A stretch of 64,000 nt of DNA from Rufibacter ruber (GTDB lineage Bacteria > Bacteroidota > Bacteroidia > Cytophagales > Hymenobacteraceae): contig NZ_LRMM01000001.1 of NCBI RefSeq assembly GCF_001647275.1, positions 62,001-126,000 of the forward strand, given 5' to 3'. Position 1 is the first letter of the stretch. Each line of letters starts with the position of its first letter. This document shows positions 1 through 64,000 of this stretch, piece by piece. Both the position numbers and the translations under genes were made by a program. The notes under the pieces were generated by a model that did not search any database, had not been told where the DNA came from, and worked only from the letters and a program-made list of their open reading frames with translations.

Positions 1-733
1 CCAAAGCGTTCCGGACGGTCTGCATGAAGAGGTGGTTGGGCACCGGCCGCGGGGCGGCGAGGTTGAAATCGCCTTCCAGCTCTTCGTGCTGAATCAGGAA
101 CTCCAGGCTGTTGATCAGGTCCTGGGCGTGAATCCAGCTGAAGCACTGCAGGCCGTTGCCCTGCCTTCCACCTAAACCAAAACGGGCCAGGTTCAGGTAG
201 TACGGCATCACGCCGCCGCCTTGGGCCAGCACTATGGCCAGGCGCAGCCCAATCTTGCGGGTGCCGGGGGTATGCTGGGAGTAGAACGCGTTTTCCCATT
301 TGGTGCAGACCTCCACAGAGAAACCGGTGCCCACTTCCCCGGTCAGTTCGTCCTGCGGACCGTCTAGGGCATGGCGGTAAATGGTGGCAGAGGCTGCGTT
401 GACCCAGAGCGGGGGCGGGCTTTGCAGTTGCCGAACGGCCTCGCCCAGCACCTGCGTGGCATTTACCCGGGAAGAGATGATGGCGCGCCTGTTCTTCTGG
501 GTATAGCGGCAGTTCACGCTCTTGCCGGTGAGGTTGATCAGGACATCTGCCTTCTCCAGATGCTGCACCCAGGGGCCCAGGTGGGTGGCATCCCACTGCA
601 CGTGCCGCGCCGGGGTCTGCCGGGCAGAGGGTTTTCTGGTGAGAAGGATGACCTCATCTCCTTTGCCGGTGAAATGCTGGGAGAGCAACTGACCTATAAA
701 GCCGCTGCCGCCCGCTATTATGATCTTGGCCAT
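1..733 (-). CDS. TIGR01777-family NAD(P)-dependent epimerase/oxidoreductase (C-terminus off window)
   Basis: Reading the minus strand from the ATG at 733-731 gives an uninterrupted frame to the window edge (about 244 residues). It begins with MAKIIIAGGSGFIGQLLSQ, the GGxGFIG dinucleotide-binding loop of extended short-chain dehydrogenases. LINLTGKSVNCRYTQKNR, VNAASATIYRH and FSWIHAQDLI follow, all typical of the TIGR01777/YfcH (SDR39U1) family. These are cytosolic Rossmann-fold proteins of uncertain substrate; the usual length is about 300 residues, so roughly 55 are missing. It lies 74 bp downstream of the GbsR-type regulator gene on the same strand, and both are preceded by the same inverted repeat, so co-regulation is likely. 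Confidence 0.88.
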   Translation of the reverse strand, partial: MAKIIIAGGSGFIGQLLSQHFTGKGDEVILLTRKPSARQTPARHVQWDATHLGPWVQHLEKADVLINLTGKSVNCRYTQKNRRAIISSRVNATQVLGEAVRQLQSPPPLWVNAASATIYRHALDGPQDELTGEVGTGFSVEVCTKWENAFYSQHTPGTRKIGLRLAIVLAQGGGVMPYYLNLARFGLGGRQGNGLQCFSWIHAQDLINSLEFLIQHEELEGDFNLAAPRPVPNHLFMQTVRNAL

Positions 734-767
734 ACGGGTATGAATTAAGTGTTGTAATGTTTTGAAC

Positions 768-785
768 TTTCAGAAAACAATGAAA
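768..785. promoter_or_regulatory. Candidate GbsR operator, copy 1 (TTTCA-N8-TGAAA)
   Basis: An inverted repeat TTTCA-N8-TGAAA sits in the gap between the regulator and the epimerase gene, 35 bp ahead of the epimerase ATG. The same repeat with the same spacing, and with AAC before and ATA after it, recurs at 1342-1359 upstream of the regulator. Binding by the neighbouring regulator is inferred from this sharing. Confidence 0.45.
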
Positions 786-807
786 CATAAAAGGCAAAAA
801 AATAGCG

Positions 808-1314
808 CTACTTGAACAGCTTGAAAATAGACCCGAAGAACCAGTTCTCCTCGGCTTTCAGCATGGTCTCCAGGGTTTTGTCCACGTTGGTGGCTAGTTT
901 GTTAATATCGGTCACAGAGGTTTTAAAGGTTTTGTATTCTGGGTCCTGCTCGTCACCCTCTACCGCCTGCAGCTGGTTCAGGAGCTTGAGCACCGGTTCC
1001 AGTTCGCGGCGCTTGCGCTCTTTGGCCACCTGGCGGGCAATGTACCACACGTCTTTCTCGGCGTAGAAATATTCCTTGCGCTCGCCGCTGCGGTGCTGCT
1101 TCTCCACCAGGCCCCAGTTTATCAGATCACGCAGGGTCATGTTGGCGTTGCCGCGCGAAATCTGCAGCTGCTCCATGACCTGCTCAGTGGTCAAGGCCTC
1201 CGGCGAAATCAGGAGCAGGGCGTGCACCTGGGCCATGGTGCGGTTAATACCCCACTCAGACCCCAGCTTGCCCCAGGCTTCAATGAATTTCTGTTTGGCC
1301 TCTGCTAATTCCAT
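808..1314 (-). CDS. GbsR/MarR-family winged-helix transcriptional regulator
   Basis: A protein of 168 residues. Residues about 20-85 form a winged helix-turn-helix: WGINRTMAQVHALLLISPEALTTEQV (abridged) followed by LQISRGNANMTLRDLINWGLV, characteristic of the GbsR subgroup of MarR-like repressors. The C-terminal half is basic and helical and probably dimerises. GbsR members regulate osmoprotectant or redox-related genes elsewhere; the ligand here is unknown. A perfect TAnnTTTG box lies only about 5 nt before the ATG, so the message may be nearly leaderless. A shared inverted repeat overlapping the promoter suggests autorepression and control of the epimerase gene downstream. Confidence 0.88.
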   Translation of the reverse strand: MELAEAKQKFIEAWGKLGSEWGINRTMAQVHALLLISPEALTTEQVMEQLQISRGNANMTLRDLINWGLVEKQHRSGERKEYFYAEKDVWYIARQVAKERKRRELEPVLKLLNQLQAVEGDEQDPEYKTFKTSVTDINKLATNVDKTLETMLKAEENWFFGSIFKLFK

Positions 1315-1318
1315 GGCC

Positions 1319-1348
1319 CAAAGGTATAGAAGTTTTTAAACTTTCAAA
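1319..1348 (-). promoter_or_regulatory. Promoter of the GbsR-type regulator gene
   Basis: On the minus strand, TACCTTTG at 1326-1319 matches the Bacteroidota -7 consensus TAnnTTTG. TTTG at 1348-1345 lies 18 nt upstream as the -33 box (19-21 nt is usual). The transcript would start at or within a few bases of the start codon. The inverted repeat at 1342-1359 overlaps the -33 box, as expected for a repressor site. Confidence 0.5.
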
Positions 1349-1359
1349 ATTTATTGAAA
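1342..1359. promoter_or_regulatory. Candidate GbsR operator, copy 2 (TTTCA-N8-TGAAA)
   Basis: This is the second copy of the inverted repeat described at 768-785, with identical 8-bp spacing. It overlaps the -33 element of the regulator's own promoter. A further small inverted repeat, AAGTTT-TT-AAACTT, lies beside it at 1330-1343. Confidence 0.45.
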
Positions 1360-1450
1360 TATACTTTTGCAGTAAGTAAAAGGTTGCGGCTGCGCCGAAT
1401 TTTTCCGGAACTATTTTATAAGCCGTTCCTGGCCTCATGCTTGTGCACGG

Positions 1451-1492
1451 GCGTTTTTAGGCTGTTTTCCGGAAAACAGCCTAAAAAAACGC
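1451..1492. repeat. Palindromic element, copy 1
   Basis: The outer arms are GCGTTTTTAGGCTG and CAGCCTAAAAAAACGC around a TTTTCCGGAAAA core. It is one of 36 full copies in this window. Confidence 0.85.
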
Positions 1493-1673
1493 AAAAGCGG
1501 TGTTCCTTCTCCATAGGGAGAAGGGTAGGATGAGGGAGAGGCGGTTCAAGTAGTAAGGGCTACGGCTACTGGCGCAGACCCTGGCAGGTCTGGGAGACAC
1601 TGCGAAGTCTTGTGAGCGCGCTAGACAGCAGAGGCAAAAGCAACGGGGGCTACCTTCCCCCGGAGGGGGATCT

Positions 1674-1710
1674 CTGTTTTTTGCCTGTTTTTCTGAAAAC
1701 AGCAAAAAGC
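1674..1710. repeat. Palindromic element, copy 2 (degenerate)
   Basis: CTGTTTTTTGCCTG is paired with a shortened right arm, CAGCAAAAAGC. The right arm has lost the GCC segment. Confidence 0.7.
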
Positions 1711-1806
1711 GGCGCTAGGCGGTGAAAGCCGGTTTTTTAGAGGGAAAACAGAAAACCGCGCCCACCTCTTTCCGTTAGAAAGAACTCACCGTTAATAATT
1801 TACACA

Positions 1807-2607
1807 ATGGCAGCTACTTCAAATTACGCACTCATCACGGGCGGAACCGTGGGCATTGGCTATGAGTTGGCCAATATCTTCGCCCAGAACGGGTACCACC
1901 TCATCTTGGTGGCCCGAGACCAAACCGAACTGGACCAGCGCGCGGCAGAGTTCCGGCAGAAGCACGGCGTGGAGGTGGTCACCCTGGCCAAGGACCTGTT
2001 CCAGCGGCAGGCGCCCTTTGAGGTCTATGACGAGGTAAAGGCGAAAGGTCTGCCGGTAGAGGTGCTGGTGAACAACGCCGGGCAAGGCCAGTACGGCGAG
2101 TTTGTAGACACTGACATCAACCGCGAGCTGGACATTGTGCAGCTGAACATTGGTGCCTACATCACCCTCACCAAACTCTACCTCCAAGAAATGGTGGCCC
2201 GCAACAGCGGAAAAATCCTGATGGTGTCTTCTATTGGGGGCGAGCTGCCGGGGCCGTTGCAGGCGGTGTACCACGCCACCAAAGCCTTTGTCTCTACTTT
2301 CACAGAAGCCCTGCAGAACGAAGTGAAAGATACCAACATCACCATCACCAAGCTGCTGCCCGGCCCTACTGAGACAGATTTCTTCCGCAAGGCAGACATG
2401 GAGAACGCCAAGATGATCAAAGAAGGCGACTTGGCAGATGCCGCCAAAGTAGCCCAAGATGGTTATGACGCCCTCATGGCGGGTAAGCTGGAAATCATTT
2501 CAGGTTTCAAGAACAAAGCCATGGTGGCCGCCAGCAAAGTCATGCCAGACAGCCTGGTAGCCGAAGCCATGCACCAACAAGCCAAACCCAGCGACGAAGG
2601 CAAGTAA
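1807..2607 (+). CDS. Short-chain dehydrogenase/reductase (classical SDR)
   Basis: A 266-residue Rossmann-fold oxidoreductase. The cofactor loop TGGTVGIG is at residues about 11-18, NNAG at about 88-91, and the catalytic YHATK at about 154-158 with a Ser in MVSSIGG upstream. The basic residue after strand 2 (LVARD) suggests NADP(H). It resembles the DltE/YqjQ-like SDR group; the substrate cannot be read from sequence. It is a single gene followed 29 bp later by a palindromic terminator, with long repeat-rich gaps on both sides. Confidence 0.9.
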   Translation: MAATSNYALITGGTVGIGYELANIFAQNGYHLILVARDQTELDQRAAEFRQKHGVEVVTLAKDLFQRQAPFEVYDEVKAKGLPVEVLVNNAGQGQYGEFVDTDINRELDIVQLNIGAYITLTKLYLQEMVARNSGKILMVSSIGGELPGPLQAVYHATKAFVSTFTEALQNEVKDTNITITKLLPGPTETDFFRKADMENAKMIKEGDLADAAKVAQDGYDALMAGKLEIISGFKNKAMVAASKVMPDSLVAEAMHQQAKPSDEGK

Positions 2608-2635
2608 GCCTTTAGATCAACCCCAAACTACCAAT

Positions 2636-2675
2636 CCGTTTTTGGCCTGTTTTAAGAAAAACAGACCGAAAACGG
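2636..2675. repeat. Palindromic element, copy 3
   Basis: CCGTTTTTGGCCTG pairs with CAGACCGAAAACGG 29 bp past the SDR stop codon. It is the likely terminator of that gene. Confidence 0.85.
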
Positions 2676-2767
2676 ATTTATTTTCATCTAAAGTTTCTTG
2701 CCAGAAGCTTCACCGTCTTTTCACCAATGGTGCAGCGATATGAATACAAACCACACCTCCTTTTCGT

Positions 2768-3016
2768 CACCTGCGGGAGCGGGCAACGCAGTGCCGCAAG
2801 GCACGAAGGCGCTTAGCGGGAGCACGGACAGACGGTTAAGGCTAGCAGTGGCCACGGTAGCTATGGAAGAAACAGCGGTTGCCAGGTGCTAAATTAACTG
2901 AAGCCCCTTTTGTCTGAGCGGCAGCGAGTCAGGGGCTTCTTGATTCTTTTGGTTACTTTTCTCATCAAGGAGAAAAGTGTCATACATGAATAGAAAGTAA
3001 TGCAGCTGGAGGTTAG
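2768..3016 (+). repeat. Dispersed ~250-bp repeat, copy A
   Basis: The segment beginning CTGCGGGAGCGGGCAACGCA and running past 'ggcagcgagtcaggggcttcttgattcttttggtta' (abridged) to 'aatagaaagtaatgcagctgg' (abridged) is clearly homologous to 49027-49283 in inverse orientation. It contains a small hairpin (GAAGCCCC at 2900-2907, GGGGCTTC at 2932-2939) but no convincing reading frame. It may be a non-autonomous element or a relic of one. The rest of the 2608-3296 gap holds C/T-rich repeat segments (3095-3185) and a terminator. Confidence 0.8.
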
Positions 3017-3199
3017 GCAGGAACGGCGGTGGGAGCAACTTTATCAATTTTCGTTAGATTCTAAGACAAGCTCAGAATGGCTATCAATGCGTAGAACCCA
3101 CCCCAACCCCTCCCAGGAGGGGAATTATCTGGAATGCGTGGACTGGCATATGTAACCCCCTTCGCCCCCTTCAAAGGGGGAGTATCAGCAAGCATTAAA

Positions 3200-3230
3200 A
3201 AAAACACCAGCAAAACCAGCTGGTGTTTTT
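3200..3230. terminator. Intrinsic terminator hairpin, bidirectional
   Basis: Twelve-base perfect arms (AAAAACACCAGC and GCTGGTGTTTTT) flank a 7-base loop. The A-run and T-run on the two sides make it usable from both strands. It lies between the SDR gene and the minus-strand reductase gene. Confidence 0.8.
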
Positions 3231-3262
3231 GGGCTGCTTTCTTGAAAACGGCTCTAAAACAG
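3225..3262. repeat. Palindromic element, copy 4 (degenerate)
   Basis: GTTTTTGGGCTGC pairs imperfectly with ACGGCTCTAAAAC. It is fused to the right arm of the terminator just before it. Confidence 0.55.
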
Positions 3263-3296
3263 AAAGAAGAGCGCCTGTAAACGTCTGGGAGAAAGG

Positions 3297-3833
3297 CTAC
3301 CGCACCCGGTCATACCACAGCTGCACCAGGCTGGAGGAGGGGAACGTCAACGTCTTTTTCAGGGAGAGATGCTGCTCCGGCCTGCCGTCCCGGAACAGCC
3401 GGATGCCGCTGCCCAGCAAATGCGGAATGATGGAGACAATGAGCCGGTCAATGAGGTCTTCCTGCAAGAGGGCCGCCACAATCTCGCCGCCGCCGTCACA
3501 GTAAATGTCTTTGCCGGGCTGCTGTTTGAGAGTAGCTATCAATTCTTTCAGGTTGCCGCCGTAGAACTGCACGTGGCCTTCCCGGCCGGTTTTGCTGCGC
3601 GAGAGCACGTACACGTTCTTGTCTTTGTGCAGGTACTGGGTGTCGCCAAAGGTTAACACTTTTTCATAGGTTCTGCGGCCCCAGATGAGGGTGTCAACGG
3701 TGTGCTGGAAATCGGCGTAGCCGAAGTCTTCGCCGGGGCGTTCTACCAAAGAAAGGAAATCCAGGTTGTCGTCTTCTTTGGCAATGTAGCCGTCAAGGCT
3801 CATGGCAATGTAGAGTACTACTTTTCTGCTCAT
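3297..3833 (-). CDS. Dihydrofolate reductase-family protein (RibD C-terminal domain type)
   Basis: The start at 3833 (MSRKVVLYIAMSLDGYIA) is preferred over an upstream ATG because family similarity begins there; the protein is 178 residues. The SLDGYIA motif, LIWGRRTYE and the DGGGEIVAALLQEDLIDRL stretch are those of the YyaP/YwjB-type reductases with a RibD C-terminal fold, a single-domain NADPH-binding group of unproven substrate. No partner gene is adjacent; terminators lie on both sides. The family assignment is firm and the physiological role unknown. Confidence 0.88.
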   Translation of the reverse strand: MSRKVVLYIAMSLDGYIAKEDDNLDFLSLVERPGEDFGYADFQHTVDTLIWGRRTYEKVLTFGDTQYLHKDKNVYVLSRSKTGREGHVQFYGGNLKELIATLKQQPGKDIYCDGGGEIVAALLQEDLIDRLIVSIIPHLLGSGIRLFRDGRPEQHLSLKKTLTFPSSSLVQLWYDRVR

Positions 3834-3939
3834 TGGTTTGGGGATTATGTGTAGGGGACAGATACCGGGCAAAGGTAAAAAGTTGCACCACCTAGCCAAA
3901 AAGACAGAACCGCCCTGGCTACCAGGTACCCGTTAGATA

Positions 3940-3983
3940 GCTGTTTTGGCGGTATTTTCTGAAAAACAGGCCAAAAACGCAGC
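3940..3983. repeat. Palindromic element, copy 5
   Basis: CTGTTTTGGCGGTATTTT has a mutated left arm against the canonical right arm AAAAACAGGCCAAAAAC. It lies between divergently transcribed genes, one of few copies not placed at a gene's 3' end. Confidence 0.7.
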
Positions 3984-4058
3984 GGTTGGTGATTGCGCAG
4001 TATCTTTACCCATACAGCCGGCACATCTTTTGGCCAGCGCACACGTTAAGAAAGCCCC

Positions 4059-4979
4059 ATGGGAGTTGCAGCGTTTCTTGTATTTGTGGCAGTCATTGCC
4101 TTTTCTTTCTACCGCTGGGCCACCCGCAAGGGCAGGCGGCGCAAACAGGTGCTGGCGCAGGAGTTTCCCGCCGTCTGGCGGAAAATATTAGAGGACCGGG
4201 TAGGCTTTTACCACACGCTGCAAACGCCATCTGAGAAACAGCGCTTTGAGAAAATGCTGCAGCTGTTCTTGTCTGAGAAACGCATCACGGGCATTGAGGT
4301 GGAAATTGATGACACCGTGAAAGTGCTGGTGGCGGCCAGCGCCATTATCCCCATCTTCGGCTTCGCCGACTGGGAGTACCCGCACCTGGGCGAGGTGCTG
4401 GTGTTCCCCGGCAGCCTGGAGCGGTTCCAGCATGAAGACTCTGAGGCCGTGTCTGAGGTGCTGGGCCGCGTGAATCCGTTCCAGAACGACCACTACGTGA
4501 CCCTCTCCAAACCAGCGCTGGAACGCGGCTTCAACAACATGGCCGACCGCCAGAACGTGGGCATACACGAGTTCGCGCACCTACTGGACCAGGCCGACGG
4601 CGAGATTGACGGCAAGCCGCATGCGTATCTGCCCGAAGAGTTGTATAAGCCCTGGGAGGAACTCATGTACCGCAAAATAAAGCAGATCAGGCGCGGCGAA
4701 AGTGACATCAACCCCTACGGCGCCACCAATGAGGCTGAGTTCTTCGCGGTAGCTACTGAATATTTCTTTGAGAAGCCCGGCCAGTTGGCCGAAAAGCACC
4801 CCGGGCTGTACCAGATGCTCACCCAGATTTTCAAGCAGAACCCCAAACGCCGCTTCGGGCTTAATTTTCAGGAACTGCTCAACCCGTTTGGCAAGCACCT
4901 GGGCCGCAACGAGCCCTGCCCCTGCGGCAGCGGGCAAAAGTACAAGCACTGCTGCCTCCCCAAGAAAACCGCCGCCTGA
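4059..4979 (+). CDS. MtfA/M90-type zinc metallopeptidase with C-terminal SEC-C motif
   Basis: A 306-residue protein with one N-terminal membrane segment (residues about 3-18) and a basic stop-transfer RKGRRRK. A peptidase M90 domain (MtfA family) carries the zinc site HEFAH at residues 170-174, with a downstream acidic segment NEAEFFAVATEYFF supplying the third ligand region. The last 20 residues hold a SEC-C zinc finger, CPCGSGQKYKHCC (about 287-299). In E. coli MtfA the peptidase acts in sugar-transport regulation via Mlc; here the membrane anchor and SEC-C tail differ from that soluble form. The SEC-C tail may recruit ribosomal or SecB-like partners, by analogy only. Confidence 0.88.
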   Translation: MGVAAFLVFVAVIAFSFYRWATRKGRRRKQVLAQEFPAVWRKILEDRVGFYHTLQTPSEKQRFEKMLQLFLSEKRITGIEVEIDDTVKVLVAASAIIPIFGFADWEYPHLGEVLVFPGSLERFQHEDSEAVSEVLGRVNPFQNDHYVTLSKPALERGFNNMADRQNVGIHEFAHLLDQADGEIDGKPHAYLPEELYKPWEELMYRKIKQIRRGESDINPYGATNEAEFFAVATEYFFEKPGQLAEKHPGLYQMLTQIFKQNPKRRFGLNFQELLNPFGKHLGRNEPCPCGSGQKYKHCCLPKKTAA

Positions 4980-5007
4980 TCTGCCCCGCCAGAAACGGCA
5001 CGGCCTC

Positions 5008-5047
5008 CTGTTTTGGGCCTGTTTTCCCAAAAACAGGCCCAAAACAG
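5008..5047. repeat. Palindromic element, copy 6
   Basis: CTGTTTTGGGCCTG pairs with CAGGCCCAAAACAG 29 bp past the metallopeptidase stop codon. It is the likely terminator. The remainder of the 4980-5349 gap shows no other structure. Confidence 0.85.
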
Positions 5048-5349
5048 AAAAGATATCACCTGCTTCGCCGGGGGCTACTTGATTAGGTGCCAGATTTTCA
5101 TGTATTTGAAACCAATAGTGAAGAAGTACCAGGGCAGAAATCCCTTCACCAGTTTTGTCATCCTGGCAAGGTCTTTTGGCCAAACCGGTACAGCGCCTGT
5201 TTTCCCGCTCCTGCCGTTCGCAACCAGGGTCCTTCAGGGTGACAATACCAAAGCAGAGCAAAGTAATTCTGCCCCCATATTTAGCTGTATACTGATTACA
5301 TCATCCTCACAAGGAATACCAGATTCTATTATACCAAACCCGCCTTCGC

Positions 5350-6525
5350 ATGAAATCCACCCTTCTTTTTTGTCTGTGTCTGTTGGTGGCCGTTGCCCCC
5401 AAGGTGCAGGCGCAGCCCGGTTCTCCGCAGAAAACGAACGCAGTCCACCGGCTGGCCCAGCTGGTAGACTCTTTTGATAAAATACAGTACCGGCACCTCT
5501 TCACCTATGACCGCCAGGGCCGGCCAGCGACCCACCAACTGGACTATTCTAAAGACGGGAAATTAGTCTCTACCGGAATCCTGAACTATGCCTATGACCC
5601 TGCCACAGGGAAACTACTCTCCAAAACCAGTGATAAAACCAAATATCTCTGTTTCTACAACAGCCAGGGGGCGTTAGAGAAAATTACGCAGGAAGTCCTG
5701 TTCAAAGACAAGTGGGTGCTGTGTGAAGAAACGCTCCTGCAGGAGAAGGCGCACCCCTCTGGTAACGGGAAAATGGTGCTGTTTACGCTGCTCAAAAGCA
5801 CCCCCTTGCCCGGGAACAGCGGCAAGATGAGTGCCCTTGAACTCTACCTGCAGAAGGAGTACGTGCTTGACAAAAGCAACAATATTCAGCGGGCCAAGAC
5901 GCTGGTGACCAATTACAAAACTCTGGAGCAACCTTACTGGACTGAGTTCTACCATGATGCTAAACCCAACCCGTTCCAGAACATGTTTGTGGAGCGGTGG
6001 TACCAGTTTGATCTGGAAAACGGCGGTCTTACCAACGTCAACCGGAAAAGGGTCAATGGCCAGATCATAGAAGACCGGGTCTATGACTACAATGAGCTGG
6101 GGTATCCGGTAAAGTGCACCATCAATGACAAGCGCACCAAAGTCTACTCGTATGAACTGGTAGAGGTGCCCGTGACAGAAAAGCCGGCAGAGGTGCTGGC
6201 CGCCGAAGAGAAAGCCTCTGCCGCAGTGGCGGGTAAAACCTCTGGGAGCATTGCCAAAACAGAGGGGCCAGACAAGCCTTTTGTGCTGCTGTACCCTAAC
6301 CCGGCAACGGTCAACTTTACGGTAAAAGCCAACCAGTTAGGCAAAGGAGATGCTGTGCTGCGGGTGTATGACTACTTTAGTATGCGGGTGGTCTATGAAG
6401 TAAATTACCAGGTAGACGGCCAGATGGAGGCGCTCATCACCACAGATGCTATGCCGCCCAGTCTGTATATTGTGGAGCTAACATCTCCGGCGGGCAAGAA
6501 CAGGCAACGGCTACTGGTGAAGTAA
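5350..6525 (+). CDS. Secreted protein of unknown function with T9SS sorting domain
   Basis: A 391-residue protein. An N-terminal signal peptide (MKSTLLFCLCLLVAVAPKVQAQ) ends at an AQA-Q type site. The middle (residues about 40-260) is rich in Tyr/Asp/Lys repeats such as YDPATGKLLSKT and YDYNELGYPVKC, resembling YD/RHS-like or DUF4595-type beta strands without a confident family. Residues about 310-391 are a type A T9SS C-terminal domain: LLYPNPATVNFTVKA, then a VYDYF strand and ending RQRLLVK. It is therefore expected to be exported across the outer membrane and attached or released. No T9SS machinery genes are in the window. Confidence 0.82.
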   Translation: MKSTLLFCLCLLVAVAPKVQAQPGSPQKTNAVHRLAQLVDSFDKIQYRHLFTYDRQGRPATHQLDYSKDGKLVSTGILNYAYDPATGKLLSKTSDKTKYLCFYNSQGALEKITQEVLFKDKWVLCEETLLQEKAHPSGNGKMVLFTLLKSTPLPGNSGKMSALELYLQKEYVLDKSNNIQRAKTLVTNYKTLEQPYWTEFYHDAKPNPFQNMFVERWYQFDLENGGLTNVNRKRVNGQIIEDRVYDYNELGYPVKCTINDKRTKVYSYELVEVPVTEKPAEVLAAEEKASAAVAGKTSGSIAKTEGPDKPFVLLYPNPATVNFTVKANQLGKGDAVLRVYDYFSMRVVYEVNYQVDGQMEALITTDAMPPSLYIVELTSPAGKNRQRLLVK

Positions 6526-6606
6526 GCAGGCGCTTTCTGGGATACGGCAAACCGCAGAGGCAATGCCGCCGCCTGTCTTAGGGTCTGGCTGGTGTGTTCC
6601 CAACAG

Positions 6607-6646
6607 CTGTTTTGGGGCTGTTTTCCCAAAAACAGGCCCAAAACAG
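6607..6646. repeat. Palindromic element, copy 7
   Basis: CTGTTTTGGGGCTG pairs with CAGGCCCAAAACAG between convergent genes, 82 bp past one stop and 20 bp past the other. It is a likely bidirectional terminator. Confidence 0.85.
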
Positions 6647-6665
6647 AAAAACCCAGAAGAAGGCC

Positions 6666-8060
6666 TTACACCTGCACCGTTTTCCATCTCCCTTTCCTGA
6701 ACAGCCACCAGCTGATGAGGGCGTGCAGGGAATGGCTGCAGGCAATGGTGGCAAAGATGCCCGTGATGCCATAACCCAGGTGCAGCGCCAACAGGTACGC
6801 CAGCGGGATTTCAATGATCCAGAGCACCAGAATGTTGATCAGGGTAGGGGTTCTGGTGTCACCGGCCCCGTTAAAAGCCTGTACCATCACCATGCCCAGG
6901 CCAAAGAACACATAGCCCAGGGTTATGATCTTCAGCCCTTCAGAGGCAATGGCAACCACCTGTTGCTCCTGGGAGAAAAAGGCGGCCAGATGCTTGCCAA
7001 ACAGAAAGAAGGCCACGGTGACCACACCCAGGAAAATCATGTTGTAACGCGCGGTGATCAAGACAGAGAGTTCAGCGCGGCGCGGTTTGCCCGCCCCCAG
7101 ATTCTGGCCCACCAGGGTGGCTGCCGCCGAAGACAAGCCCCATGCCGGCAGGAGGGTGAACATGATCACCCGGAAGGCAATGGTGTAACCGGCCAGGGCA
7201 CTGCTTCCAGACTCTGCCACAATCCGGGTCAGGAAGATCCAGCTGGCAGACTCAATCATGAACTGGCCCATGCCGCCCGCAGAAACCTTCAGAATCTTTG
7301 CCACCGTCTTGAGGCGTAACACCAGGTTTTCCTGCGTGATTTTGAGCAGGTGCCTGCCGTTGAACAAGTGGTAGAGCTGGTAGAGAACGCCAATGCTTCT
7401 GCCGGTGGTGGTGGCCCAGGCAGCCCCCTCCAGCCCCAGGCCGGTAAAATTCCCCACCCCGAAGATCAGGAGCGGGTCCAGTACTAAATTGGCCGCGTTG
7501 GAGATCCAGAGCGCCCGCATGGCCAGGTGCGGCTGACCGGCCCCCCTAAAGGCGCCGTTGATCAGGAACAGCAGAATAATCACCAGGTTGCCCGCAAAGA
7601 TGATGCGCGCGTACCCAACCCCTGTCTGGATAATCTCTGGCGTGGCCCCCATGAGGCGCAGGATTTCCTCTGCAAACAGGAACGTCACCAGCCCCATGAG
7701 CAGGGCCAGAACCGTGCCTGTGGCCAGCAGCTGAAAGGTGGTGCTCCCGGCCTGTTTAAACTTCTTTTCGCCCACCCGCCGCGCCACCATGGCGGTACCG
7801 GCCATGCTAATGCCCATGCCCACTGAGTACACAATCATGAGCACAGATTCAGTCAAACCCACGGTAGCCAGCGCCGCCGGGCCCAGCCTGCCCACAAAGA
7901 AAATGTCTACCACCGCAAAGAGCGACTCCATGAGCATCTCCAGAATCATAGGCGTGGCCAGCAGCACAATAGATCTCTTCAGGCTCAGGCGGGTATAGTC
8001 CTGCTCCTGTCCTTTCACAGCAGCCCAGATCAGGCGGAGCAGTTTACGTTGCGAACGCAT
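6666..8060 (-). CDS. MATE-family multidrug efflux transporter
   Basis: The start at 8060 (MRSQRKLLRLIWAAVKGQE) gives 464 residues, the normal MATE length; an upstream extension to 8384 reads through non-conserved sequence. Twelve hydrophobic helices are visible in two homologous halves (LATPMILEMLMESLFAVVDIFFVG in half one, abridged, and GGMGQFMIESASWIFL in half two). It is an inner-membrane antiporter exporting cationic compounds with Na+ or H+; the substrate is unknown. It is a single gene with a palindromic element just after its 3' end. Confidence 0.92.
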   Translation of the reverse strand: MRSQRKLLRLIWAAVKGQEQDYTRLSLKRSIVLLATPMILEMLMESLFAVVDIFFVGRLGPAALATVGLTESVLMIVYSVGMGISMAGTAMVARRVGEKKFKQAGSTTFQLLATGTVLALLMGLVTFLFAEEILRLMGATPEIIQTGVGYARIIFAGNLVIILLFLINGAFRGAGQPHLAMRALWISNAANLVLDPLLIFGVGNFTGLGLEGAAWATTTGRSIGVLYQLYHLFNGRHLLKITQENLVLRLKTVAKILKVSAGGMGQFMIESASWIFLTRIVAESGSSALAGYTIAFRVIMFTLLPAWGLSSAAATLVGQNLGAGKPRRAELSVLITARYNMIFLGVVTVAFFLFGKHLAAFFSQEQQVVAIASEGLKIITLGYVFFGLGMVMVQAFNGAGDTRTPTLINILVLWIIEIPLAYLLALHLGYGITGIFATIACSHSLHALISWWLFRKGRWKTVQV

Positions 8061-8409
8061 GGTTTTAAAGGTAAAAGCTGGTGGTTGATGAGGCAAAATA
8101 TTGAAAAAAACGCAGTAGGTGGTAGCTGTTTTCGCATTAATCTCCCTTGGAGGCCTGCATTTTGAACCGGGGGCGGGGCCAAAGAGACACCCGGCAGGGG
8201 CTGCTGTCCCCCTTGTTTGGTCAAGGGGCGAGGCCGGGGAGCCATGGTGGCAAGGGGCCAAACCTGTGAGAGCACAGCGGCAGTTTGCAACCGTAATCTG
8301 TTCTGCTTGGCTTGCGGTCCTTCCCCGTTCTGGTGCAGATGCTTTGTGCCTCAGCGGGAAATGCCGGAAGGAGAGACGTTTCATCCCTCCCCCTCCGCAA
8401 GAGCAATGT
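8061..8409. other. Intergenic region upstream of the MATE gene, no gene seen
   Basis: Frames exist on both strands but none has recognisable composition or homology. The sequence is GC-rich and carries no long repeat apart from the palindrome at 8410-8449. A minus-strand TACCTTTA just before the MATE start resembles a weak -7 box. Confidence 0.5.
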
Positions 8410-8449
8410 CTGGTTTCGGCCTGCTTTTAGAAAAACAGGTCAAAAACGG
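8410..8449. repeat. Palindromic element, copy 8
   Basis: CTGGTTTCGGCCTGC pairs with CAGGTCAAAAACGG, with two mismatches. It lies 43 bp past the stop of the VOC-family gene. Confidence 0.75.
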
Positions 8450-8492
8450 CAGGCGCTGAAAATCTATTGGTGCTACTCCAGTGCAACCGGGG

Positions 8493-8984
8493 CTATCCCG
8501 CATGCGCCCGCTCCAGGGTGGCAATGTCAATCTTTGTCATCTGGAGCATGGCATGCAGCACGCGGCCTGCTTTATCTGGGTCTGGGGTGTGCAGGAGCTG
8601 GGCCAGCTGTCTGGGAATAATCTGCCAGGAAAGGCCGTATCGGTCCTGCAACCAGCCGCACTGGTCTTCGCGGCCGCCGGCCGAAAGTTTATCCCACAGC
8701 TCATCTACCTCGGCCTGGTCTTCACAGTGCACAAAAAAGGAGACGGCTGGCGTGAAAGAAGGGGCGGGGCTACCGTTCAGGGCCATAAATTTCTGCCCTT
8801 CCAGCTCAAAGGTGCAGGACAGGACGGTTCCCGCGGGCATAGTGCCGTTGGCGGGGTAGCGCTGCACGCTGCCTATGCGGGAGTGCTTAAAGATGGATGT
8901 GTAGAAGAGCATGGCCTCTTCGGCGGTGCCATTGAACCAGAGAAAGGGCGTGATTTTGGGCTGGGCGTTTGGCGTGATTTCCAT
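8493..8984 (-). CDS. VOC-superfamily protein, PhnB/3-demethylubiquinone methyltransferase-like
   Basis: A 163-residue protein. ITPFLWFNGTAEEAMLFYTSIF at the N-terminus (abridged) and the WDKLSAGGREDQCGWLQDRYGLSWQIIPRQL region (abridged) are hallmarks of the PF06983 (PhnB-like) branch of the vicinal-oxygen-chelate fold. Despite the legacy name this branch has no demonstrated methyltransferase activity. It is cytosolic, probably dimeric and of unknown substrate. A TAnnTTTG box lies about 27 nt upstream of the start. Confidence 0.88.
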   Translation of the reverse strand: MEITPNAQPKITPFLWFNGTAEEAMLFYTSIFKHSRIGSVQRYPANGTMPAGTVLSCTFELEGQKFMALNGSPAPSFTPAVSFFVHCEDQAEVDELWDKLSAGGREDQCGWLQDRYGLSWQIIPRQLAQLLHTPDPDKAGRVLHAMLQMTKIDIATLERAHAG

Positions 8985-9010
8985 AGGTTGAAACTGAACA
9001 TTGACGTGCC

Positions 9011-9018
9011 CAAAGGTA
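9011..9018 (-). promoter_or_regulatory. Candidate -7 box for the VOC-family gene
   Basis: Minus-strand TACCTTTG is a perfect TAnnTTTG match 27 nt before the ATG. No TTTG is seen at the usual upstream spacing. Confidence 0.4.
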
Positions 9019-9137
9019 CCGGAGCCAGCGCAAACCCAGGCGGTGCCGCTCCGACAATAACGGGGGGATTTGCGACGGTGCTCTCTCCCGTTGCGGCGCG
9101 GGCAACTTTTAATGGACCAGCCTGTCTGCTTGAACTG

Positions 9138-9542
9138 TTACGGAGCGGGCTGGGTGACCGCCAGCCACTGTTGCACCAGTGCCGTAAGCACGGCTTCCCT
9201 GGCCCGTACATCTGCCATCTCCCCAAACGTGGCTACTGCCCTGTCATTGGCCGGCCAGGAAAGCCAACCGCTGGGGTCATGCAGTAGAGGTGCCTGCGGA
9301 GGGATTGGATTGCCTTTGGCGCCGCAATGGAAGATGAGCCGGAAGCCTTTTTCCCCTGCCAGCTGGAAGGTGATCCGGTCCTGGTGGTGTTGGCAAAAAC
9401 TGGGGGCGTTCCATTTGATGTGCTCAGTGAGAGAAGGTGCCGCCTGCAGAACCAGGCGGCGTACTTCTTCTATCTCAGGCTTGAACGGGTGGTTCAGTTG
9501 CCGTAAGAAATCTTCAACTTGTTGGGTACCGGTAGGTTTCAT
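9138..9542 (-). CDS. DUF1801-domain protein
   Basis: The start at 9542 (MKPTGTQQVEDFLRQL) gives 134 residues; a longer frame to 9608 adds a hydrophobic leader that is not family-like. The segments HPFKPEIEEVRRLVLQAAPSLTEHIKWNAPSF (abridged) and FRLIFHCGAK are typical of DUF1801 (YdhG-like), small cytosolic proteins with an iron-chaperone-like fold and no proven role. It lies 153 bp upstream of the VOC gene on the same strand, and such small proteins are often found together in Bacteroidota. Confidence 0.8.
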   Translation of the reverse strand: MKPTGTQQVEDFLRQLNHPFKPEIEEVRRLVLQAAPSLTEHIKWNAPSFCQHHQDRITFQLAGEKGFRLIFHCGAKGNPIPPQAPLLHDPSGWLSWPANDRAVATFGEMADVRAREAVLTALVQQWLAVTQPAP

Positions 9543-10051
9543 CTTGGAGAGGGCACAGTGGGTAGAACTGATCCAGCAAAGCAGGAGAACTGCTATAAAT
9601 GTAAACAACCCTCAGCAGAATGACGGTAAAATTTTCAGTGAAAGGTTTCCACGGAGCCGTAGTGGGGGGGAGAAGTTTTACACAAGAAGAAGCTTATTTT
9701 TCCTGCTGTTCCGGGTTTATCAGTGGTACATCTCTCTGTACAGACTTTTTACGGGCCAACAGCAGGGGGCGGCAAAAGCGGCAGACGTCATCACCTGCCT
9801 CTGTTTTTGGGCTGTTTTCAGAAAAACAGGCCGAAAACAGCTTTTGTAGAAGGTCTCCTCTGCCCCGGTGTAAAGCCGGAGCTTACAGGCTGGCGCAGGG
9901 GGCTTATCACGTGGGCGGCAGAACACTTCCTGCGGTTTGGCAGTACTATTGAACAGGAAAAGACGGCGCGGGGAACAGGAGAGGATAGCAACGGCTGCCC
10001 GTTCAGCTGCCCGCCGCCTGCTTTTCTGAGGTGACTTCTAAACGAGCAGGC
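9543..10051. other. Intergenic region between divergent genes, no gene
   Basis: This 509-bp stretch holds one palindromic element (9801-9840). No conserved reading frame or clear promoter was seen for the GH15 gene. Confidence 0.5.
9801..9840. repeat. Palindromic element, copy 9
   Basis: CTGTTTTTGGGCTG pairs with CAGGCCGAAAACAG. It lies between divergently oriented genes. Confidence 0.82.
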
Positions 10052-11875
10052 ATGCGGTATCAGCCCATTGAGAATTACGGAATTGTTGGAGATTTAAACA
10101 CCGTGGCCTTGATTGGCTTAGACGGGGGCATTGATTTTATGTGTTTCCCCAACTTTGACTCGCCCAGCATCTTTGCGGCCCTGCTGGATAAGGAAAAAGG
10201 CGGCAGTTTTCAGCTAAGCCCGGTGTTTGAGGAGCAGAAAACAAAGCAGCTGTACTTGCCAGACACCAATGTGCTGCTCACGCGGTTCCTTTCGCCGGAA
10301 GGCGTGGGCGAGATCACTGATTTCATGCCCGTAGAGGAGCTGTACAGCGGCAAAGAGCTGATCAGGCGGGTCACCACCATCAGGGGCGAGGTGCAGTACC
10401 AGATGCGGTGCAGCCCCCGCTTCAACTATGGCCAAAGCGCGCACGTGGTGCAGCGGGTGTCAGAGAACGAGGTGCTTTTTGCCTGCAGTGACGCTGCCAG
10501 AACGGTGTTGCGTTTTGTGAGTTCGGTGCCGCTGCACATAGAGGGGCCAGATGTGGTGGCAGCCTTCAGCCTGGGGCCCACCCAAACCGCAGATTTCCTG
10601 CTGGAGCACGTAGAGAAGGAGCATGACCGGGACCGGGATTTTGCCGCCTTTGTGACGCAGAGCCTGTTTGAAACCGTTAATTACTGGAAGAACTGGATAG
10701 GCCAGTCTACCTACACCGGCCGCTGGCTGGACATGGTGAACCGCTCAGCGTTGGTGCTGAAACTGCTCACCTCGCACCAATACGGCTCTATTATTGCCGC
10801 CCCCACGTTCAGCCTGCCTGAGAGCATTGGTGCCGGCCGCAATTTTGACTACCGCTTCACCTGGATCAGAGACGCCTCGTTCTCTATGTACGCGTTGATC
10901 AGGCTGGGGTATACCAAAGAGGCGGGCGCGTTCATGCACTGGGTGGAACGGCTGTGCCACGGCATTAAAAACGAAGACCGGCTGGGGATCATGTACTCCA
11001 TCAACGGGCACCGGCAGCTGGAGGAGAAGGTGCTGCCGCATTTTGAAGGCTATAAAGAATCTTCTCCGGTCCGGATTGGGAATGACGCCTACGGGCAGCT
11101 GCAGCTGGACATCTACGGCGAGCTGCTGGACTCTGTGTACCTCTATGACAAGTACGGCGAGCCCATCTCGTATGACTTCTGGAAAGACCTGGAGAACCAC
11201 ATAGACTGGCTCGCCGACCACTGGAACCAGCCAGACGAAGGCATCTGGGAGGTGCGCGGCGGCCGGAAGGATTTCCTCTATTCGCGGCTGCTGTGCTGGG
11301 TGGCGTTTGACCGTGCCATCAAAATCAGTGAGACCCGTTCTTTCCCATTGAGCAGCCGCTGGCGCGAAGAGCGGGACAAGATCTTCAACAGCATCTTCAC
11401 TGATTACTGGGATGCCGAAAAGCAGGCGTTCATGCAGTACCCCGGCGCCCAGACCGTAGACGCCAGTACGCTGCTCATGCCGCTGGTGCGGTTTATCAGC
11501 CCCAAAGACCCACGGTGGCTGTCTACCCTCAGCAGAATTGAAGAGGAACTGGTCTCAGACTCGCTGGTGTACCGCTACCGCCAGGACCTGGCCGCCCCAG
11601 ATGGGTTTGTGAGCCATGAAGGCACCTTCTCTATGTGCTCTTTCTGGTACGTAGAGTGCCTGTCACGGGCGGGGCAGCTGGAAAAGGCGCGGTTTTACTT
11701 TGAGAAAATGCTGGGGTACGCCAACCACCTGGGTTTGTACGCCGAGCAGCTGGGGTTTCAGGGCGAGCATTTGGGCAATTTTCCGCAGGCGTTCACGCAC
11801 CTGGGCCTGATCAGTGCCGCGTATAACCTGAACAAGCAGCTCAATGACAGCCGCAACAAAGACGTCAACCACTAA
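10052..11875 (+). CDS. Glycoside hydrolase family 15 protein (glucoamylase/trehalase type)
   Basis: The ATG at 10052 (MRYQPIENYGIVGDLNTVALI) is chosen over a GTG at 10031 because GH15 similarity starts there; the protein is 607 residues. An N-terminal beta domain carries GLDGGIDFMCFPNFDSPSIFA, followed by the catalytic (alpha/alpha)6 barrel with FDYRFTWIRDASFSMYAL and near the C-terminus EGTFSMCSFWYVECLSR. There is no signal peptide, so it is cytosolic. Family members hydrolyse terminal alpha-glucosidic bonds in maltooligosaccharides or trehalose, releasing beta-glucose. It is followed after 24 bp by a glucose 1-dehydrogenase-like gene, which suggests coupled release and oxidation of glucose. 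Confidence 0.93.
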   Translation: MRYQPIENYGIVGDLNTVALIGLDGGIDFMCFPNFDSPSIFAALLDKEKGGSFQLSPVFEEQKTKQLYLPDTNVLLTRFLSPEGVGEITDFMPVEELYSGKELIRRVTTIRGEVQYQMRCSPRFNYGQSAHVVQRVSENEVLFACSDAARTVLRFVSSVPLHIEGPDVVAAFSLGPTQTADFLLEHVEKEHDRDRDFAAFVTQSLFETVNYWKNWIGQSTYTGRWLDMVNRSALVLKLLTSHQYGSIIAAPTFSLPESIGAGRNFDYRFTWIRDASFSMYALIRLGYTKEAGAFMHWVERLCHGIKNEDRLGIMYSINGHRQLEEKVLPHFEGYKESSPVRIGNDAYGQLQLDIYGELLDSVYLYDKYGEPISYDFWKDLENHIDWLADHWNQPDEGIWEVRGGRKDFLYSRLLCWVAFDRAIKISETRSFPLSSRWREERDKIFNSIFTDYWDAEKQAFMQYPGAQTVDASTLLMPLVRFISPKDPRWLSTLSRIEEELVSDSLVYRYRQDLAAPDGFVSHEGTFSMCSFWYVECLSRAGQLEKARFYFEKMLGYANHLGLYAEQLGFQGEHLGNFPQAFTHLGLISAAYNLNKQLNDSRNKDVNH

Positions 11876-11899
11876 TAAGAACCAACTAACCATACAAAT

Positions 11900-12703
11900 A
11901 TGTCAACACAGATAGCAAATCAAACGGTACTGGTCACCGGGGCCAGCTCTGGCATTGGGCAGGGCATTGCCATTGCGTTTGGCCAGCAGGGCGCCAACGT
12001 CATCATCAACTACCACAGTGATGAAGAGGGTGCCCGGCATACGTTGAGCGAAGTAGAAAAGGGTGGGGGCAAAGGTTTTGTCTGCCAGGCAGATGTAGGG
12101 AAAGAGGAAGACGTGACCCGCCTGTTTCAGGCAGCCGTAGACACCTACGGCACCATAGATGTGGTGGTGAGCAACGCCGGCATCCAGAAAGACAGCGCCT
12201 TCTCAGACATGACCCTTGACCAGTGGAACAAGGTGATGACTACCAACCTCACCGGCTATTTTCTCTGCGCCCGCGAAGCCATCAAAATCTTCAGCCAGAA
12301 AGGCGAAGCGGGGCCCGGGGACAAAGCCAAGGGCAACATCATCTTCATGAGCTCGGTGCATGATATTATTCCGTGGGCGGGGCACGTGAATTATGCCTCG
12401 TCTAAAGGGGGTATTCTCATGCTCATGAAATCTTTGGCGCTGGAGGTGGCCCCTAAGAAAATAAGGGTGAATGCGATTTCGCCGGGCGCCATTGCCACTG
12501 ATATTAATGACGATGTCTGGAAGGACGAGGAGAAGATGAAGGAGCTGCTGAAGCTGATCCCGTACCAGCGCATAGGGCAGCCCGAGGACGTGGCCAAGGT
12601 GGCTACCTGGCTGGCCTCTGAAGACAGCGACTACGTGACCGGCACCACCATCTACGTAGACGGCGGCATGACCCTATACCCCGGCTTCGTAGATAATGGG
12701 TGA
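11900..12703 (+). CDS. SDR-family glucose 1-dehydrogenase-like oxidoreductase
   Basis: A 267-residue classical SDR: TGASSGIG at residues 14-21, NAG, a catalytic Ser in IIFMSSVHD, YASSK, and the C-terminal YVTGTTIYVDGGMTLYPGF. The VDGGMTLYP ending and overall length match glucose 1-dehydrogenases, which oxidise beta-D-glucose to gluconolactone with NAD(P)+. It is in an operon with the upstream GH15 gene (24-bp gap), whose product releases beta-glucose. The substrate is inferred from family and context; other SDRs share the same general motifs. Confidence 0.85.
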   Translation: MSTQIANQTVLVTGASSGIGQGIAIAFGQQGANVIINYHSDEEGARHTLSEVEKGGGKGFVCQADVGKEEDVTRLFQAAVDTYGTIDVVVSNAGIQKDSAFSDMTLDQWNKVMTTNLTGYFLCAREAIKIFSQKGEAGPGDKAKGNIIFMSSVHDIIPWAGHVNYASSKGGILMLMKSLALEVAPKKIRVNAISPGAIATDINDDVWKDEEKMKELLKLIPYQRIGQPEDVAKVATWLASEDSDYVTGTTIYVDGGMTLYPGFVDNG

Positions 12704-12741
12704 GAAGGCAGTTAGCCTATCCTGAGAAGCGGGAAAAGAAA

Positions 12742-12772
12742 AGCGCTCCCTCGGTTTGGCCGGTGGGGCGCT
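12742..12772 (+). terminator. Terminator of the GH15-glucose dehydrogenase operon
   Basis: The stem AGCGC-t-CCC against GGG-GCGCT has one bulge and is followed by a T-rich tail (TTCTTCTTAATTTTT). It begins 39 bp past the stop codon. Confidence 0.6.
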
Positions 12773-12804
12773 CTTCTTCTTAATTTTTGGTATGAATACG
12801 AATG

Positions 12805-12841
12805 CTGTTTTGCTGTTTTCCTGAAAACAGGCCGAAAACAG
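12805..12841. repeat. Palindromic element, copy 10
   Basis: CTGTTTTGCTG (shortened left arm) pairs with CAGGCCGAAAACAG. It lies between convergent genes. No further copy occurs until 19750. Confidence 0.75.
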
Positions 12842-12869
12842 GAATTGATGTAAAGCCGGGCGCTTGCTG

Positions 12870-13106
12870 TTACCGCCGGGGCTGGTGACCGCGCACCTCA
12901 CGGCGCAGGTCCTGTATCTCCACCTTGTTGTTGTAGTTATCTACCATGCTGCTGGTCAGGAACAGATCTACCAGCCAGCCAATGCCCAGCAACTGCCCCG
13001 TGAGCAGGTACAGGATGCCAGACCCTATTTTGCCCAGGTAAAACCGGTGCATAGACAACCAGCCCAAAAAGAACCACAAGAGATACGCTGCCAGTTTTGA
13101 TTTCAT
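12870..13106 (-). CDS. TM2-domain membrane protein
   Basis: A 78-residue protein. Two hydrophobic helices (LAAYLLWFFLGWLSMHRFYLG, abridged, and GILYLLTGQLLGIGWLVDLF) are joined by the GWLSMHRFYLGK turn of the TM2 domain. The C-terminal tail is charged. It is a small inner-membrane protein of unknown role, common in bacteria. It is a single gene facing the glucose dehydrogenase operon. Confidence 0.88.
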   Translation of the reverse strand: MKSKLAAYLLWFFLGWLSMHRFYLGKIGSGILYLLTGQLLGIGWLVDLFLTSSMVDNYNNKVEIQDLRREVRGHQPRR

Positions 13107-13259
13107 ACAGAATGGGTTTAATAGTTAAATATAGGTTGTACGGGAAAGCTGCCACAGTGCGTTTTTCTCTTATTGCTGCTAAGACATGGCAGAATGTGTG
13201 CTACCCCACTCATATTCCTGAAAGGGGAGCGTGCGTTGGGTAAAGTTGAGCGCCTTTCT
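13107..13259. other. Intergenic region, nothing recognised
   Basis: No gene, terminator or palindromic element was found between the TM2 gene and the ~153-bp repeat that starts at 13260. Confidence 0.4.
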
Positions 13260-13412
13260 TAGAGCTTGTTTACCTTTTGATTTTGCAAGCGAAAATGCTA
13301 GAGTAGGGTTCTGCAGAAGCGGTTTTTTGAGATGCGTAGTGGAGCTACGGGACAAGAAAGCGTGACCGCAGGTTCTGGCAAGGGCGTTTGGCAGCGCAAA
13401 AGATAAATGTAA
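13260..13412 (+). repeat. Dispersed ~153-bp repeat, copy A
   Basis: The segment beginning AGAGCTTGTTTACCTTTTGA and ending GCAGCGCAAAAGATAAATG is homologous, in inverse orientation, to 18601-18754. Shared blocks include TTTTGATTTTGC, GGTTCTGC, GGTTTTTTGAG and GCAGCGCAAAAGA. It carries no frame. The two copies bracket 5.2 kb that includes the AT-rich island. Confidence 0.8.
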
Positions 13413-13420
13413 AGAAGCGC

Positions 13421-13996
13421 CTAAGGCCGAGGCTTCTGTTTCTGGTCAGCGAGGGCCAATAGTTCCGTAATCCGTTTTTGCCGGGTCTCGGGGCGTTTGG
13501 CCAGCACCAGCCCCTGCAACAGTACTTTTCTGGCGGATTTGCTCAGGCGCAGGAAAAAATCTCTCGCCGTGGGGTGCGTGGCAAAGGCCGCCTCCAGATC
13601 ATCCGGAATGATCAATTCTTCCACGCTATCTAAAATAGTCCAGGAGCCATTTTGTTTCGCAATTTCAATGCTTTGGTAGCCAGCGGCGGTCATGAGGCCT
13701 TCTGCTATAAGGCGTTGCACATGCGTTTTGTTGATTTTAGACCAGGTGCTGTAGGGTTTCCGTTTGCTGAAGAACTGGTGCGCTTTTTCTTCGTCTATCT
13801 TAACTTTCTTGCTGTCTATCCAGCCAAAGCAGAGTGCTTCCGCCACGGCTTCGGCCCAGGTGAGGGTGCTTTTGCCTGATTTCTTGGTATAGAAAACAAG
13901 CCACACCGCCTGGCGGGAAAGATGGTTGGTTTCTAACCACTTCCGCCAGGCGGCACGGGTTGCCGGGTAAAAGATTTCTACTTCCTTTTGCTGCAT
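13421..13996 (-). CDS. YdeI/OmpD-associated family protein
   Basis: A 191-residue protein. WRKWLETNHLSRQAVWLVFYTKKSGK, ALCFGWIDSKKVKIDE and FSKRKPYSTWSKINK (all abridged from longer matches) are the conserved blocks of the YdeI family, followed by a PDDLEAAFATHPTARDFFLRLSKSARK segment of the C-terminal (PF13376) helical domain. Function is unproven; some members are linked to resistance to cationic peptides. The start codon directly abuts the RidA-family stop codon, so the two genes are cotranscribed. Confidence 0.88.
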   Translation of the reverse strand: MQQKEVEIFYPATRAAWRKWLETNHLSRQAVWLVFYTKKSGKSTLTWAEAVAEALCFGWIDSKKVKIDEEKAHQFFSKRKPYSTWSKINKTHVQRLIAEGLMTAAGYQSIEIAKQNGSWTILDSVEELIIPDDLEAAFATHPTARDFFLRLSKSARKVLLQGLVLAKRPETRQKRITELLALADQKQKPRP

Positions 13997-14389
13997 TTAT
14001 TTCACTACGGTGGCTTCCAGTTCTACGGTCAAGGTAGCGAAAAGTCCTTTCACCTCCAGCAGGGTAGTGGCCTGCTGAATACTGTGCTTCTGCAGGAACG
14101 GCACGTACACATCTAGGCAGGTCATGAAAAATTCCTGGGTAGAGGTGGTGTACACGTTCAGCCGGACTATGTTCTTACAGTCATAACCCGATTCGCTGAT
14201 CAGGTGCTCCAGGTTGGCAATGGTCTGCAGGAGCTGCGACCGCATGTCGGCCTCGCTCGGGATGCCGTTGGCGTCCAGGGCTACCTGCCCCGAACAGTAC
14301 AGCGTACCGGTTACGTTTTTTACTTCCACCGCTTGTACCGAGTTGGTGTTCTTGCCCCAGGCCCAGGGGTCTACTGTGTGCTTTTCCAT
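13997..14389 (-). CDS. RidA/YjgF-family protein
   Basis: A 130-residue protein. LYCSGQVALDANGIPSEADM, QTIANLEHLISESGYDCKNIVRLNVYTT and ATLTVELEATVVK (abridged segments) are the chorismate-mutase-like RidA fold. Canonical RidA deaminates reactive enamine/imine intermediates and needs an Arg in the late motif; here the corresponding region is TTLLEVKGLF with no Arg, so this is probably a divergent subfamily rather than an imine deaminase. It sits between the WYL regulator gene (77 bp upstream) and YdeI on one strand. Confidence 0.85.
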   Translation of the reverse strand: MEKHTVDPWAWGKNTNSVQAVEVKNVTGTLYCSGQVALDANGIPSEADMRSQLLQTIANLEHLISESGYDCKNIVRLNVYTTSTQEFFMTCLDVYVPFLQKHSIQQATTLLEVKGLFATLTVELEATVVK

Positions 14390-14466
14390 TTCTTTGTGGT
14401 TTTAGGTTTACCCTGCAAAGGTGGAGTGGCCTGGTGACAGCGGTATGTCAGGGGTACAATAAGCGC

Positions 14467-15159
14467 TTAATGATATTGATCGAAATATTCCTGCAGGGTC
14501 ATGTGGTGGGGAGTGAACTTCTCAGGAAGCACTTTCAGGTGCGTGATTCTGTCTAACCGGAAATACCTGTACTGGGTGCGTAACCGGCACCAGGCAATGA
14601 GCAGCCAATTCTCAGTAGTGCTTACCAACGCGAAGGGCTCAATGGTGCGGCTGGTGGCGGTGCCTTGCTCGTTCGTGTACTCCAGGTGGGCCAGGTAAAA
14701 GTTAGTAAGGGCGTTCTGCAGCTGCGAGAGATGGTGGTTGTTCCGGTCTCGGGTCAGGTTCTGCTCAAAGCGGGTCCGGTCGGACAGCAGGTTGGCTTTG
14801 TCTTTTTCGGCGGGCCGGAGCACGGCTTTTATTTTGTCAATGGCCTCGGTGTAATCTTTGATAAAAGAGGTGTCTTTGTTCTTCAGTACCAGTTGCTCGG
14901 CCAGAATCAAGGCGTTGGCCTGGCTTTCAGAAAACATGACCGGCGGAATCCGGTACCCTTCCAGCAAGGTATAGCCTTTGCCGTCTTCGGTGACTATAGG
15001 CACGCCCGCCTGCTCCAAGGCCCGCATGTCGCGGTATATAGTCCGGACGCTTACCCTGAACTTCTCTGCCAGATCAGGCGCCGTGGTGAGCCGCTTGGTT
15101 TGCAGCTGCGTCAGAATGGCCGTCAGGCGGGAAAGCCGGGTGGTGTCGTTGTTGGTCAT
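14467..15159 (-). CDS. HTH/WYL-domain transcriptional regulator (YafY type)
   Basis: A 230-residue protein. The N-terminal winged HTH (LSRLTAILTQLQTKRLTTAPDLAEKFRVSVRTIYRDMRALEQAGVP, abridged) is the HTH_11 type. A helical linker follows, and then a WYL-like ligand-binding domain at residues about 140-215 (RTIEPFALVSTTENWLLIAWCRLRTQYRYFRLDRI, abridged), in which the core W-L appears as NWLLIAW. Family members regulate neighbouring genes in response to nucleic-acid-like or small ligands. The RidA and YdeI genes downstream are the obvious candidates. Confidence 0.9.
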   Translation of the reverse strand: MTNNDTTRLSRLTAILTQLQTKRLTTAPDLAEKFRVSVRTIYRDMRALEQAGVPIVTEDGKGYTLLEGYRIPPVMFSESQANALILAEQLVLKNKDTSFIKDYTEAIDKIKAVLRPAEKDKANLLSDRTRFEQNLTRDRNNHHLSQLQNALTNFYLAHLEYTNEQGTATSRTIEPFALVSTTENWLLIAWCRLRTQYRYFRLDRITHLKVLPEKFTPHHMTLQEYFDQYH

Positions 15160-15224
15160 GTGTTGGCTGGTTGTACTAGACCCAGTCTTTTTTGTGAGGT
15201 GAATTGAGCTGGGTAGAAATAAAT

Positions 15225-17650
15225 GTGTCTAATAAGCATTTATATAATATTCTAAATTAGGTTTTTTGAACTAATCTAGGTTGGTAGTATTCAAAAAAAG
15301 TAATTTACTCTAAGCAACAATTTTTGTATTTTTTTCCACTGCCACAAAGACACTTTTCGTTTCTCTTGATTTTTTTATGTTTAATGAAATTTGGTTTGCT
15401 ATTACTAGCGTGGTAATTAGGTAGATATTTTACTAAATTATCAAGTTCTGCTGATTGCTCCCATTTATATTCTAGCTTTGTTCCAAATCTTATATTCGGA
15501 AATAAAGTACCAATGCAAATGCCAAACCAAGATTTTGCTTTTTGTTTGTACTTCCTTTGTCTGCAGTGATTATCTAAGCGGGCTGTGGATTTAGATAGAT
15601 TATCATTATTGCAATGAATTGTTAATCCTGATTGCATAGATCCAAATGCAAGTGTAATATCATGGTTTAGACCATCTTCTCTTGTTTGCTTTTTAATATA
15701 GTTTATTCCTTTGTTTATCGAATCAATGGTTTCTCCACTCAAAGAAAGAAGCAAGAATCCTAAGTCAACAATTGTAGGGTGCTCTAGTTTGTTGATATCT
15801 GTAATAATATTGTCAAAATAGCTACCTTTATAAAGAGTTAGTATACCATCTGGAGTATCTAATCCTGGTACTCCATCTCTTCTAGATAACATTGCTAAGT
15901 CAAGACCTGCTCCTATATCATCTTCAAAATACATCATAGAATATTCATCATCCATCCATAGATTTTTTTTCAAGTGATAAGCTAAAATTGTTAGTTCATG
16001 GGTTGAATGAATTTTGTTTCCATACGATGTTCGTCTGTTGATATAGCTTAAGAAGTATAAAGGAGACTGTAGCAATTCTGTCATAACATCAAGAAGAAAA
16101 ACGTTCATGACAAATGGAGGCATAATAGTATTAGTTTCTTTAAAATCTAGAAATTGCCTTGCTTGAAATGAAAGTGCAGGATATTGTTCTGATACTATAC
16201 AGATTGGATAAATCTCTTTAAAATTTCTATTTACTTTTAGTTCTAAGCCACTTTTGTCTATGAATTTATAGTTTATATCATTTAAAAATGTTGAGCATAA
16301 ATATGCTTGATCATAAGCTTCCTGAACAGCCTTCTTAAAGTCAGATCTAAGGCTATTGTCATTTCCTTTACGTGCTGCTATTGTAAGCTTTTTAGATTTA
16401 GCCTGTATCACAATTGCTCTATTTGCAAATATTACAAGAACATCTATCTCACCAGCTGGATCCTTTATTGAAGAATAGATTTCTATATTGGTAAAAACGT
16501 TTTTTTTCGCCGAATACCAATTTCAAGCGCTCTGTAGAAAATCCTTCAGTAAACTCACCTCTATGCTGCATCGCTGTTTGGCGATATTTTTCGTCACTAT
16601 GTAACCAAAAGAAAGGAGTTTCATATAATGCTTGCATTAATGAATAATTCTGAAATAATAGATAATTATCATTTGATAGCTTTATTATAGGATAAGCATT
16701 AATGGGATTGTAATCATCAAGATTGAGAAAGTTCGTTATTTCTTTTCTCAATGTAAATGACTTAATCACATTCGTAATAATCTCAACTTTGCATTCTAAT
16801 ACATTCTTAATTTCCTCTATTGAAAATATGAATCCAGGTAAAAAGGTTCTTTTCTGCGGTTTTAATACTTTGATGTTGGATAGAACATTATTTAATTTAT
16901 TATTTTGAAGTTTATGTATAGCGTGGATGACTTCTATGGCCTGTTCTATGGAATATCCCTTATTATTTATAAACCAAGAATCATCCTTTATGTATTTTAA
17001 TTTAGAGAATTCTCTATACTGAAAATGATATGCTCCTTCACCGCTATAAAAGATGGGTTCTCTTAAGAATGTGCCATGCCGAAACGGATTGAAATCTTCA
17101 TCTTTAATAACTCCTTGTTTGAGAATATCTGCCATTGCTGGCATCATAGAATGGTGAAGCTCTTCTAAAAGCTCTTCAGTTCTTTGTAAATAATTTTCAA
17201 ATGTTTTAATAGCAGGTAACTCTGTATTTAATTTTTTTGTACATGCTAAGCCTATGATGGTCGATATTTCTGTTCGTATCAGTCTGTTAGGAGTGAATTG
17301 TTGTAATACCTCATTAGTTGTAATTCTTTCTCTATACTTAATTGTGTTATCACGAAAGCAAAAGTATGCTATTGCATGTATATACCCTGGTGAAGTACAT
17401 ATTTTAGCTAAGTCTGAAAATATTTCTGATTCTTTTCTTGGATTCATTTGGCAGGATATAGTTATTGATTTTTTTGTTATATAAATTTGTGCTTTTTAAA
17501 TATTCATCAATATGAAATGTGGGAGTGAAGCATATTTATTATCTGTAATTTTATCGAAAATTTTCATTTTATAACAATTATCATTCTTGTGTAGCCTAAA
17601 TATATTAAATATTATCTATACAGTCTTTCTTAAAAAAAGTGCTCACCCGC
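15225..17650. other. AT-rich island
   Basis: From about 15225 to 17650 the base composition changes from GC-rich to strongly AT-rich, in coding and non-coding sequence alike. Codon use in the single gene inside is unlike its neighbours. No integrase, tRNA or target-site duplication was seen, so the mechanism of entry is unknown. The island holds none of the palindromic elements. Confidence 0.75.
15305..17447 (-). pseudogene. PD-(D/E)XK nuclease-like protein with C-terminal SEC-C motif, split by a frameshift at an A8 run
   Basis: Two frames (17447-16449 and the frame ending at 15305) form one gene of about 713 residues if one A is removed from the A8 run at 16507-16500 (minus strand). After GEK the corrected reading continues NVFTNIEIYSSIKDPAGEIDV and then VIFANRAIVIQAKSKKL, which is the nuclease core with E-x-D and Q-x-K. 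That core spans the junction and is lost if the frames are read apart. The C-terminus ends with a SEC-C zinc motif, CLCGSGKKYKNCC. The first ~315 residues have no recognised domain. The gene is alone in the AT-rich island. It may be truly broken, a sequencing error, or expressed by slippage. A nucleic-acid-cleaving or defence role is speculative. Confidence 0.75.
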
Positions 17651-17712
17651 CTCTCCAGACAGGTAAACACCTTTCCCAATCCTACAAAGCAGGAAACGCT
17701 AAATTTCTTCCT

Positions 17713-18570
17713 TTACACCTCCACCTCAAACCCCACCGACTGACTCACCTCCGCCCACTGCGCAAACTCTTGTCCTAAGTTGTCCAGTTTAGCGTTGGCA
17801 ATGTCATAGGCATCGGAGCCTAAGAGCAAATGCACGGGTGGGTTTTCAGAAGCGGCGGTTTGGATGAGGGCGGCGGCTACTTTCTCGGGGTCGCCGGGTT
17901 GGTTGCCGTTGATCTGCTCCTGGTGCAGGGTCTGCATTTCGCGGGCGTTGGCGTACTCGGCCATAGGGGCTTGCGGCGTGACCAGGGAGCTGTCGGTTAA
18001 GAAGTTGGTGCGTATGTAGCCGGGCATCACCAGCGTCACCTTAATCCCGAAGGGTGCTACCTCCGTAGCCAGGGCCTCGGTGAAGCCGTTCACGGCAAAC
18101 TTGGTGGCGCAGTACACCCCGAAGCCCGGGAAGCTCCCGCTCAGGCCGGCAATAGACGAGATGTTGAAAATATGCCCACTGCCTTGTTGGCGCAGGTACG
18201 GCAGCGCTTTCCTGATCACGTTCAAAGACCCGAATACGTTCACCTCAAAGTTCTGCCGCGCCTCCTGGTCAGAGAGTTCTTCCAGGCTGCCAATGAGGCC
18301 GTACCCGGCATTGTTCACCACCACATCTACCCGCCCGAAGGTGGCTATGGTTTTGGCCAGGGCCTGCGCCACGCTTTCCTCATGGGTCAAGTTCATGGGC
18401 AGGGCCAGGAACTGTTCTGAAGAAACCCCCACGGCTTCCTGCAACTGGGCTACGTTTCTGGAGGTGGCCGCTACCGCATGCCCCTGCTGCAACAGCTGGC
18501 GGGTGAGAGTAAGGCCAATGCCTTTAGAGGCTCCGGTAATGAACCACACTTTTTTGGTTTGATTTTCCAT
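17713..18570 (-). CDS. SDR-family oxidoreductase
   Basis: The start at 18570 (MENQTKKVWFITGASKGIGL) gives 285 residues; a longer frame begins in non-conserved sequence. TGASKGIG, NNAGYGLIGSLEE, the catalytic Ser in NISSIAG and YCATKFAV are classical SDR motifs. The long C-terminus (PGDPEKVAAALIQTA and HLLLGSDAYD) is typical of the 'SDR family, TGASxGIG, KR-like' group often controlled by an AraC regulator. It lies downstream of the AraC-family gene on the same strand, with the ~153-bp repeat copy B between them. Substrate unknown. Confidence 0.9.
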   Translation of the reverse strand: MENQTKKVWFITGASKGIGLTLTRQLLQQGHAVAATSRNVAQLQEAVGVSSEQFLALPMNLTHEESVAQALAKTIATFGRVDVVVNNAGYGLIGSLEELSDQEARQNFEVNVFGSLNVIRKALPYLRQQGSGHIFNISSIAGLSGSFPGFGVYCATKFAVNGFTEALATEVAPFGIKVTLVMPGYIRTNFLTDSSLVTPQAPMAEYANAREMQTLHQEQINGNQPGDPEKVAAALIQTAASENPPVHLLLGSDAYDIANAKLDNLGQEFAQWAEVSQSVGFEVEV

Positions 18571-18600
18571 GGTTTCCAAGGTTTTAAGTTTCGAGCATGT

Positions 18601-18754
18601 TTGCATTTGTCTTTTGCGCTGCAAAACGGCATATAAAGAACCTGCCTTCGTGCTTTTTTCTCACCATAGCGCTGCTATGCTGCTCAAAAACCACATCGGC
18701 AGAACCTTTCTCTGCCATTTTTCGCTAGCAAAATCAAAATGTAAACAAGCTCTT
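18601..18754 (-). repeat. Dispersed ~153-bp repeat, copy B
   Basis: This is the inverse-orientation partner of 13260-13412. It ends with AAAATGTAAACAAGCTCTT, the complement of the other copy's start. It lies between an SDR gene and its likely AraC regulator. Confidence 0.8.
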
Positions 18755-18818
18755 AAAACAAAGGTAGGGCAGGGGCGGGCGGCGGGGTTAGCGCCGTTCA
18801 AACCATCACTTGCGAAAA

Positions 18819-19712
18819 TCAAACATGCCGGAACTGCGAGGGCGGCAAGGAGGTGTGTTTCTTGAAGAAGTTGTTGAAATGCGCGGGTTCTTCAAAGCCC
18901 AGGCTGTAGCCAATCTCTGAGATGTTCCAGTTCGTGTGCTTGAGCAGGGCCATGGCCTCGCTCACCAGTCGGGAGGAAATAAGTTCGGTGGTGGTTTTGC
19001 CGGTGGTTTTCTTGATGGCGCGGTTCAGGTGGTTCACGTGCACGGCCAGCTGCTCGGCAAAGTCCTTTGCTGACCGCAGCTGGCACCGCTGGCTGGGTGA
19101 TTCAATGGGGAACTGGCGCTCCAGCAGCTCACTGAACACGGCGGTGATACGGGCATTGGCGTCTGGGTGCTCGTACAGCGCCTCGGCGGGCTGGGTTTTC
19201 AGCGCGAAGTGCGTCATCTCGGTCACGTAGTTGCGCAGCAGGTCGTACTTGTAGAGGTAGTCTGAGGTGATCTCAGCCAGCATTTTCTCAAAAATGGCAC
19301 TCACCTGCTGCTCCTGCGCTGGGGTCAAGGCGTAAAACGGCTTTCCGCCCGTGGCGAACATAGGCAGATCCTGCAGGCCGCCCCTGATCTTCTCAGTAAA
19401 AAAAGCCTCTTTGAAAATGCAGAAGTACCCGCTGGGTTCGCCTGTGACCGCCTCCCAGGTGTAGGGCACCTTGGGGTTGAAAAACATGAGCGTGGTGCCC
19501 GTGACCTCCACGCTTCTGTCAGCGTAATGGTAGCGCAGATGGCCCCTGATCAGGGAGATTTTGTAGAAGTCGCGGCGGCTGTAGTTGGCAGGGGTGAGGG
19601 CGCAGTCTTCCAGCCGGAACACGTTGAAGTGGCCAACGTCTTTTTTCAGGTTCTCAGGAAGCCCGTTGAATTTGTGCTGGTAAAACTCTTCTAAGGTTTC
19701 AGTGGGTGCCAT
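18819..19712 (-). CDS. AraC-family transcriptional regulator
   Basis: A 297-residue protein. The N-terminal half is a cupin-like sensor (TTLMFFNPKVPYTWEAVTGE), and the C-terminal ~100 residues carry two helix-turn-helix motifs: SAKDFAEQLAVHVNHLNRAIK with the first recognition helix, and NISEIGYSLGFEEPAHFNNFFKKHTSLPPSQFR (abridged), the classical AraC signature. The next gene downstream is an SDR, and this pairing is common in Bacteroidota, where the regulator senses a small hydrophobic compound. That regulatory link is an inference. Confidence 0.93.
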   Translation of the reverse strand: MAPTETLEEFYQHKFNGLPENLKKDVGHFNVFRLEDCALTPANYSRRDFYKISLIRGHLRYHYADRSVEVTGTTLMFFNPKVPYTWEAVTGEPSGYFCIFKEAFFTEKIRGGLQDLPMFATGGKPFYALTPAQEQQVSAIFEKMLAEITSDYLYKYDLLRNYVTEMTHFALKTQPAEALYEHPDANARITAVFSELLERQFPIESPSQRCQLRSAKDFAEQLAVHVNHLNRAIKKTTGKTTTELISSRLVSEAMALLKHTNWNISEIGYSLGFEEPAHFNNFFKKHTSLPPSQFRHV

Positions 19713-19749
19713 AATGGAAGATAGGTGATTTCCGGGGGAATTTCATGTT

Positions 19750-19790
19750 GCGTTTTTCGGGCTGTTTTCTGAAAAACAGCCCGAAAACAG
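19750..19790. repeat. Palindromic element, copy 11
   Basis: GCGTTTTTCGGGCTG pairs with CAGCCCGAAAACAG. It is the first copy after the 6.9-kb copy-free stretch. Confidence 0.85.
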
Positions 19791-19839
19791 GAAATTCTGT
19801 TTTATAACTGCGCGTATCACTGAGATATTTTACGCATTC

Positions 19840-19980
19840 CGTCCTCCTTTGAAGGGGGTAGGGGGATGATGACTCGTGCAGATTAGGTATTCCTGAGAAT
19901 CGTTTTCTTACTCTTTTAGTGTTTTTTATTGGTTCTACTGCTGCCTTTTGTCATTCCCCTACCCCCTTCAAAGGAGGACG
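19840..19980. repeat. Long C/T-rich hairpin, locus A
   Basis: The left arm (19840-19869, containing CCTCCTTTGAAGGGGGTAGG) and the right arm (19951-19980) are complementary at 29 of 30 positions and enclose about 80 bp. It is homologous to 36885-37056, including the flanking ACGCATTCC. Confidence 0.8.
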
Positions 19981-20002
19981 ATCAGATAGCGTGTTTTCCT
20001 GT

Positions 20003-20023
20003 TGCGCGGAAGTTACTTCCGTG
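20003..20023 (+). repeat. 20-bp dispersed motif, copy A
   Basis: GCGCGGAAGTTACTTCCGTG contains a CGGAAG-TTA-CTTCCG hairpin. The same 20 bases recur at 34613-34634 and 49395-49417, all in plus orientation. Confidence 0.75.
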
Positions 20024-20052
20024 GTTTCTCTTCTGTTGATCATAAGCTGCGC

Positions 20053-20110
20053 TCTTCCGGATTTGCAATCCGGAAGCAGGTAACCCGGGGATTTGTAATC
20101 CCCGTTGCGG
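20053..20110. repeat. Tandem short palindromes
   Basis: CTTCCGGATT-TGC-AATCCGGAAG and then CGGGGATT-TGT-AATCCCCG lie close together. They share the pattern GGATTTGnAATCC with different outer bases, and both arms differ together. Confidence 0.65.
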
Positions 20111-20345
20111 CCCGCTAGGGTTCTCTCTCTGGCGCGAAAGGTACGTCTGTGACTCACCGTTTTAAGATAAGCCAGTCATGGGCGTAATTTACGCGCCCTA
20201 GAGAGCCGCCCTTTTGATCTGAAAGTGCCGCGGCGGATTGCAAAGCCGGGGGTATTCTAGCCCGGGCTTATAAATCCCGTACAGCCGGTGAACTGCAAAT
20301 CCTGAACAGCCGGGATACGAACTGCCGAACAAACTGCCCGTGTTT

Positions 20346-20385
20346 CCGTTTTGGGCCTGTTTTCAAGAAAACAGCCCTAAAACAC
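20346..20385. repeat. Palindromic element, copy 12
   Basis: CCGTTTTGGGCCTG pairs with CAGCCCTAAAACAC with mismatches. It ends 5 bp before the 3' end of the Atu4866-like gene. Confidence 0.75.
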
Positions 20386-20389
20386 AAAA

Positions 20390-20638
20390 CTACCGCTCTT
20401 GTTGGTACAACACCATACCGGCGTGGTAGAGAATGCCGTCTCTGAAGTCGCCGTCGGCGGTGAAGCCGGTGTCGTCTTGGTAGTCTATATGGTCGCCGGT
20501 GAGGGTGTAGGAGCCTTGGTAGGCGCTCTGGCGGGAGCCGCGGGCCTCGTCATAGCGGCCGTTGGGCAGGAGTTCGTGCCTGATGTAGCCATCGGCGGTG
20601 ACCCAAAGGCCCACGTAAGGGTTTGTTTTTGCCTGCAT
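20390..20638 (-). CDS. Atu4866-domain protein
   Basis: An 82-residue protein. YVGLWVTADGYIRHELLPNGRYDEARG and YQGSYTLTGDHIDYQDDTGFTADGDFRDG (abridged) match the small lipocalin-like Atu4866 family (PF11512), first seen in an Agrobacterium structure. Members are single-domain proteins of unknown function, often encoded near AraC regulators and oxidoreductases; here an AraC gene lies upstream of the repeat region but in no obvious operon. No signal peptide. Confidence 0.87.
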   Translation of the reverse strand: MQAKTNPYVGLWVTADGYIRHELLPNGRYDEARGSRQSAYQGSYTLTGDHIDYQDDTGFTADGDFRDGILYHAGMVLYQQER

Positions 20639-20825
20639 CTGTGCTGTCTGTGATGGGCGAAGGTTGTCTGGTCTTCGCCGTTTTCATTAGTTAGAATGAA
20701 CAGGGCAAATGTAGGGGCAGGGGAGGCGGTGCCGTTTGCGTCTTCCAAACCATTGCTTGCAAAATTCAAACAATACGGGGCGTATCAGCAACTGGGGCCA
20801 GGTCAGAGGGCGAGCTGGGGGAAAT

Positions 20826-20867
20826 TGCGTTTCTGGCCTGTTTTTCAGAAAACAGGCCAGAAACGCA
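20826..20867. repeat. Palindromic element, copy 13
   Basis: TGCGTTTCTGGCCTG pairs perfectly with CAGGCCAGAAACGCA. It lies 43 bp past the stop of the YhcH-family gene. Confidence 0.87.
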
Positions 20868-20909
20868 GCCAGTAGTAAACGTTCAGGAAAAGGTTGGCTG
20901 CCGTGGCTG

Positions 20910-21362
20910 CTACGGTTGCACCGCAATCTTCAAAACCACCTTGCGCACCACCTCCTGCGTGGCCAGGGGGGCGTGCACGTCATTGGGGAAGAAGACGGTG
21001 AAGAAGCCGGCGGGCACGTCAAACCAGCTGGTGGGCTTCACGGCAAAGAAAGACACATCGCGCTCCGCGGAATAAGGGTCAATAGAAGCTCCGCAGGCCG
21101 AAAGGTCCTGCCAGCCCATGTGGTCTACGCCCGAGACAATGTACTGAATGTCAATGTAGCGCTGGTGCGCCTCCATTTTGGCATCGGCCTTGGCCACGCC
21201 CGGGCCTTCTGAGAGAATGGCAAACAGGACTTCCCCCGCCAACTCGTGTTTACCCGTGGGCAGGTTCTGAACGTCTGCCTCCTGCAGAAACTGGAAAGCC
21301 TGCTTAAACAACGGGTGCAAAGAATAGTAGCGTTCCGCGTGCTGGAGGGAGTCTAGGATCAT
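20910..21362 (-). CDS. YhcH/YjgK/YiaL-family protein (DUF386)
   Basis: A 150-residue beta-sandwich protein. GKHELAGEVLFAILSEG, EAHQRYIDIQYIVSGVDHMGW and FTVFFPNDVHAPLA (abridged) are the conserved family blocks, with His residues of HRYID/DVHAP likely binding metal. E. coli YiaL and NanQ members act in sugar catabolism (NanQ as a sialic-acid anomerase). A sugar-anomerase-like role is possible, but no sugar genes adjoin it. Confidence 0.9.
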   Translation of the reverse strand: MILDSLQHAERYYSLHPLFKQAFQFLQEADVQNLPTGKHELAGEVLFAILSEGPGVAKADAKMEAHQRYIDIQYIVSGVDHMGWQDLSACGASIDPYSAERDVSFFAVKPTSWFDVPAGFFTVFFPNDVHAPLATQEVVRKVVLKIAVQP

Positions 21363-21479
21363 GGTTTTCTGGTTGAAGGGATACTTTCAAGGTGACTAAC
21401 TGAATCTCCCGGTTGAACATCTTCCTTGGGTACGGCTTGTAAGTTGCAAGAATTTATGCCAAGTGTCAACTTAGAAAAG

Positions 21480-21519
21480 CTGTTTTGGGGCTGTTTTCAC
21501 AAAAACAGCCCCAAAACAG
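21480..21519. repeat. Palindromic element, copy 14
   Basis: CTGTTTTGGGGCTG pairs perfectly with CAGCCCCAAAACAG. It lies 18 bp past the stop of the aspartic protease gene. Confidence 0.87.
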
Positions 21520-21537
21520 GAGTAGCATGAAGTAGAG

Positions 21538-22500
21538 CTACTTCAGTACCGCAAACTTCTGTTGTTTCATGTCTAGCAGCAAGGTGTGGCCCAGGAACAG
21601 TTTATTGCCCGTCATGCCGCCCAAGCCTGAGAAACGCATGAGCATGCTGTTCATGAAACCCATTCCTTCCATGTAGGTGGCTTTTTTGAGCGGCAGCTGA
21701 ACCGCCCCAAAGCGGGCCGTAGCCTTTGTGGTGGTGGTGTAGGCCGTTAAGGTTTTGCCCCAAGAATTCACCCTTGCGGTGTCAATGGTCTGGCCCGGCT
21801 GCGCAAACTCTTCCCAGGTGCTTTTGTTTGTGAGCAGTTCATAGGTGCTGGAACCCGTGTCAAACAGCAGGTCGGTTTCTTCCCCGTTTATGCGCGAGGG
21901 CAACAGAATGCGGCGGCTGTCAAAGGTAAAGTCCTGAAAAGCGGTGGCGGGAATACTAGCCGGCAATAGGTCAGAGACGGTGAGCCCCATGCGCTGATAA
22001 TCTAGCGTGATGATTCTGCCTTCCAGGAAATCAGTACCCAGTGAACCGATAATATGAACAGATGAAGCGTCATTCCAGCTGATGACAGAATCACCGTAGG
22101 CCAGCACTTTTACCTCTGGCGCAGTCACGGGCAGCCCCCCTACTTGAAAGGTTGTATTTACCAGATTCATCTGGTTGCCGGCTTGCTTCAATGTGAGGGC
22201 ATAGCCTTTCTGCTGAATCGCCTCCAGCTTGCCTTTATAGAATACCGTAGAGGGGGTGCCCGTGTCAAACTGGAGGTAGAACGTTTTGGGGCAGCCAGCC
22301 AAAGTCACCGGAAGGAGAAGGCCAGCGTACGGGTCATTGCCAGATGTAAACCACGTAAACGGAATGGTAACTGGTTGCGCTGCTACTTTTAACTGGTTGG
22401 CGGCAGGTTTAAATTTTGCTTTAAAATAGAAGCCGCCGCCCACAGAGCTAAGCACCAAAAGGAACAAAAAAGAGAGGCCAATGCGTTTTGCTGATTTCAT
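21538..22500 (-). CDS. Retropepsin-like aspartic protease with two DTG motifs
   Basis: The start at 22500 (MKSAKRIGLSFLFLLVLSS) begins with an N-terminal signal or anchor segment; the protein is 320 residues. Two aspartic-protease motifs occur, FDTGTPSTVF at about residue 77 and FDTGSSTYELL at about 216, with HIIGSLGTDFLEGR between them as the flap/hydrophobic-Gly region of the first lobe. Two catalytic lobes in one chain mirror the pepsin arrangement, whereas most bacterial retropepsin-like proteins have a single DTG. It is predicted to act outside the cytoplasm. It is a single gene. Confidence 0.8.
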   Translation of the reverse strand: MKSAKRIGLSFLFLLVLSSVGGGFYFKAKFKPAANQLKVAAQPVTIPFTWFTSGNDPYAGLLLPVTLAGCPKTFYLQFDTGTPSTVFYKGKLEAIQQKGYALTLKQAGNQMNLVNTTFQVGGLPVTAPEVKVLAYGDSVISWNDASSVHIIGSLGTDFLEGRIITLDYQRMGLTVSDLLPASIPATAFQDFTFDSRRILLPSRINGEETDLLFDTGSSTYELLTNKSTWEEFAQPGQTIDTARVNSWGKTLTAYTTTTKATARFGAVQLPLKKATYMEGMGFMNSMLMRFSGLGGMTGNKLFLGHTLLLDMKQQKFAVLK

Positions 22501-22650
22501 TGCGGTGTTTGTTAAATGACACTGCAAGATTAGGCACCAAACCGGCTGCGGCTTACGCCATTTGCCCGCCAAAAGGCCGCCAATTGCCTGCCAAGGCAGT
22601 TGTGACGTAAGAATGGCTGGTTTTTACCGCTGCTAGGAAAGGGGGGCGCG

Positions 22651-23285
22651 CTAAGAAATAAACAGATTTCCCCACTTGGCAAAGACCTGCCGGTGGCCGC
22701 TGCGCAACTGAATAGCCGCCCTTAGAATTGCCGCAATATTGAGGAAATATAGGAAGAAGAAGGTGCCCACAAGGAGGAAAGAAGGCCTGGCCTTAAAGTA
22801 ATAGGCGCTCACCATCTGCACCAGAAATGCCAGGAGCAACGCCAGGTGCATGCCAATGCACCACATGATCTGGAAGTTGATGATACGGGCGCCGCCGCGT
22901 GGCCGGGTAACCCTTTCTGCTTTTTCCAGAGCCACAGCGGCAGCAGAAACCCCAGGTACGGCAGCAGCAGAAATGCAAAGGCCGCCAAATTGATTTGCTG
23001 CAGGTTGGCGGCAGGAACGGCTTCTGGGGCGGTGGGGGGAGGCACGGGCGCTACGGCGGCGGGCGGTTCTGCCTGCGCCACATCTGGAGCTGTGCTCGGC
23101 GTCAGTTCTTCCAGCGGAATGGCTAACGCCTGAGCCAAAGCTTTCAAGGTATAGCCCCGGGGTAGGCTCTCTTCCCGCTCAATGCGCTGAATAGTCCGGA
23201 GGCTGATCTGGGAGAGGTCTGCGAGTTCTTCCTGTGACAAGCCTTTGCGCTTCCGTTCCCCAACAATCTTCTGGGCTAAGGTCAT
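22651..23285 (-). pseudogene. XRE-family regulator with membrane C-terminus (DUF4870-like), frameshifted
   Basis: The frame starting at 23285 encodes an XRE helix-turn-helix (VGERKRKGLSQEELADLSQISLRTIQRIE, abridged), a Pro/Ala-rich linker and one membrane helix ending LPLWLWKKQK, then turns to nonsense. Adding one base at the AAAGGG run (plus strand 22911-22916) continues it as RVTRPRGGARIINFQIMWCI with two more membrane helices to 22651, giving about 211 residues. The XRE plus DUF4870-like membrane layout is common in Bacteroidota. The break is probably a sequencing indel. Confidence 0.78.
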
Positions 23286-23523
23286 GTTCTGTGGTGCTGG
23301 CTTTTTTTCCTCATGGGTCCCGGCCGAAAGAAGGGGCCGTAAACACGAAGGTACTGGTTTTGCCGGAATAGCCGCGTCTTAATGGGGTGCTACCTGCATA
23401 GAAAACGGGTGTCAGTGTCTGGGTGTGCAATGCCTGCAGCTCAACCGGGCGCGGGCGGTACAGGAGAGGCACCGTCTGCCGTAGTTGCCGCTGCCAGTTA
23501 TTTTTCTTTCACCCGCTCATAGC

Positions 23524-24516
23524 TTACAGCAGTTTTTCCAGTTCAGCAGAAAGTGCCGCCTTGTCTGGGAGGTAGAGCTGGTATTTACTCACGAAAAGCT
23601 GGTTGCTGATGTTTTCAGTGGCGTACTCCACCAGAACCTGGTCTTTGTACGCACCCAGCACAATGCCAATGGGCGGATTGTCGCCTTCCACGTTTTCTTC
23701 TTTGGCGAAGTAGTTCAGGTACAGGTTCATCTGGCCAATGTCCTGGTGTTCAATTTCGCCGCGCTTCAGGTCTATCAACACAAAGCACTTCAGAATGCGG
23801 TGGTAGAAAACCAGGTCCACAAAGAAGTGCCTATTGGCCAGGCTGATTTTATATTGCCGGCCAATAAACGCGAAGCCCTTGCCCAGTTCCAGCAGAAACT
23901 GCTCTAAGTTCTGGATCAGTTTTTCTTCCAGTTCGCCTTCTTTGTAGTGGTATTGCTGCGGAATACCTAAAAATTCAAACACGTACGGGTCTTTGAGAAT
24001 ATCAGCGGGCTTTTGAACATCCGCCCCTTGTTCGGCTATCTGCAAAATGCCGGCCTTGTCTTTGCTCAGCGCTAACCGCTGGAACAACAGACTTTTCATC
24101 TGGCGCTTCAGCTCCCGAACACTCCAGTCTTCCTTTTCGCACTGTCTGGTGTAGAAGCTGACTTCTAAGTCAGTATCAGCTTTTAGTATTTCATTGTAAT
24201 GGCTCCAGCTTAATTGTCCAGACTGTGTCTGGATTTTTGGAAACCGGGTGTAGAATTGTCTTATTTGGAACAAGTTAGATCGGCTAAATCCCTTCCCGTA
24301 GGCCAAGGTAAGTTCTTTTGAAAGGCGGTCAAGCAAATTAGCGCCATATTCGGCTTTTGCGTTTCCGCCTTGCTCAAATTCTACTATGTGCCGGCCTATC
24401 TGCCAGTAGGTTTGCACCAGAATGGTATTGATGGCGCGCCCCGCCTGCGCCCGCCCGGCGTCCAGCAGGGAGCCAATTTGCTGCACCAGCCCATTGTATG
24501 GTGGTACTTCTTTCAT
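23524..24516 (-). CDS. DUF1016 (YhcG-like) PD-(D/E)XK nuclease-domain protein
   Basis: The start at 24516 (MKEVPPYNGLVQQIGSLLD) gives 330 residues. The N-terminal helical DUF1016 domain (VQTYWQIGRHIVEFEQGG and LSKELTLAYGKGFSRSNL) is followed by the C-terminal nuclease-fold domain with FVDLVFYHRILKCFVLIDLKRG, a D...D-x-K active-site pattern of the PD-(D/E)XK superfamily. Members are sporadic in bacteria and often lie near restriction-modification or defence genes, but none is adjacent here. The family is certain and the role unknown. Confidence 0.9.
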   Translation of the reverse strand: MKEVPPYNGLVQQIGSLLDAGRAQAGRAINTILVQTYWQIGRHIVEFEQGGNAKAEYGANLLDRLSKELTLAYGKGFSRSNLFQIRQFYTRFPKIQTQSGQLSWSHYNEILKADTDLEVSFYTRQCEKEDWSVRELKRQMKSLLFQRLALSKDKAGILQIAEQGADVQKPADILKDPYVFEFLGIPQQYHYKEGELEEKLIQNLEQFLLELGKGFAFIGRQYKISLANRHFFVDLVFYHRILKCFVLIDLKRGEIEHQDIGQMNLYLNYFAKEENVEGDNPPIGIVLGAYKDQVLVEYATENISNQLFVSKYQLYLPDKAALSAELEKLL

Positions 24517-24595
24517 GCAGTTCCTTTCCCAAGTATTAGAAGCCAGGCTTGGCTTTCTTTCACAAGATACCGAAACTACCTCACCGCCCCAAAAC

Positions 24596-24633
24596 AAAAG
24601 GAGCCCTGAAATTTCCATTTCCGGGCTCCTTTT
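24596..24633. terminator. Terminator hairpin fused to half a palindromic element
   Basis: AAAAGGAGCCC and GGGCTCCTTTT (11-bp arms) enclose a partly paired AAAT...ATTT loop. It lies between the DUF1016 gene and the FG-GAP gene, near the 5' side of the former. A near-identical hairpin occurs at 27689-27726. Confidence 0.65.
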
Positions 24634-24653
24634 TCAAAAACAGGTCAAAAACG
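24633..24653. repeat. Half palindromic element (right arm only)
   Basis: CAAAAACAGGTCAAAAACGC directly follows the terminator hairpin and matches the right arm of the family. The left arm is replaced by that hairpin. Confidence 0.7.
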
Positions 24654-24824
24654 CCAATGCCTCACAGTGCTTTGTCATTCTTAATTCCTAATTGGAGCAT
24701 AGCTACCCTAACGCCATCTCCTTATCAAAGGAAACAGGGAGAGGTAAGTGTTCTTGGGCTGAGCAATTATTCAAAAAGAATTCAAGGAGCTGGTGCGCCT
24801 CAACTCCTTAAAACGGAGCAGATG

Positions 24825-27499
24825 TTACTCACCGCTCTTTATTAGCTTGAAGGTACTAGTGCCGCTCTCGGTTTCTATTTTCAGCAGGAACAGCTGGTTG
24901 GCCTGTTTACCTAAGTCAAAGGTAAAGGTCAGGGTGCCTGCTTTCCGGAAGGTCTTTTTCTGCACTACTTTGCCGCTAGTGGTAACTACGGTGGCGGTAA
25001 GTTTGCCCGTGTATGGCCCGTCTACCTGCACCTGCACTTTGCCAGAGGTAGGGTTAGGGAATACCCGCGTGTGTTTTACAATAACCTCATCTTGCGCCGC
25101 CGTAAGGGTAAAGGCAAAAGCAGCCGAAGTGGCTTTGCAACCAGCCGCGTTGCTGACTTCTACTTTGTACTGGCCAGAAGCAGTTGGGGTGATAGACCGA
25201 GTGGTTTCGGTTAAGGGTACATCATTTCTAAACCACTTGTAAGAAGCCCCTTCTGTAGAAATAAGTTGGTTTCCGTTCTGGGTAATACTGGCTTGTGGAA
25301 GGGGGGCTACCACTACATTGGCCACTAAGCTGGTATCGGCGGGGTACTCACCGTTCTTCACTACAACGCGGTATCTGCCAGGAATGGTGACCGTGTAACT
25401 GGGGTTTGTGGCATTGCTAATTGCCTCTCCGTCTTTAAGCCAGAGGTAGGTGTTATTGGGCTTAGCAGGGGTGTTCAACTGCAGCCCGTTGGCAGCGTCT
25501 TGGCAAAGGGCCTGCTCCCCAATAAGGTTAAGCGGAGCGGTGGAATACGCCAGAAGCTGTACGTTTTCTCCCACGTAAGCGACATTCCCTTTCACAGACA
25601 CAATGTCCTGGTCACCGTCGCCGTCCACATCGGCGGCGCGCATGGGGCCATCTGAGGGTGGCAAACTCACTGGCGCCTGCTTGAACCGGGCATTGCCCAC
25701 CCCAATGAAAAGATTGTTGTTGACTGCGCCGTTGCTGCTCAAAAGCAGGTCAAGAATTCCGTCTTTGTTGAAATCTACAGTGTCTACCCACTTAATCCAG
25801 CCCTCTGAGGAAAACTCTTGGGTGATGCGGCTAGAGGCGTCTGTGAAGCTAGCGTTACCGTTGTTCAGCAAGAGTTGCAGGAACGCTCCTTTGTAAAACG
25901 GCTGCCCTGGGGTGTTGGAGGAGATAACATCCAAGTCGCCGTCTTTATCGAAATCAGCGACGGCAAAAGCCACGGTAATCCAGTTATTGCCCGGCACTTT
26001 CCGGTCAATGGCGTTTTCCTTGATGGTGAACACGCCGCTGCCGTTGTTCAGCAGCACCAGGTTACCAGCAGTGTTTTCGTCGCCGCCCAGGAATAGGTCT
26101 TGGTCACCGTCGCCGTCAAAATCTGCGAAAGCGCTGGAGGTAAACGCCCCCAGGTGCTTGCCGCCACAGCCACCGGCAAATTGTTAGTGCCCACAGAGAA
26201 CACGCCGCTGCCGTTGTTCAGGTAAATGAGCGGTCCATTAGTGCCCCCGCCAATGTTGGCCATGTACAGGTCTACATCGTTGTCGCCGTCAATGTCGGCG
26301 GCAGATACGTGGTGGGTAAAGTCAATAGACTGCGGAAAGTGCGTGGAGGTGACGTTGCGGAGCGTGCCATCGGCCTGGCCAAACAAGAGCTGGCTCTGCT
26401 CACCCGGAAATGGATGGGTATCGGTACCGTGGCCAATCATCACCAAATCTTTAAAACCGTCTTTGTTGAAGTCGGCTACGGCAATGTGGCGGGGGTGCAC
26501 CATTTCCAACCCAGCCGGAATGAAAGTGGCGGTTTGATTGGTAACCGTCAGGTTCTGGTGCGTGGCCAATACCTGAATAGGTCTGAACGTGCCCGGAAAC
26601 GGGGTAGGCGGCCAGGCTATGGAAACACCCAGAAACTCCAGGCGGCCGTCTTGGTTAATATCCATTGGGTAGATGTCTTCCAGGCCATGCGGCAACGCCG
26701 GCGAGATGGTGGTGGCCCTTGAGGCAAAAAAAGGTTCTTTCTCAGTATAAAACGTGCTGTGCCAGATAGGATCCTGTGGATCAGCAGTTGCGGTCATGCC
26801 CAGCGTGGCATGTAGGTTGTTTCCTGATCTGTCTTGCGCCATTTGGCCAGAACCCTCGTCCAGCATCCAGAAAGCCACCAAGCCATTGGCATTAGCGGCG
26901 GGAACGGCTTGCGCCACCGCCTGCACCTCTGCCGCTGAGAGCGCTCTGCTCCACACCCCCACCTGCTTAATGTAGGCATTGGAGCCGCAGCAGTAATTGC
27001 CTTTGTTAATGCCGCCGCCAATGCCGAAGGGCACGTTGTTGCTCTGGGGAAGGCCGGGGCTTTGGATAGAACCTGCCAGCTGCCCGTTGATGTACAGCTG
27101 CATGGTGCCACCAGACAAGGTAGCGGCCATGTGGGTCCAGGTGTTTAGCGGTATGTCATTTGGTGAGGCAATGCTTCTGTAAGTACCCGCCGCCCCGGTG
27201 GTTTGGACAAACTCCACCCGGTTGCCGGTGTTGTTCCAGCCCAGCACGTACGTCATCCAGGGATCGGTGTCACGGTCGGTAGCTGGTTTGCCCACTATAA
27301 GGCTGTGGGGGGTGCGGGCGGTGGGGTTTACCCAAGCCGAAAAAGTAAACTCGCCTCCCAATTTAAGACGGTCATCTACTGGCGCAAAGACACCGCTGTT
27401 GTTGAATTTAAGTATGTTGCTCTGGCCAGGGGCAGTGATCTGAGCGCTTCCTATTAAAGAAACACAGCACAAGAGGAAGGTGAGTATAGATTTCTGCAT
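24825..27499 (-). pseudogene. Secreted LamG/FG-GAP-repeat protein with T9SS sorting domain, frameshifted
   Basis: Two frames join into about 891 residues if one G is added to the G5 run at 26151-26147 (minus strand). The corrected text there is AFTSSAFADFDGDGDQDLFL, a further FG-GAP repeat. Order: signal peptide (MQKSILTFLLCCVSLIGSAQ), LamG/concanavalin-like domain (about 30-230), several FG-GAP/VCBS repeats with DxDxDxxxD calcium loops (about 270-600), Ig/PKD-like modules, and a type A T9SS domain (VFPNPTSGKVQVQV). It is a predicted surface or secreted carbohydrate- or protein-binding protein. The break is probably a sequencing error. Confidence 0.82.
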
Positions 27500-27688
27500 A
27501 TATAACTTTAAATAAAAATACGGTGGTGCTTAACTTAATCAAAGTTAATGGATTACATGTATGGTAGATGCTGAAAGTAAGAAGATTTTTATTAGGAAAC
27601 AGAGCCAGAAGAGCCTTGGGTTGCACAAGTAAATGAAGTAGACGCTTAAGGCTGCTACTTCATTTACTTGGTTATTTAAACCTAAACC

Positions 27689-27726
27689 AAAAGGAGCCCG
27701 GAAATTTCTATTTCCGGGCTCCTTTT
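27689..27726 (-). terminator. Terminator of the pnt operon, fused to half a palindromic element
   Basis: Seventeen-base perfect arms (AAAAGGAGCCCGGAAAT and its complement) around a TTCT loop lie about 80 bp past the pntB stop codon. The same composite occurs at 24596-24653. Confidence 0.8.
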
Positions 27727-27748
27727 CCAAAAACAGGTCAAAAACAGC
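27726..27748. repeat. Half palindromic element (right arm only)
   Basis: CAAAAACAGGTCAAAAACAG follows the terminator stem, as at 24633-24653. Confidence 0.7.
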
Positions 27749-27805
27749 TTTGGTCTGCCACGCCTTGTGTTGCACGGCAAGACCCATTCCTACTTCCCCA
27801 TGAAC

Positions 27806-29209
27806 TCACGCGGTGGCCATCTCCTTCAGTTCGCTCACCACCTTGGTCATTGAGGCTTTGGCATCGCCAAACAGCATGAGGCAGTTGGGGTACCCGAAAA
27901 GCTCGTTCTCAATACCGGCGTACCCGGCGGCCATGCCGCGCTTGCAGACAATGACGGTGCGGGCCTTGTCTGCGTTGAGCACGGGCATGCCGTAGATGGG
28001 GCTGCCGGGGTTGGTGCGGGCGGCAGGGTTCACCACGTCATTCGCGCCAATGATGAGGCAGATGTCAGTGTTGGCGAACTCGTCGTTGATGTGGTCCATC
28101 TCAATGAGCTTGTCATAGGGAATATTGGCCTCGGCCAGGAGCACGTTCATGTGGCCCGGCATACGGCCCGCCACCGGGTGAATGGCAAATTTCACGCTGG
28201 TGCCGCGTTTCTCCAGCAGGTCAGTAAGCTCACGCACTACGTGCTGGGCCTGCGCCACCGCCATGCCGTACCCCGGCACAATGATCACGCTGCTGGCGGA
28301 GTCAAAGAGCATGGCGCTTTCTTCCACGCCCACCTCTTTCACCACAATTTCTTCGCCGCCCCCGCTAGCTGCCGCGCCGCCCGTCTGCCCGAAGCCGCCC
28401 AGTAGCACGTTCACCAGCGACCGGTTCATGGCTTTGCACATAATCTGCGTGAGAATAATGCCTGAGGCGCCCACCAGCGCGCCCGTGATAATGAGTACCT
28501 GGTTGTTCAGCACAAAGCCCGTGGCACAGGCCGCAATGCCAGAATACGAGTTCAGGAGCGAAATCACCACCGGCATATCGGCGCCGCCAATAGGAATCAC
28601 CGTGAGTACGCCCAGCAGCAGCGCAATGGCCAGCACGGCAATCATCCAGAGCTCAAAGTTAGGGTCCAGCACCACCAGCACGCTGAACGCCAGTACCGCC
28701 AGAAACAGCAACGCATTCAGCGCGTGCTGCCCCGTGAACGTAATGGCGCGGCCGTTGATGAGGCCCTTCAGCTTCCCAAACGCCACCAACGAGCCCGTGA
28801 ACGTGACCGCCCCAATAAGGATACTGATCACCACTGTCACCGCTACCACCACCGGCATGGTCAGGCTGGCCTCGTGCGCCTGCCGCCAGTATTCAGAAGC
28901 CGCCACCAAAACGCTTGACGCCCCCCCGAACCCGTTGAAAATAGCCACCATCTCGGGCATATTGGTCATCTCCACGCGCTGCGCCGCAAACCAGCCCACC
29001 GCCGAGGCGATCAGAATCGTCACAAAAATCTCTGTGAAGCTCAATACCTGGCTGTTCAGCAGCGTAGCCACCACCGCAATAAACATGGCTACCGCCGAAA
29101 GTGTGTTCCCTTTTCGGGCCGAACTGGTTTTGCCCAGCATCTTTATGCCCATGATAAACAGCACCGACGCCACCAGATAGGCGATTTGAATCAATAAGTC
29201 AGTAGTCAT
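27806..29209 (-). CDS. pntB: NAD(P) transhydrogenase, beta subunit
   Basis: A 467-residue membrane protein. The N-terminal ~270 residues contain about eight or nine helices of domain II (ITFTGQHALNALLFLAVLAF among them). The C-terminal domain III binds NADP(H) (SVIIVPGYGMAVAQAQHVVREL, abridged, then IGANDVVNPAART and YAGIENELF). With the alpha parts it couples hydride transfer between NADH and NADP+ to proton translocation in the inner membrane, supplying NADPH. It is the last gene of the pntAA-pntAB-pntB operon, 12 bp after pntAB. Confidence 0.95.
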   Translation of the reverse strand: MTTDLLIQIAYLVASVLFIMGIKMLGKTSSARKGNTLSAVAMFIAVVATLLNSQVLSFTEIFVTILIASAVGWFAAQRVEMTNMPEMVAIFNGFGGASSVLVAASEYWRQAHEASLTMPVVVAVTVVISILIGAVTFTGSLVAFGKLKGLINGRAITFTGQHALNALLFLAVLAFSVLVVLDPNFELWMIAVLAIALLLGVLTVIPIGGADMPVVISLLNSYSGIAACATGFVLNNQVLIITGALVGASGIILTQIMCKAMNRSLVNVLLGGFGQTGGAAASGGGEEIVVKEVGVEESAMLFDSASSVIIVPGYGMAVAQAQHVVRELTDLLEKRGTSVKFAIHPVAGRMPGHMNVLLAEANIPYDKLIEMDHINDEFANTDICLIIGANDVVNPAARTNPGSPIYGMPVLNADKARTVIVCKRGMAAGYAGIENELFGYPNCLMLFGDAKASMTKVVSELKEMATA

Positions 29210-29221
29210 GTCTGCGCCGCG

Positions 29222-29509
29222 TTATTTCTTCTTCTTAAACATTTTAAGCATGCGGTCAGTGACCACGTAGCCGCCCACCACGTTGAGCGTGGCCAGGAAC
29301 AAGGCCGCCACCCCCAGCCATTTGCTCACACTGTGGTCCAGCGGACCCGCCGCCACAATGGCCCCCACAATGGTAATCCCAGAGATAGCGTTAGACCCAG
29401 ACATGAGGGGGGTGTGCAGCGTGGGCGGCACCTTAGAAATCAGCTCAAACCCCACAAAGCTGGCCAACACCAGCACGTAGAGGAGCACAATTAAAGCTTC
29501 TGCGTTCAT
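29222..29509 (-). CDS. pntAB: NAD(P) transhydrogenase, alpha-2 (membrane) subunit
   Basis: A 95-residue protein. Three hydrophobic segments, with the diagnostic HTPLMSGSNAISGITIVGA motif, form the membrane part of the transhydrogenase alpha chain. In E. coli it is the C-terminus of PntA; here it is a separate gene, as in many three-subunit bacterial enzymes. It ends in a basic FKKKK. It lies 12 bp before pntB, but an unusual 262-bp repeat-filled gap separates it from pntAA. Confidence 0.95.
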   Translation of the reverse strand: MNAEALIVLLYVLVLASFVGFELISKVPPTLHTPLMSGSNAISGITIVGAIVAAGPLDHSVSKWLGVAALFLATLNVVGGYVVTDRMLKMFKKKK

Positions 29510-29771
29510 ATTTTTAATTGTTGATCGTTCAATAGTTGATTGTTTTTGATACTCCCCCCTTTGCAGGGGGGAGGGGGATGTTTACACCTGCCGGTCCACG
29601 CATTTCTGCTGAGGTAGAGACCAGCACGCTGTCTCTCTGCTCTGCGATGGCCGTTACAGAACATACCTGCTGACAAACAGTCTTCCACTATACCTCCCTC
29701 CAAAGAAGGGAATAACCAGCAGTGCGGGGGAGACAAGGCGGTGCCTGGTCTCTACATGGTCAAATCCCCCC
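29510..29771. repeat. Repeat cassette inside the pnt operon
   Basis: This 262-bp gap starts with a C/T-rich hairpin related to other loci (CTCCCCCCTTTGCAGGGGGG near 29553). It contains an inverted pair of 11-bp arms, GTAGAGACCAG (29614-29624) and CTGGTCTCTAC (29745-29755), also found as a tight hairpin at 48911-48933. It ends in a C6 run. No frame is real. It looks like a small mobile or repeat unit inserted between two cotranscribed genes. Confidence 0.65.
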
Positions 29772-30932
29772 TTACACCGTCTTTGCCAGAATATCTTTGG
29801 TGAATTGGTGCACCAGCGCACCTTGGTGCGTGATGAGCGACCCCTTGGTGACTTCCTCGTCCAGCTCCCATTTAAAACCGTCTTTGGTGGCCAGGTGCAA
29901 CAGCAGCGTGCTGATGTTCTTGGCGTAGAGTTCGCTGGCGTTGGTAGAAACCATGGCGGGCAAATTGGCTTCCCCAATAATGGTGACACCGTGCCGTACC
30001 ACCGTCTGGTTAAATTCGCTGAGGGCGCAGTTCCCGCCTGACTCCACGGCCATGTCTACAATCACCGAGCCCGGTTTCATGCTCTGCACCATCTCCGCAG
30101 TGACCAGCAGGGGCGCTTTCTTGCCAATGACCAGGGCGGTCGTGATCACAATATCGGCCTCGGCAATATGTTTGGAGATAAGTTCTTTCTGCTTCTGCAG
30201 GTACTCGGCAGAAACTTCTTTGGCGTAACCGCCTTCGGTTTGTACGCCCTCGGCCTGCACTTCCAGGAACCGGCCGCCCAGAGACTCTACCTGTTCTTTG
30301 GTTTCTGGCCTCACATCTGTGACCTCTACCACGGCGCCCAGGCGTTTGGCGGTGGCAATGGCCTGCAAACCGGCCACGCCCGCGCCAAAAATGAGCACGC
30401 GCGCCGGGGTGATGGTGCCCGCCGCCGTCATCATGAGCGGGAAAATCTTGCCCAGCGCGTTGGCACCCAGCAGCACTGATTTATACCCCGCCAGGTTGGC
30501 CTGCGAGCTCAGCGCGTCCATCTTCTGCGCCCGGGAGATACGGGGCACGGCGTCCATGGCGAACGCGGAGATGCGTTTCTGCACCAGCGCCTCTACTATG
30601 TCTGGAATGGTGTAGGCGTACAGGAAAGAGAGCACGGCGCTGCCTTCGCGCAGCAGGTGCACCTCTTCAACGGTAGGCGCGTTGACTTTCAGGAGCACAT
30701 CAGCGTCAGCCAGCAGGGCGGTCCTGTCTGGGAAAATGAGGCCCCCGGCCTGCTCATAGGCGCTGTCATAGAAGCCGGTGGCTTCGCCCGCGCCGCTCTC
30801 TATGCCACAGCTGAAGCCCGCTTTGGTCAGCGACTTCACCACGTCTGGGCTCAGCGCCACCCGCCGTTCAGGTACTTTGGTTTCTTTGAGTACTGCTACT
30901 TTCAAGGTTCTTGGGTTAACGTGAGATAGCAA
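29772..30932 (-). CDS. pntAA: NAD(P) transhydrogenase, alpha-1 (NAD-binding) subunit
   Basis: A 386-residue soluble subunit. KVAVLKETKVPERRVALSPD, SFLYAYTIPDIVEAL and MDALSSQANLAGYKSVLLGA (abridged) are conserved in the alanine dehydrogenase/PntA fold, and the NAD-binding glycine loop is LIFGAGVAGLQAIATAKRLGAVVEVTD (abridged). It binds NAD(H) as domain I and transfers hydride to domain III of PntB. It is the first gene of the operon. The start at 30932 is the only good one, although TLKVAVLKE lies 8 residues in. Confidence 0.93.
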   Translation of the reverse strand: MLSHVNPRTLKVAVLKETKVPERRVALSPDVVKSLTKAGFSCGIESGAGEATGFYDSAYEQAGGLIFPDRTALLADADVLLKVNAPTVEEVHLLREGSAVLSFLYAYTIPDIVEALVQKRISAFAMDAVPRISRAQKMDALSSQANLAGYKSVLLGANALGKIFPLMMTAAGTITPARVLIFGAGVAGLQAIATAKRLGAVVEVTDVRPETKEQVESLGGRFLEVQAEGVQTEGGYAKEVSAEYLQKQKELISKHIAEADIVITTALVIGKKAPLLVTAEMVQSMKPGSVIVDMAVESGGNCALSEFNQTVVRHGVTIIGEANLPAMVSTNASELYAKNISTLLLHLATKDGFKWELDEEVTKGSLITHQGALVHQFTKDILAKTV

Positions 30933-31050
30933 AGTAAGGGGCAGAATTACCCCATAAATGCCACAAAGTCAAGGAAGTTCTTAAATATTAGTATAAGCTA
31001 ATGTTTGGTAGGGAAAGGCGGCAGGGCAGGTAGTAAGGAGAGTGGGAAAG

Positions 31051-31090
31051 CTGTTTTGGAGCTGTTTTTCTGAAAACAGCCCCAAAACAG
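31051..31090. repeat. Palindromic element, copy 15
   Basis: CTGTTTTGGAGCTG pairs with CAGCCCCAAAACAG with one mismatch. It lies between divergent genes. Confidence 0.82.
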
Positions 31091-31141
31091 GTCTTGGGGT
31101 TCAGGGGCTTTAACCAGCCGAAAGCCCGGGAGGGCCAGGTT

Positions 31142-31183
31142 CCTGTTTTTGGCCTATTTTCCTGAAAACAAGCCGAAAACAGG
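31142..31183. repeat. Palindromic element, copy 16
   Basis: CCTGTTTTTGGCCTA pairs with AAGCCGAAAACAGG with mismatches. It forms a close pair with copy 15. Confidence 0.78.
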
Positions 31184-31294
31184 AAAGCGGCGAAGCTGCC
31201 TGATGCCAGGGTTTCTCTGCTCAGGCGCCGGGTTTACCCGCGCGGTCAACGGCTTGCCCGGGGTTCAGGCAGAACCCGCAGAGAGCTGGGTTTA

Positions 31295-31302
31295 TATTTT
31301 TG
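31295..31302 (+). promoter_or_regulatory. Candidate -7 box for the GH3 gene
   Basis: TATTTTTG fits TAnnTTTG, 65 nt before the ATG. No -33 TTTG is seen at the right spacing. Confidence 0.4.
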
Positions 31303-31366
31303 CAACCGATTTCATATATCCAGAAACATTCCCCAACTTAGGAGGCGCAACCGTTCAGCAGAGCCT

Positions 31367-34000
31367 ATGAAAAGAGTCTTAACGTTTCTCCTTTTAGCTG
31401 TGGCGCTGGGGGCCGTCTCATTTACCCCCGCCCAGGAAGATGCCTTTCAATATCCGTTCCAGAACCCCAACCTGACTATTGAAGCGCGGGTGAATGATCT
31501 GGTGTCGCGCCTGACCTTAGAGGAGAAGGTGGCGCAGATGCTGAACGCGGCCCCCGCCATTGACCGCCTGGGCATTCCCAGCTATGACTGGTGGAACGAG
31601 GTGCTGCACGGCGTGGCCCGTACGCCGTATAAAGTAACCGTTTATCCGCAGGCCATAGGCATGGCGGCTACGTTTGATACCACCTCGCTGCAGGTCATGG
31701 CAGATTACTCGGCCTTAGAGGGGCGGGCAATTTATAACAAGGCTATCGCCGAAGGCAAATCTGGCCAGCGCTACGTGGGCTTAACCTACTGGACACCCAA
31801 CATCAACATCTTCCGGGACCCGCGCTGGGGACGGGGGCAGGAAACCTACGGCGAAGACCCGTTCCTCACCGCCATGCTGGGCCGGGCGTTTGTGCGCGGC
31901 CTGCAGGGCGATGACCCCAAATACCTGAAAGCGGCGGCCTGCGCCAAACACTACGCCGTGCACAGCGGGCCTGAGCCTGAGCGCCACGTGTTCAACGCCC
32001 AAGCCACCAACTATGACCTTTGGGATACGTATCTGCCCGCCTTTGAGGAGCTGGTGGTGAACGCCAAGGTGGCGGGCGTGATGTGCGCCTACAACGCGTT
32101 CAGGGGCCAGCCCTGCTGCGGCTCAGACGTACTCATGAATGACATTCTGCGCAACCAGTGGCAGTTCACGGGCTATGTGACCTCAGACTGCTGGGCCGTT
32201 GACGACTTCTTCAAAAACCATAAAACCCACCCAGACGCGGCCTCGGCCTCAGCCGATGCCGTGATGCACGGCACTGATATTGACTGCGGCACTGATGCTT
32301 ACAAAGCGCTGGTGCAGGCCGTGAAAGACGGTAAAATCACCGAGCGCATGATTGATGTGTCTGTGAAGCGGTTGTTCACCATCCGGTTCCGGTTGGGTAT
32401 GTTTGATCCCGTGGCGCTGGTGAAATATGCCCAGACCTCGCCTGAGGTTTTAGAAAGTGCGCCGCACAAAGCTCACTCGCTCAAGATGGCGCAGCAGTCT
32501 ATGGTGCTGTTGAAGAATGACAAAAACACGCTCCCACTCAAGAAAAACCTGAAGAAAATTGCCGTGATTGGCCCTAACGCCAACAACCCCATTGCGGTGC
32601 TGGGCAACTACAACGGTACGCCGTCTACCATTGTCACGGCGTTGCAGGGCATCAAAAACAAAGTGGGGTCGGGCACCGAAGTGGTCTACGAGCAGGCCAC
32701 TACCTTCACCAAAGACACGCTGCTGGTGTACACCAACATCAGCTCCCAGCTGAGCTTTGACGGCAAAGCAGGTGTGCGCGCCGAATATTTTAACAACAGA
32801 GACCTGAAAGGCGAGCCCGTGGCCACCCGTCAGGAGCCTGCCATCAACAATGCGTGGCAGGAGGGCGAAACCGTGGTGGGCAGCATGAAAGCTTACAACT
32901 TCTCGGCCCGCTATACCACAGACTATACCGCCAGCGCCACCGGCTCCATCACCCTGGAACTGGAAGGCGACGACGGCTACCGTTTACTGGTAGACGGCAA
33001 GGAAACGCTCAACGCCTGGGAGCGCAACCGCTGGGGGGCCAAGAATTTTAAACTGCCTACCAAACAAGGCCAGAAATACCGGCTGGTGCTGGAGTATGTG
33101 CAGCGCGAAGGCAAGGCTTCTGTGCAGCTGCGCGCGGGCAACTTCGCCAAAACCGACTTCAAAGCCCTGGCCAACCGGGTGAAAGATGCAGACGTCCTCA
33201 TCTACGTAGGCGGTATCTCCCCGCAACTGGAGGGCGAGGAAATGCAGGTGAACGAACCTGGCTTCAACGGCGGCGACCGTACCTCTATTCTGCTGCCCCG
33301 TGTGCAGACCGAGGTGATGAAGGCGCTCAAAGCCACGGGCAAGCCGGTAGTGTTTGTGATGATGACGGGCAGCGCCATTGCCATTCCGTGGGAGGCCCAG
33401 AACCTTCCCGCCATTGTGAACGCGTGGTACGCGGGGCAGTCAGCGGGTACGGCTATCGCCGATGTGCTGTTTGGCGACTACAACCCCGCGGGCCGCCTGC
33501 CCGTGACCTTCTACAAGAGCGACAGCGACCTTCCGCCGTTTGGCGACTACACCATGGACAACCGCACGTACCGCTATTTCAAAGGGCAACCGCTGTACGG
33601 CTTCGGGCACGGTCTGAGCTACACCACCTTTCAATATGACCAGCTGGAGGTGCCAAAGAGCAGCCGCGTGAATTCGCCTGTCCCTGTGCGGGTGCGGGTC
33701 ACCAACTCGGGCAAACTAGACGGCGAGGAAGTGGTGCAGCTGTACGTGAGCAAGCAGGTGCCCGGCTATAAAACGCCTATCAGGGCCTTGAAAGGTTTCA
33801 AACGTATTTCCCTGAAACGCGGCGAGAGCCAGGTAGTCACCTTTGAACTTCGACCGCAGGATTTGGCGGTTATTTCCCAAGACGGCTCCGCCGAATATGA
33901 GGCGGGCACGGTGCAGATCAGCGTGGGCGGCAGTCAGCCAGATGCGCAGAGCAAGAAGAGTAGGAAGACTGTTGAGGGGCGTATGGCGTTGGTGAAGTAG
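31367..34000 (+). CDS. Glycoside hydrolase family 3 protein with PA14 domain (beta-xylosidase/glucosidase type)
   Basis: An 877-residue secreted enzyme. A signal peptide (MKRVLTFLLLAVALGAVSF) is followed by an N-terminal GH3 TIM barrel (about 35-340) with the nucleophile Asp274 in GYVTSDCWAVDDF. The C-terminal GH3 domain is interrupted by a PA14 module (about 460-605, VRAEYFNNRDLKGEPVA onward), and a fibronectin-III-like domain ends the protein. The TSDCWAV form of the motif and the WWNEVLHGVAR segment are typical of xylosidase/arabinosidase-type GH3 enzymes. It probably acts in the periplasm on plant or microbial oligosaccharides. No susCD pair is adjacent. Confidence 0.92.
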   Translation: MKRVLTFLLLAVALGAVSFTPAQEDAFQYPFQNPNLTIEARVNDLVSRLTLEEKVAQMLNAAPAIDRLGIPSYDWWNEVLHGVARTPYKVTVYPQAIGMAATFDTTSLQVMADYSALEGRAIYNKAIAEGKSGQRYVGLTYWTPNINIFRDPRWGRGQETYGEDPFLTAMLGRAFVRGLQGDDPKYLKAAACAKHYAVHSGPEPERHVFNAQATNYDLWDTYLPAFEELVVNAKVAGVMCAYNAFRGQPCCGSDVLMNDILRNQWQFTGYVTSDCWAVDDFFKNHKTHPDAASASADAVMHGTDIDCGTDAYKALVQAVKDGKITERMIDVSVKRLFTIRFRLGMFDPVALVKYAQTSPEVLESAPHKAHSLKMAQQSMVLLKNDKNTLPLKKNLKKIAVIGPNANNPIAVLGNYNGTPSTIVTALQGIKNKVGSGTEVVYEQATTFTKDTLLVYTNISSQLSFDGKAGVRAEYFNNRDLKGEPVATRQEPAINNAWQEGETVVGSMKAYNFSARYTTDYTASATGSITLELEGDDGYRLLVDGKETLNAWERNRWGAKNFKLPTKQGQKYRLVLEYVQREGKASVQLRAGNFAKTDFKALANRVKDADVLIYVGGISPQLEGEEMQVNEPGFNGGDRTSILLPRVQTEVMKALKATGKPVVFVMMTGSAIAIPWEAQNLPAIVNAWYAGQSAGTAIADVLFGDYNPAGRLPVTFYKSDSDLPPFGDYTMDNRTYRYFKGQPLYGFGHGLSYTTFQYDQLEVPKSSRVNSPVPVRVRVTNSGKLDGEEVVQLYVSKQVPGYKTPIRALKGFKRISLKRGESQVVTFELRPQDLAVISQDGSAEYEAGTVQISVGGSQPDAQSKKSRKTVEGRMALVK

Positions 34001-34021
34001 GGTTGTTTGCATTTTAGGAAA

Positions 34022-34062
34022 CCTGTTTTTGGCTTGTTTTTCAGAAAACAGGTCAGAAACGG
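34022..34062. repeat. Palindromic element, copy 17
   Basis: CCTGTTTTTGGCTTG pairs with CAGGTCAGAAACGG imperfectly. It lies 21 bp past the GH3 stop codon as the likely terminator. Confidence 0.78.
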
Positions 34063-34612
34063 GTTTTTATTTTAGGTGTCTTGTGGTCATGCTGCTGCAG
34101 GGGCCATGCGTAGTTTGCTGCTCCCTTGGCGTTGCCGCTTGATGCGTTGTTTTAGTAGCTGTGTTGTTTCATCTTTTCCGGTAAGCGCTCACGGCCGCGG
34201 GGCCCCGTCCTGCCGGTTCGCACTGCTGTTAAAACTAGGCCCTCCGGCCTTGCCGCTGGAGCGGCACCGTATTAACAGAGGCGCTCACCGCCAAGACTGG
34301 TTTGGGTTCCCCTCCTGATCAGCTTCTCTGGTTATATCTGTACCAGTAGGTAACTGCTGCTGATCCGCTAGCCTGGGGCGAGCCCGTGCTGCGCACATCA
34401 GCCAGGGGCAGAAGTGCTAATTAACAGAGGTGCCACTAGCAGAAGTGTTGATTGTTCATTGTTGTTTCTTTACTTACTTATTGCTGCTTGTTTGTCACAA
34501 TCTCTGGTTCAAGTTTCCAACTTGGACCTATAATGGCGGAAGCTTTCAGCTTCCATGAGGCGGCAGCCTCACATTACCTCTGCCCTCTATAGCTCCCTCT
34601 TCTGCCCCTCTA

Positions 34613-34634
34613 TGGCGCGGAAGTTACTTCCGTG
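34613..34634 (+). repeat. 20-bp dispersed motif, copy B
   Basis: This is the same GCGCGGAAGTTACTTCCGTG as at 20003. Similarity to the 49395 copy extends about 25 bp further (TAACTCnAGCnGATA). Confidence 0.75.
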
Positions 34635-35071
34635 CCTTCTAACTCCAGCTGATACTCCCGCTTGCGCGAGTCCCCAGACGCGTGCCTACTGATGACGGGC
34701 GGTCTCAGCCTGCCCTCGCGGCGCGGCTGCGAAACCAGGCATTGCTGCTTCATTCGTATTGAATTGCCTAAAGAAAAAAGGAAGGACTCAAGACTCAGGA
34801 CTCAGAACTCACTCTGATGCTCCCCCTTTGAAGAGGGCGAAGGGGGAGGTTGACACAGGAGGACACACATTGCTGAGGTACGGTCACCCGCCATTTGTCC
34901 TACGCATTCTAGATCAATCCCCTCCCGGGAGGGGTTGGGGTGGGTCTCACGCATGGCAAGTTGTTTCACAACCGAAGCCAAGATCACATGCTTGACTCAG
35001 AACTCAAGACTCAGGAGTTCTACCAGGCCCCGTACCGTCCTGATGAGGCCTGCGGGCGTCTGTGCCCATTT

Positions 35072-35112
35072 CCTGTTTTCGGCCTGTTTTTCTAAAAACA
35101 GCCCCAAAACGG
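35072..35112. repeat. Palindromic element, copy 18
   Basis: CCTGTTTTCGGCCTG pairs with CAGCCCCAAAACGG with mismatches. It is upstream of rocD, not at a gene end. Confidence 0.75.
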
Positions 35113-35254
35113 GTTTCCCTCTGCAGTGGGTTCTAAAGCCGCTTCTGAAATAAAGTGTTTTCGTTACTTTTATCTTGCAAGGCAGAACATCCGTATCTAA
35201 ATAGAAAAGGAGAGTCTTGCCTGATTCTTACACCCACACAAAACTGATCGCTGC

Positions 35255-36496
35255 ATGAACACCTCAACCATTACCTCAAGCCAACAAGCCATTGCGCTGG
35301 AAGACAAATACGGTGCCCACAATTACCACCCGTTGCCCGTGGTCTTGAGCCGCGGCGAAGGCGTCTTTCTCTGGGATGTGGAGGGAAAACGGTACTATGA
35401 TTTTCTTTCGGCCTACAGTGCCGTGAACCAGGGGCACTGCCACCCGCGCATTATTGGGGCACTCACGCAGCAGGCGCAGCAGCTCACCCTCACCTCCCGC
35501 GCCTTCTACAATGACAAACTCGGCCCCGCCGAAAAGTACCTGTCTGAGCTGTTTGGCTATGACAAGGCGCTGTTGATGAACTCGGGCGCTGAAGCCGTGG
35601 AGACTGCCCTAAAGCTGGCCCGCAAGTGGGGGTACACCCAGAAAGGGATTCCGCCGCATGAGGCTGAGGTGGTAGTGGTGGAGCACAATTTTCACGGCCG
35701 TACCACGGGAATTATCTCTTTCAGCACTGACCCCAGCAGTACCAGAGGGTTTGGGCCTTACATGCCGGGCTACAAGGTGATCCCGTATGACAACCTGGCC
35801 GCGCTGGAGCAAACCCTGAAAGAGAACGCCCACGTCTGTGCCTTCCTGCTGGAACCCATTCAGGGCGAAGCGGGCGTAGTAGTTCCCTCAGAAGGGTATC
35901 TGGCGGGCGCCAAGGCGCTGTGCGAACAATACAACGTGCTCCTGATCATTGACGAGATCCAGACCGGCATTGGCCGCACGGGTAAAATGCTGGCCTCTGA
36001 GTATGAAGGCGTGAAACCAGACATCCTTATCCTGGGCAAGGCCCTGTCTGGCGGCGTGCTCCCTGTTTCTGCGGCACTGGCCAATGATGAGGTCATGCTC
36101 TGCATCCAGCCCGGTGAGCACGGCTCTACCTTTGGCGGCAACCCCTTGGCCTGTGCCGTGACGGTGGCCGCGTTAGAAGTAATAGAAGAGGAGCATCTGG
36201 TAGAAAATGCCCGCCGCCTGGGAGAAGTCTTCCGGGCCCGCATGAACCAACTCAAAGAAAAGCACCCCGAGCTGGTGTCACTGGTACGCGGCCGGGGCCT
36301 TCTGAACGCTGTGATTATCAAGCCCACAGCAGACGGGCGCACCGCCTGGGATGTATGCGTGAAACTGATGGAGAACGGCCTGCTCGCCAAGCCCACCCAC
36401 GGCGACATTATCCGGTTCGCGCCGCCGCTGGTGATTACCCAGGAGCAGTTGCACACCTGCTGTGATATCATTGCCCAAACGCTTGAGGAGTTTTAA
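35255..36496 (+). CDS. rocD: Ornithine--oxo-acid transaminase
   Basis: A 413-residue class-III PLP aminotransferase. It has the characteristic start [36 protein letters not shown], the substrate-side [17 protein letters not shown], the cofactor Asp in [15 protein letters not shown], and the PLP-binding Lys in [15 protein letters not shown]. It transfers the delta-amino group of ornithine to 2-oxoglutarate, giving glutamate semialdehyde, which links arginine/ornithine degradation with proline and glutamate metabolism in the cytosol. It is a single gene with a palindromic terminator 45 bp downstream. Confidence 0.94.
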
Positions 36497-36540
36497 CTTT
36501 TTGCTGCAACCTATTCTCGGCCTTTGGCCATGGCATAATA

Positions 36541-36583
36541 ACCTGTTTTTGGCCTGTTTTGCAGAAAACAGGTCAAAACAGGT
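36541..36583. repeat. Palindromic element, copy 19
   Basis: ACCTGTTTTTGGCCTG pairs with CAGGTCAAAACAGGT. It lies 45 bp past the rocD stop codon. Confidence 0.83.
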
Positions 36584-36884
36584 TATAACTTTTGCTTCAG
36601 GTTGCGTTCAGTTGAACCTCACTTCTTTGGCCAAAGGCCGAAGACAGCTCCCCCTTTCTTAGGGCAAGGGAAGACACCCGCCGCAGCGAAAGACAGAAAT
36701 CCAGTTGCTTTTCTAGCTTATCATTCTGAAAGAATCTTGGGGGCGATCTAGAAAAGCCTCTGCCGTTTGCCACCAAGCTCTCATCAGAAAGGCAGAAGCA
36801 TGCTTAGCAACAGACTTTCCAGAAAATTTGAATTAGGTTTTAAAATATTCAGAATCAGATGATTTTAATTTAAAATGCTGAAAC

Positions 36885-37056
36885 ACGCATTCCGTCCCCC
36901 TTTGAAGGGGGTAGGGGGATGACCAAGGCCGTTGAAGAACAGCCAGCTTTAGAGTAGCGAAATGAAAAGATGCTTCCCGGGAATGCGTACTTCCGCATGA
37001 GTAATTCAGCACGAATAATCACTCCCCTACCCCCTTCAAAGGGGGACGGAATGCGT
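36885..37056. repeat. Long C/T-rich hairpin, locus B
   Basis: The left arm (36885-36919) begins ACGCATTCCGTCCCCCTTTG and the right arm (37022-37056) ends GGGGGACGGAATGCGT. They are complementary over about 33 bases and enclose about 100 bp. It is homologous to 19840-19980. Confidence 0.82.
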
Positions 37057-37124
37057 GAAAATTCCCAATTTTACGGTAGAAAACTGTTTTGCAAGAAAGA
37101 AGCGGCCCCAAGTGGGGTAGATTT

Positions 37125-37163
37125 CCGTTTCCAGCCTGTTTTTCTGAAAACTGGCCAAAACAG
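37125..37163. repeat. Palindromic element, copy 20
   Basis: CCGTTTCCAGCCTG pairs with CTGGCCAAAACAG with mismatches. It lies just upstream of the hemB promoter. Confidence 0.72.
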
Positions 37164-37165
37164 CC

Positions 37166-37196
37166 TTCGCCTGAATGGGCAGAAACCCTACCTTTG
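37166..37196 (+). promoter_or_regulatory. Promoter of hemB
   Basis: TTCG (37166-37169, one change from TTTG) is followed after 19 nt by a perfect TACCTTTG (37189-37196). The spacing matches the Bacteroidota consensus. The leader would be about 115 nt. Confidence 0.55.
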
Positions 37197-37316
37197 CCGG
37201 GAGTACCTAAACATAATCGGTTTTTGGGCGCGCCCGTACACTATTCTACGCGTTCTTTTGTTGTAGAACAGCAGGTCTGCCCACTTAGCGGCTCACCCGC
37301 CTTATTTGTAACAGCT

Positions 37317-38297
37317 ATGGATCATTTAACCCGTCGGCCCCGCCGAAACCGTAAATCTGAAGTGATCAGGAACATGGTGCAGGAAAACCATGTGGCCGTA
37401 CATGACCTCATTTTCCCAGTCTTCATGATGGAAGGCACCAACCTGGCCGTTGAGATTGCCTCTATGCCGGGCATTTACCGCTACTCCCCAGACCGTTTAC
37501 TGGAAGAAATTGCCCAATGCGTAGACCTGGGCATTAAAACCTTTGCGCCGTTCCCGCAGATTGACGAAAGCAAGAAAGACCGCTTCGCGTCTGAAAGCAA
37601 GAACCCAGAGGGGCTTTACCTGCGCACCATTGCTGAGATCAAGCGCAATTTCCCAGACGTGGTCCTGATGACTGATGTGGCCATGGACCCGTACAGCTCA
37701 GATGGCCATGACGGCATTGTAGACAACGGTGAGATTCTCAATGACGCTACGCTGGAAGTGCTAGGCCAGATGGCGTTGGCCCAGGCCCAGGCCGGTGCCG
37801 ATATCATTGGCCCCTCAGACATGATGGACGGCCGGGTGGCCCACATCCGTCAGGTCCTGGACAGCCACGCGTTCACCAACGTCTCCATCATGAGTTACAC
37901 CGCCAAGTACGCCAGCGGTTTCTACGGTCCGTTCAGAGACGCCCTGGGCTCAGCGCCCAAGCACGGCGACAAGAAAACCTACCAGATGAACCCCGCCAAC
38001 AGCCGCGAAGCCTTGATTGAGGCAGAACTGGACATCGCCGAGGGCGCTGACTTCCTGATGGTAAAACCCGCCCTGGCGTACCTGGACGTGATTAAACTTC
38101 TGAAAGACAACACTAACCTGCCCGTGGCTGCCTACAACATCAGCGGCGAGTACGCCATGGTAAAAGCCGCCGCGCAGAACGGCTGGCTAGACGGTGAGAA
38201 GATCATGCTGGAAGTGCTATTGAGCATGAAACGCGCCGGTGCTGATATTATTCTCACGTACTTTGCCAAAGAATTTGCGCAGTACATGAAAAAGTAG
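37317..38297 (+). CDS. hemB: Porphobilinogen synthase (delta-aminolevulinic acid dehydratase)
   Basis: The ATG at 37317 (MDHLTRRPRRNRKSEVIRNM) gives 326 residues, the family length. It has LIFPVFMMEGTN, TDVAMDPYSSDGHDGIV (the metal-site region with Asp/His in place of the zinc Cys triad), the first active-site Lys in SYTAKYASGFYGPFRDA and the Schiff-base Lys in FLMVKPALAYLD. It condenses two 5-aminolevulinates to porphobilinogen in tetrapyrrole synthesis. The Cys-poor metal site suggests a Mg2+-dependent form. hemJ and hemN lie 5-8 kb downstream, but not in one operon. Confidence 0.95.
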   Translation: MDHLTRRPRRNRKSEVIRNMVQENHVAVHDLIFPVFMMEGTNLAVEIASMPGIYRYSPDRLLEEIAQCVDLGIKTFAPFPQIDESKKDRFASESKNPEGLYLRTIAEIKRNFPDVVLMTDVAMDPYSSDGHDGIVDNGEILNDATLEVLGQMALAQAQAGADIIGPSDMMDGRVAHIRQVLDSHAFTNVSIMSYTAKYASGFYGPFRDALGSAPKHGDKKTYQMNPANSREALIEAELDIAEGADFLMVKPALAYLDVIKLLKDNTNLPVAAYNISGEYAMVKAAAQNGWLDGEKIMLEVLLSMKRAGADIILTYFAKEFAQYMKK

Positions 38298-38298
38298 G

Positions 38299-38339
38299 CC
38301 TGTTTTTGACCTGTTTTCTGAAAAACAGGTCAAAAACAG
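38299..38339. repeat. Palindromic element, copy 21
   Basis: CCTGTTTTTGACCTG pairs with CAGGTCAAAAACAG, starting one base after the hemB stop codon. It overlaps the next terminator stem by three bases. Confidence 0.87.
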
Positions 38340-38380
38340 AAACAGGAAAGGGAGCCCACGGGCTCCCTTTCCTGTTTCTG
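38337..38380. terminator. Strong bidirectional terminator between hemB and the BNR-type gene
   Basis: Perfect 20-bp arms (CAGAAACAGGAAAGGGAGCC and its complement) surround a CACG loop, located 14 bp from the minus-strand gene's stop codon. It is stacked behind a palindromic element, giving two stems for the convergent pair. Confidence 0.8.
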
Positions 38381-38393
38381 TACAGCTCCAGCT

Positions 38394-41267
38394 TTACTTT
38401 AGCTGAACCATGCGTTTGGTAAAGCGCTTCCCGTCAACCATGAGCTGGTAGAGGTAGGTGCCACTCGCCAGGCCGCTGCCCCGCCAGGTCACCAGGTGTT
38501 TACCGGCTTGCAGGCTGCCATTTACCAGGGAAGCCACCTTTCTGCCCGTCATATCAAACACCTGCAACTGCACCTGGGCCGCACTCTCTAATTGGAAAGG
38601 AATGGTAACCGTTGTCCCTTGAACGTATGGGTTAGGATAGCTCAGGCCAAGCCCTGTCTGCAAAGGGTTGGGGTCCTCAACGTTGGGGATCAACGGCCCT
38701 GAGTACCTAAGGCTGAACACCCCGTTCCCGTGGGTGCCCACTACAACCAGATCATCTGTGGTTCTGCTGAGCACCATGTCAACCGGCACCTGCCCAATAG
38801 AGCTATTGCCTTCGCGCAGCCAGGTGGTACCGGCCCCTTCTAAAACGCCGGTAGAGTACAAGCCGGTACTGGTACCTACAAAGTACTTATTGGTGCCGTC
38901 TGGGTTGGGGAGAATAGTCACCCACCTGGCAGAAGGGCCGTTACCGCTACCATCAGGGTTCTCCTCCAGGTTTCCGGCAACGGCGGTCCAGGTAGCCCCG
39001 CCATCTGTGGTGTAGAACAGACTCTGCACTTTATAGTTAGAAAATACCACTACGGCTTTGTTGGCGTCTTTGGGGTCAATGGCAATACAGTTGATATAGC
39101 CGGTGGGAGCCCCAGATGCACTCTTGGGGAAATTAGCCCCTGTGATCTCAGTTCTGGTGGGCGAAGCTGCGTTGCCGTTCTGGAGCTTGTACAACCGGCC
39201 TCCGCTGGTTCCAAAATAGACCACATTGGCCGGCACTTTACTGACTGAGACAGCAGAAATGGTTTCAGAAATACCCAGATTGGCCACCACCTCCCAGCCC
39301 AGGTTTGATTGTTCCCCGCCCAGGGGGATCTGGGCAATGTTTTTATTGCGCCATAGCGTGTCACCGGCCGGTAGAAACATGGTGTACTCATTGTTAGGAT
39401 CAATGGTGTACGGGTTCACAAACAGGTAGCCCGTGGTTTTGGGCGGGTCAATTCTGGCATACCCAATATCTTCACCCTTATCATTGAACGCGATTCTATA
39501 TACTGTACCGTTCTGCACAGACACCAACAGGGAGTGGGTGGTCACAGCGGCAAAAGCCCCGTCTCCCCCTACAACCTCGTTCCACTCTGTGGTGGCGTTG
39601 ATGTTGTCTACCGCCCAGCTGCCATTGTCCTGCATACCGCCCACCACAAAGTCATCTGTGGTGTTCAGGTCCATGGCCACTGTATAGAACTGAGTGGTCT
39701 GATACCCCCTGTTCAGAGACTCCCATACCACAGAGGCAGCTGCGTTATTGTTGGTCCGGCTCACGCCCCCGTCATGCGCAGACAGCATTCTGTTGGGGTT
39801 AGAACGGTAGAAGATGACCTCATGCTGGTCAGGGTGATGGTTGTTGTATAAGGCAAAGCTGGAGTTATCAGGCACGTAGCCGCCTATTTTACGCGTAGAG
39901 GTGGTATTGGTAAAGCCACTGAGGGACCGGTAAAGGTTGGTGCCGCCCAGCACCACAAAGTTAGGATCATCTGGTTTGACTTTGACCACCATGTTGTACC
40001 CACCCTGCAGGTCTAAATCACCAGATTTCCCACCCAGCATGGGCAGATTGGCGCTGAGGTTCGTCCACCGGCCACCTGCCCCGGCCCCACTCCCAGAGAG
40101 GTACTCGTACTTCCAGAGATTGGCCTCAGCGGCAGCATTGGTGGCTGTGTACACAAAGAAATATACTATGTTCTCATTAGAAGGCGCAATATCCATGACA
40201 ATGCGCTCATAGGAAGCCGGAAAGGTACCCGGTGTGATGTCTGTCCAGGTGACGCCGTCTGTAGAGCGGTGAATGCCTCGTTTAGTGGCAGATCTTCCTC
40301 CGCTGGCATACTGGCTTAAAGCTGCGTACATGTTGCCGCTATTCCCAATGGCAATATCTGTAAAGTAGGGGCTGGCGTTGAAGTCATTTACCCCGGCCTC
40401 ATACCCCAGCACACTCTGCCAGGTACCCCCCCCGTCAGTAGACCTTCTGACAGAGCCTACGGTAGCCGCAAAAACTTCATCCTGCGCCGCATTGGCCGGA
40501 TTGGTAGCCACCCGGTAGATAAACTGGAAGACATTGGTGAAGGCTGTGAAATTGGCCGTCTGGGTAGAGACCAGCGGGCTCCAGGTGACGCCGTTGTCAA
40601 TTGACTTGTAGATACCATTCCCATAGTAGGTAGCCCCCGGAGCAGAGGCAGAGTTCCCAAACATTTCACCGGTGCCATAGTACCAGACATTCTGCTTGCC
40701 CACTCTCTTGTCCTGGCTGATGGTTGTCACACTCTGCAACTGGTCTAACCCGGTCACTTTGGCCCAGGAGGCACCGCCGTTGCTGCTGCGCCACATGCCC
40801 CCAGACACGCCACCGGCCAAAAGAACGTTTTCATTGGCTATGTCCAGCGCCATGGCGCGGGTACGCCCACCCACATTATAAGGCCCGCGGCTATTCCAGT
40901 TCTCTGTTGCAAACTTGGCATGGGGGTCTAACTGGCGCAGCACCTGCTCTTTGGTAGGGATTGTCTCAGAAAAAGCCAGCTCCAGCTCCCGTATTCCCTC
41001 CGGAACCTTTCCTGTAGCCGGATCTTTAAGCCGTTCAACCTCATACTCAAGCCGTGCCTGCGGCTTGTCTTTAGACCCAATGGCGCCCTTCTTATGCAAC
41101 CGCTCCACCCTGGACCTGTAGCCGGCCTTCTTCATCTCATCTGCTGAGATACGCCCCTGGCGGTCTTCACCGGCGGGACCAGAGGCAGAAAAATAAAGGA
41201 GCGCCCCAAAAACAAGGAGCAAGAGGCAAGACATCCAGTTCTGGCGCTGCTGGTGAATAGGTTTCAT
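38394..41267 (-). CDS. Secreted BNR/sortilin-type beta-propeller protein with T9SS sorting domain
   Basis: A 957-residue protein. An N-terminal signal anchor (LLLLVFGALLYFSAS) is followed by a charged prodomain-like region to about residue 115. Propeller repeats of the BNR/VPS10 type follow, with Asp-box-like strands (MWRSSNGGASWAKV, IYKSIDNGVTWSPL, VRRSTDGGGTWQSV, LFYTTDGGATWTAV). The last ~80 residues are a type A T9SS domain (LSYPNPYVQGTTVTIPF to TKRMVQLK). It is expected on the cell surface or released. Similar proteins are annotated as exo-glycosidase-like or hypothetical; no catalytic residues can be assigned. Confidence 0.88.
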   Translation of the reverse strand: MKPIHQQRQNWMSCLLLLVFGALLYFSASGPAGEDRQGRISADEMKKAGYRSRVERLHKKGAIGSKDKPQARLEYEVERLKDPATGKVPEGIRELELAFSETIPTKEQVLRQLDPHAKFATENWNSRGPYNVGGRTRAMALDIANENVLLAGGVSGGMWRSSNGGASWAKVTGLDQLQSVTTISQDKRVGKQNVWYYGTGEMFGNSASAPGATYYGNGIYKSIDNGVTWSPLVSTQTANFTAFTNVFQFIYRVATNPANAAQDEVFAATVGSVRRSTDGGGTWQSVLGYEAGVNDFNASPYFTDIAIGNSGNMYAALSQYASGGRSATKRGIHRSTDGVTWTDITPGTFPASYERIVMDIAPSNENIVYFFVYTATNAAAEANLWKYEYLSGSGAGAGGRWTNLSANLPMLGGKSGDLDLQGGYNMVVKVKPDDPNFVVLGGTNLYRSLSGFTNTTSTRKIGGYVPDNSSFALYNNHHPDQHEVIFYRSNPNRMLSAHDGGVSRTNNNAAASVVWESLNRGYQTTQFYTVAMDLNTTDDFVVGGMQDNGSWAVDNINATTEWNEVVGGDGAFAAVTTHSLLVSVQNGTVYRIAFNDKGEDIGYARIDPPKTTGYLFVNPYTIDPNNEYTMFLPAGDTLWRNKNIAQIPLGGEQSNLGWEVVANLGISETISAVSVSKVPANVVYFGTSGGRLYKLQNGNAASPTRTEITGANFPKSASGAPTGYINCIAIDPKDANKAVVVFSNYKVQSLFYTTDGGATWTAVAGNLEENPDGSGNGPSARWVTILPNPDGTNKYFVGTSTGLYSTGVLEGAGTTWLREGNSSIGQVPVDMVLSRTTDDLVVVGTHGNGVFSLRYSGPLIPNVEDPNPLQTGLGLSYPNPYVQGTTVTIPFQLESAAQVQLQVFDMTGRKVASLVNGSLQAGKHLVTWRGSGLASGTYLYQLMVDGKRFTKRMVQLK

Positions 41268-41478
41268 GGAGCTATTGGTAAAGTGTGCGTTAGAGCCTAC
41301 TTACATTTTGTCTATTGTGCGGCAAAGGGGGAAGAGATAGTCACGCTTTTATTGCCTTGGTAGCGCTGCTACAGGGCTCTAAAACCGCTATACAAGTACC
41401 TCACGTTGCCCTTCTTCGCATATATGTCTAAAACTAAACATGCTCTTTTTATGAATGTTTTCGTCACTTACATTCAGG

Positions 41479-41961
41479 TTAATGTAAGATTTTATACTTT
41501 CTAACAGTGTAGGGGACACCCTCCGTAAGCGGTACTTGCAGGTCTGCCTCCAGCTTTGTGCCTGCTTTTACCTCAGGGGTGCCTTCGCCGGCCCTGACCG
41601 TTAAAGGGAAATACAAAAGGATGCTGCCCCCTCCCGCCAAGGGTACATGCACGCCAGAGCCATAGCCCACCACTTGCCCTACCTGCGCCTCTACTTTACA
41701 GGGAGCCTGCCGGCAGGGGCCACTGCCAGCGGTGTCCAGTTCAGGAAGCACCTTCTGCACTGAAAGCACGGCCCTCACCTGCCCAGGCGCTACAGGTTCT
41801 TGAGAAGCCACTGGCAAGGGTTTCTGCAAGGCCGCACTCTTAGTGACCTGGTGAACAGCATTTTGCTCTTTAGAATTCCCTGACTCTTCCATTCGTTTAC
41901 ACGCCAACCCGGTTGTTAACAGCATTGATACCCAAAACCATACAGAAGCACCTTTTACCAT
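41479..41961 (-). CDS. Hypothetical lipoprotein
   Basis: The start at 41961 (MVKGASVWFWVSMLLTTGLAC) provides a lipoprotein signal peptide with the lipobox GLAC at residues about 18-21; the protein is 160 residues. An upstream frame start at 42069 would bury this signal. The mature part has a disordered Gln/Pro stretch and then a beta-rich region with a C-R-Q-A-P-C pair that could form a disulfide. I do not recognise the family. It is transcribed divergently from the phosphoesterase gene (165-bp gap). Confidence 0.72.
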   Translation of the reverse strand: MVKGASVWFWVSMLLTTGLACKRMEESGNSKEQNAVHQVTKSAALQKPLPVASQEPVAPGQVRAVLSVQKVLPELDTAGSGPCRQAPCKVEAQVGQVVGYGSGVHVPLAGGGSILLYFPLTVRAGEGTPEVKAGTKLEADLQVPLTEGVPYTVRKYKILH

Positions 41962-42126
41962 AGTAGCAAGATAGACGAAGTTCCTGAGTAAGTACAGGCA
42001 GAAGGCAAAATAGTTTAAACCTGCAGAAATGGTTGCCCGTACCGGCGCGGCATCTTTAGACAAAACCACAACCCTATCAGCTAGAATTGGTATAGGGAGT
42101 AATTATTCTGTTTTACCTATATTCAC

Positions 42127-42939
42127 ATGAAACATACATACCTGCGCCTGTTGTGTGGGTGGCTTCTCAGCGTTTCTCTGCTTTCATTCTCCAGTTGTGA
42201 TCTTTTTGAATACCACCCCTATGAGGGGAACATTGAGTTCAAAAACCTGACAGCCGAACATGTGGCAAGAATCAAAGCCACTGAATCTTCCCTCTCTCCT
42301 CTCACGCCCCTGCGCTTCGCCTTTATCTCAGACACCCAGGGTTTCTTTGCTGAGACCAAAGACATGGTGAATGACATCAACCGGCGAGACGTGGCCTTTG
42401 TCCTGCACGGCGGAGACCTGACCAATTATGCCTTTACAGATGAATTTGAGCGCATGCACCGGGAACTGGCCAAACTAAAGGTACCGTACGTGACGGTGAT
42501 TGGCAACCATGACTGCCTGGGCGAAGGCACCAAGCTGTACCAGCGCATGTACGGGCCGCTCAACCACAGCTTCACCTACGGGAAGAACAAATTCATTTTC
42601 CTGAACACCAATTTCCTGGAATTCAATGAGTCAGTGCCTGATGTGAACTGGCTACAGCAGGAACTGCAGAATGCCCCCGGCACACCTAACAAATTTGTAA
42701 TTTCCCATATTTCGCCAGACAACGGCGAGGCCAACCCGCACAAAGAACGCGCTTATTCCCTTTTAATGCGGCAGTATGACGTGAAACTATCTCTGCACGG
42801 CCACACCCACAATTACCGGGCAGACCAGTTGTATGATGACGGCATCCTGTACGTGACCACGGCCTCAGCTGACAAGAGAAGCTACGTGCTGGTAACGGTC
42901 CTGGGGGATCAGGTAACTTATGAAAAAATAGATTTTTAG
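42127..42939 (+). CDS. Metallophosphoesterase lipoprotein (calcineurin-like)
   Basis: A 270-residue protein. The signal peptide ends in the lipobox LLSFSSC at residue about 24, so it is lipid-anchored. The two-metal phosphoesterase motifs appear in order: FISDTQG (DxQ variant of DxH), HGGDLTN (GD), GNHDCLG (GNHD), SHISP and GHTHNY. It hydrolyses phosphomono- or diesters at the cell envelope; the substrate is unknown. It is followed after 5 bp by the next gene, so the two are cotranscribed. Confidence 0.92.
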   Translation: MKHTYLRLLCGWLLSVSLLSFSSCDLFEYHPYEGNIEFKNLTAEHVARIKATESSLSPLTPLRFAFISDTQGFFAETKDMVNDINRRDVAFVLHGGDLTNYAFTDEFERMHRELAKLKVPYVTVIGNHDCLGEGTKLYQRMYGPLNHSFTYGKNKFIFLNTNFLEFNESVPDVNWLQQELQNAPGTPNKFVISHISPDNGEANPHKERAYSLLMRQYDVKLSLHGHTHNYRADQLYDDGILYVTTASADKRSYVLVTVLGDQVTYEKIDF

Positions 42940-42944
42940 CCGCT

Positions 42945-43571
42945 ATGCGTTCTCTCCATACCTTTTGCCTTCTGGTCTGCCTGGTGGTATCCCCCCTGGC
43001 GCAGGCGCAGGGCCAGCCAACCCCTGAACAACCGGCCAAAGCTGACCGGCCCAAGAACAGCCGGTTTGCCCCAGACTATGTGGTACTCCAGCACGCGGGT
43101 CTCATAGGCTTGCTTTCTGCAGGGCTGGGCTATGACTTTGGGCGCCATGACAGAACCAACGTAGAGCTGCTGTACGGCTTCACCCCGGGGTATGACATTA
43201 AGCACACCAACCACACCTTCACCACTAAAATCTACTACCAGTCACACCCCAAGCCGCTGTTCAGGGACTACAAAATCAGCTGGATCAAGGTTGGGGCGGG
43301 CATCAGCATGACCATTGGGGAGCAGTTTGAGACCTTCTTCCCTAAGAAATACCCTAACGGCTACTACCTCTGGCCCACCGCCACCAGGCTGCTTCCGTTC
43401 ATTGGTTCGGCCATTGGCAGGGAGTTCAAAGGCAACAAGCGCCCCCTGTACGGGGAGTTCTACGGCGAGCTGGGCACCAGTGACGTCATGATCATTGACA
43501 AGTACCGCAATGAGGGAATTGCCGTGACAGACATTCTCAACCTGGCCGTGGGGCTTAGGCTGAAACTCTAG
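42945..43571 (+). CDS. Secreted/outer-membrane protein of unknown function
   Basis: A 208-residue protein. It has a signal peptide (MRSLHTFCLLVCLVVSPLAQAQ). The mature part has alternating strands (LIGLLSAGLGYDFGRHDRTNVELLYGF, abridged) and ends with LNLAVGLRLKL, a pattern typical of small outer-membrane beta-barrels in Bacteroidota. No family was recognised. It starts 5 bp after the metallophosphoesterase stop codon, so the two probably work at the same envelope site. Confidence 0.8.
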   Translation: MRSLHTFCLLVCLVVSPLAQAQGQPTPEQPAKADRPKNSRFAPDYVVLQHAGLIGLLSAGLGYDFGRHDRTNVELLYGFTPGYDIKHTNHTFTTKIYYQSHPKPLFRDYKISWIKVGAGISMTIGEQFETFFPKKYPNGYYLWPTATRLLPFIGSAIGREFKGNKRPLYGEFYGELGTSDVMIIDKYRNEGIAVTDILNLAVGLRLKL

Positions 43572-43572
43572 C

Positions 43573-43611
43573 CTGTTTTGGGGCTGTTTTTCTGAAAACA
43601 GCCCCAAAACG
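43573..43611. repeat. Palindromic element, copy 22
   Basis: CTGTTTTGGGGCTG pairs with CAGCCCCAAAACG, starting 2 bp after the preceding stop codon. Confidence 0.86.
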
Positions 43612-43705
43612 CCTGCCACAAAGGGGCCGCTAGGTTTCTTACCCACAATCAGCCATTTTTGCGGCGGGAACCTGAACAGGCTCCCCCTTCACTATTTCTG
43701 CACCT

Positions 43706-44233
43706 ATGAGCTTTCTGCACCTGAAATCCCTGCACATCATCTTTGTGGTGACCTGGTTTGCCGGCCTTTTCTACATTGTCAGGCTGTTTGTGTATTACGC
43801 TGAAACAGAGCAGAAGCCAGAACCGGAGAAGTCAATACTGCAGACCCAGTTTGCCCTTATGCAGAAGCGGCTCTGGTACGGCATTACGTGGCCCAGCGCA
43901 ATACTCACCGTCATCATGGGGTTGAGCCTGCTGCACTACTACACCCCCATTCCTACCTGGCTCTGGATTAAACTTGGTTTTGTGGCGGGCCTGTTGGCCT
44001 ACCATCTCTACTGCCACCGCATTTTCAAGCAGCACCAGAAAGGACTTATCAGGCAAAGCTCTACCCAGCTGCGCATCTGGAACGAGGTAGCCACTCTGTT
44101 TCTGGTGAGCATTGTCTTTTTGGTGGTGGTGAAGAATGCGCTAGACGCTACGTGGGGCGTACTGGGTTTTATAGGCCTCTCTGTGCTCCTCATGCTTGCC
44201 ATCATGTTGTATAAAAAGCTGAGGAAAGCTTAA
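43706..44233 (+). CDS. hemJ: HemJ-type protoporphyrinogen oxidase (CopD-family membrane protein)
   Basis: A 175-residue protein with about five helices. SLHIIFVVTWFAGLFYIVRLFVY (abridged) carries the conserved His and the W-F/Y-R face of HemJ, and the QKRLWYGITWPSAILTVIMG and WLWIKLGFVAGLLAYH segments (abridged) are also typical. HemJ oxidises protoporphyrinogen IX to protoporphyrin IX in the inner membrane with a bound heme. Its neighbour across a terminator is hemN, consistent with heme synthesis. Confidence 0.9.
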   Translation: MSFLHLKSLHIIFVVTWFAGLFYIVRLFVYYAETEQKPEPEKSILQTQFALMQKRLWYGITWPSAILTVIMGLSLLHYYTPIPTWLWIKLGFVAGLLAYHLYCHRIFKQHQKGLIRQSSTQLRIWNEVATLFLVSIVFLVVVKNALDATWGVLGFIGLSVLLMLAIMLYKKLRKA

Positions 44234-44413
44234 GAGCCCCGCGGGAGGAAAAACTCTCCGCCCCAACTCCGCCCCCCACATAGCCTGGCCTTCTGTACAC
44301 CAAAAGGTTTCTACAAGACGCCCCGGTCAGGTGGCCCCCACCGGAGCCATGTTATTCAAATATTTCATATCATCTGGTATTAAAATATATCTTACTCTTT
44401 GGCAGGGGGTGAG

Positions 44414-44452
44414 GCGTTTTTCGCTGTTTTTGGGAAAACAGGCCGAAAACAG
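44414..44452. repeat. Palindromic element, copy 23
   Basis: GCGTTTTTCGCTG (short left arm) pairs with CAGGCCGAAAACAG between the convergent hemJ and hemN genes, 5 bp from the hemN stop. It is a likely terminator. Confidence 0.78.
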
Positions 44453-44456
44453 CAGA

Positions 44457-45854
44457 CTACACCGCCTTGCTGAACATCGGCTTCGCCGATGGCTCTTTCT
44501 GGGCACCCACCAGGTACAGGTCAAAAGCGGCGCAGACAGAGCGCAGGAAGCGGTGGCCCACAGCTGTCAGTTGCAGGCTCTCCGGCTGCAGGTCAATGAG
44601 GCCGTCTGCGGCCAGCTCTTCCAACGCAGGCCATACCTTCTCCTGCAGCAGTGACAGTTCAGGGCTTTGGCTCCAGCCGGTGCGGCCCTGGCAGGCAATG
44701 TCCAGAATATGGCGGCGCATGCACACATCGGTTTCTGAAAGCAAGGTACCTTTCAGGAGTGGCCATTCGCCCATGGCCAGCAGGGCATAATATTCTTCTA
44801 CGGTTTTCACGTTCTGGATGTAGCCGCGGTACAGGTCACTGATGGCAGAGACGCCCAGGCCAATCATGAGTTGGCTCTGCGTGGTGGTGTACCCCATGAA
44901 ATTGCGGTGCAACCGGGCTTGGCGCTGGGCCACACACAACTCTTCCTCCGGAAACGCAAAATGGTCCATGCCCACGTCCTGGTACCCCGCCTCTAAGAGC
45001 ATCTGCTGCCCCAGCTGGTAGAGCGACAGTTTGTAGGCATCAGTGGGCAGATCAGCCTCAGAATACGCCCGCTGTGATTTTTCTTTCCACGGAACGTGGG
45101 CATAGCTGTAGTAGGCAATGCGGTCTGGCTTGAGGGTGATTACCTGCCGGAACGTATCTTCAATGCTTTGGGTGGTCTGGAAAGGCAGCCCGTAAATGAG
45201 GTCATAGTTCACAGAGGTGTAACCAATGCGCCGGGCATCTTCAGTGGCCCTCACCAGGTTCTCCAGCGGCTGCAGGCGGTTAATCGCTTTCTGCACCTTC
45301 TCTGAAAGATCCTGTACGCCGTAGCTCACACGTCTGAACCCCACCTCATACAGTGCCTGCAGGTGCTCATACGTGGTGTTGTTGGGGTGCCCCTCAAAGC
45401 TGAACTCGTGGTGGGGGTGCACTTCGGCGCCAGCCAACAGACCGTTGATCAGGTACCGGAGGTTTTCCGGGCTGAAGAACGTGGGGGTGCCGCCGCCCAG
45501 GTGAATTTCCCTGATCACGGGTCTCTCTGGCAGCAGGGCTTTGTATTTGTCCCATTCCTGCAGCACTGCTTTCAGGTAGATGGGCTCTACACCGTGGTTT
45601 TTAGTGATGCGCTTGTTGCAGCCGCAGTAAGTGCAAAGGCTCTCGCAGAACGGGAGGTGCACGTACAGGCTGATGCCTTCCTGCTGGTTGGTGGCCTCAA
45701 ACGTATTTAAAAGCACCCGTTGCCAGTCTGCCTCTTTAGGAAGTTCATTTCCCCAGAAGGGTACGGTGGGGTAGCTGGTATATCTGGGCACCGGCACGTT
45801 GTACTTCTTCACTAAGTCAACAGACGGGGTGCTGGGGGCAAAAGTCGTTTCCAT
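44457..45854 (-). CDS. hemN: Oxygen-independent coproporphyrinogen III oxidase
   Basis: The start at 45854 (METTFAPSTPSVDLVKKYNV) gives 465 residues, the HemN length. The radical-SAM iron-sulfur motif is CESLCTYCGC (CxxxCxxCxC). The SAM-binding GGGTPTF follows, with IYGLPFQTTQSIEDTF, PDRIAYYSYAHVPW and the C-terminal HemN domain (HRNFMGYTT). It decarboxylates two propionates of coproporphyrinogen III under low oxygen, forming protoporphyrinogen IX, the HemJ substrate. The CGC form and YSYAHVPW mark it as true HemN rather than HemW. Confidence 0.95.
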   Translation of the reverse strand: METTFAPSTPSVDLVKKYNVPVPRYTSYPTVPFWGNELPKEADWQRVLLNTFEATNQQEGISLYVHLPFCESLCTYCGCNKRITKNHGVEPIYLKAVLQEWDKYKALLPERPVIREIHLGGGTPTFFSPENLRYLINGLLAGAEVHPHHEFSFEGHPNNTTYEHLQALYEVGFRRVSYGVQDLSEKVQKAINRLQPLENLVRATEDARRIGYTSVNYDLIYGLPFQTTQSIEDTFRQVITLKPDRIAYYSYAHVPWKEKSQRAYSEADLPTDAYKLSLYQLGQQMLLEAGYQDVGMDHFAFPEEELCVAQRQARLHRNFMGYTTTQSQLMIGLGVSAISDLYRGYIQNVKTVEEYYALLAMGEWPLLKGTLLSETDVCMRRHILDIACQGRTGWSQSPELSLLQEKVWPALEELAADGLIDLQPESLQLTAVGHRFLRSVCAAFDLYLVGAQKEPSAKPMFSKAV

Positions 45855-45969
45855 GGTGCAAAGATGGGGCAAGGCGGCCGCCCAAATTGATAGGCCGCGT
45901 CATGGAGGGGCATGATCTTCATCAGTTTTGCAGATTGTTGCTCCCCGTATGTATGGCGGAAGCCTTTAA

Positions 45970-46011
45970 TGCGTTTTGGCGCTGTTTTTCTGAAAACAGG
46001 CCGAAAACAGG
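45970..46011. repeat. Palindromic element, copy 24
   Basis: TGCGTTTTGGCGCTG pairs with CAGGCCGAAAACAGG with mismatches. It lies upstream of hemN. Confidence 0.77.
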
Positions 46012-46174
46012 CGTTCCCCAGGTGGCGATTTGTTCGAGCGGAGCTAAAAAAGAAATGACCCCAGAAGGGCCACCTCAAACAACCATTAAACAAAATCTTA
46101 CAGGTATTCACTGCTCAAAAGCCGCTGTTCCCTTTTTATACTTTTATATAGAAGACACCGTCATCGTGATCAAA

Positions 46175-46438
46175 TTAGTGGGTCAGGCTCCTGCCGGAGA
46201 GGGAGTGCAGCTCATGGGCAATAAAACCGGCTCCCTTTGTTGGCAACTGCAGCAGGAGGCTGTTCCCCTGTGTCTTGCGGCGGCAGGTCTGGTCCTTTAA
46301 GTGGCGGCACGCCCAGGTGACCTGGGCAACATTGGCCGGGTGATGGCTGGCCTTTTCCTCACCCAGGTTCTCTACCGGGAAGCACAGCACGCTACACCCG
46401 TACGTCAGCATTGAGGAAAGCAAAAAAGACCGCATCAC
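46175..46438 (-). CDS. Small hypothetical protein (doubtful)
   Basis: An 87-residue frame. It begins MMRSFLLSSMLTYGCSVLCF, which could be a short signal or lipoprotein signal peptide. The rest, ASHHPANVAQVTWACRHLKDQTCRRK and on (abridged), is Cys/His-containing and of no family I recognise. It is isolated in an 0.8-kb gap with no visible promoter; it may be a chance frame. Confidence 0.3.
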   Translation of the reverse strand: MMRSFLLSSMLTYGCSVLCFPVENLGEEKASHHPANVAQVTWACRHLKDQTCRRKTQGNSLLLQLPTKGAGFIAHELHSLSGRSLTH

Positions 46439-46622
46439 AACAGAAATAAGGTGGAACTACAGTATTACCCAAACCAATCAGCCTGCATCTGCCCTATAGA
46501 TGAATAATCGCTCCTGAGGGTCGCTTGGTGGCTGAACTTTAATTCCTCCCCCTGTACAAGCGCCATGCCAAGACCTACGCACGCTCATTTACAACATGTT
46601 AGCAAGACCTGTAAAAACAAAA

Positions 46623-46661
46623 CTGTCCGGTTCTGCACAAATTTTGTACAGAACCGGACAG
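46623..46661 (-). terminator. Terminator hairpin downstream of the GroES-like gene
   Basis: Thirteen-base arms (CTGTCCGGTTCTG and CAGAACCGGACAG) extend inward through ACAAA/TTTGT to nearly a full palindrome. A palindromic element follows immediately at 46664. Confidence 0.65.
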
Positions 46662-46663
46662 TT

Positions 46664-46703
46664 CTGTTTTTGGCCAGTTTTTTGAAAAACAGGCCAAAAA
46701 CGC
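46664..46703. repeat. Palindromic element, copy 25
   Basis: CTGTTTTTGGCCAG pairs with CAGGCCAAAAACGC with one mismatch. It lies 57 bp past the GroES-like gene's stop codon. Confidence 0.83.
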
Positions 46704-46759
46704 ACAGGTACTGCTAGGGGTACACCAACCGCACCTGCTCTAAACGGGGCGTAGCGGGC

Positions 46760-47140
46760 TTAATCCTCTTCGCGCTCCAGCAGCAGCACCGCGCTCTGGG
46801 GTACAATGAAATACTTCTCGCCGTGGTAGTTGATCTCCACCGCATCACGCTGCAGGTAAATAGCCAGATCCCCCTCCTTCGCCTGCAGCGGAATGTACCG
46901 CACGGCCTCCTTTTCGTCTTGGTTCCAGATCTCATCATCCAGTCCGTAATCGGCGGGAATGGGATAGCCGGGGCCCGCCTTCATCACGTAGCCCTCCTGT
47001 ACTTTCTCTTTCTCCTGCACGCCCGGCGGCAGAAACAAGCCGCTCTTGGTCTGCTCCCGCTGTGACTTGGGTTTAATGAGCAGGCGGTCTCCTACAACTA
47101 TCAGCTTCTGCAACTTGCTTTGGTGGCTCTCTTTGGGCAT
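46760..47140 (-). CDS. GroES-like co-chaperone family protein
   Basis: The start at 47140 (MPKESHQSKLQKLIVVGDRLL) gives 126 residues. VGDRLLIKPKSQREQTKSGLFLPPGVQEKEKVQEGYVMKAG (abridged) is the Cpn10 barrel and mobile-loop region, and the C-terminus (YFIVPQSAVLLLEREED) matches Cpn10 ends, with an insertion of about 25 residues in between. There is no groL gene next to it, so this is probably a stand-alone paralogue of the operonic groES rather than the main co-chaperone. A TAnnTTTG box lies about 30 nt upstream. Confidence 0.85.
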   Translation of the reverse strand: MPKESHQSKLQKLIVVGDRLLIKPKSQREQTKSGLFLPPGVQEKEKVQEGYVMKAGPGYPIPADYGLDDEIWNQDEKEAVRYIPLQAKEGDLAIYLQRDAVEINYHGEKYFIVPQSAVLLLEREED

Positions 47141-47170
47141 GGCGGTATTTGTTCTTTGATACTTCTGCCG

Positions 47171-47178
47171 CAAAGATA
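47171..47178 (-). promoter_or_regulatory. Candidate -7 box for the GroES-like gene
   Basis: Minus-strand TATCTTTG is a perfect match, 31 nt before the ATG. No TTTG is seen at the -33 position. Confidence 0.45.
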
Positions 47179-47304
47179 AGAAAGGGAGGAGGTTTGGGGA
47201 AAGATGGTGGGGAATGTTGGTTTGGAGCAGTTTTGGAAAAAGGAGGCGGGAAACGGAAAGTTGAAAAGGGTACGTTTATAAATTTACACTATTGAAAACC
47301 ACAC

Positions 47305-47366
47305 GTTACGCTGGCGCTAAACTTGCGGGAGAAAAAGAACTATCGCAAGTTTAGCGCCAGCGTAAC
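47305..47366. repeat. Long perfect hairpin (23-bp arms)
   Basis: The left arm 47305-47327 (starting GTTACGCTGGCGC) is perfectly complementary to 47344-47366 across a 16-base A-rich loop. It has no T-tract, lies mid-gap and resembles neither the palindromic family nor a simple terminator. The rest of 47141-47441 shows nothing. Confidence 0.7.
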
Positions 47367-47441
47367 TGGTGATAATCATAGTGGAAGTTTATAAACTCCC
47401 GTCTCCCATAATACATAAAAGTCCTTCTTCCCGAGAGACTT

Positions 47442-47480
47442 CCGTTTTCGGCCTGTTTTTCCAAAAACAGGCCGAAAACG
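47442..47480. repeat. Palindromic element, copy 26
   Basis: CCGTTTTCGGCCTG pairs perfectly with CAGGCCGAAAACG. It directly abuts the hmgA stop codon. Confidence 0.87.
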
Positions 47481-48680
47481 CTAATCCATCATATCTGCGG
47501 GCCTGGGCGCAGCCGGAGCCACGTCTGGGTTCCAGCTCATGGGGTAGTTCTGGTCCAGGAACTCCAGGGCCTCTACGGTCAGGTACAGCGGCTTGAACGT
47601 GTCAATCATCACGGCCAGCTCGTGGGTTTCTTTCTTGCCGATGCTGGCCTCTACGGTGCCGGGGTGCGGACCGTGCGGCAGGCCACTGGGGTGAATGGTG
47701 AACGACCCAATGTCAATGCCTTTCCTGCTCATGAAGTTGCCCGCCACGTAGTACAGAATCTCATCTGAGTCTACATTGGAGTGGTTGTACGGCGCCGGAA
47801 TGGCCTGCGGGTGGTAATCAAACAGCCTGGGCACGAACGAGCACACCACAAAGCCCTGCGTCTCAAAGGTCTGGTGCACGGGCGGTGGCTGGTGAATGCG
47901 GCCGGTAATGGGCTCAAAGTCATGAATAGAGAAGGCGTACGGGTAAAAATAGCCGTCCCAACCTATCACGTCCAGCGGGGAGAAATCATAATAATACTGG
48001 TGCAGGAAACCTTCTTTCTTAATCTGTACCAGATACTCGCCGGGGGCGTTATCTACCAGAATCTCATGCGGCGGCCTGATGTCCCGCTCACAGTACGGGC
48101 TGTGCTCCAGCAGTTGCCCAAAGTGGTTGCGGTAACGGCGCACCGTCTCTACCGGGCTAAAACTCTCGGTGATGAGCAGGCGCACGGGGCCATCATTCCA
48201 CTTCCACTGGTGAATAATGGTGCGCGGGATCACCACGTAATCTCCGGCCTCTACCTCCAGGCGGCCCATCTGCGACAGCAGCTCACCTGAGCCTTCATGA
48301 ATGAACACAATCTCATCTGCCAGGGCATTTTTGTAGAAATAGTCCATTTCGCGCTGGCGCGGAAGGCAGATGGAGATGGTGCAGTCTTTGTTCATCAAAA
48401 CCGTCTTGCGGGCGCTCAGGTAATCCTGGCCGGTACTCTCGTCTTTGAAAGGCCGCAGGTGGTAGGGCGCCAGGGGCACATCTGACTTTACCGGCCCGTA
48501 CGGTACGGGCTCACCAATGCGGGTGATACGGGTGGGCGGGTGGTTGTGGTACAGCAAAGAGGAGACGCCTGAAAAGCCCAGCGTGCCCACCAGCTGCTCA
48601 TGGTACAGGCTGCCGTCTGGTTTCCTGAACTGCGTGTGCCGCTTCTTGGGAATGTTGCCTAGTCTATGATAGTATGCCAT
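47481..48680 (-). CDS. hmgA: Homogentisate 1,2-dioxygenase
   Basis: A 399-residue cupin-type iron enzyme. Its start (MAYYHRLGNIPKKRHTQFRK) and LVGTLGFSGVSSLLYHNHPP are typical of the Bacteroidota HmgA group. The C-terminal Fe(II) ligand region includes NHSNVDSDEILYYVAGNF (Glu/His) and FTIHPSGLPHGPHPGTVE. It opens the ring of homogentisate to maleylacetoacetate in tyrosine/phenylalanine degradation. No other pathway genes adjoin. Confidence 0.92.
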   Translation of the reverse strand: MAYYHRLGNIPKKRHTQFRKPDGSLYHEQLVGTLGFSGVSSLLYHNHPPTRITRIGEPVPYGPVKSDVPLAPYHLRPFKDESTGQDYLSARKTVLMNKDCTISICLPRQREMDYFYKNALADEIVFIHEGSGELLSQMGRLEVEAGDYVVIPRTIIHQWKWNDGPVRLLITESFSPVETVRRYRNHFGQLLEHSPYCERDIRPPHEILVDNAPGEYLVQIKKEGFLHQYYYDFSPLDVIGWDGYFYPYAFSIHDFEPITGRIHQPPPVHQTFETQGFVVCSFVPRLFDYHPQAIPAPYNHSNVDSDEILYYVAGNFMSRKGIDIGSFTIHPSGLPHGPHPGTVEASIGKKETHELAVMIDTFKPLYLTVEALEFLDQNYPMSWNPDVAPAAPRPADMMD

Positions 48681-48748
48681 TTTTTCAATGCGTAAATGCG
48701 TGATGGAGTGAATGAGTGAATAAGGATAATGTGCTGTTTCTTTTAAAG

Positions 48749-48788
48749 CCGTTTCTGGCCTGTTTTTCAGAAATTAACCCGAAAACAG
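48749..48788. repeat. Palindromic element, copy 27 (degenerate)
   Basis: CCGTTTCTGGCCTG pairs poorly with TTAACCCGAAAACAG. The right arm is damaged. Confidence 0.68.
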
Positions 48789-48910
48789 AAGCCTTTGCTT
48801 ATGCTTTGCAGAAGATTTTTCTCTTTTAGACTAAAATACGCCAAATCTCTTAAGGTGGAAAATTCCTCATGTAAGAAATAGGTCACCGCGATTCAGTAAT
48901 ACCATACCTA

Positions 48911-48933
48911 GAGACCAGGCAGTGCCTGGTCTC
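48911..48933. repeat. Tight hairpin of the GAGACCAGGCA family
   Basis: GAGACCAGGCA-G-TGCCTGGTCTC has perfect 11-bp arms. Related half-sites lie inside the pnt operon gap at 29614 and 29741. Confidence 0.7.
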
Positions 48934-49026
48934 TTACGCATTGCGGGTAAATGTTCTTTCCGCCTTTCCCCCCACCGTTGTTGCGTGTTCTCACCAACCA
49001 CCTAAACTGCCTTTGCTCCCGCTGCT

Positions 49027-49283
49027 TTATTTAACAAACCTCTAGCTGAATTACTTTCTATTCCTGTTTGTCACGTTGATCCTTGATGCTCAACCTAACC
49101 AAAAGAATCAAGAAGGGAAGAACTCGCTGCCGCTCAGACTGTGAGGCTTCATTAAACTTCGCCTCTGGCTGATGCTATCTGTTCCATCGCTATAGTAGCC
49201 ATTACGGGCTTGGACCGTTCCTGCTTGCTCCCGCTAAGCGCCTGCGTGCCTGGCGCCACTGCGTTGCCCGCTCCCGCAGGATA
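49027..49283 (-). repeat. Dispersed ~250-bp repeat, copy B
   Basis: The complement of this segment matches 2768-3016: CTGCGGGAGCGGGCAACGCA at one end, GGCAGCGAGT and TTGATTCTTTTGGTTA in the middle, and AATAGAAAGTAAT at the other end. Neither copy carries a credible frame. Confidence 0.8.
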
Positions 49284-49298
49284 GGCTAAGTAGATTCT

Positions 49299-49338
49299 GC
49301 GTTTCCGGCCTGTTTTCATGAAAGTAGCCCGGAAACGC
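49299..49338. repeat. Palindromic element, copy 28
   Basis: GCGTTTCCGGCCTG pairs with AGCCCGGAAACGC. It flanks copy B of the 250-bp repeat, much as copy 3 (2636) flanks copy A. Confidence 0.78.
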
Positions 49339-49394
49339 ACAGCGGATGGAAGAGCTTTACTTGTGAGCCAACTCCTTCTTTATCATTCTTTGCA

Positions 49395-49417
49395 ATGGCG
49401 CGGAAGTTACTTCCGTG
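49395..49417 (+). repeat. 20-bp dispersed motif, copy C
   Basis: This is the same GCGCGGAAGTTACTTCCGTG as at 20003 and 34613. Confidence 0.75.
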
Positions 49418-49710
49418 ACTTATAACTCAAGCAGATAATTCCCTCCTCTGAGAGGTCGGGGTGGGTTTTACGCATTGCCAATCTTCTCACAGTTCCCAAC
49501 GAGTTTGGACACAGCATAAGTGGCACGAGCTGCAAACTCGCGCCAGCGATCACATAAACCATCAACAATAAACCAGCAGCCATTTCAAAAGACCTCGTAG
49601 CGTGCGCAGCACCTGCGAGCGTCTTTGCCAAAACTTCAACCATTATCACTTCATCTGTCTCGCCCCCTCATCCTAACCTTCTCCCCTGGTGGAGAAGGAA
49701 CACCTTTTTC

Positions 49711-49751
49711 GTGTTTTTGGCCTATTTTCCCAAAAACAGGCCAAAAAACAG
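49711..49751. repeat. Palindromic element, copy 29
   Basis: GTGTTTTTGGCCTA pairs with CAGGCCAAAAAACAG. It lies 70 bp past the S41 protease stop codon, next to a second hairpin. Confidence 0.82.
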
Positions 49752-49779
49752 CGTTCGGCGCGGCCGAAGGATAGAAACA

Positions 49780-49816
49780 AAAAAGCGTGGCAGGTTTGTC
49801 TCCTGCCACGCTTTTT
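49780..49816 (-). terminator. Terminator of the S41 protease gene
   Basis: Perfect 15-bp arms (AAAAAGCGTGGCAGG and its complement) flank a 7-base loop, with the stem's own A/T run acting as the tail. It lies 5 bp after the stop codon. Confidence 0.85.
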
Positions 49817-49820
49817 ACGG

Positions 49821-51473
49821 TTATTTTCCCAGGCTCAACTGCCGGGCCTGCCCAAACAGCCCAAGGGCCCGCTGGAAATCAGGGTCATTCTCGTTCAGCA
49901 CCGGATAAAAACCTTCGGCTTGGTACCGGTTACGGGCAATGAAGGCTTTCAGGTTGTTCCTGATGGTTTTCTCTGAGCGCTTCAGGTCTGCCTCCTTCAC
50001 CTTGATCCCTGACCGTTTCGCCTCTGAAAGCAGGCCCTGGAACATGGCATCTGTGATTTTGAAGTTGGCTTTGAACTCTGCCAGAGACATGTTGTCCAGC
50101 TGTTTCTTATGGTCACGGGAGTAGTTCATGGCATACTCGCGCAAGAGGTTGCTGCGGTACAGCTCAGTTAACAACTCAGTGTTGTCCAGGGTGTCCTGGG
50201 GTACAAACACGTCTGGCATGATGCCGCCGCCACCGTACACGGTACGCCCTTTGGCGGTCTTGTACTTCAGGTTCTCGTCAAACTTGATGCTGTCCTGGCT
50301 AAAGAACTCACCGTGTTTGTAGCGGTTCAGAATGTCATTCTCATACTGGTTAGACGAGTCTGGGTCATACGGTTTCTGAATGGAACGCCCGCTGGGGGTA
50401 TAGTACCGTGAAATGGTCAACCTAAGCTCAGACCCGTCACTCAGCGAGATGGGCACCTGCACCAGCCCTTTGCCAAACGAGCGGCGGCCCACAATCAAGG
50501 CCCGGTCATGGTCTTGCAGGGCTCCCGCCAGAATCTCAGAGGCAGACGCGCTGCCTTCGTTGATGAGCACGATCAGCTCACCACTCTCAAAGTCGCCTTT
50601 CTGGCGGGCGTAATAATCTGCGTCATACTTGGTGCCTTTGCCGTCTGTGTACACCAGTTTCTTGTTGCCCGCCAGGAACTCATCTGCCATGCGGGTGGCG
50701 TGGTCCAGATACCCGCCCGGGTTGTCGCGCAAATCCAGGATCAGGCGCTGCAGCCCTTGCTTGCGCAGGGCGGAAAGCTTGTTTTTAAACTCGTCATAGG
50801 TGCCGTTAGAGAAGCGGCTCACTTTGATGTAACCGGTGTGGTCATCTACCATGTAGCCCGCGTCTACAGACACAGACGGTATTTTCTTACGGGTCACTGA
50901 GAACTGGAGCGGCTTGCTCTCGTTCCGGCGAAGCACGGTTAAGTTCACTTTTGAGTTTCTTGGCCCGCGCAGCTTTTTGAACACCATTTCATTGGTCAGC
51001 TTCACGCCCGCCATGTTCTCTCCGTTCACCTTGATGATCTTGTCACCGGCCTGTATGCCCACCTGCTCAGACGGCCCGTCATGTATAGGCGCAATCACGT
51101 AAAGCGTATCCCTGAAGATATTGAACTCCACGCCAATGCCGTCAAAGTCGCTCTCCAGGTAAGACTTGGCCAGTGCCAGGTCTTTGGCCGGAATGTAAGA
51201 CGAGTGCGGGTCCAGCTTCTCCAGCATTTTGTTGATGGCGTACTCAGAAAGCTCCTCAGTGTTCACGGTGTCTACATACTCACGGTCAATGTAGCTCAAA
51301 ATCTCCCTGAACTTAAGGTAGCCGCGAGCCGTGCCCTGCGGATTATTACTGCTGGGTTGGAACAACGTAGCGCCCAACAACACGCCCAGCGCCACTGCCA
51401 ACCCTAAAAAGAAAGGCAGCCGCACCTGGTTGGGTGAATTCTTTATTTTTTGATTCTCTGTCTGTCCTGCCAT
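49821..51473 (-). CDS. S41-family C-terminal processing peptidase
   Basis: The start at 51473 (MAGQTENQKIKNSPNQVRLP) gives 550 residues. There is one N-terminal membrane anchor (FFLGLAVALGVLLGATLF), a helical region, a PDZ domain (GIGVEFNIFRDTLYVIAPIHDGPSEQVGIQAGDKIIKVNG, abridged) and the S41 core with the catalytic Ser in INEGSASASEILAGALQDH and Lys in GRRSFGKGLVQVP. It cleaves periplasmic proteins near their C-termini (CtpA/Prc type). The C-terminal helical extension is usual for Bacteroidota members. Confidence 0.93.
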   Translation of the reverse strand: MAGQTENQKIKNSPNQVRLPFFLGLAVALGVLLGATLFQPSSNNPQGTARGYLKFREILSYIDREYVDTVNTEELSEYAINKMLEKLDPHSSYIPAKDLALAKSYLESDFDGIGVEFNIFRDTLYVIAPIHDGPSEQVGIQAGDKIIKVNGENMAGVKLTNEMVFKKLRGPRNSKVNLTVLRRNESKPLQFSVTRKKIPSVSVDAGYMVDDHTGYIKVSRFSNGTYDEFKNKLSALRKQGLQRLILDLRDNPGGYLDHATRMADEFLAGNKKLVYTDGKGTKYDADYYARQKGDFESGELIVLINEGSASASEILAGALQDHDRALIVGRRSFGKGLVQVPISLSDGSELRLTISRYYTPSGRSIQKPYDPDSSNQYENDILNRYKHGEFFSQDSIKFDENLKYKTAKGRTVYGGGGIMPDVFVPQDTLDNTELLTELYRSNLLREYAMNYSRDHKKQLDNMSLAEFKANFKITDAMFQGLLSEAKRSGIKVKEADLKRSEKTIRNNLKAFIARNRYQAEGFYPVLNENDPDFQRALGLFGQARQLSLGK

Positions 51474-51598
51474 TTTATACTTTCGTGCTATTTTATTCAA
51501 CACCTCTTCCAGTGCAATTACCATTTCAAACAGGCAAACATCTGCAAAGGTTTTCCTATCTATAATACAAATCTACCCGCAGAAAAGTTGCTTTCTCC

Positions 51599-52315
51599 CT
51601 AAGACTCTCCATTGAGTTTTTTGGCCATCTTTTTCAGCTCGCGGGCATAGATTTGGCGGTAGCTCCCGTTGCGGGTGGTGGTGTCTGCCGCCGAGGTAAT
51701 GGGCCGCGCCAGGGCCCGCTCTGCTGTTACCCGCGCCGCGGCTGCCAGCCTGTCTTCTGGCCAGTGGCCCTGCAGCGCCCGCAGGCACTTGTACACCAGT
51801 TCTGAGTCTTCTGTCTTAGCCTCCAGCAGATGCTCTGTATACAGACCAATGGCATTCAGCATTCTAACGTTGTTCTGGTCCTGGTAATAATGGGGGAACA
51901 GCTCATGCCGCAGCATCTCATTGGCCGCCTGCTGCTGCAGTATGGGGTAATAGTCTTTGCCTTTGCTCTGCAGCAGCAACCCGTTCAGGTCAGCGTGCTT
52001 GTCAGCCCAGTTGGGGTTTCCCTCATACTGCTCAGCAATGCGCTGCACCTCAGTAAAAGGATTGGTTTTGGCCCCTTTGGGGGCGGCCAGATCTTTGTAC
52101 GGGGAGTTTTCAGGAAACGTAAGCTCAAACTCCGGCTCTTTGGGCCTGGCTGGTTCAGCGGGAGCTGTGGCCGTTTGCGCCGTATCAGCCTGGGCCACCT
52201 GGCCAGGGGTTTCTTTGGTGGCCATATCCCGTAGTATTTTCTCACAGGAACTCAGCCCCAGCAGGCTGCAGAACAAGATGGAGTACGTGGCGCTTTTACC
52301 TAATTTTAATTTCAT
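51599..52315 (-). CDS. Lipoprotein of unknown function, tandem paralogue 1
   Basis: A 238-residue protein. The signal peptide ends in LLGLSSC (lipobox), followed by a Thr/Ala/Pro-rich linker. The globular part (residues about 65-235) is helical and begins FELTFPENSPYKDL. Blocks NPNWADKHADLNGLL, LQQQAANEMLRHELFPHYYQD, YKCLRALQGHWPED and YRQIYARELKKM are shared with the next gene upstream. I do not recognise the family. It is cotranscribed with its paralogue (72-bp gap) and lies just upstream of the S41 protease gene. Confidence 0.82.
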   Translation of the reverse strand: MKLKLGKSATYSILFCSLLGLSSCEKILRDMATKETPGQVAQADTAQTATAPAEPARPKEPEFELTFPENSPYKDLAAPKGAKTNPFTEVQRIAEQYEGNPNWADKHADLNGLLLQSKGKDYYPILQQQAANEMLRHELFPHYYQDQNNVRMLNAIGLYTEHLLEAKTEDSELVYKCLRALQGHWPEDRLAAAARVTAERALARPITSAADTTTRNGSYRQIYARELKKMAKKLNGES

Positions 52316-52387
52316 GTATCCCTTCAGAAATAATCAAAGGAAGCCGCCTTTGGGGCTTCTGCTTAAACAAGACTACTAGTTAACTAT

Positions 52388-53116
52388 CTATCTGGAAACG
52401 GCCAAACTTTGGGAATGATTCGCCAGCAGGGCGTTCACCCCTCCCACCCGGGCCAACTCCCGGGCGTACACCTGCCGGTAATACCCTGGGGCAGTAGTGG
52501 TATCTGGGGCCGAAGCTTTATTTCTCTCTGCCACCCGCTCCAGCGTGAGGCCGGCCACCCTGGCTTTCTTCTCTTTGGGCCAGTGGTTCTGCAATGCCCT
52601 CAGGCACATATACAGCAGTTTGGTGTCTTCAGACCTGGCTTCTATCAGCAGTTCAGTGTAAAAGGCAATGCCCTCCAACATATTCTCATCAGTGGGGTCC
52701 TGGTAGTAGTGGAAGAACAGCTCACGCCGCAGCATTTCATTCGCCACCTGCTGCTGCAACACAAACAGGTAGTCTTTGCCCGCGTGCTGCGCCAACAGTG
52801 CATCCAGTGCCCGCTCCTTGTCTGCCCAGTTATAGTTTCCGGCAAAGCCGATGGAAATATTACGGACCTCCAGAAACGGGTTGTACCTGAGGCCGGCGGG
52901 TGTCTGCAGGCGTTGATAAGGGGAGTCCTCCGGGAAGGTAATCTCCCACTCAGGCGCTACCGGCTGCTCTATCACCTGCCCGGCAATTTTCAGGTTCTCT
53001 GGTACCAGACTCTTTTCTGAGGCGTCTGTCTCTTGCCAGCGCCACTGCACCACCAGCGTAGCCAGGCCCAGCGTGATCATACACGTATCAAAGTCAAAGA
53101 TCTCTTTCAGTCGCAT
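52388..53116 (-). CDS. Protein of unknown function, tandem paralogue 2
   Basis: The start at 53116 (MRLKEIFDFDTCMITLGLAT) gives 242 residues. The N-terminus is hydrophobic but has no lipobox, so it is more likely anchored than lipidated. From EWEITFPEDSPYQRL on it parallels paralogue 1: NYNWADKERALDALL, LQQQVANEMLRRELFFHYYQD, YMCLRALQNHWPKE and YRQVYARELARV. The shared core and differing N-termini point to duplication followed by divergence in anchoring. Function unknown. Confidence 0.8.
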   Translation of the reverse strand: MRLKEIFDFDTCMITLGLATLVVQWRWQETDASEKSLVPENLKIAGQVIEQPVAPEWEITFPEDSPYQRLQTPAGLRYNPFLEVRNISIGFAGNYNWADKERALDALLAQHAGKDYLFVLQQQVANEMLRRELFFHYYQDPTDENMLEGIAFYTELLIEARSEDTKLLYMCLRALQNHWPKEKKARVAGLTLERVAERNKASAPDTTTAPGYYRQVYARELARVGGVNALLANHSQSLAVSR

Positions 53117-53173
53117 AGGCCTTTTGTTTAGGTATACCAGAGACACTACCAAATACTTGCTTTCTTACAAGAT

Positions 53174-53213
53174 GCGTTTTTCGCCTGATTTTCACAAACC
53201 AGCGCCAAAACAG
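53174..53213. repeat. Palindromic element, copy 30 (degenerate)
   Basis: GCGTTTTTCGCCTG pairs with CAGCGCCAAAACAG with mismatches. It lies 4 bp past the next gene's stop codon. Confidence 0.72.
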
Positions 53214-53216
53214 TTT

Positions 53217-54182
53217 TTACCCGTGCCCCCGTTCATCATGTTCACCCACTTCAAAAGAGGGCTTTTCTGCCTCCAGCTGCTGTTTCTGCTGCGGCGTGAG
53301 CGGGGCCAGGTTGCGCAGATCAGGCTGGCCGGCGTCTACCCAGGCGGTGTACCAGTAACTGGCCACCAGGTGGGTGGCGTACCGCATCTGCCGCTCCACC
53401 TGCCCGTGCAGCCCCCGGTGGTAGGCTTGGCTGAACTCCCGGGAGTACACGTTCACGGTGCTGGTGCCGCGCTCCTCCAGGCTGTATTTCTTGTCCTCCG
53501 GGAAGGTTTGGGTGAGTTGTCTTTCCACGGTAAAGACAGAATCCAGCGCGGCATGCGACCGGGCCACAATCTCCCAGGCGGTGCGGCTGGGGCTTTCCAG
53601 ATACTGGGGCTGACCTAGAAAGAAATCATATTCCTGGCTCCAAAGTTCCGGCAGGCGGCTTTCCCAGAGCCCGTGAATGCCGCGTTGCCCCGTGAACTGC
53701 CCGTTGTAGTTGCGGGTGGTATGCAAGGGAACGCAGGCATCGGCTACATAGTGCCCCAGTTCGGCAGAAAGCCGAAGAATTCTTTGCACCTCATGTTTCT
53801 TGAACGCCTCGGTGAGTTGGTACTGCACCAGCCCGATGTGCCACGGTACAATGCCGTGCCGCTGTAACGAGTCTAAGGTAAATTGCTTGACGGCGTCTTC
53901 CCACCGGCGGGGCAGTTTGTAGAGGGCGCTGTCACCGTACACGTCCAGGTCAATGAAGTGGCGCGGGCCTTCTTCGGGTACGGCGTAACGGCGTTTGTCT
54001 GGGGCCACGGCCTGTTCAGTGATGTAGGGCAGGTGCTGCTTGTAAAAGCCAATCATCTCCGGCGGGAGCGTGAACACGGCCTGCCGGTTTATACGCTGGT
54101 GCGCGTAGAACCCCCACGCCAACACCTTGGTCTGGGCTAAGAGGAGGAATAACCAAGGGAGGAGGAGGAGAATTCTTCGCAT
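53217..54182 (-). CDS. Zinc-dependent phospholipase C / S1-P1 nuclease-like protein
   Basis: A 321-residue protein. A signal peptide ends VLA, so the mature chain begins with WGFYAHQRINRQAV, whose N-terminal Trp and His recall the zinc-binding N-terminus of phospholipase C and P1 nuclease. Further metal-ligand candidates are HFIDLD, the HIGLVQYQL stretch, and LGHYVADACVPLHTTRNYNGQ (abridged), the family signature (PF00882 type). It is probably a periplasmic or secreted trinuclear-zinc hydrolase acting on phosphodiesters; lipid versus nucleic-acid substrate cannot be decided. Confidence 0.85.
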   Translation of the reverse strand: MRRILLLLPWLFLLLAQTKVLAWGFYAHQRINRQAVFTLPPEMIGFYKQHLPYITEQAVAPDKRRYAVPEEGPRHFIDLDVYGDSALYKLPRRWEDAVKQFTLDSLQRHGIVPWHIGLVQYQLTEAFKKHEVQRILRLSAELGHYVADACVPLHTTRNYNGQFTGQRGIHGLWESRLPELWSQEYDFFLGQPQYLESPSRTAWEIVARSHAALDSVFTVERQLTQTFPEDKKYSLEERGTSTVNVYSREFSQAYHRGLHGQVERQMRYATHLVASYWYTAWVDAGQPDLRNLAPLTPQQKQQLEAEKPSFEVGEHDERGHG

Positions 54183-54218
54183 ATACCTGTATACGAAATT
54201 CTTATAAGCGAAGTTCTT

Positions 54219-54257
54219 CCGTTTTCGGCCTGTTTTCCGGAAAACAGGCGAAAACGG
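54219..54257. repeat. Palindromic element, copy 31
   Basis: CCGTTTTCGGCCTG pairs with CAGGCGAAAACGG. It lies between the PepSY gene and the phospholipase-like gene. Confidence 0.83.
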
Positions 54258-54258
54258 A

Positions 54259-54290
54259 AATCGCCTTGGCCGGTACCAGCCAAGGCGATT
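54259..54290 (-). terminator. Terminator of the TonB receptor-PepSY operon
   Basis: Twelve-base arms (AATCGCCTTGGC and its complement) enclose an 8-base loop. It lies 20 bp past the PepSY stop codon and directly beside a palindromic element. Confidence 0.7.
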
Positions 54291-54309
54291 CTTTTATCTA
54301 TTTCTATCG

Positions 54310-55487
54310 TTACGGCCTGACCAGTTCTTTCGCTTTTGTGCGTGTTCTTTCGGCTGGAGCCGGTTGACCATTCTTTTTGCTTTTCTTCCGGCGGCCCCAC
54401 CAAATCAGGAAACCGGTCACGGGCAGGCTGGCGGCAAAGAGGCTGGCAAAGAAGGCAATGGTTTTCCCGGCCAGGCCGCCAATGGCCCCCACGTGAATGT
54501 CATAGTTCATGCGCATGATTTTGTCAGCCACGCTGGCGCCTTTGAACCGACCGTACTGGTGCGTCACAGACAGCTCCTGAAGGCTGTGCTGGTCATAATA
54601 CTGGTAATCTGTCTTCCAGTAGGTGCTGGGGTCTGGGTTGTAAGCGGTTTCAATGGACGAGGCGGGCGTTTCTGGGAAGTGCATTTCCAGTTGCCCGGTG
54701 GCTAAATCTACGGTCTGTATTTTCTGGAGCCAGAGTTTATCCACCGCCGGCATGTTGGCCGTTTTCACTCCGGCCGGAACCTGGGAAGGCGGTTCGTAAA
54801 ACTCCACCAGCTGTTTTCCGCCGGAGCGGCCCAGTAAACCGAGCCGGCAAACCACTTGAACCCCATCACCAACCCCGTCAAGGCCAGAAAAATGGCCACC
54901 CAAGACACATAGAAGCCCACTACGTTGTGCGCATCATAGTTTACGCGCCGCCATTTGGCATTCCATTTAATGGTAAAGCGCTGTTTGCGGGCCGCTTTGT
55001 TCCTGGGCCACCACAGCACAATACCAGAAATAAGCATGAACACGAAAATGAGGGTAGCACTGGCCAAAATAGGTTGCCCCACATTGGGCGGAAGCCACAG
55101 GTAATAATGCCCGTTGATGATGAACCGGAAGAAATCCTGGCTCATGTCTTTGTTTTTGAGCACCTGCCCCGTGTACGGGTCTAGATACACAATATAATAG
55201 TACTCCGGGTCAAAGCTGAAGTACACCGCCTGGCTGGCCTTGCCGTGGGCGTAGCTAAGGCTGTGTATGTGCTTGCCGGGCAAAGCCTGGTCAGCGAATT
55301 GGCGCAGTTGGGTGGGCGGCAGGTATGCCTGCGGGCGCGGTTCTACGTAGCGGTAGCCCTGGGTGGCATCCTCAATTTCGCGCTGGTAGGCCAAGATGCA
55401 GCCGGTAAGGCCCAGAAAAAGCACCAATAGCCCGGATATGAATCCGAGCCAGAGGTGAAGTTTTCCTATGAGTTTCTTGAATGTCAT
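54310..55487 (-). pseudogene. PepSY-associated TM-helix protein (siderophore-iron reductase-like), frameshifted
   Basis: The frame from 55487 (MTFKKLIGKLHLWLGFISGL) contains the first PepSY helix, a PepSY periplasmic domain and helices ending FAGSVYW. Adding one G at the GGG run (54832-54830) continues it as GRSGGKQLVEFYEPPSQVPA through a second PepSY region and a final helix, giving about 392 residues, the normal length. It is an inner-membrane protein that typically reduces ferric siderophore next to a TonB receptor. It overlaps the receptor's operon (3-bp gap). The break is probably a sequencing error. Confidence 0.82.
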
Positions 55488-55490
55488 AGG

Positions 55491-57884
55491 CTAAAAGCGG
55501 TATCCAACGGTGAAACGATAGTTTCTGGGCGCTTCAGACTGCCAGTAGTAGCTGCGTGCGGGTGCGCCTAAATCCATGGGGCCTCCGGAGTAGAGATATT
55601 TGTCCAGCAGGTTGTTCACGTTCAAGCCCACGCTGAATTTGTCGCTCTGCCAGGAAAGAGCCCCGTCTAGCCTGAAATAATCTGGCAGAGAGCTTTCTGT
55701 GCCGTCAAACACAAACCACGAAGAACGGTCCACCTGCCATTGGTAGCCCAGGGAGAGCCCCAATCCTTTCAGCAAGTTCTCCGGCATACGGTACGCCAGC
55801 CACGCATTCTGTATGTGCTTGGTAGCACCGGGCACAGCATCGCCCACGTTTTCGGCCACGGCGTCTTTGGTGATTTCTGAATTGGTGTAAGCATAGTTCA
55901 CGGTGAGGTTGAGGTTGGGCAGCAGTTCGCCGCGTACGTCCAGTTCCACGCCCTGCGTACGGGTTTGCCCCAGCGCCGCGTAATAGGTGACGCCCTGCGC
56001 AGTGGTACCGGCGGCCTGCGCCTGGTTGTTCTTGGTGATGCGGTACGCCGAAAGGGTGGTATTCCAGCGGCCATTGTTCCAGTCGCGCTTGAACCCTACC
56101 TCCAGGTTATTGCCGGTAATGGGCCCTACGTTCTTGTTGTCAATGGTATTGGCGCTCTGCGGAACAAAGGCCTGGTCATACAACGCGTACACTGAGGTTT
56201 GGTCCGTGATAGAGCCGCTCAAGCCAATGCGGGGCGAGAATTTATCGGCCTTGGCCACCGTGCCGTAGCTTGATTCCTCTACGCTGGTGTAACGGCCCGC
56301 CAGGGTAAGGCGCACGCGGTTCTCAAAAAAGCCCAGCTCGTCTTGCACGTAGATACCGGTAAAGGTCTGGTCCAGAATATTAGACCCGGCCCGCTGCCGA
56401 AGGCTTTTGCTGCGGTTAAATGTAGGCAGTTCTGCCGTGGCCGGAACGGGGTCTGTGTAAATGTTGTACACGCCGCCCAGCATAAAGCTCTGCCCCCAAT
56501 CGGCCAGGTATTCTTTGGTGCCCAGGTCCAGACCGCCCAGCAGGCGGTGGGTGATGAAACCGGTGGTGACTTCGCCGTTCACGAAGAACTGCCCGAACTT
56601 GCCCACGTTGGCCGCGTCCCAGATGCTGACACCGCGCTGCAGATTGCCCGCTGCGTCTAATGCTGGGGTTTTGATGGTCCAATCCGGGTTGTACACCGAG
56701 GCCGGCCACAGGGAGCTTCCCTCCTGCTGCGAATTGAAGTACGCCAGCTGCCCGGTAATTTTCCAGTTAGGGTTGAGTTGGTGCTCCAGTACCGCGAAGG
56801 TGCTGTGGTCATGCACCACGGTAGGGTCCAGGCTGGCGTTGGTGGTGCTGTAATCTACCGGCAAATCTGCGTAACGGTTGGGCGAGAACACGTAATTGGC
56901 CCCCAGCACAGACATCTGTGCATACTGGTAGGTGTATTCCAGGGTCAGCGACGTGCGGTCGTCTAGCTGGTACTTGAGCACAGGGGCGATGGTGTAGCGG
57001 TTGTTGTACTCATGCGGCCGGTGCGAGCCTTTGTTCTGCGCCATGAGGTTGAGGCGGTAGAGCAGTTTTCCGTCTTGGGTCAGCTTGCCGTCCAGGTCAG
57101 TGGTGGCGCGGTAAGTGTCATAGCTGCCCACGGTGAAAGAGGCAGCGCCTTTGGTAATGCCCGTCGGTTTCTTGGTGACCACGTTGTAGAACCCGCTGGG
57201 CTCGCCGTTCGACATCATGAAACCGGCCGGGCCTTTCACAAACTCAATGCGCTCCACCATTGACATGTCTTCGGCCAGCGGCCCCCAGGTAGACTGCACG
57301 TTCATGCCGTTCCGGAACGGGGCAATGCGGGCACCGCGCATGTTCAGGCGGGCGTAATTGTCCCAGTGCTCCAGTTTGGTGACGCCGCTCACGTTTCTTG
57401 AAACACCCTCCAGCATGTCAAACACCTGCTGGTCCTGCACCAACTCGCTGGTGATCACCTGTATGTTCTGCGGCGTTTCAATCAAGGGCGTAGTTGAGCG
57501 CAGCGTGCTGGACGGGGCTTCTACTTTATAGGTGTTCCGGTTGGCGGCCACCAATACTTCCTGCAGTTGGGCGGCGTCTTCCTGCAACACAAAGTCAAGT
57601 TTGTTGAGGTCTTGGCTCCCTACTTCAATGCTCATTTCCTGGCTTTTCAGCCCGATGGCGTTCACCACCAAAACATAACTCCCGGGTTTCACCCGAACCA
57701 ATTGGAAATTGCCGCTGGCGTTGGTAGACGTGCCCACACTGGTGCCCTTCAATCCCACCGACACCAATTCGGCGGGTTGGCCGTCTGAGGTGGTCACCCG
57801 CCCTTTCAGCGTCACTCCCCGTTGCGCCACCCCAGGCAGGCTGAAAAGGAACAATAAAAGTAAAGTATGTAACGTATGCTTCAT
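55491..57884 (-). CDS. TonB-dependent siderophore receptor
   Basis: A 797-residue outer-membrane protein. The signal peptide (MKHTLHTLLLLFLFSLPGVAQ) is followed by a carboxypeptidase-regulatory-like domain (about 24-100, VTLKGRVTTSDGQPAELVSV). The plug then follows (TPLIETPQNIQVITSELVQD, then RLNMRGARIAPFRNGMNVQ and FVKGPAGFMMSNGEPSGFYNVVTKKP, abridged), and a beta-barrel ending YRFTVGYRF. The plug text matches the FhuE/FpvA ferric-siderophore group. It takes up iron chelates with TonB energy. It is the first gene of an operon with the PepSY protein, preceded by two matching AT-rich inverted repeats that may be iron-responsive operators. Confidence 0.93.
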   Translation of the reverse strand: MKHTLHTLLLLFLFSLPGVAQRGVTLKGRVTTSDGQPAELVSVGLKGTSVGTSTNASGNFQLVRVKPGSYVLVVNAIGLKSQEMSIEVGSQDLNKLDFVLQEDAAQLQEVLVAANRNTYKVEAPSSTLRSTTPLIETPQNIQVITSELVQDQQVFDMLEGVSRNVSGVTKLEHWDNYARLNMRGARIAPFRNGMNVQSTWGPLAEDMSMVERIEFVKGPAGFMMSNGEPSGFYNVVTKKPTGITKGAASFTVGSYDTYRATTDLDGKLTQDGKLLYRLNLMAQNKGSHRPHEYNNRYTIAPVLKYQLDDRTSLTLEYTYQYAQMSVLGANYVFSPNRYADLPVDYSTTNASLDPTVVHDHSTFAVLEHQLNPNWKITGQLAYFNSQQEGSSLWPASVYNPDWTIKTPALDAAGNLQRGVSIWDAANVGKFGQFFVNGEVTTGFITHRLLGGLDLGTKEYLADWGQSFMLGGVYNIYTDPVPATAELPTFNRSKSLRQRAGSNILDQTFTGIYVQDELGFFENRVRLTLAGRYTSVEESSYGTVAKADKFSPRIGLSGSITDQTSVYALYDQAFVPQSANTIDNKNVGPITGNNLEVGFKRDWNNGRWNTTLSAYRITKNNQAQAAGTTAQGVTYYAALGQTRTQGVELDVRGELLPNLNLTVNYAYTNSEITKDAVAENVGDAVPGATKHIQNAWLAYRMPENLLKGLGLSLGYQWQVDRSSWFVFDGTESSLPDYFRLDGALSWQSDKFSVGLNVNNLLDKYLYSGGPMDLGAPARSYYWQSEAPRNYRFTVGYRF

Positions 57885-57886
57885 CT

Positions 57887-57909
57887 TTATTTAGATTAAT
57901 TAAAAATAA
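57887..57909. promoter_or_regulatory. Candidate iron-responsive operator, site 1 (TTATTT-N11-AAATAA)
   Basis: This inverted repeat of TTATTT/AAATAA with an 11-bp spacer starts 2 bp before the receptor's ATG. An identical layout recurs 63 bp upstream. Both spacers start AGA. A Fur- or DtxR-like repressor is the natural guess but is unproven. Confidence 0.45.
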
Positions 57910-57949
57910 CGAAGCAAAGAAAGGAGCTGAACTTTTATCAGGCAAGCGT

Positions 57950-57972
57950 TTATTTAGAATTATTTTAAATAA
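57950..57972. promoter_or_regulatory. Candidate iron-responsive operator, site 2 (TTATTT-N11-AAATAA)
   Basis: This second inverted repeat has arms extending to TTATTTA/TAAATAA and the same spacing as site 1. It lies in the region where the receptor's promoter should be. The rest of the 57885-58314 gap holds two palindromic elements and the promoter of the next gene. Confidence 0.45.
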
Positions 57973-58081
57973 TCAGAAGTCTCACCTTAAGCCCCACAGC
58001 AACAAAAACCTCAAATATTTGAAAATCAGCATACTTAATAACAAGATTCAATTTAAGCCTGAACCTGCAGTGGAGGAGTTT

Positions 58082-58119
58082 CTGTTTTCGCTGTTTTGGC
58101 CAAAACAGCCCGAAAACAG
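58082..58119. repeat. Palindromic element, copy 32
   Basis: CTGTTTTCGCTG (short left arm) pairs with CAGCCCGAAAACAG. It lies between divergent genes. Confidence 0.75.
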
Positions 58120-58204
58120 AAAAAGCGCTTTCGCGAACAGAATGAGGTTCTCCTAAGCTTCTTTCAACTGATTTTTATAAGCAGAGGACAACTAGCAGAT
58201 TTTT

Positions 58205-58244
58205 CCGTTTCCGGCCTGTTTTCCGGAAAACAGGCCGGAAACGG
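58205..58244. repeat. Palindromic element, copy 33 (perfect)
   Basis: This is a fully perfect 40-bp palindrome with 20-bp arms and no loop, of the CCGTTTCCGGCCTG type. It is the best example of the family. Confidence 0.9.
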
Positions 58245-58263
58245 AACTCCGCAAGTTTCGGGT

Positions 58264-58293
58264 TTTGGGTGGCGGGGTGGCGTTCTACCTTTG
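58264..58293 (+). promoter_or_regulatory. Promoter of the Ada-like gene
   Basis: TTTG (58264-58267) and a perfect TACCTTTG (58286-58293) are separated by 18 nt. The ATG is 21 nt downstream. The match to the Bacteroidota consensus is strong. Confidence 0.6.
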
Positions 58294-58314
58294 CAGGACT
58301 TAACTTGAAGTGCC

Positions 58315-59162
58315 ATGACAGAGCAAGCGCAACGCAACTACCACAGAATTGCCGAGGCCATTGGGCATATCAGGCAGAATTTCAGGCAGCAACCCAGTCT
58401 GGAGGAGCTCGCGGAGAAGGTGCACATGAGCCCGTTTCATTTCCAGCGCATGTTCACTGAGTGGGCGGGCGTGAGCCCCAAGAAATTTCTCCAGTACGTG
58501 AGCCTGGCCCACGCCAAGCAGGTGTTGAAAGCCAAAGAAGCCACGCTGTTTGACGCCGTAACCGAGACCGGCCTTTCCGGCACCAGCCGACTCCATGACC
58601 TGTTTGTGAAAATAGAGGGCATGACACCCGGCGAATTCAAAAACGGCGGCGAGCACCTGCGCATCAACTACAGCTTCGGGCATAGCCCGTTTGGCCAGAT
58701 ATTGGTGGCCGCCACGCCCAAAGGGGTTTGCTACATGGCGTTCGCCGAAGACGAACAAGTTGCCTTTGCGGCCTTGCAGCAGCAGTTCCCCAGAGCCCGG
58801 TTTTCGCCGCGGCCGATGTTTTCCAGCAGAACGCCCTGCAGATTTTCAGCCATGACTGGCGCCAGCTGCCCCAGGTAAAGCTGCACCTCAAAGGCACCGA
58901 GTTCCAGTTGAAAGTATGGGAAGCGCTGCTGAAAATCCCTATGGGTAACCTGTGCACCTACGGCAGCATCGCTCAGCAAATCAACCATGCCAAAGCCTCT
59001 AGGGCGGTGGGCACGGCCATTGGCAGCAACCCGGTGGCGTTTCTCATTCCCTGCCACCGCGTGATTCAGGCCAGCGGCGTGTTTGGCGGCTATATGTGGG
59101 GACCAACCCGTAAAACAGCCATTATTGGCTGGGAAGCGGCCAAAATGGATGTCATGGTTTAG
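58315..59162 (+). pseudogene. Ada-like AraC-domain O6-methylguanine-DNA methyltransferase, frameshifted
   Basis: Residues about 1-115 form an AraC-type HTH (LEELAEKVHMSPFHFQRMF and GTSRLHDLFVKIEGMTPGEF), followed by the start of the methyltransferase domain. At a T4 run (58801-58804) the frame is lost; adding one T restores ARFFAAADVFQQNALQ and continues through IPMGNLCTYGSIAQQI to the acceptor Cys in PCHRVIQ, ending at 59162 with about 282 residues. There is no N-terminal methylphosphotriester Cys domain, so it is a two-domain form. It repairs O6-methylguanine by self-alkylation. The break is probably a sequencing error. Confidence 0.83.
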
Positions 59163-59245
59163 CAGTAGTACCACTCCGGCATTTCTCACTTTCATCATCC
59201 TACTTTAATTCTAATCTAAGACAGATATTTTTCACATCCTTCACT

Positions 59246-59752
59246 ATGAAAATTGAAAATAGTACACCAGAAGATTTGCCTAAGATTTTGCGGCTGTACC
59301 AACACGCCAGAGACTTCCAGAAAACAAAGAATGTGGTCACGTGGCCTGATTTCCCAAAGGAGATGATTGAAACTGAAATCAAAGAAAACCACCAATGGAA
59401 ACTGCTCCTGGACGGCCAGATTGCCTGCGTTTGGGCCACCACGTTCACAGACCCGCTCATCTGGGAAGAACGTGACCAGGACCCGGCCGTGTACATTCAC
59501 CGCATTGCCACCAACCCTGCTTTCAAAGGCCAGAACCTGGTGAAAGAAATAGTGGCCTGGGCGAAAGAATACGCTAAAGAGCAAGGGAAAAAGTACATCA
59601 GGCTAGACACCGTGGGCAAAAACAAAGGTCTTATTCACCATTACACCGCCTGCGGGTTCACGTTTCTGGGGCTTTTCAAACTGCAAAACACAGATGGGTT
59701 GCCTGCCCATTACCACCATGCCACGGTGAGTTTGTTTGAGGCGGAGGTGTAA
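59246..59752 (+). CDS. GNAT-family N-acetyltransferase
   Basis: A 168-residue protein. It starts MKIENSTPEDLPKILRLYQ, as GNATs do. The acetyl-CoA loop region is IHRIATNPAFKGQNLVKEIV, with AKEYAKEQGKKYIRLDT and LIHHYTACGFTFLGLF (motif A/B strands). It acetylates an amine, with the substrate unknown. It lies 83 bp after the Ada-like gene and is convergent with def. Confidence 0.88.
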   Translation: MKIENSTPEDLPKILRLYQHARDFQKTKNVVTWPDFPKEMIETEIKENHQWKLLLDGQIACVWATTFTDPLIWEERDQDPAVYIHRIATNPAFKGQNLVKEIVAWAKEYAKEQGKKYIRLDTVGKNKGLIHHYTACGFTFLGLFKLQNTDGLPAHYHHATVSLFEAEV

Positions 59753-59805
59753 GGATTGTATATAAAATCGTTCCCAAGTTCTTATATCATGGAATTAGAG
59801 TAGTT

Positions 59806-59845
59806 GCGTTTTGGACCTCTTTTCGCCAAAACAGGCTCAAAACGC
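59806..59845. repeat. Palindromic element, copy 34
   Basis: GCGTTTTGGACCTC pairs with CAGGCTCAAAACGC with mismatches. It lies between the convergent GNAT and def genes. Confidence 0.75.
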
Positions 59846-59847
59846 AA

Positions 59848-59880
59848 AAACCTCACAGGTCTTGGAGACCTGTGAGGTTT
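59848..59880. terminator. Bidirectional terminator between the GNAT gene and def
   Basis: Perfect 14-bp arms (AAACCTCACAGGTC and its complement) surround the loop TTGGA, directly after a palindromic element. It lies 27 bp from the def stop codon. Confidence 0.75.
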
Positions 59881-59906
59881 CAACTTCTTCACAATCGCAG
59901 GCAACC

Positions 59907-60476
59907 TTACCTTCTGCCAGTAACCCCGGCGAACTTCATGCGGTAATCAGCGTCTACGTCGCCTTTGGAAATTTTGGTGAGTTTGCCTTTAATCAAGCGT
60001 TTCTTTAGGGCAGAGAGGTGGTCGGTGAAGAGAATGCCTTCAATGTGGTCATACTCGTGCTGAATGACGCGGGCGGTAAGGTCGTCGTATTCCTCAATGT
60101 ACTCTTTGCCGTCCAGGTCATAGTACTTGATTTTGATGCGCTCCTGGCGCCACACTTCCTCGCGCACGCCGGGTATGCTCAGGCAGCCTTCGTCAAAGCC
60201 CCACTCCTCTCCGGACTCTTCCAGAATGGTAGGGTTGATGAACGCTTTCTTCACACCTTTTTCTTCTTCGCCCTCTTCCATGAACGGCTTGGAGTCAATC
60301 ACGAACAGCCGGATGCTCTTGCCAATCTGGGGCGCGGCCAGCCCCACGCCGTGGGCGTGGTACATGGTCTCAAACATGTCTTCAATGAGCTTGCCCAGCT
60401 CCGGATAATCCTGCGGAATGTCTGTGGCTTTGGTGCGCAGCACCGCATCGCCGTAGGCAACAATAGGGTAAATCAT
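59907..60476 (-). CDS. def: Peptide deformylase
   Basis: A 189-residue protein. The three family motifs are present: GVGLAAPQIG, EGCLSIP and the metal site QHEYDHIEG. It removes the formyl group from nascent protein N-termini using a metal (Fe2+ in most bacteria) in the cytosol. Its start overlaps the ruvX stop by 4 bp, so the two genes are translationally coupled. The C-terminal extension (KKRLIKGKLTKISKGDVDADYR, abridged) is common in Bacteroidota. Confidence 0.96.
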   Translation of the reverse strand: MIYPIVAYGDAVLRTKATDIPQDYPELGKLIEDMFETMYHAHGVGLAAPQIGKSIRLFVIDSKPFMEEGEEEKGVKKAFINPTILEESGEEWGFDEGCLSIPGVREEVWRQERIKIKYYDLDGKEYIEEYDDLTARVIQHEYDHIEGILFTDHLSALKKRLIKGKLTKISKGDVDADYRMKFAGVTGRR

Positions 60477-60892
60477 AGGTATTGTCTGCTCTCTAAATAA
60501 CTCTGTAAAATAATGGTGGCGCTAATCTTGTCCACGGTTTCTTTGTTGGCGCGGGCTTTCTTGCCCAGCCCCACGTCTATCATTGTCTGAAACGCCATTC
60601 TGGAGGTGAAGCGTTCATCATGGGTCACAACTTTTTTGCCGGGGAACTGTTTCTGCAGCTTCCGCACGAACCCCACCACGTGCTGGGTGTTGTTGGTGTC
60701 GTTCCCGTCCAGGTGCTTGGGCATGCCCACCACAAATTCGTCTACCTCCTCTTTCTGGGTGTAGCTCTGCAAAAACGCCAGCACGTCTTGCGCGTGCACA
60801 GTGTCCAGGGCGCTGGCGATGAGCTGCAGCGGGTCGGTCACGGCCAGCCCCACCCGTTTCACGCCGTAATCAATGGCCATAATTCTACCCAT
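60473..60892 (-). CDS. ruvX: Holliday junction resolvase RuvX (YqgF family)
   Basis: The start at 60892 (MGRIMAIDYGVKRVGLAVTD) gives 139 residues, the family length; a longer frame crosses a palindromic element. It has the RNase H-like core with MAIDYG (catalytic Asp), VVGMPKHLDGNDT and THDERFTSRMA. It acts on DNA or in 16S rRNA processing as described for YqgF. It is cotranscribed with def. Confidence 0.93.
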   Translation of the reverse strand: MGRIMAIDYGVKRVGLAVTDPLQLIASALDTVHAQDVLAFLQSYTQKEEVDEFVVGMPKHLDGNDTNNTQHVVGFVRKLQKQFPGKKVVTHDERFTSRMAFQTMIDVGLGKKARANKETVDKISATIILQSYLESRQYL

Positions 60893-61219
60893 GCGTTTCT
60901 GTTTTTGACCTGTTTTCCGGAAAATAGCCCGAAAACAGCAAGCTAAATAAGTCGACAACTTTCCGTCACCGGGAAAAGGTCTTGGTAGCGAACGGCAGCA
61001 ACAGAAATGTACGGCCTTTCTAGTTTGCCCACAAGTTCCTTTCAGGATGACAAAAGATATTGTACCTCTATTGCCCTTACTTCCAGCTAATCTGCTCCGG
61101 AAGCGGCACAAAGTTAGCGCATTATTCGGGAAACCGCTCTTTTTAGAGGCTACGGCGTTTCACCGCCGAAGACTTTTTTGTACCTTCCCATGAAATTTGA
61201 TGCTCACTTACGCTGCCGT
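60893..61219. other. Intergenic region upstream of ruvX, no gene
   Basis: It holds one palindromic element (60899-60938), which overlaps the 5' leader of ruvX. Minus-strand TAACTTTG at 61116-61109 matches the -7 consensus about 215 nt before ruvX. Nothing else is seen. Confidence 0.45.
60899..60938. repeat. Palindromic element, copy 35
   Basis: CTGTTTTTGACCTG pairs with TAGCCCGAAAACAG with mismatches. It lies in the 5' leader of ruvX, an unusual position for a terminator. Confidence 0.77.
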
Positions 61220-62779
61220 ATGAACGTTTGCCCGTCTTTCCGCCGGTTTTCCTTCTTCGTTTCCCTGCTCTGGATTTGTTCTTTCCACGTTTCGGCCCAG
61301 GCCGATCTGCAGAAACTGGACGCCTATTACCAGAAAGCGCTCAAAGACTGGAATGTTCCCGGCATGGCCATTGCCATTGTGAAAAATGACTCGGTGATTT
61401 TCGCCAAGGGCTACGGCGTGCTGGATGCGCAGAAAGGCGGCGCGGTTGACGCGAACACCGTCTTCGGGATTGCCTCCAACTCCAAAGCCTACACCGCCGC
61501 CGCGCTGGGCATTCTGGTAGACGAAGGCAAACTCAATTGGGATGACCCGGTGACCAAATACCTGCCGTATCTGCAGCTCTACAGCCCGTACGTGACCCAG
61601 CAGCTCAACATCAAAGACCTTTTGAGCCACCGCGCCGGTTTCCAGACTTACTCCGGTGATTTGCTCTGGTACAACACCACCTACACCCGCAAAGAGATTC
61701 TGCAGCGTGCCAAGTACCTGGAGCCCACCTACAGTTTCAGGAGCGGCTACGGCTATTCTAACCTTATGTTCATCGCCGCCGGCGAAGTCATTGAGGCCGT
61801 GTCTGGCAAAACCTGGGAGCAGTTTATTCAAGAACGCTTCTTCGGGCCGCTGGGCATGACCCGTTCGTACACCAGCGTAAACCAATTAAAAGGCGTAACC
61901 AACGTAGCCACACCGCACGCCAATCCGGTGAAGGAAGGCGAAAAACCCGTGCCCACCGTGCTCACCGCCTGGGACAATTGGAACCCCGCCGCCGGTATTT
62001 TCACCAGCGCCCTCCAGCACGCGCAATGGGTACGCCTGCAACTGAACCGCGGCACCTACAAAGGCAAACGCATCTTCTCTGAGGCCGCCAGCCACCAGAT
62101 GTGGACCATGCACAACCCCTTCCCTATTCCGCCCCAGGCCGAAGAAATCAACCCCACCACCCATTTCTCCGGGGCCGGGCTGGGCTGGATGCTCAATGAC
62201 TACGAAGGCCGTAAAATCATTGCCCACGGCGGCGGCCACGAAGGCATGAACAGCCGCACCGTGCTGGTGCCCGAAGAAAAACTGGGCATTGTGATTCTCA
62301 CCAACAGCATGAGCAGCATCATGGCACCCGTAGCCACCTACACCGTTGACCAATTCCTGGGCATCAAAAACGGCCGCGACTGGAGCCAGTTCAACCTGGA
62401 CATGGCCGCCAAGTTCAAAAAGCAACAGGAAGCTACCGCGGCTAAAAAGCCGAAGGAGAAAGCCGCTAAAGCGAAACTGCTGCGCGACCTGAATGACTAC
62501 GTGGGCACCTACCGCAGCCCCTTGTACGGCGACGCCATGATTCGCCTGCAGAACGGTAAACTGGTACTGGATTTGGTGCCGGCCCCAGCACTAGGCGGTG
62601 AATTGTCTCTCTGGAAAGGCGATATCTTTGATTTGGACTGGAAAAATGACTTCGCGCTGTTGACGCCTACGCGGGTGCGGTTTCTGCCGGGGAAAGACGG
62701 TGCTGTGGGCGAGATGCGGCTAGATGCCAACAACCCAGACTTCCATTTTTCTGAGCTGGAGTTTAAGCGGGTAAAGTAG
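61220..62779 (+). CDS. Secreted serine hydrolase (class C beta-lactamase family)
   Basis: The ATG at 61220 (MNVCPSFRRFSFFVSLLWICS) gives a proper signal peptide ending VSAQA and 519 residues; a start at 61178 would put 14 extra residues before it. The beta-lactamase-like domain has the catalytic SxxK in IASNSKAYTAAALG, Y-S-N in GYGYSNLMFIAAG and HGGGHEGMNS as the KTG-equivalent. A C-terminal DUF3471-like domain follows after an Ala/Lys-rich linker (about 415-440). It is probably a periplasmic esterase, D-amino peptidase or carboxypeptidase rather than an antibiotic-resistance enzyme. Confidence 0.9.
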   Translation: MNVCPSFRRFSFFVSLLWICSFHVSAQADLQKLDAYYQKALKDWNVPGMAIAIVKNDSVIFAKGYGVLDAQKGGAVDANTVFGIASNSKAYTAAALGILVDEGKLNWDDPVTKYLPYLQLYSPYVTQQLNIKDLLSHRAGFQTYSGDLLWYNTTYTRKEILQRAKYLEPTYSFRSGYGYSNLMFIAAGEVIEAVSGKTWEQFIQERFFGPLGMTRSYTSVNQLKGVTNVATPHANPVKEGEKPVPTVLTAWDNWNPAAGIFTSALQHAQWVRLQLNRGTYKGKRIFSEAASHQMWTMHNPFPIPPQAEEINPTTHFSGAGLGWMLNDYEGRKIIAHGGGHEGMNSRTVLVPEEKLGIVILTNSMSSIMAPVATYTVDQFLGIKNGRDWSQFNLDMAAKFKKQQEATAAKKPKEKAAKAKLLRDLNDYVGTYRSPLYGDAMIRLQNGKLVLDLVPAPALGGELSLWKGDIFDLDWKNDFALLTPTRVRFLPGKDGAVGEMRLDANNPDFHFSELEFKRVK

Positions 62780-62788
62780 AACCTCCGC

Positions 62789-62830
62789 TGCGTTTTCGGC
62801 CTATTTTTTGAAAAACAGGCGAAAAACGCA
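62789..62830. repeat. Palindromic element, copy 36
   Basis: TGCGTTTTCGGCCTA pairs with CAGGCGAAAAACGCA. It lies 9 bp past the serine hydrolase stop codon. Confidence 0.84.
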
Positions 62831-63021
62831 GTTACACCACTTTCGCATCCTATAATTTTATTGGAATTATCCCAACGTTAGGAACCAGACCGCAGGGGTA
62901 AGGGTTCTTCTGAAACTTAGGCGCAATTTCAGACCAATTGATTCATAAACAGACTACTAGCGCCTGTCAGGTTGTTTTTCAGGGAACAAACTACCAGTTG
63001 TTTATTTTCTCAGGATTATTC

Positions 63022-63041
63022 ATTAGTATTATACTACTAAT
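63022..63041. promoter_or_regulatory. Candidate operator (ATTAGTA-N6-TACTAAT)
   Basis: This is a perfect 7-bp inverted repeat with a 6-bp spacer, 36 bp upstream of the M16 peptidase start. Its position fits a transcription-factor site, but no regulator can be named. Confidence 0.4.
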
Positions 63042-63076
63042 CACCCAACACTAACATTCCTTTAAACAAACTACTT

Positions 63077-64000
63077 ATGTCAAAGAAGAGTACACTGGCG
63101 GTGCTGCTGGCGGCGGCGCTGCTGACGCAGGCCCAGGCGCAGACCAACAGGAAGCCGGCCACCCCGGTGAAGAAGACCGCCTCCGCGGCCAAGGCCCAGC
63201 AGGGCACGCGGCTGGTGGAGAAGGTCACCAGGAAGGGCGGCGAGCTGGTGATCCCCTACGAGAAGTACGTGCTGCCCAACGGCCTGACCGTGATCGTGCA
63301 CGAGGACCACTCTGACCCCGTGGTGCACGTGGACGTCACCTACCACGTGGGCAGCGCCCGCGAGGAGGTGGGCAAGTCGGGCTTCGCCCACTTCTTCGAG
63401 CACATGATGTTCCAAGGCTCCGACAACGTGGCCGACGAGGAGCACTTCAAGATCGTCTCCCAGTCTGGCGGCACGCTCAACGGCACCACCAACCGCGACC
63501 GCACCAACTACTTCGAGACCGTGCCCAGCAACCAGCTGGAGACCGCCCTCTGGCTGGAGGCCGACAGAATGGGCTTCCTGCTCGACGCCGTCACCCAGAA
63601 GAAGTTTGAGGTGCAGCGCGAGACCGTGAAAAACGAGCGCGGGCAGCGGTACGACAACTCGCCTTACGGTTTGGTGTATGAAAAAGTAAGCGCGGCGCTG
63701 TACCCGTATGGCCACCCATACTCCTGGACCACCATTGGCTACATTGAAGACCTGAACCGCGTAGACGTGAACGACCTGAAGAACTTCTTCCTGCGCTGGT
63801 ACGGGCCCAACAACGCCACCCTCACCGTGGGCGGCGACGTGACCCCGGCCCAGGTGGTGAAGCTGGCTGAGAAGTACTTCGGCCCCATCCCGAAGGGGCC
63901 GGAGGTAAAGAACATGAAGCTACCGGCGCCGGTGCTCACCCAGGACCGTTACATTTCGTATGAAGACAACATCCGGTTCCCTATGGTGCAGATGACCTTG
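63077..64000 (+). CDS. M16-family zinc peptidase (C-terminus off window)
   Basis: The frame starts at the ATG at 63077 (MSKKSTLAVLLAAALLTQAQ, a signal peptide) and runs off the window end after about 308 residues. LPNGLTVIVHEDHSDPVVHV is followed by the inverted zinc motif HFFEH in GKSGFAHFFEHMMFQGS and the downstream Glu in ETVKNERGQRYDNSPYG. M16 peptidases in Bacteroidota usually come as tandem pairs of about 440 and 690 residues; the second is not visible. Codon third positions are almost all G/C in the first ~190 codons, unlike neighbouring genes, then change abruptly. Confidence 0.9.
   Translation, partial: MSKKSTLAVLLAAALLTQAQAQTNRKPATPVKKTASAAKAQQGTRLVEKVTRKGGELVIPYEKYVLPNGLTVIVHEDHSDPVVHVDVTYHVGSAREEVGKSGFAHFFEHMMFQGSDNVADEEHFKIVSQSGGTLNGTTNRDRTNYFETVPSNQLETALWLEADRMGFLLDAVTQKKFEVQRETVKNERGQRYDNSPYGLVYEKVSAALYPYGHPYSWTTIGYIEDLNRVDVNDLKNFFLRWYGPNNATLTVGGDVTPAQVVKLAEKYFGPIPKGPEVKNMKLPAPVLTQDRYISYEDNIRFPMVQMTL

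Follow-up and report, generated by a model that had tools for sequence, protein, structure and literature searches.

Palindromes at gene ends across the genus Rufibacter: probable double-stranded DNA recognition sites with species dialects

The palindromic elements described here are probably recognition sites in double-stranded DNA, spread throughout one genus, that mark where transcription units end and co-evolve with a putative protein; we put the probability of this reading at roughly 0.55. It is supported by copy number, restriction to one genus, placement, orthology, rigid spacing of the centre, species dialects, sequence constraint and the lack of an RNA-hairpin signature. The elements had been reported in an earlier note on 64 kb of Rufibacter ruber DNA (the window, i.e. 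the whole stretch that was analysed). That first observation is correct, and understates their abundance.

Results

Element copies in the window

The window was scanned with and without a pairing requirement. Together the two scans gave 41 candidate places. Three doubtful ones (47214, with 7/18 pairs; 52090, with 7/18 pairs and within an ORF; 55455, overlapping an ORF) were not counted, and two half elements fused to a terminator (24612 and 27705) were counted apart, leaving 36 clear copies, the number claimed earlier. The density was one copy per 1.8 kb, close to the claimed 1.7 kb, and one per 2.0–2.2 kb in a 544-kb sample of the same genome. The copies said to start shortly after the stop codons of hemB, hmgA (an HgmA-like gene) and a phospholipase-like gene were all present. 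A plain palindrome scan returned 28 places, 24 of them belonging to the element family, and none in one Markov-2 resample; the diverged copies behind hemB fall below its threshold of 14/18 pairs. No match was found in an Rfam search of the window, or in a plasmid search with one element copy as query. The features are as follows (no strand is assigned except where given; fractions are paired positions).

1448–1493: element copy, divergent gap, 16/18
1671–1716: element copy, divergent gap, 11/18
2633–2678: element copy, 26 bp past SDR gene stop, 16/18
3220–3265: element copy in a convergent gap, RibD_C gene stop 32 bp away, 13/18
3938–3983: element copy, divergent gap, 11/18; orthologous gap of G014 also has a copy
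5005–5050: element copy, perfect, 26 bp past M90 peptidase gene stop, 18/18
6604–6649: element copy in a convergent gap, MatE gene stop 17 bp away, 17/18
8407–8452: element copy, 13/18
9798–9843: element copy, 16/18; overlaps a hand-added 110-codon ORF, probably spurious
12799–12844: element copy after terminator at 12742–12772, 11/18 in this register
19748–19793: element copy, 16/18
20343–20388: element copy, 14/18
20824–20869: element copy, perfect, 18/18
21477–21522: element copy, perfect, 18/18
24588–24657: canonical terminator with A tract, GC stem and T tract, joined to right half of element, from the scans
27681–27750: second terminator fused to right half element, from the scans
31048–31093: element copy, divergent gap, 17/18
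31140–31185: element copy, divergent gap, 15/18
34020–34065: element copy, 20 bp past GH3 gene stop, 14/18
35070–35115: element copy, 15/18
36540–36585: element copy, 44 bp past aminotransferase gene stop, 14/18
37122–37167: element copy, 11/18
38297–38342: element copy, perfect, at hemB stop codon; ortholog in 16/16 Rufibacter genomes
38341–38376, minus strand: separate terminator hairpin adjoining the element at hemB; the scan scored it on this strand alone
43570–43615: element copy at stop codon, 16/18; orthologous copy in G014
44411–44456: element copy in a convergent gap, radical SAM gene stop 1 bp away, 12/18
45968–46013: element copy, 13/18
46661–46706: element copy abutting terminator (46623–46661), 15/18
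47439–47484: element copy at HgmA-like gene stop, 17/18
48746–48791: element copy, 11/18
49296–49341: element copy, 15/18
49708–49753: element copy, 14/18
53171–53216: element copy at phospholipase C-like gene stop, 11/18
54216–54261: element copy, 13/18
58077–58122: element copy, divergent gap, 12/18
58202–58247: element copy, divergent gap, perfect, 18/18
59803–59848: element copy, convergent gap, 15/18
60896–60941: element copy, 14/18; orthologous copy in G014
62787–62832: element copy, 8 bp past stop of ORF 61178–62779, 15/18

The element has twofold symmetry and a length of 40–46 bp. Four T/A tracts and two GG-N-CTG-like blocks are set at constant distances around its centre; the register in the window is CNGTTTT-N-GGSCTGTTTT-NNNN-AAAACAGSCC-N-AAAACNG. 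In 633 of 658 copies the centre measured 4 nt, the kind of fixed half-site spacing expected of a symmetric protein-binding site. Bases at particular positions were strongly conserved; the signature T/A positions served to find the copies in the 544-kb sample and in the sensitive-matrix scans, so their near-invariance there is partly by construction, and the outer ones were assessed independently. The 4-nt centre is usually asymmetric. Read in the sense strand it was CAG in 102 copies and CTG in 69, a lean towards strand awareness that counts against a DNA site.

Distribution over the genome and the genus

Genome-wide in R. ruber (G000; other G-numbers denote further Rufibacter genomes), the strict core with at most 3 mismatches occurred 1685 times, compared with 0 for the reversed control. 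A dialect-neutral pattern gave 254–1984 copies in all 16 Rufibacter genomes (1984 in R. ruber), 0–2 in 64 genomes of sister genera, all within the family, and 0–1 for the reversed control. With a weight matrix, 14 sites were found in 21 kb of R. latericius and none in 1.43 Mb from other genera (79 loci). The scan of the genome and of related genera that the earlier note had proposed has thus shown an excess throughout Rufibacter and near-absence outside it, bearing out its view that the family goes beyond ordinary independent terminators.

Placement relative to genes

The copies had been described as intergenic only. This held for 239 of 242 copy centres in the 544-kb sample, where the controls turned up 5 and 3 places overall, but not strictly: a more sensitive matrix placed 7 of 268 centres within called ORFs. 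Across seven large samples the sensitive matrix put 3–14% of centres in called ORFs (14/99 in G002), which counts against the DNA-site reading. It may be noted that the ORFs came from our own hexamer gene caller, which missed some AT-rich genes and mis-set some starts.

Copies per kb of gap in five genomes were 3.0–3.9 for convergent, 1.7–2.4 for codirectional and 0.2–1.8 for divergent gaps, the last being the class in which the gene caller is least reliable; gaps shorter than 40–60 bp or longer than 1200 bp are omitted from these statistics. Among R. ruber codirectional gaps, a copy was present in 3 of 42 at 50–99 bp (this class was used since a 46-bp element is trivially absent from gaps below 50 bp) and in 57 of 81 above 250 bp. 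The 148 occupied R. ruber gaps held one copy in 108 cases, two in 36 and three in 4. No copy was found in 20 kb of ribosomal-protein operon. The copy-free stretch L031 (GC 42%) was considered as a foreign island, and this was dropped when Pfam showed a ribosomal-protein operon.

Comparison with intrinsic terminators

The copies had been proposed to be bidirectional intrinsic terminators, the hairpin in the transcript releasing RNA polymerase. Placement at gene ends agrees with this, as does the presence of copies in most convergent gaps; both kinds of sequence can form hairpins between convergent genes, and in our own scan no canonical terminator appeared in 46 of the 107 copy-bearing convergent gaps. 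However, a U tract (six or more T among the 8 nt where the stem ends) followed only 20 of 482 arms in R. ruber and 5–17 of 90–214 arms in five other genomes; it is rare because the T tract of the element lies on the left and the A tract on the right. Separate terminators stand by many copies. Canonical terminators were not rarer in codirectional gaps holding a copy (60/251, against 34/245 without one, five genomes summed); the convergent figures were 61/107 and 13/19.

Mismatches were counted in the sense strand of the copies. G-U and A-C mismatches numbered 423 and 439, while canonical terminators of the same genomes gave 97 and 28. The excess of G-U was absent also from copies with a terminator after them (38:33) and from the copies at hemB (24:20, leaving out G011, which has an indel). 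When the strand test was split by placement, two of six classes reached a nominal p of 0.01, in opposite directions. Termination in both directions by the copies is therefore quite unlikely, and this part of the earlier note was not supported.

Pairing and covariation

Could the hairpin or cruciform in the DNA itself be functional, with no sequence-specific reading? The high symmetry of the element speaks for it, and in R. ruber position 13 pairs without being conserved in sequence (0.46, against 0.29 expected), with a weaker excess at positions 10 and 20–22. Covariation of paired positions was seen also within G008, G014 and, at the outer positions, G003; such covariation within species counts against the DNA-site reading. 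Between species, covariation at hemB exceeded that of shuffles (1/500 as high); symmetric recognition with dialects predicts this, but so does base pairing. Against a cruciform, 5221 of 6984 paired cells were Watson-Crick, leaving a quarter mispaired; among copies of G009, G012 and G002 picked regardless of pairing, most positions paired as often as expected; and the conservation of particular bases is strong. We regard this alternative as very improbable.

Conservation at orthologous sites

The copy behind hemB was present in all 16 Rufibacter species, 3–8 bp from the stop codon. Of 21 genome pairs, 20 showed significant concordance of their codirectional gaps (p<0.05). Distance from the stop codon was kept to a significant degree in only half of the genome pairs (10 of 20), which counts against a DNA site. 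For 44 ortholog pairs of G009 and G012, identity was 83% within 20 bp of the centre and 32–52% in 10-bp flank blocks; here, as in the dialect comparisons below, both copies had to pass the scan, which raises the identity somewhat. Positions were kept at 70–77% median protein identity, and the closest pair examined had already diverged in the flanking intergenic DNA. That positions were kept while the flanks diverged indicates that the elements are maintained and not merely tolerated.

By eye, a separate hairpin stands behind hemB in all 16 species, and the element copy precedes it in every one. Lying before the hairpin, the hemB copy is likely within the mRNA, which again counts against the DNA-site reading. 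The order is mostly the opposite in codirectional copy–terminator pairs, 55 of 72 of which begin with the terminator.

Species dialects

Each species carries its own dialect of the element at shared orthologous sites. By leave-one-out matrix score, both copies were in their own dialect in 20 of 20 orthologous pairs for G014–G009, 20 of 20 for G009–G003 and 17 of 17 for G014–G003, these being the three clearest large comparisons. The dialects separate poorly in close or loose pairs (14/44 for G009–G012, 5/9 for G008–G002).

Dialects, thousands of copies and terminator-associated inverted pairs recall the DNA uptake sequences (DUS) of Neisseriaceae, so that an uptake or self-recognition sequence driven by biased transformation was also considered. 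A DUS is a short motif, a 12-mer, commonly found singly within genes. Half sites of the Rufibacter element (up to 2 mismatches) are hardly ever alone: 390 of 402 lay inside the palindrome in R. ruber, with 1 in an ORF, and in four other genomes the counts were 163/170, 126/130, 105/109 and 137/145. The parts of PMC3630211 on dialects and on inverted pairs near terminators describe the likeness, and dyads of DUS in one species are mentioned there too. Of the readings weighed here, uptake is the least probable.

Relation to REP-like families

The element had also been likened to REP/BIME repeats, which would make it a selfish family of REP/BIME or MITE type that a RAYT-type transposase has spread and that is tolerated at gene ends. 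The comparison stands for size, for copy number (short extragenic palindromes in more than 100 copies) and for placement, and restriction to one genus suggests an original burst; a mobile ancestry followed by fixation would be compatible. It fails elsewhere. No foot tag of the GTAG or CGTC type was found, left-flank positions from 24 bp on carrying no more than 0.05 bit each and the right-flank letter frequencies being likewise flat. Clusters of alternating orientation were not seen, most occupied R. ruber gaps being single-copy. REP/BIME positions typically turn over between species, unlike those of the Rufibacter element, and among 8 discordant G009/G012 gaps, 7 of which were aligned, none of these showed a precise insertion.

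The earlier note had suggested looking for a RAYT. Such genes are present, with motifs of the NH-LIV-H, WQ and YIHQNP type, but do not track the copies. Y1 transposase-like genes occurred in 15 of 16 Rufibacter genomes, whereas G012 has 1229 copies and no Y1 match. Sister genera are without the element, yet among 39 of their genomes 33 gave Y1 matches, counting IS200 types. Around 40 Y1 loci (regions covering 41 of 45 matches; three of IS200 length and G007:C1:1046351 omitted) copy density was 0.46/kb within 1 kb and 0.26/kb at 1–2.9 kb, a weak excess. Only one locus had more than two copies within 1 kb (it had five), and 14 had none. A different palindrome, CGGAAGTNACTTCCG, adjoins some RAYTs in a patchy distribution, and looks like a RAYT-linked REP. 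Hence, spread by a RAYT is an unlikely account of the element.

In their treatment of tagged REP, BIME and REPIN families (GTAG or CGTC), parts of PMC3733652, PMC2817692 and PMC6006769 describe short extragenic palindromes, often in hundreds. The Rufibacter element differs in being untagged, mostly single in its gap and conserved at orthologous positions with species dialects, with no clear RAYT association. PMC3733652 also names REP-like families that lack a tag in several other bacteria. From the same phylum come the atypical REP-like structures that accompany Bacteroidetes RAYTs of subclass 2.6, which also lack the GT[AG]G tag according to the main text of PMC6006769; in Rufibacter the palindrome adjoining RAYTs is CGGAAGTNACTTCCG and not the element. 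The main text of that paper does not name Rufibacter, and its supplementary table may list a Rufibacter repeat.

Discussion

The geometry of the element is what would be expected of a site for a dimeric or tetrameric DNA-binding protein. On the double-stranded DNA-site reading, the set of sites would have arisen no later than the last common ancestor of Rufibacter, and would have been largely inherited in place and held by selection, while the preferred sequence drifted in each species at all sites together, presumably with its reader protein. Binding of such a protein at the end of a transcription unit would form a boundary, most likely a backstop or roadblock to RNA polymerase arriving from either side; it might also organise supercoils or the chromosome. 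More tentatively, and at somewhat less than even odds, we suggest that the element is a mark invented by the genus, with hundreds to about 2000 orthologous sites, one putative reader and a joint shift of specificity in each species.

A shift of dialect at hundreds to 2000 sites together would be hard for any binding protein, which counts against the DNA-site reading. The change in place raises the evolutionary question of how as many as two thousand sites can shift in step with their reader, and the related Rufibacter species are ready-made material for comparing dialects. Counting G-U against A-C mismatches, and doing the same in terminators as a control, offers a simple means of telling DNA-level from RNA-level function in other extragenic palindromes. 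On the more tentative reading above, these bacteria would have a boundary system that comes in dialects and differs from terminators, REPs and uptake sequences alike.

Copies, consensus and species dialects

The palindrome family that the earlier note had recognized from the window is real, with 36 clear copies there. In the genome containing the window (G000; 5.50 Mb, 166 contigs), the core of the element was matched 1685 times, as against 0 for the reversed pattern. Among named sequences its hemB was closest to that of R. latericius, in keeping with Rufibacter as the most likely genus. The G000 consensus is approximately TTCYGTTTT-N-GGSCTGTTTT-YNNR-AAAACAGSCC-N-AAAACRGAA. In 166 G000 copies selected by the core only, information faded about 23 bp from the centre, and the outer T/A positions 15 and 16, which had no part in that selection, were 98–100% conserved. 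In a matrix pooled from seven genomes, positions 3–5 and 15–16 were 91–100% T/A, these same positions having helped to find the copies. The centre was 4 nt long in 633 of 658 copies, giving a rigid spacing. In five of seven genomes, pairing of the central two bases was avoided (z −2.4 to −7.5; −0.8 in G012 and −1.5 in G002), as if the dyad were held asymmetric. The most frequent 4-nt centre was CCAG/CTGG (G009, 52/96; G012, 37/84; G014, 49/107).

Matches to the G000 core were present in all 16 Rufibacter genomes, and their number ranged widely (38 to 1685) because the spelling differs between genomes. Each dialect, the spelling proper to a species, has its own form: GGGCTCATTT in G014, GTTTTTGGCCTGTTTTC in G009 and G012, and GTTTAGGGGCTGTTTT in G003. 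With a dialect-neutral pattern, 254–1984 matches per genome were obtained in 16/16 genomes, the count for G014 rising from 38 to 1803. The same pattern gave 0–2 matches in sister genera (64 genomes, five genera; reversed control 0–1). With a pooled weight matrix, every one of the 16 species had 0.29–0.75 sites per kb, nine of them assayed over 20 kb per genome (reversed control 0 or 1); even at 10 bits, the 1.43 Mb covered by 79 loci of other genera held no site. In G015 (locus L145) the pattern count was lowest, at 254, and the hemB copy is diverged.

Placement and conservation in place

Among gaps of 60–1200 bp in five genomes, a copy was carried by 78–92% of convergent gaps (3/7 in G008), 40–58% of codirectional gaps and 12–50% of divergent gaps. 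Longer codirectional gaps were more often occupied (G000: 3/42 at 50–99 bp, 57/81 above 250 bp), and a 20-kb stretch with rpoC, fusA, L2, S3, secY and rpoA had zero copies. This distribution is as expected for the ends of transcription units. Matrix-called centres fell inside called ORFs in 7/268 cases in G000 and in up to 14/99 in G002, some of which would be due to gene-caller errors.

Whether an orthologous codirectional gap holds a copy agreed between genomes at p<0.05 for 20 of 21 pairs, the sole exception being G000–G008, with 6 gaps. Distance from the stop codon was conserved above permutations at p<0.05 in 10/20 pairs. In 16/16 species the element behind hemB starts 3–8 bp past the first stop-codon base (20–53 bits). 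For G009 and G012, whose median protein identity is 90%, identity up to 20 bp from the centre was 83% in 44 single-copy ortholog pairs, compared with 76% for shuffled partners and 32–52% per 10-bp block of flank. Eight G009/G012 gaps were discordant in a first scan; in the seven that were aligned no precise insertion was seen, and in two a decayed copy lay on the 'empty' side.

Orthologous copies were nevertheless both spelled in the dialect of their own species (G014–G009, 20/20; G009–G003, 20/20; G014–G003, 17/17; G000–G014, 10/10), with weaker separation for close or loose dialects (G009–G012, 14/44; G008–G002, 5/9). Orthologs resembled each other more than shuffled pairs did for G000 against G009 or G012 (p 0.003 and 0.005); those of distant dialects mostly did not at 0.05. 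For such change in place at hundreds to 2000 sites, gene conversion, biased uptake and gradual co-evolution are candidate explanations. The ortholog memory retained in some pairs favours gradual change over wholesale replacement.

Tests for an RNA hairpin

Termination in both directions, which the earlier note had thought probable for many copies, was not borne out: U tracts, co-occurrence with terminators and strand tests gave no sign of an RNA hairpin. A U tract followed the stem in 20 of 482 arms (G000), rare because the polarity of the element places T on the left and A on the right. Canonical terminators were found in 60/251 codirectional gaps with a copy and 34/245 without (five genomes summed), and preceded the copy, often abutting it, in 55 of 72 codirectional pairs. 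At window positions 24588–24657 and 27681–27750, a terminator is fused to a right half element, whose inner T tract is also that of the terminator.

An RNA stem accepts G-U but not A-C, so that selected stems are expected to carry an excess of G-U on the sense strand. Canonical terminators of the same genomes, collected without favouring G-U, had 97 G-U vs 28 A-C (239 terminators), whereas the element had 423 vs 439 (388 copies in codirectional gaps, pairing unused in selection). An earlier count of pairing-selected copies gave 289 vs 304 (five genomes), with single genomes leaning opposite ways (G008, 34:17; G009, 47:71). The ratio was 38:33 in copies with a terminator after them, 99:113 with one before, and 24:20 in hemB orthologs. 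In G009, G012 and G002, most positions showed no pairing beyond the level implied by the consensus; extra pairing occurred at position 13 in G000 and G008 (other positions weakly), was weak in G014, and in G003 was seen at outer positions. Between species, covariation is present among the 16 hemB copies (score 0.236 vs 0.175 shuffled; 1/500 shuffles as high), which would be compatible with dialect change in both half sites or with base pairing and does not separate the two.

RAYT genes and other palindrome families

The earlier note had likened the family to REP/BIME repeats and suggested looking for a RAYT-type transposase; the repeat family stands, and RAYT genes do not track it. Y1 transposase-like genes were present in 15/16 Rufibacter genomes and matched in 33/39 sister-genus genomes (IS200-type transposases match the same Pfam family), and therefore do not track the element, which G012 carries with no Y1 match. 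No Y1 match lay on the contig of the window. Around 40 Y1 loci, element density was 0.46/kb within 1 kb vs 0.26/kb beyond; 14 of these loci had no copy within 1 kb, and one had five. At least six Rufibacter genomes (L140, L141, L147, L149, L152, L153) have a RAYT-like gene some 7–10 kb away from hemB, perhaps a vertically kept, domesticated RAYT.

In contrast to the element, a second palindrome, CGGAAGTNACTTCCG, is patchy and appears RAYT-linked. Two inverted copies lay near 4/40 Y1 loci, flanking the gene on both sides in three; strand hits numbered 0 in two genomes (G009 and G012) and 1 to 79 in the other 14. It is probably a true RAYT-linked REP/REPIN family. Also written GGCGCGGAAGTTACTTCCGTGCC, it was seen at window positions 20008, 34619 and 49402 and in loci L217, L219, L224 and L249, several of these places holding two inverted copies some 44 bp apart. 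A third repeat, of CCCCCTTTGAAGGGGG-like palindromes, occurs at window positions 3165, 19832, 19962, 29544, 36885 and 37030; its strict form was found in samples of G000, G014, G002, G006 and G012, but samples of 11 further relatives lacked it.

We found no account of the element in the literature on palindromes or repeats of Rufibacter, Hymenobacteraceae or Cytophagales, a search that covered the main text of PMC6006769, where Rufibacter is not named; the supplement of that paper tabulates atypical REP-like structures of Bacteroidetes RAYTs. For REP and uptake-sequence systems, PMC3733652, PMC6006769, PMC3630211 and PMC2817692 served for comparison.

Possible role of the element

Symmetry with little maintained pairing, a fixed centre, dialects shared across a genome, no strand preference, and conserved T/A tracts spaced by about one helical turn are consistent with recognition of double-stranded DNA by a dimeric or tetrameric reader. 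Copies lie at the ends of genes on both sides, in many cases next to a terminator, which hints at a boundary; this might act as a backstop against read-through polymerase. A separate hairpin follows the hemB element in 16/16 species (read by eye; the G000 scan scored the minus strand only), and in this order blocking past a terminator is therefore not the whole story. Alternatively, the boundary could be a site for handling supercoils between convergent genes. The G015 lineage may be losing the element system; if so, it would provide a natural test of the element's role.
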